From positions 1-25,075 of IMG/VR virus record IMGVR_UViG_3300031141_000038: a stretch of DNA of 25,075 nucleotides, one strand, 5' to 3'. Positions 1 to 25,075 of the stretch are shown in pieces. The notes below the pieces were generated by a model that searched no databases, had not been told where the DNA came from, and worked only from the letters and a program-made list of their open reading frames with translations. A program made the position numbers and the translations under genes. The stretch comes from a virus. The number at the start of each line of letters is the position of its first letter. Positions within the stretch are counted from its first letter, which is position 1.

Positions 1-397
1 CTCTTATTCCAGTAACAACCAATCCTGCTTCAAGTATTCCAGCATAGTTTAGGTCTGGCAATGAATCAGCTCCGATACCAGTTGCAGGGACTTCCATATA
101 TATGTCTAATGATACAATAGAGGCTGCACTAATCTTAGGTTTATATCCAAATGACTGTGCTAGCGCATATATATTCTTACGTTCTTGCGCATACTGGATC
201 ATATTTTCTTTCATTGCATAATCAGTATAATATGATAATACATCACCAACGTACGCAGTCATTTCCATGAACATCATTCCAGGTGAAGCAGAGTTAAAAT
301 CATTATACGTTGTCGGAAAATAGTTTTTAGCGTATGCCGTCAACTCAGCTTTTATACTGTTAAAGTCCTTGTTTATATATTTAATGTCTTTGCCCAT
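1..397 (-). CDS. gp6: Baseplate wedge protein gp6, N-terminal part
   Basis: The first 132 codons of a gene that runs off the left edge of the window. The product begins MGKDIKYINKDFNSIK and contains YFPTTYNDFNSASPGMMFME followed by a stretch ending AYVGDVLSYYTDYAM. This is the characteristic N-terminus of T4-like gp6, the protein that forms the dimeric core of each baseplate wedge. The gene starts two bases after the gp25 stop codon, so the two are very probably translated from one message. The gp25-gp6 order is the usual one in T4-like phages. Only the N-terminal domain can be seen here. Confidence 0.93.
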   Translation of the reverse strand, partial: MGKDIKYINKDFNSIKAELTAYAKNYFPTTYNDFNSASPGMMFMEMTAYVGDVLSYYTDYAMKENMIQYAQERKNIYALAQSFGYKPKISAASIVSLDIYMEVPATGIGADSLPDLNYAGILEAGLVVTGIR

Positions 398-399
398 TA

Positions 400-825
400 T
401 TATGCCCTATTTATTTCCATTGAAAATGTGTCTGATATGTTGAAGTTTGGTACTACAAATGATATTGATATATTCATTGTATGGTCGAGCATGGTTGTAT
501 CGACTGCCGATATTTGTACACCAGGCATCCATCGTTTGATACTTGATGTTATGTCTAATCTGATTCGTTTATTTAATGTGACTGTGTCAGCTGTTTCGAA
601 CATTAGTCTATATATATTTGTTCCGAACTCAGGCTCCATAACACGTTCACCCTTCATTGTCAATATTAGGTTTTTCAAATTTGATATAATCTGTTCCTTT
701 GACGTATAATTTAGGTTGAATGTGCCAAATTTATCGCCAGACATTGGAAGACCGATGCCGATAGCAATATCAACCTCTAAGTCTAGAGGATTTATTCGGT
801 GTATATGTTCGTCCAGCTTAGCCAT
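400..825 (-). CDS. gp25: Baseplate wedge protein gp25
   Basis: A 141-residue protein of the gp25 family, related to the baseplate component of many contractile systems. The core at residues 56-77 has TMKGERVMEPEFGTNIYRLM, the family signature (GER, PEFG) used to join sheath-proximal and wedge proteins. An earlier segment, FNLNYTSKEQIISNLKNLIL, is also typical. It sits inside the baseplate cluster between gp6 and a small conserved gene. Its ATG overlaps the upstream stop codon by one base (TAATG), which points to translational coupling. Length is close to that of T4 gp25 (about 132 residues). Confidence 0.94.
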   Translation of the reverse strand: MAKLDEHIHRINPLDLEVDIAIGIGLPMSGDKFGTFNLNYTSKEQIISNLKNLILTMKGERVMEPEFGTNIYRLMFETADTVTLNKRIRLDITSSIKRWMPGVQISAVDTTMLDHTMNISISFVVPNFNISDTFSMEINRA

Positions 826-1187
826 TATTTGAATCGTTTAACTAATTCTGAATAGTCTCTAGTTAATGCAGACGATAATGATGGATCAAGTTTGGATGTG
901 TCGACTGGACGATTATTAATGTCAGTCATAGCTGGCGTATGAGGTGTATTACTATTCATTGCCATAAATTGTGAACGCATATCACTTGTGAAGTTTTGCA
1001 TAGTTGGCCATTCCGGCTCTGCTGCAGTTGCTGTCTCATTGATTGCGTCATTAAGCGATAATTGTTGCGTATAGTTTTTCACTGGTGGGGTTGTATCCAT
1101 CATTTCGCTAATCTGCGTTTTGACAGCAGATTCAACTTCTCGTTGTACAACCGCTTTGATAATTTTTACCAAATCTTTTTTCGTCAT
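825..1187 (-). CDS. Small conserved phage protein next to gp25
   Basis: A 120-residue protein of unknown function. It has a charged helical N-terminus (MTKKDLVKIIKAVVQREVES), a polar Pro/Thr-rich middle, and a C-terminal DYSELVKRFK segment that resembles the tails of small proteins found in baseplate clusters of T4-like phages. A good Shine-Dalgarno sequence (AGGAG, six bases from ATG) and an AT-rich late-type promoter precede it, so it probably opens the gp25-gp6 transcript. By position it may be a structural or assembly protein, but nothing in the sequence shows a role. Confidence 0.8.
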   Translation of the reverse strand: MTKKDLVKIIKAVVQREVESAVKTQISEMMDTTPPVKNYTQQLSLNDAINETATAAEPEWPTMQNFTSDMRSQFMAMNSNTPHTPAMTDINNRPVDTSKLDPSLSSALTRDYSELVKRFK

Positions 1188-1204
1188 TGCTCACTCCTAT
1201 GTTT

Positions 1205-1216
1205 ATTATAAATATC
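1205..1216 (-). promoter_or_regulatory. Putative late promoter core before 825-1187
   Basis: On the minus strand the sequence reads GATATTTATAATAAAC, followed by AGGAG and the ATG. It resembles the other AT-rich cores before structural genes but lacks the upstream TTGAAAATAA, CCGG or GTCAA elements of the early-type cassettes. It may be a gp55-dependent late promoter; this is inference from position. Confidence 0.5.
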
Positions 1217-1247
1217 TAATAGGATTGGTTTTAAGCTGTTTGCAATA

Positions 1248-2147
1248 TTATTGTTTCATCTTGTTTAGCTCAATCAGTACTTTGGAAAAATCAGCTATAT
1301 TTATTGGCATTCCAGGACCAAGACTAGTTGGAATCGTTAACGCCATCATAGCCTTTGTCAACGCTTCGATTTGTGTCATGAGGACTTCGACATCAACTGC
1401 CCAGCTATTTGTTGATATTCCAACATTATCTACAGCAGACAAAACTAAACTATCTGCTTTAGCATGGAATACTATTCTATCAGCTTCGATTATAGCTTGA
1501 CTACCGACGTATTGGTCAGGTCGTTCAAATGTGAGTGGGGCTTTGGCCGATGTTGGGATGGATTGATCAGACGTCAGTACAATTTGAGCGCTGTCATCTT
1601 TGATTGTTGGGGAAGTTGATTTACCATTTCTAATAATGATTATCGGTTCTCCATCTTCGCCATCTAATGACCAATCCGACTGTATTGCGTCATGTTTGGC
1701 TCCCATTAATATAGATGAACCATATCGGCTTTGTAATATTGTTTGACCAGGAGTAATTATATTCCTGTCAGTTGGTTGCTTCTTGATTGTTTCTTCTGGT
1801 GGTTCACCGTCATCTAATATTGTTATTTTATCATTTAACATATATCCGATGTTTGATGTGTTGTTGAGGATGCCAGTATAGTACCAGTCTGAATCGTGTG
1901 AACTGTTGAATAAAAATACTGATTCATTTATTAATGGCATTGTGAAACTGTTTGCGTCGATTGGATGAGCTACTATTGTTTGTATTTCGCCAGATTGACG
2001 CAATAGTTTACATGTTACACTACCAATTCCATCAGTGGCTTGTGATGCGACAATTCCCAATGAATATCCATTCGGCTGCTTACTTGATGTTTTTGATGAT
2101 GAATATCCATCATGTAGCGTATTATCGTTCCAAACTACTCCAGCCAT
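1248..2147 (-). CDS. gp5-like baseplate central spike protein
   Basis: A 299-residue protein. The N-terminal half looks like an OB-fold (SVTCKLLRQSGEIQ, then SVFLFN and YYTGIL strands). The middle carries IITPGQTILQSRYGSSILMG, a segment that recurs in phage baseplate spike and gp5-like proteins as QGRFGQSIRFG. The rest is beta-rich and ends in a short helical segment. No lysozyme domain can be seen, unlike T4 gp5, so wall digestion would need another protein, perhaps the transglycosylase at 4698-5144. It lies in the baseplate cluster and its start overlaps the upstream stop by one base (TAATG). Assignment as the membrane-piercing spike is probable but not certain. Confidence 0.75.
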   Translation of the reverse strand: MAGVVWNDNTLHDGYSSSKTSSKQPNGYSLGIVASQATDGIGSVTCKLLRQSGEIQTIVAHPIDANSFTMPLINESVFLFNSSHDSDWYYTGILNNTSNIGYMLNDKITILDDGEPPEETIKKQPTDRNIITPGQTILQSRYGSSILMGAKHDAIQSDWSLDGEDGEPIIIIRNGKSTSPTIKDDSAQIVLTSDQSIPTSAKAPLTFERPDQYVGSQAIIEADRIVFHAKADSLVLSAVDNVGISTNSWAVDVEVLMTQIEALTKAMMALTIPTSLGPGMPINIADFSKVLIELNKMKQ

Positions 2148-2482
2148 TATTTGTCTTCCATTTCAGCTGCTGCATCTAATAGTTGTTTCTTTTCTTCAGG
2201 CGTCAATAATGTTCCACCACTAGCATTCGACGATGATCTGCCTTCTGCACGTTGAACTATTGCTGCCATCTTAATCAAATGGTCGTCATTTTTAACTGCT
2301 ACATCTAAGTAGTCTTTTATTATTGGCACTAATATTGTTGCATCTCCGATGTTCTTAATCATTGGTTGCAATTGCTTAATTAGTTCAGCTATTTGGGCTT
2401 CTTTTCGGATCGAATTATCATATATATTCTTCATTAATCCGGAAAATGTCTTACCCTCGAATATGTCATCACCTTGTTCCAT
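2147..2482 (-). CDS. Small helical protein of the baseplate cluster
   Basis: A 111-residue, mostly helical and charged protein with no recognised domain. It includes AQIAELIKQLQPMIKNI and a C-terminal PEEKKQLLDAAAEMEDK helix. It is the first gene of a late transcript: a promoter-like AT core and a clear SD (AAAGGAAC) precede it, and its stop overlaps the start of the spike gene. The arrangement suggests a baseplate or tail assembly role, perhaps a chaperone, but this is only an inference from position. Confidence 0.75.
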   Translation of the reverse strand: MEQGDDIFEGKTFSGLMKNIYDNSIRKEAQIAELIKQLQPMIKNIGDATILVPIIKDYLDVAVKNDDHLIKMAAIVQRAEGRSSSNASGGTLLTPEEKKQLLDAAAEMEDK

Positions 2483-2500
2483 TGTACTGTTCCTTTGTTT

Positions 2501-2513
2501 AATATAAATATAT
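2501..2513 (-). promoter_or_regulatory. Putative late promoter core before 2147-2482
   Basis: Minus strand CATATATTTATATTAAAC, 20-30 bases before the start, directly after the terminator at 2514-2549. Transcription thus appears to stop and restart here. It shares TATTTAT and TAAAC with the core before 825-1187. Confidence 0.5.
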
Positions 2514-2549
2514 GAAACAAAAAAACCCCAATCAAAAGATTGGGGTTAA
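2514..2549 (-). terminator. Rho-independent terminator after 2576-2815
   Basis: A 10-bp perfect stem (AACCCCAATC / GATTGGGGTT, 2524-2533 and 2538-2547) with a four-base loop. On the minus strand it is followed by a T-run (TTTTTTTGTTTC). It ends the transcript of the two-span membrane protein. Confidence 0.9.
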
Positions 2550-2575
2550 TTATCAACAATATGTTGGTATGTAAT

Positions 2576-2815
2576 CTATTTTTTAGTCTTCTTTGGGTTA
2601 GCAAAGAACGACATAACAACAACTAGTGTTACTAAGCCGACAAATCCGCCATTACCAATGTAACTAATGATTGTGCTAATGTTTCCAATAACATCCATCC
2701 CAAAAACAACTCCTCCGGTTAAAACCTGAAATAAAATTGCAATTGGTAAAATTGACATAAGTAATCCGAATAATCCAGATAAAAATCCTTCTGCGTACTT
2801 AAAAACGTAATCCAT
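2576..2815 (-). CDS. Two-span membrane protein, holin candidate
   Basis: A 79-residue hydrophobic protein. Two membrane segments lie at about residues 12-34 (SGLFGLLMSILPIAILFQVL) and 54-72 (GFVGLVTLVVVMSFF), followed by a basic tail NPKKTKK. Size, two spans and a charged C-terminus fit a class II holin, and the secreted transglycosylase gene is in the same cluster, but no specific holin motif is visible. It has its own strong SD (AAGGAG) and terminator, so it is probably expressed at a high level. Another envelope role is equally possible. Confidence 0.78.
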   Translation of the reverse strand: MDYVFKYAEGFLSGLFGLLMSILPIAILFQVLTGGVVFGMDVIGNISTIISYIGNGGFVGLVTLVVVMSFFANPKKTKK

Positions 2816-2841
2816 ATTATATTCTCCTTGTATTTATTGTT

Positions 2842-2853
2842 GGCAATATTGCC
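2842..2853. repeat. Perfect 12-bp palindrome
   Basis: GGCAATATTGCC lies in the 68-base gap between the gp55 stop and the membrane protein start, about 30 bases before the latter's ATG. It could be an operator or the end of a hairpin. There is no T-run to make it a convincing terminator. Confidence 0.4.
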
Positions 2854-2883
2854 TATGATCGTTATATGTTACATAACAATGTT

Positions 2884-3666
2884 TTAACTAAGTTTGTCTT
2901 CATACATATTGTATTTTTCAATATATTCTTTCTTTATGATGTTAACAACCTTAGATATATCTTGTGTGCGTTCATTTGTCATTTCACGTATTAACAAATA
3001 TAGCGCTTTCTTATTATATTTTTCAATGTTTTCACGTTGTTTAAACAATTCCAATATTGCATATGCTATTCTACGCTCATACTGTTTAGTAAATATTGTT
3101 TCAACTTTTCGTTCATAATAATCTATAAACGTATCCATAAATTCTTTTATTGCAGCCAATCGTTCAGTATTTCCAACTTCATTAACAATATTTCTATTTT
3201 TATCTATAGATAATACATCATCTTTAGTTTTCAATCTAGCGTATGCTTTATTATTTGTTTGAATGCAATAATTTTTTGCAACAATACTAAAATATGAAAA
3301 TGCTTTACCTTTTTCAGCTGTAAATTTATTCAATTTTTGTAAAACAAATCCCATAACTTCATATTGCTTATCTTCAGTTGTTCCATCCATATATGGAAAT
3401 CTAAACCTATTAATTATATTTTGCGTTAACTTCCACATTGAATAATGTATGTGTGCGTTATATAATCTGTCACGTTTAATTTTTGATGGTTCAATATTAT
3501 ATGCGATAATTGCTTTTTCAGTTATTGGCGTAAAATACATTTTATTTTTACGCTTTCTACCTCTACGAACAACGTTTGGATTTAATAATATCTCCAATTC
3601 TTCTTCGTACATTGGTAAATTGTCATAAAATATATCGACTGGACTCTTACTCATCATTACTTCCAT
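2884..3666 (-). CDS. gp55: Late-transcription sigma factor gp55
   Basis: A 260-residue protein resembling the divergent sigma-70-like late sigma factor of T4-like phages, which directs host RNA polymerase to late promoters together with the sliding clamp. Residues 66-140 match sigma region 2: RDRLYNAHIHYSMWKLTQNI, then QYEVMGFVLQKLNKFTAEKG and AFSYFSIVAKNYCI. The rest is helical and charged. The gene overlaps the stop of 3647-3916. The first ATG (3666) has AGAGG six bases before it, but in-frame ATGs at 3657 and 3654 follow GGAAG and are equally possible starts. Neighbours (a small membrane-anchored protein and an HD protein) match the context seen in T4-like cyanophages. Confidence 0.85.
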   Translation of the reverse strand: MEVMMSKSPVDIFYDNLPMYEEELEILLNPNVVRRGRKRKNKMYFTPITEKAIIAYNIEPSKIKRDRLYNAHIHYSMWKLTQNIINRFRFPYMDGTTEDKQYEVMGFVLQKLNKFTAEKGKAFSYFSIVAKNYCIQTNNKAYARLKTKDDVLSIDKNRNIVNEVGNTERLAAIKEFMDTFIDYYERKVETIFTKQYERRIAYAILELFKQRENIEKYNKKALYLLIREMTNERTQDISKVVNIIKKEYIEKYNMYEDKLS

Positions 3667-3916
3667 ATATTGCCTCTAAGCCATTAATTTCATCTTTAAT
3701 TGCATCAAATATTTGTCCTACCTCATCATCACTAGCGAATCCACCCTTTGAATCAATTTCTCTTAGATTATCAAACGTATTATTTAAGTTTAATAAAATA
3801 GATTTTTGTTCAAGTTCAATTTGTTCAACCGTATCTTGTGATTGGTCAAACTTTCGAATTAGGTTTATAACAACTAATGTAAGTATTAGTATAATGGTAC
3901 ATAACATATATTCCAT
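3647..3916 (-). CDS. Conserved membrane-anchored phage protein beside gp55
   Basis: An 89-residue protein. It has one N-terminal membrane span (about residues 4-20, MLCTIILILTLVVINLI), a basic stop-transfer, a short coiled-coil-like region (QDTVEQIELEQKSI) and a C-terminal FASDDEVGQIFDAIKDEI motif. I recognise the span plus S-D-D-E-[VI]-G pattern from small proteins next to gp55 in T4-like cyanophages, but know no function. It starts where the HD gene stops, with a one-base overlap, and its own stop lies inside the gp55 start region, so the three genes are translationally coupled. Confidence 0.82.
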   Translation of the reverse strand: MEYMLCTIILILTLVVINLIRKFDQSQDTVEQIELEQKSILLNLNNTFDNLREIDSKGGFASDDEVGQIFDAIKDEINGLEAIYGSNDE

Positions 3917-4707
3917 TATGAGTCTCCGAATAACCCCTTAAACAGTTCCTGTGCATCCGATTCTGATGTAGATACTTTTCCAGTAACCTTCTTAGGTTTA
4001 TGAGCTGTGGCTGCTACTGCTGACTTTTGTGTATTTGTCATACTTGCTGTAACACCCTGATTAGATTTCCAATGTTCGTATTCAATTTGGCTAGCCATAT
4101 GGTCAGCATGATGTAATAATAATGGCATATGGTTGTGCATTTTTCTATGCTTGTCATATGATTTAAAGTATGAAACGTTTCCATCGTCATACATTCCATC
4201 GTGTATCATTATTGCAATCATTTCATTTTGAGAGTATTTGATATTGAAGTTCTGTAATAACCATAAACTTCTATGTGGTACTGACATATTCTGGATTTCA
4301 GGATTGATGTCATATATTTTACCTTGATTTTTTCTGTGCCAATCTGATGGATTTGGTACATAGTAATCATTAAGTAAATCTCCGACCTTTCCTAAATCAT
4401 GATTCAATGCTGCAAATAATAGTTCTTCGCGACTATAACCAGTAACATTTGCACCCATACTACTCCATGCACCATGTAATTTAATAGAACAATTTAATAC
4501 CCGTAATACATGATCTACATATCCACCAGCAAAGCAATTATGATAATGTTCTATTCCTGATGCAGGAGCAGCAATCATTCGCTCTTCTAATGTTTCATAC
4601 ATGTGCTTGATATTATCTCGCCTTGTACCACTAAATTCAGTATCTATAACTGTCATTAGTCTGTTCCAATTTTCTAATAAGTTTTCTTCGTTTGTCTTCA
4701 TAACCAT
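3916..4707 (-). CDS. HD-domain metal-dependent phosphohydrolase
   Basis: A 263-residue protein with an HD domain. Candidate metal ligands in order are H66 (YVDHVLRV), H103-D104 (ALNHDLGK), H169 (IMIHDGMY) and D202 (LLHHADHMAS), the usual H...HD...H...D order. The last 45 residues are a low-complexity Ala/Lys/Thr linker followed by an acidic tip. HD enzymes hydrolyse nucleotides or other phosphoesters; the substrate cannot be read from the sequence. Homologous HD proteins occur near gp55 in T4-like cyanophages. The start overlaps the transglycosylase stop by ten bases; an internal ATG at 4701 gives a tight ATGA overlap and could be the true start. Confidence 0.88.
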   Translation of the reverse strand: MVMKTNEENLLENWNRLMTVIDTEFSGTRRDNIKHMYETLEERMIAAPASGIEHYHNCFAGGYVDHVLRVLNCSIKLHGAWSSMGANVTGYSREELLFAALNHDLGKVGDLLNDYYVPNPSDWHRKNQGKIYDINPEIQNMSVPHRSLWLLQNFNIKYSQNEMIAIMIHDGMYDDGNVSYFKSYDKHRKMHNHMPLLLHHADHMASQIEYEHWKSNQGVTASMTNTQKSAVAATAHKPKKVTGKVSTSESDAQELFKGLFGDS

Positions 4708-5144
4708 TTTTTTACTTTATTCCAATATTTGATTGTTGCGCTTTTCTTATATCCTCTCGGACCACCATTCCAGGCTCTAGCAATTTCTTCAGATGTATCT
4801 AAACCATAATGCTCAATGTATATGTTAAACATTTCAATTGATTTTAATCTATTCCATCTGTCTTTATATTTGTATCTGTGTTGCTTGCGCTGAGTCTTTA
4901 ATATCCTATTGATATCTCTTACCATTGTTCGCCTAATTTGCATACAACCTACAGCGTCTTCTACTTTACAATATGCAGAATCATTATTTGAAGATTCTAC
5001 GAATATTATTGCATTAGCTAAACTTGGAATGTCAAGTTCAACCACTGTTATATGAATCTGTTCTAATTTAATCGGAACAATTTCAATATCAGCGGTTGGA
5101 TAAGTAAATGCAAATAATGGAAAGATAAACAATAATTTTTTCAT
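4698..5144 (-). CDS. Secreted lytic transglycosylase (SLT-like)
   Basis: A 148-residue protein with a likely signal peptide (MKKLLFIFPLFAFTYPTA). A compact goose-lysozyme/SLT fold follows: catalytic Glu E50 in IIFVESSNND, then GCMQI (66-70, the GLMQI motif) and AWNGG (124-128, the AYNGG motif). It would cleave the glycan strands of peptidoglycan in the periplasm, for lysis or as a virion enzyme. The signal peptide suggests Sec export rather than holin-dependent release. It follows 5146-5364 by one base (TAATATG) and overlaps the HD gene, so it belongs to the same operon. I see no SD. Confidence 0.85.
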   Translation of the reverse strand: MKKLLFIFPLFAFTYPTADIEIVPIKLEQIHITVVELDIPSLANAIIFVESSNNDSAYCKVEDAVGCMQIRRTMVRDINRILKTQRKQHRYKYKDRWNRLKSIEMFNIYIEHYGLDTSEEIARAWNGGPRGYKKSATIKYWNKVKKWL

Positions 5145-5145
5145 A

Positions 5146-5364
5146 TTAATCGAATAAAATTTGTAATTGCTTGATGTTGCCTTTTTCAGTATCGTTTCCG
5201 AAATGAGTATCGACCAATGATGTACTATAGCCTAAAGCATATGCCAGTCGTTTACAGGTTCGCTTGAATTCAGTTATTGATAAGTCGTTACTTACCGCAA
5301 ATTCAATTCGTTGCGCTTCCTTTGATAATGAACCACGTACATATACTAATTTATCATATTCCAT
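5146..5364 (-). CDS. Small conserved hypothetical protein
   Basis: A 72-residue protein (MEYDKLVYVRGSLSKEAQRI) of unknown function, with an alpha/beta look and an ITEFKRTCKRLAYALGYS helix. The ATG at 5364 is chosen because GAGG lies seven bases upstream; an in-frame TTG one codon earlier is less likely. It opens the operon that continues into the transglycosylase, HD protein and gp55, and a GTCAA-type promoter cassette precedes it. Confidence 0.72.
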   Translation of the reverse strand: MEYDKLVYVRGSLSKEAQRIEFAVSNDLSITEFKRTCKRLAYALGYSTSLVDTHFGNDTEKGNIKQLQILFD

Positions 5365-5395
5365 CAATTTTCCTCGTTGTATTTTTTGTTATAGC

Positions 5396-5420
5396 TAAAT
5401 ATAAGAAAAAAAATTGACAT
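5396..5420 (-). promoter_or_regulatory. GTCAA-class promoter before 5146-5364
   Basis: Minus strand: ATGTCAATTTT, then CTTATATTTAGCTATAAC, then the SD and start. It shares the core with the early-type cassettes further right. If active it would drive the 5146-to-gp55 operon, so gp55 may be made before late transcription. Confidence 0.6.
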
Positions 5421-5427
5421 AAAAAAA

Positions 5428-5955
5428 TTATTCAGCAAAAAGTTTTTCTTTGAATCCTTCTGGGAATTTTCCAACGGCTATTCTAGAAAAATATTTTATT
5501 TCTGCTTGAACTATTTTCTTATCTTTTTTCCAACGAAGTGTTGCCAGTTTTTTCTTTAACTTGCTTATTTTTAGGGCAGCCTCATATTTGTATCTGTCCT
5601 TTTCTTTCTTGGATAACCTAACTTTTGGCGCTATGACTGTTTTATCAAGTGTACCCTTAAGATCAGGTTGTTCAGTTCCCTTATGATAAACTGTACCATC
5701 ACCGTGAACGTAAACCGCCATCCAGTGCCATCCAGCAGGTTTTTTATCTTCTTGACGTTTATGTTGAGATGTTTCTGGTGGATCAACCATATCAGCGACA
5801 CAATGTTGGCATGTTACTGCAGTTGCGTTCTCTCCAACTCTGTCATATCCGCCACATAGTTTACATTCCATATATTTGTATAATCTATCCGGACTTTCGT
5901 TCCATCTGGTACCAGGCTTGTAATATGAATCGTATGTATTTTCTTCGTTTGCCAT
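5428..5955 (-). CDS. Zinc-ribbon protein of unknown function
   Basis: A 175-residue protein. Residues 31-52 form a four-cysteine zinc ribbon (CKLC at 31-34, CQHC at 49-52). A middle segment, KPAGWHWMAVYVHGDGTVYH, resembles a short domain in other phage proteins where it precedes KG. The C-terminal half is very basic (RLSKKEKDRYKYEAALKISK), suggesting contact with nucleic acid or the ribosome. It has its own SD (AGGAAA) and an AT-rich promoter core. The function is not known. A DNA- or RNA-binding role is inferred only from the zinc ribbon and charge. Confidence 0.8.
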   Translation of the reverse strand: MANEENTYDSYYKPGTRWNESPDRLYKYMECKLCGGYDRVGENATAVTCQHCVADMVDPPETSQHKRQEDKKPAGWHWMAVYVHGDGTVYHKGTEQPDLKGTLDKTVIAPKVRLSKKEKDRYKYEAALKISKLKKKLATLRWKKDKKIVQAEIKYFSRIAVGKFPEGFKEKLFAE

Positions 5956-5979
5956 AACTATTTCCTATTGTTTATTTTA

Positions 5980-6022
5980 TTTTAAATATAGTGAAATTAT
6001 TAGTTATATTTAATTTCACTAC
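5980..6022 (-). promoter_or_regulatory. Stem-loop plus promoter core before 5428-5955
   Basis: An 11-bp perfect inverted repeat (TAGTGAAATTA / TAATTTCACTA, about 5990-6022) with an 11-base loop. On the minus strand it runs straight into CACTATATTTAAAATAAAA. The hairpin overlaps the stop of the 42-residue gene and may end that transcript or act as an operator; the core downstream may restart transcription. Confidence 0.5.
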
Positions 6023-6147
6023 AGCCATTGATTAACAATGAAGCTGATCCATGTTCCGAATTGTTCCCATTGATCACAAATTTTGCTGTAAGCCACATTT
6101 CGGGATGCAGATGATACTTTACCTACAATTTCCCTAGGAGTTTTCAA
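6019..6147 (-). CDS. 42-residue protein with TTG start, coupled to the acidic protein
   Basis: An open frame that starts TTGA over the stop codon of the 284-residue upstream gene, one frame back (-1). It encodes (M)KTPREIVGKVSSASRNVA, a YSKICDQWEQFG stretch and a final TWISFIVNQWL. The composition (three Trp, amphipathic) is protein-like and differs from random AT-rich translation. No ATG is available, so either TTG reinitiation at the overlap or a -1 frameshift from the upstream gene would be needed. It ends inside the inverted repeat. The function is unknown. Confidence 0.5.
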   Translation of the reverse strand: MKTPREIVGKVSSASRNVAYSKICDQWEQFGTWISFIVNQWL

Positions 6148-6998
6148 TTCCAGCTAATGGGGATATGTTTTTGTGATGAATCATATATCAAACTGTATAT
6201 GATACCTTGTCCGGATGGATTTGGTTTTTGTCTAATCGACATATCAATTATGCCGTTTTGCGCAAACTTTATCTGTAAATTAGTTAGTTTGGTCAAATTG
6301 GTGTGACTTATGATTGTATATTTATCAAGATACGATATTACAATATTGTCATGATAATTAATTTCTTCAGATGAATCTGCGTAGTTGTCTATGATATCAT
6401 CTGTAATTTGTTCGTGTTCTATATTATTGTATAGAGGTTGATCTGGTATTAATGGTCCATCGTCTAATAATCGTTCGATGTAATCATCTCGTGTTTTTTT
6501 ATCAAGTAATTCTGCCCATTTACAAAATGCAACAATATCACCGTTGAATATAGATTTATCAGCATCTGATAATATGCTCCATATTTCAAGGTCAGTAACA
6601 TCGTTAAGCTTATTATCTATTGTGCTAGCTTGTGCGATTAGCTGGTCAATTGATTGCATATCAGGTTGAATATCTGGTATATCTTCAGTTCCATAATATG
6701 GTTCGTCAATTACCAATTCAGCGATAATTGCTTCATGTTCAGGTTCATTATTTATTAGTTTGAATATTTTTGCGCATCGCTCATATTCTTCGGTAACTTC
6801 ATAATGATCCAACATATCGCGTAATATATCAACAAACTCTAATTTGTCTAGGCTATATGGATCATATAATGTTGGTACTTCAACTTCAGACGAATTCATC
6901 AACATTTCAATACTCATTTCACCAATAAATAGTAAATATGTTGTATCAAATGCCGCATTAATAAATTCAGTGTCGTCTATTTGTTCTTCGCTGTTCAT
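6144..6998 (-). CDS. Large acidic protein of unknown function
   Basis: A 284-residue, strongly acidic protein. The N-terminal part is helical, with EFVDILRDMLDHYEVTEEYE followed by RCAKIFKLIN. The C-terminal part is beta-rich (IIYSLIYDSS). I do not recognise a domain. The many Asp and Glu residues could suit a DNA mimic or a protein-binding factor, but this is speculation. It follows a promoter core at about 7055 that comes straight after a strong terminator, so it begins its own transcript. Its TGA stop overlaps the TTG start of a 42-residue frame. Confidence 0.8.
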   Translation of the reverse strand: MNSEEQIDDTEFINAAFDTTYLLFIGEMSIEMLMNSSEVEVPTLYDPYSLDKLEFVDILRDMLDHYEVTEEYERCAKIFKLINNEPEHEAIIAELVIDEPYYGTEDIPDIQPDMQSIDQLIAQASTIDNKLNDVTDLEIWSILSDADKSIFNGDIVAFCKWAELLDKKTRDDYIERLLDDGPLIPDQPLYNNIEHEQITDDIIDNYADSSEEINYHDNIVISYLDKYTIISHTNLTKLTNLQIKFAQNGIIDMSIRQKPNPSGQGIIYSLIYDSSQKHIPISWN

Positions 6999-7054
6999 AT
7001 GTATGATATAATATGTTTAATGTAAATTAATAGACCAGTTGTCTTGATCTATTA

Positions 7055-7064
7055 TAAATATAAG
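7055..7064 (-). promoter_or_regulatory. Promoter core before 6144-6998
   Basis: Minus strand CTTATATTTATAATAG, starting in the 3' arm of the terminator at 7062-7092. It would give a leader of about 50 bases. Confidence 0.5.
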
Positions 7065-7092
7065 GGCTCAAATTAAATTGAGCCCTTATACA
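7062..7092 (-). terminator. Terminator after 7120-7260
   Basis: A 12-bp perfect stem (ATAAGGGCTCAA / TTGAGCCCTTAT) with a six-base loop, 28 bases downstream of a stop codon. The 3' side on the minus strand is TTATATTTATAAT, a weak T-tract that also holds the next promoter core. Confidence 0.75.
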
Positions 7093-7119
7093 CATACAAA
7101 AATTATTTCTACCGGAGGG

Positions 7120-7260
7120 TTAGTCCTTCTTATTCAACTCCTTCCTTAACAAGTCATTAATAAGTAATTTATCACCCAATCGAGTTTTAATGCGTCGATT
7201 TAATACGTAATGTATTGCGGTTACAACTGTTGCACCTACAATTAGTCCTAATATAAACAT
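7120..7260 (-). CDS. 46-residue single-span membrane protein
   Basis: A short gene in the gap after 7264-7560. The product begins MFILGLIVGATVVTAIHYVL, which forms the membrane span, and continues as a basic cytoplasmic helix (NRRIKTRLGDKLLINDLL) ending RKELNKKD. AGAGG lies seven bases before the ATG, the start lies four bases from the upstream stop, and a strong terminator follows. This good genetic context makes it a real gene. The function is unknown. Confidence 0.78.
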   Translation of the reverse strand: MFILGLIVGATVVTAIHYVLNRRIKTRLGDKLLINDLLRKELNKKD

Positions 7261-7263
7261 ATA

Positions 7264-7560
7264 TTAGCCTCTATACGTTCCAGTACCTGACTCCAATTGT
7301 CCCATTCTCTTGGCGACATTATATTGTGTCTGAGCATCCATTAATGTTTCCATTATCTTATTTGACTCTGTAAACGTAATTTCAACTCGTTTGCCTGCAA
7401 TTAATAGAGTACCAATAATTGGTTGAGTAGCTGGAGCAATTGGATGTAATGCTTTAGGTCCATGTGCTAGTTCAAAATCTATTGTTGCCCATGTTTTACC
7501 ATACTTTGAAGGGTTAAATTTTGACTGATGATCTACGTTGGTTTTGAATGTCTTTGACAT
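7264..7560 (-). CDS. Conserved hypothetical protein (98 residues)
   Basis: A 98-residue protein of unknown function. It has a beta-rich middle (PIIGTLLIAGKRVEITFTES) followed by a helix (NKIMETLMDAQTQYNVAKRM) and a short disordered tail. The N-terminus is polar (MSKTFKTNVDHQSKFNPSKY). It is transcribed from a GTCAA-class promoter about 150 bases upstream, with an unusually long AT-rich leader, and is followed directly by a small membrane protein gene. Confidence 0.75.
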   Translation of the reverse strand: MSKTFKTNVDHQSKFNPSKYGKTWATIDFELAHGPKALHPIAPATQPIIGTLLIAGKRVEITFTESNKIMETLMDAQTQYNVAKRMGQLESGTGTYRG

Positions 7561-7710
7561 AGTTTAATTGTTTTGGTTTGATTGTTAATTTGAATTATTG
7601 ATTGTAATTACAGCGAAGCTGTATTTATTAATATATTATTTTCAGATATATTAATGTTATTAGGATATTAATAGATATTATATAATAACTAGTAATAAAT
7701 AATTATGTTG
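7561..7710 (-). promoter_or_regulatory. Long AT-rich 5' leader of 7264-7560
   Basis: About 150 bases between the promoter core (7711) and the ATG, with no open frame. It is almost purely A/T and contains a compact hairpin TACAGC-GAA-GCTGTA (7609-7623, written on the plus strand). Other early genes have leaders of 25-40 bases, so this one may be regulated through RNA structure. Confidence 0.5.
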
Positions 7711-7762
7711 TAAATATATTAATATTTTTTGACTCGGTAAAATGTTTTTCAACTTATTTTCA
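7711..7762 (-). promoter_or_regulatory. GTCAA-class promoter for 7264-7560
   Basis: Minus strand: TGAAAATAAGTTGAAAAAC, then GAGTCAAAAAATATTAAT and ATATTTAC. It matches the other cassettes in element order, though the core is ATATATTTA without the GC. Confidence 0.6.
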
Positions 7763-7996
7763 TTATTTTGTTGAATTATTTTCAAATAGGTAGGCATCAA
7801 TGTATATATGAATCAAATGACGCTTGTCTTCAATGGTCAATTGCTTTTCCATGATCTCTCCAATATACCTAGATTCATTGTCGCACATTATAATTGTTTC
7901 AGACATCGTATATAGATTTGATATTCCTTCAGCACCATTGATTGTCCAAGCACATTTGATTGTATCAATATTGATATATTGTTTGTTTGCACCCAT
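7763..7996 (-). CDS. Hypothetical protein (77 residues)
   Basis: A 77-residue protein of unknown function (MGANKQYINIDTIKCAWTIN ...). It is mixed alpha/beta with a C-terminal helix EDKRHLIHIYIDAYLF. It follows the SH3-like gene by one base (stop/ATG), so the two are in one operon, and it is the last gene before the next promoter. No motif is recognised. Confidence 0.68.
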   Translation of the reverse strand: MGANKQYINIDTIKCAWTINGAEGISNLYTMSETIIMCDNESRYIGEIMEKQLTIEDKRHLIHIYIDAYLFENNSTK

Positions 7997-7997
7997 A

Positions 7998-8441
7998 TTA
8001 TTTTGTTTTTCCGTCTATAAAACGTTGTTGTTTCTTAATAGCTAAATCTAAATCAGTTTGTTTACGCTTACGTGGAACAGCTTTCTTTAATACAATTGTC
8101 GCAGAAGATTTAACGGAAGGTTTCTTTTTGAGTTTTTTACGCTTAGATGGCTTAGCCTTAACTGTTGTATAATTAGATCCATACTTACACGATTTAATTA
8201 ATTGGCCATTTGCCGATATTATTCTAGCCTCTCCGACGCATGGGTACACCATGTAGCCCCGGATATCCCCGTTATTTATAACTGTAATAGTATATATCAT
8301 TGCAGAGAAGTCAGTCGGGATATGATCCCAGTTATCTCCAGCGTAACCTATGCGAGTAACCTCACCGTACCTAATGGTACCATCCATATATCTAAATTGA
8401 ACATCGTCTCCGATTTTGTATTTGTGACTGCGTTTCCTCAT
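7998..8441 (-). CDS. Basic protein with SH3-like N-terminal domain
   Basis: A 147-residue protein. The first 75 residues look like a small SH3/Tudor-type barrel: KYKIGDDVQFRYMDGTIRYG, then EVTRIGY and AMIYTITVI, ending in ISANGQLIKSC. The second half is very basic and Lys-rich (KAKPSKRKKLKKKPSVK), suggesting nucleic-acid binding. It lies downstream of the deoxyribonucleotidase gene and probably shares its transcript. The function is unknown; a DNA- or RNA-associated role is inferred from the charge. Confidence 0.72.
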   Translation of the reverse strand: MRKRSHKYKIGDDVQFRYMDGTIRYGEVTRIGYAGDNWDHIPTDFSAMIYTITVINNGDIRGYMVYPCVGEARIISANGQLIKSCKYGSNYTTVKAKPSKRKKLKKKPSVKSSATIVLKKAVPRKRKQTDLDLAIKKQQRFIDGKTK

Positions 8442-8452
8442 ATTGATATGAT

Positions 8453-8902
8453 TTAGTTGGTTGCTAATATATTAACGTGATCTACAACTGATGTCCAGTC
8501 TGGGAATTGATCAGTGCCAAAGTGGATTAGTTTTCCACTAAAATCTCCAGCTCCATTCCAAGTGTGATCGTCGATTAGTATGTCTCCGATCAATAGATCT
8601 TTTCTATGTGTCAATATTAATTTTTTTCTAAATTGTGGAAAGTGATCTGCTACCCATAATCGCTTTTGCGTCCAAGCATTTGGGTTATCCCAAGGAGCCG
8701 TAGAAGCGATCAACAGGTCATGACCGGAATCAAGTAAAGCTTGAACAGCTAACTTAGCTCCGGGTATAGGTTGTAATATCGAAAAATCGAGGTCTAAATC
8801 TGGACAATGTCCATCCCCTGTAAAGTTTGGGTGAGCTGATGCGAGTAATGCAAAATCTGCCAATACACCATCTAGGTCAATGAATATTCGTAATTTGGTC
8901 AT
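8453..8902 (-). CDS. HAD-family 5'(3')-deoxyribonucleotidase-like phosphatase
   Basis: A 149-residue HAD-superfamily enzyme of the C-type 5' nucleotidase group, which dephosphorylates deoxyribonucleoside monophosphates. Motif I is FIDLDGVLADF (nucleophile Asp and +2 Asp), motif II is LLIASTAPW, and the family-typical C-terminal RKDLLIGDILIDDHTWNGAG carries motifs III/IV (RKD, IDD). The length fits phage members of this family. It would adjust the dNMP pool during phage DNA synthesis. Its leader holds a five-fold ATAACAA repeat between the promoter core and the ATG, and there is no SD. Confidence 0.88.
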   Translation of the reverse strand: MTKLRIFIDLDGVLADFALLASAHPNFTGDGHCPDLDLDFSILQPIPGAKLAVQALLDSGHDLLIASTAPWDNPNAWTQKRLWVADHFPQFRKKLILTHRKDLLIGDILIDDHTWNGAGDFSGKLIHFGTDQFPDWTSVVDHVNILATN

Positions 8903-8937
8903 TTGTTATTTGTTATTTGTTATTTGTTATTTGTTAT
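8903..8937 (-). repeat. Five tandem heptamers in the leader of 8453-8902
   Basis: Five perfect copies of TTGTTAT (plus strand), that is ATAACAA on the sense strand, directly before the ATG. Other cassettes have one ATAACAAAT at the same place, so this looks like local expansion. Confidence 0.95.
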
Positions 8938-9014
8938 TTATAGTTAAATATAATCATAATCGATTAACCCGGAAAATAAATTTAACATTATTTTCAAAAG
9001 TTATTAACAATTTC
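8938..9014 (-). promoter_or_regulatory. CCGG-class promoter cassette for 8453-8902
   Basis: Sense order: AATTGTTAATAACTTTTG, TGAAAATAA, CCGGGTTAAT, then ATTATATTTAAC (core 8945-8955). It matches the other CCGG-class cassettes of the window. Confidence 0.7.
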
Positions 9015-9017
9015 TAT

Positions 9018-9368
9018 TTAACTGTGCATTTGATCGACTAGCATAATTAATCGTTTCTTTGCATCAGCGAGATCGGAAATAAGGATTTTTCTAATGTAGT
9101 ATTCTAAATCGGTCTCCAATATGCTAGAGTATGCTCTAATTCTGTCTCGAGTAAATGCGATATCTTTACATAACATATCATGCATAATATCAGCGTCTAA
9201 TTTATCGTTGGTTTCCGCTTGAATCGGAAGCTGATCCGAATCGTCAGCTAATTGCTGTATAAGCGCCTCTGATCGATCGCTAAAATACCGTTCAATTGAT
9301 GTTGAGTCTAATGCACTCCAATGAGCCATTATAAATTCAGATGTGTTTGATTCTGTATTGTTTTCCAT
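9018..9368 (-). CDS. Hypothetical helical protein (116 residues)
   Basis: A 116-residue acidic, helical protein of unknown function. The start at 9368 (MENNTESNTSEFIMAHWSAL) is used because the longer frame from 9407 merely translates the promoter core and leader (MLIFTYNQSNKPT). The C-terminal half, LEYYIRKILISDLADAKKRL, resembles distantly the small A-x-x-x-VIEELE proteins in this window. It has its own CCGG-class promoter and an ACCTAC leader motif just before ATG. Confidence 0.72.
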   Translation of the reverse strand: MENNTESNTSEFIMAHWSALDSTSIERYFSDRSEALIQQLADDSDQLPIQAETNDKLDADIMHDMLCKDIAFTRDRIRAYSSILETDLEYYIRKILISDLADAKKRLIMLVDQMHS

Positions 9369-9387
9369 AGTAGGTTTGTTTGATTGG

Positions 9388-9462
9388 TTATAAGTAAATA
9401 TAAGCATAATAATTTAACCGGAACAATCTTGGACTGTTTATTTTCAAAAGTTATTAACAATC
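9388..9462 (-). promoter_or_regulatory. CCGG-class promoter cassette for 9018-9368
   Basis: GTTAATAAC box, TGAAAATAAA, TTGTTCCGGTTAAAT and the core ATGCTTATATTTAC (9395-9405). ACCTACTATG follows about 25 bases later. Confidence 0.75.
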
Positions 9463-9463
9463 T

Positions 9464-9877
9464 CTATTTGTCAAAATGATCTCGAGAGAGCTCTTCTATT
9501 CTATACTTAGCATGGCTTATAACCGATGAGGCTTTCCTATGGTGTTCTGCTACCTCTACTACGTTTTCAAGTTCCTCTGTAAGCATTTCTCTTACATACT
9601 GGTCTACGTATATTTTAACTAAGTAACTATGGAGCTCTTTAGCTTCAGTTGAAGTCGATGGCTGGTGTATTGTATTTAATAACCTGTCATGCAATATATT
9701 CCGTTTATTTCCCTTTAGCCTATAGAAGAGGTTCCATCCAGCTTCTATGTCTTCTACATGCATTATTACACTATACTCTGCTAAGTATTCATCTAGAGAT
9801 ATCTGATTATCCATACGGTATGTCTGATCCCATTTGATCATTAGCTCTATAGCTTCTTCGTGTATATCTATCGCCAT
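9464..9877 (-). CDS. Hypothetical helical protein (137 residues)
   Basis: A 137-residue helical protein of unknown function (MAIDIHEEAIELMIKWDQTY ...). Its C-terminal third, YVDQYVREMLTEELENVVEV, followed by a helix ending RIEELSRDHFDK, is like the repeated VIEELE small-protein family in this window. It is the last gene of the 10.5-9.4 kb operon and is joined to the gene before it by the repeated CTAAACAAGACTAAGATG junction. Confidence 0.7.
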   Translation of the reverse strand: MAIDIHEEAIELMIKWDQTYRMDNQISLDEYLAEYSVIMHVEDIEAGWNLFYRLKGNKRNILHDRLLNTIHQPSTSTEAKELHSYLVKIYVDQYVREMLTEELENVVEVAEHHRKASSVISHAKYRIEELSRDHFDK

Positions 9878-9888
9878 CTTAGTCTTGT

Positions 9889-10104
9889 TTAGTATCCGTA
9901 ATTAATTTTAATTGAAAGTGCTTCATTCTTACCTTCCTCACCAAAGGATTCCATTACTTCAATAGCAATATCGGTGTCTAGTTGACATATAATACTTGAT
10001 ACGCCACTTAAAAACGAATCCTTATTCTTTATTTCGTGCTCTTGAAGTAAATCGTTTAGCTCCATTGTAATTGTATTTATCTTTCCTAGTCTTTCTCTAT
10101 CCAT
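9889..10104 (-). CDS. Hypothetical protein (71 residues)
   Basis: A 71-residue protein of unknown function (MDRERLGKINTITMELNDLL ...), probably helical with a short C-terminal strand (EALSIKINYGY). It is embedded in an operon of tiny genes. The following ATG comes eleven bases after its stop, with the junction motif ACAAGACTAAGATG between, and it starts at an identical kind of junction after the previous gene. Confidence 0.65.
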   Translation of the reverse strand: MDRERLGKINTITMELNDLLQEHEIKNKDSFLSGVSSIICQLDTDIAIEVMESFGEEGKNEALSIKINYGY

Positions 10105-10105
10105 C

Positions 10106-10324
10106 TTACTCTTGTTTTAGTTCTTTGATTCTATTTTTAAGATTATCTGATAGGTAGGTTTCTACTTCTTGATTAAAGTAATTTTCTAATTGCTTCTCCA
10201 ACTCTTCTATTACTCGCTTGTTAGTAAGCTCCTTAATACGAACATCAATCAGTCTAGCTAAATCATTAGCTAATCGTTTTGGTACTAGACTTAATAAATT
10301 CGCTAATAGTATTTCAGTACTCAT
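10106..10324 (-). CDS. Small VIEELE-family protein
   Basis: A 72-residue helical protein. Residues 35-46 read TNKRVIEELEKQ and the C-terminus is KNRIKELKQE, the pattern shared with 21568-21765 and 21933-22148. The last residues and stop lie in the repeated intercistronic sequence (CTAAAACAAGAGTAAGATG). The family is probably a coiled-coil or helical-bundle protein; no function is known. Confidence 0.7.
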   Translation of the reverse strand: MSTEILLANLLSLVPKRLANDLARLIDVRIKELTNKRVIEELEKQLENYFNQEVETYLSDNLKNRIKELKQE

Positions 10325-10325
10325 C

Positions 10326-10496
10326 TTAGTCTTGTTTTAGTTTGTTGAATCTATTTATAAAGTAGTAGTTTATCTCTCCACTATCATCTATAAGCTGGTA
10401 AACATCTTCGTCCAATGCAATTACATTGTACTTTGAACCTAATGTCAAATGGTTCTTCCATACGCCTGGATCTATGCATTCTACAATTATCATCAT
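10326..10496 (-). CDS. Hypothetical protein (56 residues)
   Basis: A small beta-rich protein (MMIIVECIDPGVWKNHLTLG ... YQLIDDSGEINYYFINRF). It resembles the short KOW/SH3-like phage proteins that carry a YxVIALDEDVYQLIDDSG-type strand pattern. The start at 10496 is chosen because the frame further upstream simply translates the promoter core (MLIFNYNKLNKP). It is the first gene after a CCGG-class promoter and its 3' end is the repeated KLKQD junction. The function is unknown. Confidence 0.7.
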   Translation of the reverse strand: MMIIVECIDPGVWKNHLTLGSKYNVIALDEDVYQLIDDSGEINYYFINRFNKLKQD

Positions 10497-10516
10497 AATA
10501 GGTTTGTTTAATTTGT

Positions 10517-10590
10517 TATAGTTAAATATAAGCATTATTCTTTAACCGGAACAATCCTATGTGATTATTTTCAATAAGTTATTAACAATT
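10517..10590 (-). promoter_or_regulatory. CCGG-class promoter cassette for 10326-10496 operon
   Basis: GTTAATAACTTATTGAAAAT, TTGTTCCGGTTAAAG and the core ATGCTTATATTTAACTATAA (core 10523-10533). It drives the four-gene operon 10326-9464. Confidence 0.75.
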
Positions 10591-10591
10591 T

Positions 10592-10954
10592 CTAACGATC
10601 ACTGCGTTTGAGTATTTGTTTCAGAATAGCCCGATCTGCCATAGATTCAATTAGGTCAGATTCATCTCCCAATATTGCATGATCCCGGCCTAGTTTATAT
10701 GCCGGCAAATATTCATCTGCAATAAATTTGATGTTTGCATCTGCCCAACCCCATAATTCGTCGTGCCAACCTTGTCCGTACCAATCTAATAATATCTTTT
10801 CATCTTGTGTCATAGTTTTGTCCGTGTTAGTTTGTTGTTTTTTAATGCAATTTTCACATAAAACTGCGTTATGTAATCCTCTACCGATAATGCAGCGACA
10901 TTGGTTACATAATGTAGCGCCATACCCGTTGTTGAATTTATGTATTGCTTTCAT
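10592..10954 (-). CDS. Zinc-finger protein with C-terminal helical domain
   Basis: A 120-residue protein. The N-terminal 40 residues form a cysteine finger (C16, C19, C21 and C33, C36: TLCNQCRCIIGRGL then LCENC) of a kind common in phages (KAIHKFNNGYGATLCNQC). A second part from about residue 48 (MTQDEKILLDWYGQGWHDEL) is helical, Trp-rich and unrelated. The two could be a fusion of separate small genes, since the second part begins with an ATG. The promoter is unclear. The function is unknown; the finger suggests nucleic-acid or protein binding. Confidence 0.75.
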   Translation of the reverse strand: MKAIHKFNNGYGATLCNQCRCIIGRGLHNAVLCENCIKKQQTNTDKTMTQDEKILLDWYGQGWHDELWGWADANIKFIADEYLPAYKLGRDHAILGDESDLIESMADRAILKQILKRSDR

Positions 10955-10972
10955 ATTGAATGTCTATTAATG

Positions 10973-11434
10973 TTAAAATGAACCAGGAGCGACTTGCATA
11001 ACCGTTAATCCTCTATCTCTCCACATTTTCACGACCTTATCGCGATCATCGAATATACATAGTACATCAGATTGATTTGGAAATTTAGCGTCGAACCAAT
11101 CTGATTTGAGCTTATCGTCGGGTGTGAATGAATTTAGTGGTCTCATTGTGATACTGTCAAATGGTACATTGAATTTATCAAGCCATTTTGTTGTAGTGTC
11201 CTTTGTTCCAGTACATCGACCAGAAAATATCGCAATATTGAAACCTTGTGATTTGAGTGTTTGTGCCATGATTATGACTGGATTATTGGGCTTATCCATT
11301 TGGATATTATTTGGATCAAAAAACTTAGTCCAATTAATCTTCCCATTGTCCTTTGTGCTAAAGGATCGTCGATCATCAATAAGTGCTAGGGTGCCATCTA
11401 GATCGAAAATTACCCATTTGTTTGAATTGCTCAT
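10973..11434 (-). CDS. HAD-family phosphatase, PseT-phosphatase-like
   Basis: A 153-residue HAD enzyme. Motif I is IFDLDGTLA (D11, D13), motif II is FSGR (70-73), the motif III lysine lies in DDKLKSDW, and motif IV is IFDDRDKVVKMWRDRGLTV (D129-D130). The end, VMQVAPGSF, and overall pattern match the C-terminal 3'-phosphatase domain of T4 polynucleotide kinase (PseT). No kinase domain is present, so it would be a stand-alone phosphatase that removes 3'-phosphate ends of DNA or RNA, or acts on nucleotides. It has a GTCAA-class promoter. Confidence 0.85.
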   Translation of the reverse strand: MSNSNKWVIFDLDGTLALIDDRRSFSTKDNGKINWTKFFDPNNIQMDKPNNPVIIMAQTLKSQGFNIAIFSGRCTGTKDTTTKWLDKFNVPFDSITMRPLNSFTPDDKLKSDWFDAKFPNQSDVLCIFDDRDKVVKMWRDRGLTVMQVAPGSF

Positions 11435-11452
11435 AGTTGATATGTTTAATTG

Positions 11453-11500
11453 TTATAAGTAAATATAAGCAATTAAAATGACATAAAAAAATATTATATC
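11453..11500 (-). promoter_or_regulatory. GTCAA-class promoter for 10973-11434
   Basis: TATGTCATTTTAATTGCT followed by the core TTATATTTAC (11460-11470). There is no GTTAATAAC box. The leader has no SD and the sequence before ATG is TATCAACT. Confidence 0.65.
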
Positions 11501-11502
11501 AA

Positions 11503-11889
11503 CTATTTTATAATTAATATATTTGCCAATTCGATGGCCTTAAGGTACTGGCCATTTTCATCTTCAACTGTCCAAAAAACAATTGACTTTTCCTCATGGA
11601 ATATACAAATTTTGGATTTATCTCCGTCTGTTATGTAACAGTCATATGCATCATCGCATTCTGGAATCAATACCCACCAAGTATGAATAATCTCGGTATC
11701 GTTTAACATTACTTCTATGTACTCTTCGTGGATTGTAAATGCAACTTCAGATTTGAATGATTCATCTAATTGATAAGCCATACCATTCCAATCATACAGG
11801 TTGGTCACATCTGATATATAGGTTGTCTGTGCGGTACATACTGTCGATAATAACATGAATATACATAATGCCGCCTTAATCTTTTTCAT
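11503..11889 (-). CDS. Exported protein of unknown function
   Basis: A 128-residue protein with a signal peptide (MKKIKAALCIFMLLSTVCTA, cleavage expected after CTA-Q). The mature part is beta-rich with four Trp (TWWVLIPECDDAYDCYITDG) and two conserved-looking Cys. The start at 11889 is chosen because GGAG sits seven bases before it and the result is a clean signal peptide; an ATG four codons upstream (11901) is also possible. A late-type promoter core precedes it. It may have a role in the periplasm or outer membrane, such as host surface change. I do not recognise the family. Confidence 0.78.
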   Translation of the reverse strand: MKKIKAALCIFMLLSTVCTAQTTYISDVTNLYDWNGMAYQLDESFKSEVAFTIHEEYIEVMLNDTEIIHTWWVLIPECDDAYDCYITDGDKSKICIFHEEKSIVFWTVEDENGQYLKAIELANILIIK

Positions 11890-11917
11890 CTTTTGCTCCA
11901 TGGTTTAAATCTGTTCA

Positions 11918-11932
11918 TTAATAAATATACAT
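11918..11932 (-). promoter_or_regulatory. AT-rich promoter core before 11503-11889
   Basis: Minus strand TGTATATTTATTAATGAAC, resembling the cores before late structural genes (TATTTAT and GAAC/AAAC downstream). It is 20 bases from tRNA-Met, so the exported protein may be made from its own promoter. Confidence 0.45.
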
Positions 11933-11952
11933 GGTGCTAATTATTGTTGAGT

Positions 11953-12026
11953 GGACCCTACTGGACTCGAACCAGTGACCTTAACATTATGAGTGTTCTG
12001 CTCTAACCAACTGAGCTAAGGGTCCG
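11953..12026 (-). tRNA. tRNA-Met (anticodon CAU)
   Basis: A complete cloverleaf on the minus strand. The acceptor stem is GGACCCT/AGGGTCC, the D-arm GCTC-AGTTGGTTA-GAGC, the anticodon loop CTCATAA (CAT at 11990-11992) and the T-arm ACTGG-TTCGAGT-CCAGT. The anticodon stem has four pairs and a G-A mismatch at its outer end. The 3' end is A followed by CTC, so CCA is not encoded. CAU could also be a lysidine-modified tRNA-Ile. It lies between the SPFH lipoprotein gene and the exported-protein gene, so it would be processed from that transcript. Confidence 0.93.
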
Positions 12027-12029
12027 GGT

Positions 12030-12096
12030 GATGGTTGTCTAACTTTAATTATGGGTGGAAAACCCAACTAAAGACCTTAGTTTGCTGGTACCATCA
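12030..12096 (-). ncRNA. Possible structured RNA between lipoprotein gene and tRNA-Met
   Basis: A 67-base segment with perfect 7-bp ends (TGATGGT/ACCATCA), an inner stem TGGGT-TTTCC-ACCCA and another stem ACTAA-GGTCT-TTAGT; an alternative CTTTA/TAAAG pairing would compete with the last. It ends three bases before tRNA-Met. The stems and length are tRNA-like but no T-loop sequence is present, so it is not a standard tRNA. It may be a degenerate tRNA, a processing element or a terminator-like structure. Confidence 0.4.
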
Positions 12097-12108
12097 ACAG
12101 CTATACTG

Positions 12109-12966
12109 TTATTTGCCGGTTACGGACTTAAATAACTGTGGTACTACGCCGTATGTTGGCAATTTACCATCCCATTTCTCGATCATCTGTTGTTGAACCA
12201 ATAGATCGGTCAATGCTGTGTTTTTCTGCTGGAAAGCATAACGTTCGGCCTCTGCATTAATTCGCATAGCTTTCGCATCTCCCTCTGCTTCTGCAACAAT
12301 TTTCTCTGCATCTGCTGTAGTTTGAGCCAATTCCTCTTGCTTACGTAATGCCATTTGAGTAGCATTAACCTTCGCTTCGATGTTCGACACAACCGATTTT
12401 GGAAGTCTCAACTCATTTAATAATACAACTTGTTCGATGACAAATCCTTCTGGCTCGAGAATCGTTCTAATCGCATTTTCTGACTCAGTTTGGAAGTCAT
12501 TACGACGCTCATATAATTCCGAAGCTGAATAGTTTGCAGCTGTTGAGTTAAACGCATCACGCATATAGTTCTTGACGATCGTTTTTTCTAACTCTCCAAT
12601 TGGTCGACGATATTTCTTAAATATACTTACAACATTTTCAGCTGGAGTATAATAGTTTATAGATACATCGAATGCAACAACTAGTCCATTACTCGTCGTT
12701 ATTCTAAATTCCTCATTTTCATCGGAATGACGAGTGTCTTGCTTAGTGTAAACTGCGTTTTGAACATACGTTGGTACTTCATATACCTCTGTCGTGAATG
12801 GATTGTACCAAACTGCTCCAGTAACTGCTGTTACGTTTTGCACTCCCTTTTCATTTCCATATAGATTAACTCTAATTCCTTCGTGTCCTGCGTCAATACG
12901 CTCATATCCACATGAAGATAACAATAACGTTGCTACCCCTAATACTAATAAAATTTGCTTTTTCAT
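12109..12966 (-). CDS. SPFH/prohibitin-like lipoprotein
   Basis: A 285-residue protein. Residues 1-19 are a lipoprotein signal (MKKQILLVLGVATLLLSSC, lipobox LSSC, lipidated C19). Then comes an SPFH (prohibitin) domain (AGHEGIRVNLYGNEKGVQNV, later RITTSNGLVVAFDVSINYYT and ESENAIRTILEPEGFVIEQV). A long Ala/Glu coiled coil follows (RKQEELAQTTADAEKIVAEA) typical of prohibitins, then a C-terminal cap. SPFH proteins form ring cages in membranes and regulate proteases. Here a lipid anchor replaces the usual transmembrane segment, so it would be anchored to a membrane on its periplasmic face. It is the third gene of a tight operon with a small membrane protein and a phosphoesterase. Bacteroidota have lipoprotein homologues, so host origin is possible. 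Confidence 0.9.
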   Translation of the reverse strand: MKKQILLVLGVATLLLSSCGYERIDAGHEGIRVNLYGNEKGVQNVTAVTGAVWYNPFTTEVYEVPTYVQNAVYTKQDTRHSDENEEFRITTSNGLVVAFDVSINYYTPAENVVSIFKKYRRPIGELEKTIVKNYMRDAFNSTAANYSASELYERRNDFQTESENAIRTILEPEGFVIEQVVLLNELRLPKSVVSNIEAKVNATQMALRKQEELAQTTADAEKIVAEAEGDAKAMRINAEAERYAFQQKNTALTDLLVQQQMIEKWDGKLPTYGVVPQLFKSVTGK

Positions 12967-12970
12967 ATAA

Positions 12971-13135
12971 CTACCTGTTGATTAATTTAATACCGGAATA
13001 AATTGTTAAAAGTACGACTAAGAATCCGGCGATATTCTTAGTTGTATTCGGTTCACTAATTAGGTCGAGCCCAATTGTTATCATAAATATTGCTACAAAC
13101 AATGTTATGATTATTCCCATTATTTTTTCGATCAT
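12971..13135 (-). CDS. 54-residue two-span membrane protein
   Basis: A short gene lying between the SPFH gene and the phosphoesterase gene. It encodes MIEKIMGIIITLFVAIFMIT, a connecting loop GLDLISEPNTTKN, and a second span IAGFLVVLLTIYSGIKL. It starts by an ATGA overlap with the phosphoesterase stop and ends four bases before the SPFH start, whose SD-like AGGTAG overlaps its stop. Tight coupling to a membrane-cage protein suggests a partner. The function is unknown. Confidence 0.78.
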   Translation of the reverse strand: MIEKIMGIIITLFVAIFMITIGLDLISEPNTTKNIAGFLVVLLTIYSGIKLINR

Positions 13136-13812
13136 TTTGCGTATGTTAAAATGTTACCTTGGCCAGTATTCTTGCCAAATCTTCCGTCTTTTACGCATGA
13201 ACCGTTACTATAAAGTGTGTCGATTCCTGCAATCGTTTTTGTTCCAGCATTGATTATGCCTTCGCAATTGTGAATGTGTCCAAATAATACTAGTTTTGGA
13301 CGAACAGTCAATAATCGTTTTGCTAAAGCCGAACATCCACAGTATTCTAATGCTCCGAATCTATCAGTTGATAGGTCCAATATGCCCTTAGGTGGTCCGT
13401 GCACAATAACAATGTTCGTGTTATCTGGAATTTCAGCCCAAAGTCGACTTAATTTTGATCGATTTTTCATGAACGACCAGTCTCCGAATGTTGGAGAGAA
13501 CGGTGATCCCCATATGTTAATACCATCGATCGTTACTGATTCATTTTCCAAATAGACGATACCATTTGCCTTGAATAGGTCCCTATCGACAAGTCCATAT
13601 TCGATACTTGAGTCGTGATTTCCAGCAACGAATATCTTGTGCTTGATTTGTAGACTACTAAACCATGTTATAAACGAACGAACCTCAGGCTCATTTGCAT
13701 ATTGATTTCTAGGGTTCGAACAGTCTCCTGAAAAGATCACCATGTCAATATCTGATGGTATATTCAAGTGACCATGATACGTGTGAGTATCGCTTATGTG
13801 CCAAATTCTCAT
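13132..13812 (-). CDS. Calcineurin-like metallophosphoesterase
   Basis: A 226-residue metallophosphoesterase with all core motifs: DTH (8-10), GDCSN (29-33), GNHD (64-67), HGPP (138-141) and GHIH (178-181). The pattern IWHISDTHTYHG followed by DIDMVIFSGDCSN resembles the MPPED/239AB-type branch (small phosphodiesterases) more than DNA-repair nucleases. It would use two metal ions to cleave a phosphodiester or phosphomonoester; the substrate is unknown. The start codon overlaps the upstream stop (TAATG), and its own TGA overlaps the next start, so it is translated with the membrane protein and the SPFH lipoprotein. Confidence 0.9.
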   Translation of the reverse strand: MRIWHISDTHTYHGHLNIPSDIDMVIFSGDCSNPRNQYANEPEVRSFITWFSSLQIKHKIFVAGNHDSSIEYGLVDRDLFKANGIVYLENESVTIDGINIWGSPFSPTFGDWSFMKNRSKLSRLWAEIPDNTNIVIVHGPPKGILDLSTDRFGALEYCGCSALAKRLLTVRPKLVLFGHIHNCEGIINAGTKTIAGIDTLYSNGSCVKDGRFGKNTGQGNILTYAK

Positions 13813-14081
13813 TAGTCTTGTCTTTCTAGGGTGTATATTGAATTGAGTGTGTCGATCGTTAGTGATCCATCAACGCCAAACTGAACTGTGTTTATGACGG
13901 TGGTCTGCCAAACATATTCGTTTGTAAATGGACCGAGTATTAGACTTCTACCAATTTTTATGCCGTCGATACCGATGATAAGTTCATCGAATGTGTCGTC
14001 GTCTTTCCATGATATAAATCCAATTTGATCAGATAGTTTGGTTAAACCGTCTCGTGATCTAGTTAATTTCCATTCTGTCAT
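13812..14081 (-). CDS. Hypothetical protein (89 residues)
   Basis: An 89-residue beta-rich protein of unknown function: MTEWKLTRSRDGLTKLSDQI, then GFISWKDDDTFDELIIGIDG and a strand series ending in SIYTLERQD. It has one-base TAATG coupling to the phosphoesterase. Repeated strand-turn-strand spacing suggests a small beta-sheet fold. It sits in an operon that begins at 14677. No motif is recognised. Confidence 0.68.
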   Translation of the reverse strand: MTEWKLTRSRDGLTKLSDQIGFISWKDDDTFDELIIGIDGIKIGRSLILGPFTNEYVWQTTVINTVQFGVDGSLTIDTLNSIYTLERQD

Positions 14082-14082
14082 G

Positions 14083-14301
14083 TTAGTATGCTTTTATGAA
14101 TGTTCCTTCTTTACTCGATAAAATTGATAGGCTGAATTCCTTATCGAGGTGCTTAGTAATACTTGATATGTCCATAGATCGCAATGCCATCATAAACATA
14201 TTATAGTTACTGTCTCCGCCGTTTTTGACAAAATACGAAAAAAGCAATTGCACATTCAAATTACTTGAATTGCGCATTGCAATGTATTCTTCCCTAGACA
14301 T
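14083..14301 (-). CDS. Hypothetical protein (72 residues)
   Basis: A 72-residue helical protein (MSREEYIAMRNSSNLNVQLL ... MFMMALRSMDISSITKHL). The start at 14301 is preferred to the longer frame from 14331, because the longer form only translates the end of the upstream gene out of frame. The chosen ATG overlaps the upstream TAG by eight bases. The function is unknown. Confidence 0.65.
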   Translation of the reverse strand: MSREEYIAMRNSSNLNVQLLFSYFVKNGGDSNYNMFMMALRSMDISSITKHLDKEFSLSILSSKEGTFIKAY

Positions 14302-14677
14302 AGCTAATATTACCGTGACCAACCATTCCAACTTCCAATGTCGGAACTAATCCATCGCTATGTAAATCTCCGTATGATTCGTTCATGAACCAGTTTTCAG
14401 AATCAGAAACTGTTCTACTGAATTCCTTGAAGATATCGTCTAATGTGAAACCTTCTCCGAATCTGTAGCACATTGTAGCAACCACATTTCTAAATGCTGT
14501 TTCCGAACTTGGATTGCTTTCATCATCGGCTAACTTGCGAAGTTTACCACCCAATTCCATAATAATTGTCTTCATGTTATCAGCAACTGTATCGTTGTGG
14601 CTGTACATTTCGCTTGAATGTGGCTTTGTAATTTCGATTCCGTAAATGAATTGATTTGGTTTTTTAGTTCTGCTCAT
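14294..14677 (-). CDS. Hypothetical protein (127 residues)
   Basis: A 127-residue protein of unknown function and mixed composition. It includes a helical ADNMKTIIMELGGKLRKLAD, a conserved-looking VVATMCYRFGEGFTLDDIFK and a Gly/Val-rich end (TLEVGMVGHGNISYV). It is the first gene after a CCGG-class promoter with an ACCTAC leader motif, and heads the operon ending with the SPFH lipoprotein. No SD. Confidence 0.72.
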   Translation of the reverse strand: MSRTKKPNQFIYGIEITKPHSSEMYSHNDTVADNMKTIIMELGGKLRKLADDESNPSSETAFRNVVATMCYRFGEGFTLDDIFKEFSRTVSDSENWFMNESYGDLHSDGLVPTLEVGMVGHGNISYV

Positions 14678-14682
14678 AATAA

Positions 14683-14789
14683 GTAGGTTTAGTTAGTGTT
14701 AATTTGTTATTTATAGTATAAATATAAGCAATATTTTCCCAACCGGAAAACGTTTTTACATTTATTTTCAAAAGTTATTAACAATCTAA
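14683..14789 (-). promoter_or_regulatory. CCGG-class promoter cassette for 14294-14677
   Basis: GTTAATAAC box, TTTTGAAAATAAATG, TTTTCCGGTTGGGAAAA, and the core TTGCTTATATTTATACTATA (14719-14729). The 69 bases from 14683 to 14751 are identical to 15403-15471. Confidence 0.75.
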
Positions 14790-14791
14790 TT

Positions 14792-14872
14792 CTACAGGCC
14801 TAATATATATGCAGTCAACATTATTGCTACGTATAAAAAACCGCTAACGTCTATTTTTGTGTGTTGTTTCAT
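14792..14872 (-). CDS. 26-residue single-span membrane peptide
   Basis: A very short frame (MKQHTKIDVSGFLYVAIMLT, ending AYILGL) with a membrane span at about 9-25 and a basic N-terminus. It lies just upstream of the CCGG cassette of 14294. An AT-rich late-type core (CATATTTATATTCAT) directly precedes the ATG. There is no SD, so support is moderate; the small size leaves room for chance. Confidence 0.5.
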   Translation of the reverse strand: MKQHTKIDVSGFLYVAIMLTAYILGL

Positions 14873-14948
14873 ATGAATATAAATATGATTGGCTAGCCGA
14901 AGTGTATTAATTCAATGTTACTAGATTGTTAACATTATGATACATTAT

Positions 14949-15188
14949 CTAGGCCTTTGTTTTTCCGAAAACTGCGTAGTATTTGCCATCCCAAAATTTG
15001 GATAGTCTGTCTTTTCCAGTTAGGAAATATGGATTGGCAGATGAACTAAATGCTGAGCTGTAATATCCTCTGTTTTTGCGATAGTCGTATGTAATACCAT
15101 TCAACTTACAAACGAAGGTTATAATCTCAGTGTATGTTGCTCCACGTTTTGTTGCAACGTATTCTAATACTTGTGATTTGATTGTCAT
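14949..15188 (-). CDS. Small winged-helix-like protein
   Basis: A 79-residue protein. The N-terminus is helical (MTIKSQVLEYVATKRGATYT), then a helix-turn-helix-like EIITFVCKLNG, then NRGYYSSAFSSS and a C-terminal LSKFWDGKYYAVFGKTK. This spacing resembles small phage proteins with a winged-helix fold that end in L-x-K-x-G-Y. A DNA-binding role is a weak inference. It follows the membrane protein 15200-15397 with an 11-base gap and probably shares its transcript. Confidence 0.68.
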   Translation of the reverse strand: MTIKSQVLEYVATKRGATYTEIITFVCKLNGITYDYRKNRGYYSSAFSSSANPYFLTGKDRLSKFWDGKYYAVFGKTKA

Positions 15189-15199
15189 AATTGGATTGT

Positions 15200-15397
15200 T
15201 TACTTTATGAAATTACTATATACAAAACTTGCTACAGCTGCAATTGCTACAACAGATACGACCAATAGAATTGGAATCCAGATTGGCGATAGAACCCATG
15301 TCCATGACCATGAAATTAGGTTTGTTAACTTCAAGATAACGAATACAATCAAAACGATTGATGATGAGTTGATTCCTGATTTTGCTTGATTTTGCAT
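15200..15397 (-). CDS. Transmembrane Fragile-X-F-like small membrane protein
   Basis: A 65-residue membrane protein with spans at about 13-28 and 40-60. Between them the WSWTWVLSPIWI motif (30-41), preceded by ILKLTNLIS, matches the phage small-membrane-protein family named after the Tmemb_185A / transmembrane Fragile-X-F domain (K-L-x-G-x-I-x-W-S-W-W-W-V-x-S-P-L-W). The function is unknown; such proteins are frequent in phages and may act in the host membrane. It is the first gene of a CCGG-class promoter cassette identical over 69 bases to the one before 14294. Confidence 0.82.
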   Translation of the reverse strand: MQNQAKSGINSSSIVLIVFVILKLTNLISWSWTWVLSPIWIPILLVVSVVAIAAVASFVYSNFIK

Positions 15398-15402
15398 GTT
15401 GC

Positions 15403-15497
15403 GTAGGTTTAGTTAGTGTTAATTTGTTATTTATAGTATAAATATAAGCAATATTTTCCCAACCGGAAAACAATTGATCATTTATTTTTAAAAGTTA
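15403..15497 (-). promoter_or_regulatory. CCGG-class promoter cassette for 15200-15397
   Basis: Copy of the cassette at 14683-14751 (69 identical bases, core 15439-15449). The upstream GTTAATAAC box overlaps the stop codon of the 45-residue gene at 15498. Confidence 0.75.
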
Positions 15498-15635
15498 TTA
15501 ACAATTTAAAGTATGATAATTACTGATTGGGCTGCTGCCGTACAATCTAATAAAGTCCGATTTAAGAATAGTTTCTACTTCTGAGTCTGGCCATACCATT
15601 GAAACCATATTGCTGTACACGTCTAATACTGTCAT
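15498..15635 (-). CDS. Small hypothetical protein (45 residues)
   Basis: A 45-residue frame (MTVLDVYSNMVSMVWPDSEV ... YGSSPISNYHTLNC). It lies between two clear genes and ends in the promoter's GTTAATAAC box. Amino-acid use is protein-like, but no SD and no family are recognised. It has a 14-base gap from the upstream gene. Confidence 0.5.
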   Translation of the reverse strand: MTVLDVYSNMVSMVWPDSEVETILKSDFIRLYGSSPISNYHTLNC

Positions 15636-15649
15636 ATTTTGTTGATTGG

Positions 15650-15928
15650 TTATATTGATTTTATTGTACTAAGAATTTGTCGTAAATCGGAGTTTATCGC
15701 CTTAAGGTCTGCATAAATGCGCCCACATTCAAAACTTAATTGACTAAGCTCTAAATCCTGCTTACCAACCCTGCCGGCATGTGTTTGAATTGCGTCAAAC
15801 CGATCGGCTATTTGTTCTAAATCAGTCGATTCATATTCAAATTGATCAACTTCTGGCGGTGTAGATCCAGTTTGACCACTTGGTTCAGATGACGTTCGAG
15901 TCATTGTACTAATCCATCGTTTTTTCAT
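15650..15928 (-). CDS. Hypothetical helical protein (92 residues)
   Basis: A 92-residue protein. A low-complexity Ser/Thr/Pro N-terminus (TRTSSEPSGQTGSTPPEV) is followed by a long helix (DLEQIADRFDAIQTHAG) and a second helical segment ending in LRQILSTIKSI. A coiled coil or bundle is likely. The start is tentative; a Met at residue 9 is an alternative. It follows the 47-residue gene by one base. The function is unknown. Confidence 0.65.
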   Translation of the reverse strand: MKKRWISTMTRTSSEPSGQTGSTPPEVDQFEYESTDLEQIADRFDAIQTHAGRVGKQDLELSQLSFECGRIYADLKAINSDLRQILSTIKSI

Positions 15929-15929
15929 A

Positions 15930-16073
15930 TTAATCTTTTTTTGTTATGAAGTTACTAGATAATTTGCGTAGCGCCGAAGATAAATGTTCGTTCAAATTTG
16001 AACCAGTTCTAGCCATTTCTTCACAGATCAATTCTCGAATTTCGTATAATTCTGCGTTAGATAGATCTTCCAT
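15930..16073 (-). CDS. 47-residue helical protein
   Basis: The frame is open further upstream, but that part overlaps the 16075-16353 gene, so the start at 16073 (MEDLSNAELYEIRELICEEM) is chosen. It is one base after the upstream stop. The product is a small helical protein (LNEHLSSALRKLSSNF) of unknown function. Confidence 0.7.
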   Translation of the reverse strand: MEDLSNAELYEIRELICEEMARTGSNLNEHLSSALRKLSSNFITKKD

Positions 16074-16074
16074 A

Positions 16075-16353
16075 TTATTTATCTGCTTTAAATCCAGAGA
16101 TTGGCTTTCTTTCAATATCCAAATCAGATATTGTATGTTCGATTGCGTCCATTCTGTCAAGAATAATTGCTAGTGCTTCGTTTGTACTTTCAACGATCGT
16201 CTTATCAGCAGCCTCGAGAGATTTGATCTTTGGATTGCTCTTAACGTTTAGCTTGTTCCAAACCATGAAACCAAATATTGTTGGAGCTAATACTAATCCA
16301 ATACCAGATGCTTTACCTAGCATGTCTAAAAATAATGTTAATTCTGTTTCCAT
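16075..16353 (-). CDS. Single-span membrane protein with helical tail
   Basis: A 92-residue protein. The membrane span is at about 15-32 (ASGIGLVLAPTIFGFMVW), followed by a basic linker and an amphipathic helix (ALAIILDRMDAIEHTISDLD) that could form a coiled coil. It resembles small phage membrane proteins but I cannot name a function. It is the first gene of the GTCAA-class cassette at 16384-16437. Confidence 0.72.
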   Translation of the reverse strand: METELTLFLDMLGKASGIGLVLAPTIFGFMVWNKLNVKSNPKIKSLEAADKTIVESTNEALAIILDRMDAIEHTISDLDIERKPISGFKADK

Positions 16354-16383
16354 AATGTTGTTTGATATGTTAATTAATAAATG

Positions 16384-16437
16384 TAAATATAAGCATTAAG
16401 TTTGACACGGGAAAATTATAGTGAACTTATTTTCAAA
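16384..16437 (-). promoter_or_regulatory. GTCAA-class promoter for 16075-16353
   Basis: TTTGAAAATAAGTTCAC, CGTGTCAAACTTAATGCT and the core TTATATTTAC (16384-16394). No GTTAATAAC box. Confidence 0.68.
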
Positions 16438-16648
16438 TTAGTTTCATATCAACCAACTTGTTTACGACAACTGCTACGTCCCTATGCGTTGCAATAACCG
16501 ATCCATCTATTTCTAGTACCCATTTTCTACTGACTCTACTTAGCCAGATGTTGATGTCTCGATCGTCATGATCAACTGATACAAATGTGTCGTTCACTGC
16601 GTTTGCAGATATAATGTCTTCGACTAATCGAGTTGCTGCATTTTCCAT
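16433..16648 (-). CDS. Small hypothetical protein (71 residues)
   Basis: A 71-residue mixed protein (MENAATRLVEDIISANAVND ...) with strands (DINIWLSRVSRKWVLEIDGS) and a C-terminal helix (DVAVVVNKLVDMKLI). It comes after the 68-residue protein in the operon driven by the promoter at 17204. The function is unknown. Confidence 0.65.
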   Translation of the reverse strand: MENAATRLVEDIISANAVNDTFVSVDHDDRDINIWLSRVSRKWVLEIDGSVIATHRDVAVVVNKLVDMKLI

Positions 16649-16653
16649 AATAG

Positions 16654-16860
16654 TTATTTTATAAATTCAAGTGTTGATGGTAGATCTACGAGTTCAAAAT
16701 CTCGTCCGTTCCATCTAGCCGAGTGGCCGTTGTTCAATTCAACGAGTGGAAAATTTCCATCGTGAACCAGTACTACTTCAACATTGACGTAGTTTCTTGC
16801 GGTTGAGGAGCATGGCACGATATATTGTGCTGAATCTCCAATTTGGATATCATTTTTCAT
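16654..16860 (-). CDS. Small beta-rich hypothetical protein (68 residues)
   Basis: The start at 16860 (MKNDIQIGDSAQYIVPCSST) is preferred over 16914, as the extra residues overlap the upstream helix-turn-helix gene. The protein has short strands (NVEVVLVHDG, HSARWNGRDFELVDLP) resembling an SH3-like or OB-like barrel. The spacing GD-x-A-x-Y-I-V-P fits such a fold, but there is no recognised function. Confidence 0.65.
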   Translation of the reverse strand: MKNDIQIGDSAQYIVPCSSTARNYVNVEVVLVHDGNFPLVELNNGHSARWNGRDFELVDLPSTLEFIK

Positions 16861-16867
16861 ATTGATT

Positions 16868-17167
16868 TTATATGTGTTGTTTCCATTCTGGGTGAAGGTT
16901 ATGGTGAGCATCATCTAAATATACGATGGTTTTGAAATCGCAGTATGGATCATCGATACCCAATTCCCTTGCTGTTAATTGGAATATGATACCTTTCTTA
17001 GTTAAGCTACCAAGAACTCCTCTAATAGATTTAGCTGGAATTCCAGTTTGTCTAACTAGATCTGCATCTGAAACATCGCTGAATCCAGGCTCAGCGTATA
17101 ATCCTTGTATTAGTTCAGTTAGTACCTGTGTTTCTAATGTTGTGATGTTGAGATTGTGATTTTCCAT
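16868..17167 (-). CDS. Winged helix-turn-helix protein
   Basis: A 99-residue protein. A TTLETQVLTELIQGLY helix is followed by DADLVRQTGIPAKSIRGVLG (helix-turn-helix) and SLTKKGIIFQL (wing), the layout of a small MarR/ArsR-like wHTH. It probably binds DNA and may regulate phage or host promoters. It is the first gene of a GTCAA-class promoter cassette and is followed by two small genes. Confidence 0.78.
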   Translation of the reverse strand: MENHNLNITTLETQVLTELIQGLYAEPGFSDVSDADLVRQTGIPAKSIRGVLGSLTKKGIIFQLTARELGIDDPYCDFKTIVYLDDAHHNLHPEWKQHI

Positions 17168-17203
17168 GTGGTAGGTATTTAGTTATTGTTAATTTGTTAT
17201 AGT

Positions 17204-17265
17204 TAAATATAAGCATTAAGTTTGACATAAAAAAACTTTATGTTAACTATTTTCAAATTAATTTA
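17204..17265 (-). promoter_or_regulatory. GTCAA-class promoter for 16868-17167
   Basis: TTGAAAATAGTTAACATAAA, TATGTCAAACTTAATGCT and the core TTATATTTAACTATAAC (17204-17214). It almost repeats the promoter at 17995 from TTGAAAATA through the core. Confidence 0.7.
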
Positions 17266-17400
17266 AGTGATCCCAGTAGGAATCGAGCCAGTATTCTTCA
17301 GTTACCTAATATTCAAACTTGGTTTTGATGGACTATTCTCTTCCCGCTAATAGCTTCCAATTTCCAGTATCACCACGGGGAGGTGTTTGATTGATACCAT
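17266..17400 (-). ncRNA. Degenerate tRNA-like sequence, no coding frame
   Basis: A 135-base stretch between a promoter and the next gene with no credible frame. On the minus strand it starts near GTGATACTGGAAATTGGAAG (D-arm-like) and ends ACTGGCTCGATTCC...GGGATCAC (T-arm-like), and the ends GTGAT/ATCAC pair. The T-stem is broken and no clear anticodon arm appears. It may be a decayed tRNA or another RNA. Confidence 0.35.
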
Positions 17401-17408
17401 TTTTAATA

Positions 17409-17516
17409 TTATTCTACTAGTTCGTATACGTCGTATGGTTCGTTAACTCCATTTGTGAATCTGTTAACTGTAATCACCTTGTACTTGTCGCCGTTTATGT
17501 AAATGAAATCGTTCAT
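17409..17516 (-). CDS. Very small hypothetical protein (35 residues)
   Basis: A 35-residue frame (MNDFIYINGDKYKVITVNRF ... YDVYELVE) with a strand-turn-strand look. A promoter-like core (17543-17553) lies 27 bases upstream and no overlapping frame competes. The function is unknown. Confidence 0.6.
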   Translation of the reverse strand: MNDFIYINGDKYKVITVNRFTNGVNEPYDVYELVE

Positions 17517-17542
17517 AATGTGTAAGTTTTAATTTGTATAAG

Positions 17543-17553
17543 TAAATATAATC
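17543..17553 (-). promoter_or_regulatory. Weak promoter core for 17409-17516
   Basis: GATTATATTTACTTATAC on the minus strand, with the GC of the core changed to GA. Upstream elements are absent because the site lies against the end of 17573-17968. Confidence 0.4.
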
Positions 17554-17572
17554 ATTTAGTCTCGAGCTACAA

Positions 17573-17968
17573 TTATGACGCTGGTCCGATTATTGATTCC
17601 ATTTGCTCTGCCATTCGATTGATAACTGTTTGGCGTTTAACTTCAAGATTTATAAGGCGTTCCAGCTTTGATGAATAAAAAGCAAGGTGCTTTGTGTTTA
17701 GCTGTTCGACAGCCTGATTAACTTTGTGCTGATAAAAACCAATCTTGCCCTGGTAGTGTGCTGTCTCCGTCTCTTCAACTTCGTACGTTATATACCTAGT
17801 TTCGTCTGTGTCAATCTGAACGATTCGTTTAACGTGTTGGTCCAATGAAATATCGTGACCTAATGACTGAACTGGTACATGAGCACCTTCAGCGAGTAAT
17901 CCATACTGATTAGCATCGATGATAAATGTTTGGTCGAATTTTGTTGTGATCTGGTAGGTAGTAGTCAT
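17573..17968 (-). CDS. Hypothetical protein (131 residues)
   Basis: A 131-residue protein with a beta-rich first half (TTTYQITTKFDQTFIIDANQ, ETRYITYEVEET) and a long C-terminal helix (VEQLNTKHLAFYSSKLERLI) likely to form a coiled coil. The start at 17968 replaces the longer frame, whose start (MSNLMLIFNYNKLN) is translation of the promoter core. It follows a GTCAA-class promoter. The function is unknown. Confidence 0.7.
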   Translation of the reverse strand: MTTTYQITTKFDQTFIIDANQYGLLAEGAHVPVQSLGHDISLDQHVKRIVQIDTDETRYITYEVEETETAHYQGKIGFYQHKVNQAVEQLNTKHLAFYSSKLERLINLEVKRQTVINRMAEQMESIIGPAS

Positions 17969-17994
17969 AGTTGATTTGTTTAATTTGTTATAGT

Positions 17995-18046
17995 TAAATA
18001 TAAGCATTAAGTTTGACATAAAAAAACTTTTATGTACTTATTTTCA
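17995..18046 (-). promoter_or_regulatory. GTCAA-class promoter for 17573-17968
   Basis: TTGAAAATAAGTACATAAAA, TATGTCAAACTTAATGCT and the core TTATATTTAACTATAAC (17995-18005). Confidence 0.7.
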
Positions 18047-18047
18047 A

Positions 18048-18329
18048 TTAAAATATCAACATACTAACTGGAACATTGTAACTGTTACCAGCATCATCTA
18101 CAGCGACTATCTTAGTGCTATTGATCTTCGTAATAACAAAGTCGGTATTTCTACATTTTTTGTGATCGATTCCAACTTTCATTCCAACTCTTAGTAGTGC
18201 TTTAGTTGAACGATCAGATGTTGATTTCTTCGCTTTAATTGAGCCGATAACCAAGATGTTTAGGCTACGTAATTGCTCGATTGGAAGATCTGCGGTTGAA
18301 ATTGCTTTAACGATTTGTGCGTAAGTCAT
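18048..18329 (-). CDS. Hypothetical protein with C-terminal barrel
   Basis: A 93-residue protein: an N-terminal helix (MTYAQIVKAISTADLPIEQL), a basic loop (KAKKSTSDRSTKALLRVG), and a barrel-like end with IDHKKCRNTDFVITKINSTK and YNVPVSMLIF. The G-x-x-V-x-I-D-H, K-I-N-x-T-K and YNVP features are shared with small phage proteins I have seen in cyanophage-like genomes. The start at 18329 avoids translating the promoter core. It is the first gene of a CCGG-class cassette with ACCTAC before ATG. Confidence 0.72.
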   Translation of the reverse strand: MTYAQIVKAISTADLPIEQLRSLNILVIGSIKAKKSTSDRSTKALLRVGMKVGIDHKKCRNTDFVITKINSTKIVAVDDAGNSYNVPVSMLIF

Positions 18330-18349
18330 AGTAGGTTTGTTTAATTTGT

Positions 18350-18422
18350 TATAGTTAAATATAAGCATAATAATTTAACCGGAACAATCCTATGCAATTA
18401 TTTTCAATAAGTTATTAACAAT
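18350..18422 (-). promoter_or_regulatory. CCGG-class promoter cassette for 18048-18329
   Basis: AATTGTTAATAACTTATTG, TGAAAATAA, TTGTTCCGGTTAAAT and the core TGCTTATATTTAAC (18356-18366). It is nearly the same as the cassette before 10326-10496. Confidence 0.75.
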
Positions 18423-18433
18423 TTGGAATGTTG

Positions 18434-18526
18434 TAAGGGAGGCAGGACTCGAACCTGCGCGATAAGGATTTGTTAGCCTTATCTCTCTTATTTGCGTATA
18501 GCGTTTCCCAGTTTCGCCACTCCCTT
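18434..18526 (-). tRNA. Class II tRNA-like gene, Leu-like, possibly degenerate
   Basis: A 93-base RNA on the minus strand. The acceptor AAGGGAG/CTCCCTT (7 bp), a D-arm GCG-AAACTGGGAAA-CGC, a long arm GATAAGG-CTAACAAAT-CCTTATC, and a T-arm GCAGG-TTCGAGT-CCTGC fit tRNA-Leu/Ser class II layout. The anticodon arm is poor: the best fit is loop CGCAAAT (CAA, Leu) with only three pairs and no U33. It may be a decayed tRNA or one with an unusual anticodon arm. CCA is not encoded. Confidence 0.6.
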
Positions 18527-18540
18527 ATTTGCCACTAATA

Positions 18541-18963
18541 TTATTCTAATTCTACTAAGGCTTTAACTAACGCCTTCAATTTAGAAAAGTTGACTACCAC
18601 GAATCCAGTTGAATCTACAACATGGAACGGTTCAAGACCGCCAACATCAGTTGACGTTAGATCTAATCCATGTCGATCGAATGTATAGTATATAAATCCT
18701 GGTGCACCTGGTTCCGGTTCCTGATATATTTCGCTGAATCCAATACTGAGTAGGGATTTGGGCGTAATGTCCTGATTCTCGACTTGCTCCAAATGTGCAT
18801 CAATGGCTTCATCAAATAATTCTTGCGAGTATGTTAACGTAAACGCAGCGTCGCATGTTGCAGCTTGCCAATCAGATTCATCTTGTTCCAATTGAGTTGG
18901 TCTTGGACGCGTAAACGTTTTTGTTTGTCTAAGCTCGTCCATTGTTCGTTTTTTACTTAACAT
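18541..18963 (-). CDS. Hypothetical protein (140 residues)
   Basis: A 140-residue protein. The middle and end (SLLSIGFSEIYQEPEPGAPG, then YYTFDRHGLDL and GFVVVNFSKLKALVKALVEL) have the strand-helix pattern of small bacterial and phage proteins of unknown function that begin with a L-x-x-x-G-F strand. The N-terminus is polar with an acidic helix. It is in the operon after 18966-19205 with a two-base gap. There is no catalytic motif. Confidence 0.72.
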   Translation of the reverse strand: MLSKKRTMDELRQTKTFTRPRPTQLEQDESDWQAATCDAAFTLTYSQELFDEAIDAHLEQVENQDITPKSLLSIGFSEIYQEPEPGAPGFIYYTFDRHGLDLTSTDVGGLEPFHVVDSTGFVVVNFSKLKALVKALVELE

Positions 18964-18965
18964 AA

Positions 18966-19205
18966 TTAGTATCGTTTTGGTATAAGATTAACAATTGGAC
19001 CCTCGCTACCACTTGCCACATTCGCGGTCAATATGATACTGAGCAAGTAATCCTTTTCACTGATCGTCGCTTCGCTAACTATCAAGCTTAATAATTCGGC
19101 ATTGTTCGTACATGCTTCAACTTTTGCATTCCAACTTTCGTTCATATGAAACGGCATGCGATAAATCTCGCCTCGTAGATAACCTATTGTAAATTTGTTT
19201 TGCAT
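18966..19205 (-). CDS. Hypothetical protein (79 residues)
   Basis: A 79-residue protein (MQNKFTIGYLRGEIYRMPFH ...), helical, with a C-terminal hydrophobic piece (DYLLSIILTANVASGSEGPI). It is the first gene of a GTCAA-class cassette (core 19231-19241). No family is recognised. Confidence 0.65.
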   Translation of the reverse strand: MQNKFTIGYLRGEIYRMPFHMNESWNAKVEACTNNAELLSLIVSEATISEKDYLLSIILTANVASGSEGPIVNLIPKRY

Positions 19206-19230
19206 AATGTGTGTGTTTAATTATTATATG

Positions 19231-19276
19231 TAAATATAAGCAATAAAATTGACATGGTAAAACATTCGTCAACTTA
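19231..19276 (-). promoter_or_regulatory. GTCAA-class promoter for 18966-19205
   Basis: AAATAAGTTGACGAATG, CATGTCAATTTTATTGCT and the core TTATATTTAC (19231-19241). No GTTAATAAC box. Confidence 0.68.
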
Positions 19277-19392
19277 TTTCGCAATCGCCCACCGATAATA
19301 ACCTAAGCGGAGACCGCCATACCAGGACAGATTCCAGGCAGGTCTATCTTATAGGTATTACAATAACCCTCGATCGTTAGCGTCTCACGATG
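19277..19392 (-). ncRNA. Gene-free stretch with a stable hairpin
   Basis: 116 bases without a credible frame between the promoter and the stop of 19393-19698. A stem AGACC-GCC / GGC-A-GGTCT (19311-19318 with 19337-19345, one bulge) is the best structure. It is less AT-rich than the leaders around it. It may be a small RNA or a 3' end structure; no family is recognised. Confidence 0.35.
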
Positions 19393-19698
19393 CTACTGGT
19401 CTTGCATGAATACGTTGAAATGATCAGGCATACCACATGCGGTTAACCGTTCACAAATAGCTAACCGTGCTTCCGCACATAATTTGCTACTCAGTAGTAT
19501 TTGGTTACCCATGTCAAAGCGTGATATAACGACCATCATATTGTTTTCAACGTTATTGACGTCCTTGATGTACTTCACCTTTTCAGTGACATATCCATAT
19601 TCGTCGGAATGGTTCTCTTCCCAAATGCAAATAGAATTTGCCATGACTTCGTCAAAAACAGCTTGATCTGGGGTTGTGTAATATAAATTTGCTTTCAT
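19393..19698 (-). CDS. Hypothetical protein (101 residues)
   Basis: A 101-residue alpha/beta protein (MKANLYYTTPDQAVFDEVMA ...), with strands VKYIKDVNNVENNMMVVISR and a helix KLCAEARLAICERLTACG. It follows 19710-20042 with an eleven-base gap and shares its transcript. The function is unknown. Its base composition is slightly more GC than the flanking genes, which may only reflect its amino acids. Confidence 0.7.
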   Translation of the reverse strand: MKANLYYTTPDQAVFDEVMANSICIWEENHSDEYGYVTEKVKYIKDVNNVENNMMVVISRFDMGNQILLSSKLCAEARLAICERLTACGMPDHFNVFMQDQ

Positions 19699-19709
19699 AT
19701 TAGTGTATG

Positions 19710-20042
19710 TTAGTTGTTAATTTTCAATGTAACGGATAGATCATCTTGGACGTCGTATGCCATTTCAAATTCGACTTGCTTCCAATAGCTATCGTCAGTT
19801 TTGTACTTGTGTACATCAATTGCCTTCTTAGCTAAATCAATTGTATCGAAATATGTTGGATCGTCTTCGTACCAAACTAAACCCTTAAAGCCAATGCTTT
19901 TGATGATGGTTGGAGATGTGAAGGTGATCATGCGGATGAACCGCTTAAATAATGATGTACCGTCCTGGGTACCAACGTATGCGGCATATCGGTCCGTACC
20001 GTTTCGCAATGTTTGTTTTTTAATGTAGTACTTGTGTTTCAT
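19710..20042 (-). CDS. Hypothetical protein (110 residues)
   Basis: A 110-residue basic protein: MKHKYYIKKQTLRNGTDRYA and AAYVGTQDGTSLFKRFIRMI at the N-terminus, a hydrophobic middle, and a C-terminal strand YDVQDDLSVTLKINN. Helical DTIDLAKKAIDVHKYK precedes the end. No motif is recognised. It starts 56 bases after denV, with a gene remnant between. Confidence 0.7.
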   Translation of the reverse strand: MKHKYYIKKQTLRNGTDRYAAYVGTQDGTSLFKRFIRMITFTSPTIIKSIGFKGLVWYEDDPTYFDTIDLAKKAIDVHKYKTDDSYWKQVEFEMAYDVQDDLSVTLKINN

Positions 20043-20055
20043 GTTTAGTCCTGTT

Positions 20056-20077
20056 TAGTTAAAATATCCTCTGTCAT
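20056..20077 (-). repeat. 22-base repeat, copy A, likely gene-tail remnant
   Basis: Sense ATGACAGAGGATATTTTAAC plus TA, identical to 20466-20487. In the second copy it encodes the end of the 45-residue gene (DRGYFN-stop). Here it sits in a 56-base gap with the same reading (YDRGYFN-stop) but no start, suggesting a decayed duplicate. Confidence 0.85.
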
Positions 20078-20098
20078 ATGCTTTATTTAAAAATGTTC

Positions 20099-20458
20099 TT
20101 ATTTGTTTAGTCTTTCGTTTATTCTTTCTCTAATTATTTTTGCATCATTTGATCTAACTTCGTAATCATTCATTAGATATTCGGGTACATCATTCCAAGC
20201 TTCAATATAATTTTGCACATTAAAACCCCGTTTAATGCATTCTTCATATATGATAACATATCTCTTCCTAAGATACAATAGCTTATTATAAAAGAATTTA
20301 ACGTGCCCGGTGCCTAGTTTAAATCTGTCTGGAATTCCATCCATATTATATTTACCATTAGCAACACAATTTGGTATTCGCTTAATTTCTCTATGCTCAG
20401 CTAGTAAGTGTTTATTAACTAATTCAGCTGGCGGTATACCTACGTTTATTCTTGTCAT
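20099..20458 (-). CDS. denV: Pyrimidine dimer DNA glycosylase (DenV-like)
   Basis: A 119-residue homologue of T4 endonuclease V, which cuts UV-induced pyrimidine dimers by glycosylase and AP-lyase action. The N-terminus MTRIN gives catalytic Thr2 and Arg3. H17 (KHLLAEHRE), E24 and R27 follow as in T4 (H16, E23, R26). VANGKY, then FKLGTGHVKFFYNKLLYLRK and CIKRGFNV, are strongly conserved. It ends 19 residues short of T4 DenV and lacks the C-terminal WYKYYG motif that aids dimer recognition; shorter forms occur in related phages. It is in the operon of tiny genes and overlaps none of them. Confidence 0.93.
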   Translation of the reverse strand: MTRINVGIPPAELVNKHLLAEHREIKRIPNCVANGKYNMDGIPDRFKLGTGHVKFFYNKLLYLRKRYVIIYEECIKRGFNVQNYIEAWNDVPEYLMNDYEVRSNDAKIIRERINERLNK

Positions 20459-20464
20459 AGTTGT

Positions 20465-20602
20465 CTAGTTAAAATATCCTCTGTCATGCAGCTGTAACCA
20501 AGCGTTGCAGTCTGATATGGTGCCTTGATATATGCTTTCGCCGTCCAATGAGCTTACTACCTCATACGTGCTATTGATAAATAATCTTACGTAGTACTTC
20601 AT
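20465..20602 (-). CDS. 45-residue hypothetical protein
   Basis: A short gene (MKYYVRLFINSTYEVVSSLD ... CNAWLQLHDRGYFN) with strand-rich N-terminus and a helical C-terminal DCNAWLQLHDRGYF. A start at the repeated junction CAAGACTAAGATG and a tight fit between neighbours support it. The 22-base end is duplicated at 20056-20077. The function is unknown. Confidence 0.72.
   Translation of the reverse strand: MKYYVRLFINSTYEVVSSLDGESIYQGTISDCNAWLQLHDRGYFN
20466..20487 (-). repeat. 22-base repeat, copy B, end of 45-residue gene
   Basis: Identical to 20056-20077. Here it covers the last codons and stop of 20465-20602. Confidence 0.85.
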
Positions 20603-20603
20603 C

Positions 20604-20777
20604 TTAGTCTTGCTCTATATGGTTATACACTAACTTACAAACCCATGCATTCTCAAATTCATACATACCACAGGTTTCAGCCGCTTCGTCTGATGTATCG
20701 TAGTAGTTGATGTGTCCGCCCTTACTCTTCATGAAGTCCATGGTCCTAAGGTCTATGATTACGTATTGATCTTTCAT
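20604..20777 (-). CDS. 57-residue conserved small phage protein
   Basis: The product is MKDQYVIIDLRTMDFMKSKG, then GGHINYYDTSDEAAETCGMY and EFENAWVCKLVYNHIEQD. The sequence Y-D-T-x-x-E-A-A-x-x-C-G-M-Y-E-x-E-x-A-W-V is of a type found in several phages. The function is unknown. It begins at an ATGA overlap with 20774-20896 and ends at the junction CAAGACTAAGATG. Confidence 0.75.
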   Translation of the reverse strand: MKDQYVIIDLRTMDFMKSKGGHINYYDTSDEAAETCGMYEFENAWVCKLVYNHIEQD

Positions 20778-20896
20778 GATTTGTCTTCTTTATTCTGTTT
20801 ATGCTTACCCTTTCGAGTATACTTTTTCTTGCTACGATGTACTGCTGGACGGGTCGCGTCCCATATATCTTGCAGTTCTATTTTTACCTTCTTCAT
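20774..20896 (-). CDS. 40-residue basic protein
   Basis: The product is MKKVKIELQDIWDATRPAVH followed by RSKKKYTRKGKHKQNKEDKS. The second half is very basic, with the SKKxYxRKxKHK pattern found in small basic proteins of T4-like phages. It probably binds nucleic acid or an acidic partner. An ATGA overlap couples it to 20604-20777. Confidence 0.72.
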   Translation of the reverse strand: MKKVKIELQDIWDATRPAVHRSKKKYTRKGKHKQNKEDKS

Positions 20897-20905
20897 AATA
20901 TTCCA

Positions 20906-21019
20906 TTAGTTATACGTATATAACGTGATCTTTTCAATTGCCCAAATTAATGTTATCGCAATTGCATGACTACCACATATCGTTAATACTGTGTATTTAA
21001 TAAATTTACGTTTGCTCAT
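20906..21019 (-). CDS. 37-residue single-span membrane protein
   Basis: The product is MSKRKFIKYTVLTICGSHAI followed by AITLIWAIEKITLYTYN. A basic N-terminus precedes a span at about 9-28. Start follows the upstream stop by one base and its own stop lies nine bases before the next start. The function is unknown. Confidence 0.72.
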   Translation of the reverse strand: MSKRKFIKYTVLTICGSHAIAITLIWAIEKITLYTYN

Positions 21020-21020
21020 C

Positions 21021-21461
21021 TTATTTTTGTTTTATAATGTTTCTTAATTTGCCTTCATCTAGTAGTACGTTCATCTTATGAAGTCGAGGGCTGCTGAACC
21101 CATAGACCTTCTTTACCCAAATCATTCCTTTGTTTAGGTATCTGTTACTATCTAGCTGCAACTCCTCGTATTCGAATCCTATTCTGAAGTCTTCGATAAC
21201 TAGCGGTAAGTCTTGTTCCATCTTATTCTCAGTTAGTTCTGCAATCCTATTCTTTAAGTCGACCCATATCCAGCCATAATCTTCAATTGCGCAGTTATAA
21301 GGAAACTTTGCCTCGATAGCTTCCAACTCCTCTATGACCAGTTGGTTAGCTAATTCCATGATCCAATCGATCTGCTCATCGCTAAGGTCTGTACATAAGG
21401 CATCGCAATAAGGTACCTTACATCCTCTACACTGTAGTCTTTCCTTTAGCTTAGCCTTCAT
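21021..21461 (-). CDS. Cysteine-rich N-terminus protein with VIEELE helix
   Basis: A 146-residue protein. A cysteine cluster at C11, C14, C19, C23 (CRGCKVPYCDALCTD) could hold zinc. Then comes a helix with ANQLVIEELEAIEAKFPYNC, the VIEELE family motif, a Trp-rich piece (DYGWIWVDLKNRIAELTEN), and a C-terminal strand region (DFRIGFEYEELQLDSNRYLN). The end aligns with small phage barrel proteins. It may be a fusion of a VIEELE unit with an unrelated C-terminal domain. The function is unknown. Confidence 0.72.
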   Translation of the reverse strand: MKAKLKERLQCRGCKVPYCDALCTDLSDEQIDWIMELANQLVIEELEAIEAKFPYNCAIEDYGWIWVDLKNRIAELTENKMEQDLPLVIEDFRIGFEYEELQLDSNRYLNKGMIWVKKVYGFSSPRLHKMNVLLDEGKLRNIIKQK

Positions 21462-21473
21462 CTTAGTCTTGTT

Positions 21474-21566
21474 TTAGTTGTTTAAAAATAGTATCGCCAA
21501 ATAAAACACCCCAGTTGCCAATATTGAAGCTACGCACCATTCAAACAAGTCATTTTTCTTCTTCAT
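21474..21566 (-). CDS. 30-residue single-span membrane peptide
   Basis: The product is MKKKNDLFEWCVASILATGV followed by FYLAILFLNN, with a basic N-terminus and a span at about 8-27. Its ATG is at the repeated junction (CAAGACTAAGATG lies after its stop). It fits between two other genes without overlap. The function is unknown. Confidence 0.7.
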   Translation of the reverse strand: MKKKNDLFEWCVASILATGVFYLAILFLNN

Positions 21567-21567
21567 C

Positions 21568-21765
21568 TTAGTCTTGTTTTAGTTCTTTGATTCTTTGATT
21601 CAATGCTTTTGCAATTTCCTCCACAATAAAACCATCATACATACTGTCAATCATATCTATGGCATTTTCTAGCTCCTCTACACCTCTTTGTTTAGCATAC
21701 CTCTCAACTTGTGATTTAAGGTCGCTATCTGAAATGTCTAAAGTTATCGTTTGTGATTCATTCAT
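21568..21765 (-). CDS. Small VIEELE-family protein
   Basis: A 65-residue helical protein (MNESQTITLDISDSDLKSQV). ERYAKQRGVEELENAIDMID and the C-terminus LNQRIKELKQD match the family seen at 10106 and 21933. Its stop lies in the repeated junction sequence. The function is unknown. Confidence 0.75.
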   Translation of the reverse strand: MNESQTITLDISDSDLKSQVERYAKQRGVEELENAIDMIDSMYDGFIVEEIAKALNQRIKELKQD

Positions 21766-21766
21766 C

Positions 21767-21931
21767 TTAGTCTTGTTTTAGTTCGTTAGGGATTTCCATC
21801 CATCTAATTACTTCACCTTTCAATGTAGTTTCCCACATATCTAACCATTCTGTACCTGTGTAGTAGCACAACTTGATGTAGCCGTTACTCATTCTACACA
21901 CATAGCTTCCTTCTTTTTTTGGGTGTTCCAT
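21767..21931 (-). CDS. 54-residue protein, DUF551-like
   Basis: The product is MEHPKKEGSYVCRMSNGYIK, then LCYYTGTEWLDMWETTLKGE and VIRWMEIPNELKQD. The W-x-D then V-x-x-W-x-x-x-P pattern recalls DUF551 phage proteins, which end in THWMPLPEPP. It ends in the -LKQD junction shared with the VIEELE genes. Assignment is tentative; the function is unknown in any case. Confidence 0.68.
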   Translation of the reverse strand: MEHPKKEGSYVCRMSNGYIKLCYYTGTEWLDMWETTLKGEVIRWMEIPNELKQD

Positions 21932-21932
21932 C

Positions 21933-22148
21933 TTAGTCTTGTTTTAGTTTAATTATTCTTTCCCGTAGTCTAACATATGAATTGCCAACCTCTGCTAAAT
22001 CCATCTGATTTTCCAATTCCTCGATTACTTTCTGGTTAGCATATGCTTCCATGGTCTCGTGGATTAGGCCTTCATCGATACTAACCGTATCCCCATCCTG
22101 GGATATATAGTCGACCTGATCTAATAGTTCTTCTGCTGTCTTATTCAT
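21933..22148 (-). CDS. Small VIEELE-family protein
   Basis: A 71-residue helical protein. HETMEAYANQKVIEELENQM and a C-terminus RLRERIIKLKQD mark it as a relative of 10106-10324 and 21568-21765. The N-terminal part (TAEELLDQVDYISQDGDTVS) is acidic. The start overlaps the previous gene's stop by eight bases. Confidence 0.75.
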   Translation of the reverse strand: MNKTAEELLDQVDYISQDGDTVSIDEGLIHETMEAYANQKVIEELENQMDLAEVGNSYVRLRERIIKLKQD

Positions 22149-22299
22149 CTAATGTTCTTTCTAATATGTTACATTCAAATTTGATATCGTCCCAATCTGA
22201 ATAGAATGAGTCTGCTAATAATGCGGCCTTAGCTAACTCTATGGTTGAGTATACTCCGACTACCTCGTTTATCTCTGTTAATGCTATGTATATTTTCAT
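22141..22299 (-). CDS. 52-residue alpha/beta protein
   Basis: The product is MKIYIALTEINEVVGVYSTI followed by ELAKAALLADSFYSDWDDIK and a final FECNILERTLDE. The N-terminal strand then VVGVYSTxELAKAA is of a type common in small phage proteins. The start at 22299 is chosen over 22377 because the additional residues look non-coding and a perfect hairpin (22340-22356) lies there, probably in the leader. If the start is 22377, the protein has 78 residues. Confidence 0.62.
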   Translation of the reverse strand: MKIYIALTEINEVVGVYSTIELAKAALLADSFYSDWDDIKFECNILERTLDE

Positions 22300-22339
22300 A
22301 TTACTGTTGTCTAGTGTTGTTAGGATGACCCTTAACTGG

Positions 22340-22356
22340 TCTAGGTGGAACCTAGA
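22340..22356 (-). promoter_or_regulatory. Perfect hairpin in the leader of 22141-22299
   Basis: TCTAGGT-GGA-ACCTAGA (7-bp stem, 3-base loop), 41 bases before the preferred ATG. It might regulate translation of the operon start. It would be inside the gene if the longer frame were used. Confidence 0.4.
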
Positions 22357-22424
22357 TGTACGGGGTATGTTGCTCATATTTGTACAAAAAGCACCATGCT
22401 ATAAAAATTGCTTAAGGCCTCTTT

Positions 22425-22480
22425 AAAATAAAGAATTCCCCAACTGTTTACAACTAATTATTTAGTATAACAGTTGGGGT
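22425..22480 (-). terminator. Terminator after the AAA+ ATPase gene
   Basis: An 11-bp perfect stem (CCCCAACTGTT / AACAGTTGGGG, 22438-22448 and 22469-22479) with an inner ACTAA/TTAGT stem. Minus-strand downstream sequence is AATTCTTTATTTT, a broken T-tract. It lies 22 bases after the gene. Confidence 0.78.
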
Positions 22481-22501
22481 ACTCTCTAACCTACATACCT
22501 A

Positions 22502-23719
22502 CTATGCATTGCGTATATCTGCAGCGCTGAATAGAGCGTCTGCCGAATTATCTTGATCGAAGGTTTCATGTCCTTCTAGTATAACGTGCTTTTGAACTAA
22601 TTGCTTAACGAACGTTCTTTCGCTATCTATTCCGCCTGCACCATCGAATTGAGGATAGATGCAAACTTCAGCAGACTCTTCGATTGTGAACCCATCGTAC
22701 ATCAGACTGGCCATCTCTATCGAAGCTCTTGTACTGATGTGTGTACTGATACGTGGACATTCAGCCATTAGTTCTAAACGTGTACCACCTACTATGTTTG
22801 CGATACTTCTTAGATTGTCTGTTGTTACCTTAGGATATATCATCTTAAGTAACTCAAATTCTTCGTCTTCATTCAATACATCCATTTCAACGATAATGAA
22901 CCTATCTAGTAATGCTCTATCCATTACCCTAGTTGCGGTATACTCATTACCTATGTTGGCTGTTGCTATGAACGTAACTCCTTTTGCTACCTTAATGGTT
23001 GGACTACCTTCTGCTTCATCTAATCTTAAGTAGCGTTGTCCTTCATCTAACACAGTCATTAGTATGTTATGTGCATCGGGATGAGCTCTTGATAGTTCGT
23101 CTAATAATATGACCGCATTCTCAGTTTGAATTGCAGTAACGAAGTGTGCTTGTGCAAAGATAGTACCATCTTCCTTATTAAAGTGTGTGTTACCTATAAG
23201 GGTAGATCTAGGATCTTGTGTTGCTCCTAAATTGAAGTAGAAGTCTGGTCTATCTAATGCGCTAACTAGACTCTTTGCAGCCATTGTCTTTCCACAACCT
23301 GCTGGTCCAGTCATTAGTATGTTTTTTGCTCTCATTGCTGACCTAACCAAATATTTCCATTTGAGGTCTGTCATTTTGAGTGTTTTTGGTCTTAGGCTAG
23401 TTGAGCTCGATATGAATGACATAAGCTCTAACTGTTCCTTTGGTAAGTCTGACGGTATCACGTTAAGTTGAGTAGCCGTAAGTTCTGGAAAGTCCTTAAC
23501 TATTGACGTACCTGTCTGAATTGATTCGATCTTTGCAGTACCATACCTTAGTATATCATCTACACAAGTAACTTTAACCGCATTCCCATTCTTAAGGGCT
23601 ACATCGCAAAGTCTAGCGTATCTATCATCATTTGGCCATGCATACTGATTGTCTGCTGTGTCCAATAATGTCTTGATTCCTTTGATAGTGGTTGGTGATA
23701 AATAAACTGTTTTTGTCAT
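22502..23719 (-). CDS. CobS/MoxR-like AAA+ ATPase
   Basis: A 405-residue AAA+ ATPase of the AAA_5 (MoxR, CobS, midasin-like) group. An N-terminal region of unclear fold (1-120) is followed by Walker A GPAGCGKT (138-145), Walker B VILLDE (203-208), sensor 1 FIATAN (250-255) and RALLDRF (268-274) with the arginine finger. The sequence is close to the CobS-like proteins of T4-like cyanophages. Such ATPases usually act with a vWA-domain partner to load metals or remodel proteins; no partner lies in this window. It is preceded by small genes sharing its transcript and followed by a terminator. Confidence 0.9.
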   Translation of the reverse strand: MTKTVYLSPTTIKGIKTLLDTADNQYAWPNDDRYARLCDVALKNGNAVKVTCVDDILRYGTAKIESIQTGTSIVKDFPELTATQLNVIPSDLPKEQLELMSFISSSTSLRPKTLKMTDLKWKYLVRSAMRAKNILMTGPAGCGKTMAAKSLVSALDRPDFYFNLGATQDPRSTLIGNTHFNKEDGTIFAQAHFVTAIQTENAVILLDELSRAHPDAHNILMTVLDEGQRYLRLDEAEGSPTIKVAKGVTFIATANIGNEYTATRVMDRALLDRFIIVEMDVLNEDEEFELLKMIYPKVTTDNLRSIANIVGGTRLELMAECPRISTHISTRASIEMASLMYDGFTIEESAEVCIYPQFDGAGGIDSERTFVKQLVQKHVILEGHETFDQDNSADALFSAADIRNA

Positions 23720-23770
23720 AATGTAGGTATTTGGTTATTGTTATGTGTACGTGATTGTTAGTGTGATCGA

Positions 23771-23905
23771 TTATCCGATCATGTGTATTAGAACGATAAG
23801 TAGCCAATATGCTCCAATTATACTGACTGCTACGATTAACGATTGTGTAGCCTCGATTGGATCTTCTTTGATGGCCTTTGCGAAGTCTTTGAATAGATCG
23901 ATCAT
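23771..23905 (-). CDS. 44-residue single-span membrane protein
   Basis: The product is MIDLFKDFAKAIKEDPIEAT followed by QSLIVAVSIIGAYWLLIVLI and HMIG. An amphipathic N-terminus precedes a span at about 22-43. It lies between 23911-24087 and the ATPase. The leader is not SD-like. The function is unknown. Confidence 0.72.
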   Translation of the reverse strand: MIDLFKDFAKAIKEDPIEATQSLIVAVSIIGAYWLLIVLIHMIG

Positions 23906-23910
23906 AATGA

Positions 23911-24087
23911 TTATAGTTTAGATTGTTTCTGATTGTACTTATCTGCAGCATCGCATAGTTCTTCGAATCGTGATCCTGTTTCAGCAGGCTTAACTGATTC
24001 ACCATGTATAGTCATTCCATCTCTAGTGATTGTGATTAGATTGTGACCGTTTAAATGTACTGCGTAATTTCCGAATTTCTTTGTCAT
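23911..24087 (-). CDS. 58-residue hypothetical protein
   Basis: The product is MTKKFGNYAVHLNGHNLITI, then TRDGMTIHGESVKPAETGSR and FEELCDAADKYNQKQSKL. A beta-rich first half is followed by a helix. It is the first gene of a CCGG-class cassette, with two ACCTAC repeats before ATG. It heads the operon of the ATPase. The function is unknown. Confidence 0.7.
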   Translation of the reverse strand: MTKKFGNYAVHLNGHNLITITRDGMTIHGESVKPAETGSRFEELCDAADKYNQKQSKL

Positions 24088-24120
24088 AATGTAGGTAGGT
24101 AAGGTTAAGTTGTTATTGAT

Positions 24121-24195
24121 TTATAGTATAAATATAAGCATTAAATGTTAAACCGGAAACTGTTTTGCAACTTAGTTTCGAAAGTTATTAACAGT
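24121..24195 (-). promoter_or_regulatory. CCGG-class promoter cassette for 23911 operon
   Basis: GTTAATAACTTTCGAAACT, CAGTTTCCGGTTTAACATTT and the core ATGCTTATATTTATACTATA (24129-24139). Confidence 0.72.
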
Positions 24196-24393
24196 CTATA
24201 TTATTGGGTTAGTTGGTCGCAATTGTGAGATTCGAAGTGTATATAACCGGAACGTACCTAAATTGATTGCGACTACGTTGACTTTGTTTATCTTATGTAC
24301 TAGGTATTTGCTGAAGTCTCCACCTCTCTTACATCTTGGTGTTTTGAATTTTGGAAGTAACTCTACGATTTGTGTTGTGAAAATGTCTTTCAT
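24196..24393 (-). CDS. Hypothetical protein (65 residues)
   Basis: A 65-residue basic protein (MKDIFTTQIVELLPKFKTPR ... INKVNVVAINLGTFRLYTLR). Short strands at the end could form a small barrel. It has its own CCGG-class promoter and ACCTAC leader. No family is recognised. Confidence 0.65.
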   Translation of the reverse strand: MKDIFTTQIVELLPKFKTPRCKRGGDFSKYLVHKINKVNVVAINLGTFRLYTLRISQLRPTNPII

Positions 24394-24432
24394 AATATAG
24401 GTAGGTAAGGTTAGTGTTAATGTGTTATTTAT

Positions 24433-24503
24433 AGTATAAATATAAGCATTCTATTCTTAACCGGAAACTGTTTGATCATTTAGTTTCATAAGTTATTAAC
24501 AGT
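24433..24503 (-). promoter_or_regulatory. CCGG-class promoter cassette for 24196-24393
   Basis: GTTAATAACTTATGAAACTA, CAGTTTCCGGTTAAGAATAG and the core ATGCTTATATTTATACTATA (24437-24447). Confidence 0.74.
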
Positions 24504-24513
24504 TTCGAATGTA

Positions 24514-24966
24514 CTATTCGTTAATATCTAAGAAATAGATAGCATCTTCAGGATGTGTATTTGAAACGAAAGCATTATCAGCCCAAGTTTTAGCATTAAC
24601 TGCCTTATATTGTGTTTGGCTATACAAGTTTGTATTCTCCCAACCATTATTAATATCTGCTACAGTTAGACTAGCCAAGATGGTTTCGTCGATAAATACG
24701 ATTTTCTTACCTTTCTTAGCAAATACTGTAACATAGAAATCTAATCCTTCTGGACAAAACTCTACAGTGTGTAGAACTCCTTTTTTGTAACTGTTGATTG
24801 CCTGTGCAGGATTCTTCATTATAGCTACATTATCAAAGTCTCTACAATCTACAACGGTCATGAATCCAGCTCTACATTTAACTACCATTCTGAATTTACC
24901 AGATGTGTAGCTTGCAATGTGATTTACTGTGTGAATGTCTGTAGTGTTGATTAGTTGATTGCTCAT
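24514..24966 (-). CDS. Hypothetical protein (150 residues)
   Basis: A 150-residue beta-rich protein of unknown function: SYTSGKFRMVVKCRAGFMTV, VVDCRDFDNVAIM, later FYVTVFAKKGKKIVFIDETI and TVADINNGWENTNLYSQTQY. The end is acidic (TWADNAFVSNTHPEDAIYFL). The repeated strands suggest a barrel. It is the rightmost gene in the window and has its own CCGG-class promoter with two ACCTAC repeats. Confidence 0.72.
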   Translation of the reverse strand: MSNQLINTTDIHTVNHIASYTSGKFRMVVKCRAGFMTVVDCRDFDNVAIMKNPAQAINSYKKGVLHTVEFCPEGLDFYVTVFAKKGKKIVFIDETILASLTVADINNGWENTNLYSQTQYKAVNAKTWADNAFVSNTHPEDAIYFLDINE

Positions 24967-24999
24967 AGTAGGTAGGTTTAGTTAGTGTTAATGTGTTAT

Positions 25000-25075
25000 T
25001 TATAGTATAAATATAAGCATTCTAGCCTACACCGGAAACTGTTTTGTACTTTATTTTCATAAGTTATTAACAATT
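25000..25075 (-). promoter_or_regulatory. CCGG-class promoter cassette for 24514-24966
   Basis: AATTGTTAATAACTTATG, AAACAGTTTCCGGTGTAG and the core ATGCTTATATTTATACTATA (25008-25018). Ends at the window edge. Confidence 0.74.

Follow-up and report, generated by a model that had tools for sequence, protein, structure and literature searches.

A promoter module is repeated upstream of many small genes in a large uncultured phage whose host is probably a member of the Bacteroidota. We consider it reasonably likely that these cassettes are host sigma-A-type promoters equipped with a phased, most likely phage-encoded activator site and arranged like the PeSL cassettes of T4. PeSLs are mobile regulatory cassettes of T4-like phages, reportedly described by Arbiol et al. 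2010 and Comeau et al. 2014. The window, i.e. the whole stretch of DNA analysed (25,075 nt, positions 1 to 25,075 of record IMGVR_UViG_3300031141_000038), is contained with 99.99% identity in the 147-kb genome of a T4-like phage (G001), so that promoters could be mapped across a whole genome.

All nine class-1 cassettes, which combine an upstream box with CCGG and a core, were present as the earlier note had claimed. They lie on the minus strand without exception, and a reversed control pattern gave no match. GTTAATAAC and CCGG were exact in all nine; eight had exactly GCTTATATTTA as their core, and the one at 8945 had GATTATATTTA. This latter cassette (8945–9008; box 9000–9008, CCGG 8969–8972, core 8945–8955) is located upstream of ORF 8453–8902. 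It is followed by cassettes at 9395–9458 (box 9450–9458, core 9395–9405; upstream of an ORF starting at about 9368), 10523–10586 (box 10578–10586, core 10523–10533) and 14719–14782 (box 14774–14782, core 14719–14729; upstream of ORF 14294–14677). The copy at 15439–15502, upstream of ORF 15200–15397, shares 90% identity with the 14719 copy over 110 bp, and the one at 18356–18419, upstream of an ORF within 18048–18368, adjoins a tRNA-Leu (18433–18526) and comes directly after it. Further cassettes at 24129–24192, 24437–24500 and 25008–25071 precede ORFs 23911–24087, 24196–24393 and 24514–24966, respectively; homologues of the last ORF in G008 and G015 have a box promoter upstream as well. Within the phage, some copies are 75–90% identical over 110 bp, linker and leader included. 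The leader from core to start measures about 35 bp at 9388, 10517 and 18350 and about 50 bp at the other six, and leader length was rejected as a class mark because class 1 shows both. GTTAATAAC with up to one mismatch was enriched in the window (28 against 13 expected; 0 of 100 shuffles). The core alone, with up to two mismatches, was not enriched there (27 against 22 expected), and it is thus the composite cassette that carries the significance.

The proposed fit to Bacteroidota promoters was borne out. The core, TATATTTA in the window, behaves like the sigma-A –7 element TAnnTTTG, which was mapped at –12 to –5 in Flavobacterium (PMC9723704), and a T-run or TTG occupies the place of the T-rich –33 element, about 19–21 bp upstream, in both classes. 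Equivalent promoters of the cultured Chryseobacterium phage MA9V-2 end interchangeably in TTATATTTA or TTATATTTG.

Six of seven sites previously assigned to a second, GTCAA-bearing class proved good (5396, 11453, 16384, 17204, 17995 and 19231), all on the minus strand. The seventh (7711–7760, minus strand) was dropped on account of its degenerate core, TAATATATTTA, and the absence of any start codon within 150 bp. The promoter at 5396–5430 consists of a T-run, ATGTCAA and the core TCTTATATTTA, and lies upstream of ORF 5146–5364 and the SLT-domain ORF 4698–5144. The one at 11460–11495 is an ATGTCAT variant, with GTCAT instead of GTCAA, upstream of a polynucleotide kinase/phosphatase-like ORF (10973–11434). 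A GAAAATAA stretch is found at 16384–16440 (upstream of ORF 16075–16353) and at 17995–18050 (upstream of an ORF within 17573–18019), a GAAAATA stretch at 17204–17260 (upstream of ORF 16868–17167), and ACCATGTCAA at 19231–19285 (upstream of ORF 18966–19205). When the suggested search with both motif models was extended to the 147-kb genome, matches fell on the coding strand only: profile scans for each class gave 19–25 minus-strand and 0 plus-strand matches, with about 0 expected by chance. The GTCAA-core element was not enriched in 60 Flavobacteriales genomes, and its origin as an element borrowed from the host was rejected for this reason.

The two classes are less sharply separated than had been supposed. 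GTCAA does not simply stand in place of CCGG: the two are offset, with CCGG placed upstream by about 4 bp, and hybrids occur (CCGATATCAA at 11798 of G001, CCCGTGTCAA at 16384 of the window). The TGAAAATAA stretch, taken to be a class-1 trait, is also carried by the class-2 promoters at 16384, 17204 and 17995. Nor does box plus CCGG versus GTCAA without box amount to a general code: in relatives such as G004 the box is paired with GTCAA no less often than with CCGG, and the strict pairing of box and CCGG is confined to the window phage.

The box recurs far beyond this phage. Among viral contigs, at least 118 stretches (about 100 phage contigs) contained AATTGTTAATAACTTT followed by GAAAATAA and the core, counts that exceed the numbers of independent origins because the records are incomplete and partly related; the reversed pattern gave 0. 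The distance between box and core was 36, 46, 56, 67 or 77 bp, with a best period of 10.5 bp (199 non-redundant sites), and outside the main distance peak 42 of 46 sites were at most 1.5 bp from phase (29% expected). The core came after the box in 218 of 265 cases and before it in only 6. Among the sites in phase, eight whole phage genomes had 56 perfect boxes, 7 with one or two mismatches and a remainder at background level, while not one out-of-phase site was perfect. The box is nearly all-or-none, being almost invariant over about 15 bp. A 22-bp form occurred in a single contig among 84,980 species genomes, and that contig bears the full cassette. The 13-bp box (TTGTTAATAACTT) was not enriched in 60 Flavobacteriales genomes, and the 21-bp form with up to two mismatches was represented in hosts by a phage-like contig and scattered two-mismatch matches, no commoner than those of the reversed control. 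In line with the phage factors suggested previously, the added boxes have the look of regulatory sites that host promoters lack. The recurrence of AATTGTTAATAACTTT in about 100 phage contigs, always on the same helix face, and almost never in bacterial genomes indicates that this box is probably the landing site of a phage factor that would help to switch genes on before late infection. This type of promoter can do without the box, as MA9V-2 has core/GTC promoters and a single box in 218 kb. No candidate binding protein was found: at the level of BLAST homology, no DNA-binding family was common to all eight genomes, whose shared proteins came chiefly from replication, PhoH, protease and structural genes, with a few unknowns besides. 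An ECF-type sigma factor lies behind the box at six loci, although G001 yielded no homologue.

A third promoter class, GATATTTATA, missed by the earlier note, occurs at 1207–1216 (minus strand), where it precedes the start of ORF 825–1187 in the baseplate/structural block by 29 bp. A variant, TATATTTATA, lies at 2503–2512 (minus strand), 30 bp before ORF 2147–2482 and after a terminator hairpin at 2524–2547. Structural genes use this motif: 10 of 15 late motifs are located in the structural block, versus 2 of 27 for both cassette classes combined (p = 1e-4). Because structural genes carry their own GATATTTATA and the cassettes lie almost wholly outside the structural block, the idea that the two classes separate early from late expression is unlikely, and it was rejected; they more likely represent two pre-replicative classes. 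In G001, box/CCGG promoters lie upstream of small accessory genes and GTCAA promoters upstream of the genes for ssDNA-binding protein, thymidylate synthase (td), UvsX, a DNA polymerase-like protein and GroES; the latter also head further accessory genes in the window phage. A possible early/middle split would agree with these downstream genes. In relatives, pre-replicative genes follow promoters of the box class, among them those for DNA polymerase, ligase, exonuclease, RNA ligase and sigma factors. A check for a gp55-type late sigma factor found phrog_234 in six relatives and not in G001 or G010.

According to the model that we favour, host RNA polymerase with its main sigma factor would read the cassettes as strong promoters by way of the host-type parts, namely the TAtaTTT(A/G) –7 element, the T-rich –33 region and the A/T-rich GAAAATAA stretch. 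A first phage-added element would be situated at –32 to –23, inside the –33/spacer region, either as CCGG or as ATGTCAA about 4 bp further in; a second, confined to one class, would be AATTGTTAATAACTTT, with its centre as a rule near –65. AATTGTTAATAACTTT may be bound by a sequence-specific protein, which the phage itself most likely encodes and which would contact RNA polymerase from the same helix face and thereby activate it. Both classes would serve genes used before late expression, structural genes being under the separate GATATTTATA promoter; in the window phage, box/CCGG would drive small accessory genes and GTCAA replication and further accessory genes. More tentatively, at slightly less than an even chance, a new activator encoded by many distant large Bacteroidota phages might bind AATTGTTAATAACTTT, activate host sigma-A RNA polymerase from sites spaced by one helical turn and drive sigma factor, replication and takeover genes.

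Helical phasing could also result if the box served as an extended UP element or were recognised by a host protein (alpha subunit or DnaA-type protein), making a phage factor unneeded. The box is A/T-rich, phased and upstream of –33, its A/T-rich part could be contacted by the alpha subunit, and T4 early promoters bear conserved UP elements (PMC2988021). We nevertheless regard this explanation as rather unlikely, since UP elements have a loose sequence preference whereas the box is near-invariant over about 15 bp, and since neither the 13-bp box in 60 Flavobacteriales genomes nor the 21-bp form in hosts rose above the levels given above. The reverse complement of the box contains TTATTTTCA and TTATTAACA, as a DnaA-type protein might require; a DnaA-box reading was provisionally rejected because TTGTTAATAACTT was not enriched in the 60 host genomes.

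It is likewise unlikely that the cassettes are PeSL-like mobile modules kept alike by duplication or recombination, the classes being two copied lineages that do not differ in regulation. The identity of up to 90% across 110 bp, with linker and leader counted in, the location in a variable accessory region and a surplus, in relatives, of stem-loops in the interval from A/T stretch to core (score ≥17: 20% versus 2.6% in shuffled sequences) are all consistent with copying. However, copying accounts neither for spacing that changes by single helical turns nor for the presence, in distant phages, of an invariant box beside diverged linkers, and the promoter class differs between accessory and replication genes in G001. 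Very unlikely is the view that the GTCAA/CCGG regions are mainly terminators or hairpin arms of the upstream gene rather than promoter elements. Several relatives do have a real terminator stem there, e.g. CCTGACA-TTTTACCG-TGTCAGG-TTTTTT directly before the core, but the best class-2 sites of the window have weak or no stems, and the gap from TTTTTTATGTCAA to TTATATTTA was fixed at 9 bases among the matches listed (101 stretches; 6–14 allowed).

No promoter grammar for T4-like or jumbo Bacteroidota phages was found in the literature searched, nor anything relevant on the box or on Bacteroidota phage promoter classes; promoters are not a topic of the papers on MA9V-1 and MA9V-2. The elements described here form a precise, phage-specific grammar (box, phased spacing, –32 to –23 element, –7 core and separate late motif) that would serve to annotate promoters in about 100 uncultured phages and to predict expression class from sequence. 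With Chryseobacterium phage MA9V-2, a cultured relative bearing core/GTC promoters and one box was identified. If the binding protein exists, it would offer a new tool for gene control in Bacteroidota, as well as a simple model in which to study phased activation.

The cassettes share the core TATATTT(A/G) and the T-rich –33 region with Bacteroidota sigma-A promoters (PMC9723704), but differ in the upstream box and the GTCAA-core element, neither of which is enriched in host genomes. With PeSLs, as far as these are covered where PMC4503421 and PMC5931544 cite them, they have in common near-identical promoter modules, present in several copies per genome in hypervariable regions. Several near-identical copies (75–90% over 110 bp for some) do lie in a hypervariable region of the window phage; the stem-loop that goes with the promoter in PeSLs stands out in some relatives, e.g. 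G012 and G016, and is weak in the window. The Bacteroidota –7 element and the phased upstream box set the present cassettes apart, such a box not being known from PeSLs. T4 middle promoters (PMC2988021), with a MotA box centred at –30 and sigma appropriation, likewise join a host –10-type element to a phage element near –30, and the analogous class heads replication genes (SSB, UvsX, td). They differ in sequence, and in the cassettes the strongest phage element is found near –65; the MotA box TGCTTtA was not found at –30, CCGG or ATGTCAA forming the element at –32 to –23, and the TGCTTA that precedes the core overlaps the –7 element. The early promoters of T4 that have UP elements (PMC2988021) resemble the cassettes in their strong host-like core, conserved A/T-rich upstream region and small accessory genes downstream, whereas the cassettes possess an invariant box of 13–16 bp that shifts in whole helical turns relative to the core.

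Inspection of all 16 positions in the 25,075-base window bore out the nine CCGG cassettes (class 1) described in the earlier note: exact GTTAATAAC...CCGG occurred at nine minus-strand sites, and the reversed control pattern gave no match. The core was GCTTATATTTA in eight of these and GATTATATTTA in one. Six of the seven GTCAA promoters (class 2) claimed alongside them were likewise sound, while the site at 7711 was not. Common to both classes were the core and a T-rich -33 region and, for the most part, also the GAAAATAA stretch, with CCGG lying about 4 bp upstream of the GTCAA position. Other elements were seen in the window as well. The leader immediately upstream of the start of ORF 8453–8902 consisted of a tandem 7-base repeat (TATTTGT, 7.7 copies, 8885–8939), possibly of variable length. 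A near-perfect hairpin, GGGCTCAATTTAATTTGAGCCC adjoining CCTTATATTTA, at 7059–7090 lacked a T-run, belonged to neither promoter class and was located 65 bp upstream of a 284-residue ORF (6144–6998). At 17543–17553, a core GATTATATTTA without CCGG, GTCAA or box preceded a short ORF by 35 bp. The window also encoded tRNA-Met (CAT, 11951–12025) and tRNA-Leu (CAA, 18433–18526), the latter directly followed by a class-1 cassette (18356–18419); tRNA-like ends upstream of the box, the conserved upstream element of class 1, were found in some relatives, too.

The window was 99.99% identical to the phage record G001 (IMGVR_UViG_3300031143_000003, 147,286 bases). Since it spans the ends of this record, which overlap by 35 bases with a single mismatch, the G001 genome is near complete and probably circularly permuted. 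T4-like genes encoded gp25 and other baseplate proteins, UvsX, replicative helicase, single-stranded DNA-binding protein (SSB), DNA polymerase and terminase; promoter type and distant relatives suggest a Bacteroidota host. When the whole genome was searched with motif models, as the earlier note had proposed, the profile of either class matched the coding strand only. All nine exact class-1 cassettes fell within the region of the window. A tenth box cassette was a hybrid (CCGATATCAA, box at distance 46) upstream of the 666-residue VWA/peptidase-like gene at 11798, where this box/CCG/TCAA hybrid formed one member of a tandem promoter pair (G001 11798–11918). GTCAA-type promoters occurred in the accessory region and upstream of thymidylate synthase, the SSB–UvsX pair, a DNA polymerase-like gene, GroES–GroEL (GTCAT variant) and a second thymidylate synthase-type gene. 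Box promoters were located in the accessory region in 9/10 cases vs 6/17 for GTCAA promoters (p = 0.014).

Within this phage, the strict pairing of box and class held on the earlier note's own site list (9:0 and 0:7, p = 9e-5), partly because the cassettes were recently duplicated (75–90% identity over 110 bp). As a general code, the pairing failed: among 610 core sites, the box accompanied TCAA in 86 cases, of which 12 had CCG as well, vs 54 cases of CCG without TCAA. In the relative G004 the box accompanies GTCAA, and in many relatives a terminator-like stem occupies the CCGG/GTCAA stretch.

The box itself is specific to phages and phased relative to the core. Among 2.9 million viral contigs scanned, at least 118 stretches combined box, GAAAATAA and core with 20–40 free bases (counts across phages include incomplete records and related sequences), while the reversed pattern gave none. 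In 101 stretches from TTTTTTATGTCAA to TTATATTTA, the gap was fixed at 9 bases among the matches listed. Box-to-core distances at 199 non-redundant sites, a set partly chosen by a spacing-limited pattern, clustered at 36, 46, 56, 67 and 77 (best period 10.5 bp); that limit did not apply to the classes at 36, 67 and 77 or to the sites from whole genomes. Outside the main distance peak, 42/46 sites were in phase. Across eight whole genomes AATTGTTAATAACTTT was almost invariant, and in-phase sites comprised 56 perfect copies and 7 intermediates, otherwise background. A search of 84,980 species genomes of bacteria and archaea located the 22-mer of the box in a single 11-kb contig (JACNFT010000052.1), assigned to a Cryomorphaceae MAG; as it carries a complete cassette, it is probably phage DNA binned into that MAG. 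Neither the 13-mer of the box nor the GTCAA-core element was enriched in 60 Flavobacteriales genomes.

First genes downstream of box promoters in relatives (n = 296) encoded fewer than 150 residues in 65% of cases. The longer ones scanned included DNA polymerase, DNA ligase, 5′–3′ exonucleases, RNA ligase, tRNA nucleotidyltransferase and a MoxR-type ATPase, and no structural gene was found in this scanned subset. Two kinds of sigma factor were present, phrog_351 in contig L089 (8.5e-46) and an ECF type directly downstream in six loci (L111:12080–12697, L036, L040, L127, L221 and G008 55684–56292). In the cultured Chryseobacterium phage MA9V-2, the sole exact TTGTTAATAACTT box sits 89 bp upstream of an annotated RNA polymerase sigma factor gene.

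A third, late-type motif, GATATTTATA, occurred in intergenic regions of the structural block, 11–50 bp upstream of starts. G001 carried 15 copies (one in the shuffled genome), all on the coding strand and 12/15 within 80 bp of a start; its nearest relative, G010, also had 15. The 53–131 kb block of G001 held 10/15 copies vs 2/27 box or GTCAA promoters (p = 1e-4). Six relatives encode a gp55-type late sigma; none was detected in the whole G001 and G010 records despite the motif, and their late factor may be some other protein. From gene content alone, we infer the timing of the promoter classes.

That the box hardly varies in sequence and keeps helical phase is in line with a sequence-specific activator that would bind there and touch RNA polymerase. 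The main rival is that the alpha-subunit or another host factor contacts the box; that host genomes lack the box speaks for a phage protein as the predicted binding partner. On the best reading, the phage would add contacts near -30 and -65 to a host sigma-A-type promoter. The -7 element has been mapped at -12 to -5 in Flavobacterium psychrophilum (PMC9723704), and adopting this register would place CCGG at about -32 to -28, GTCAA at -27 to -23 and the box at about -68 to -60.
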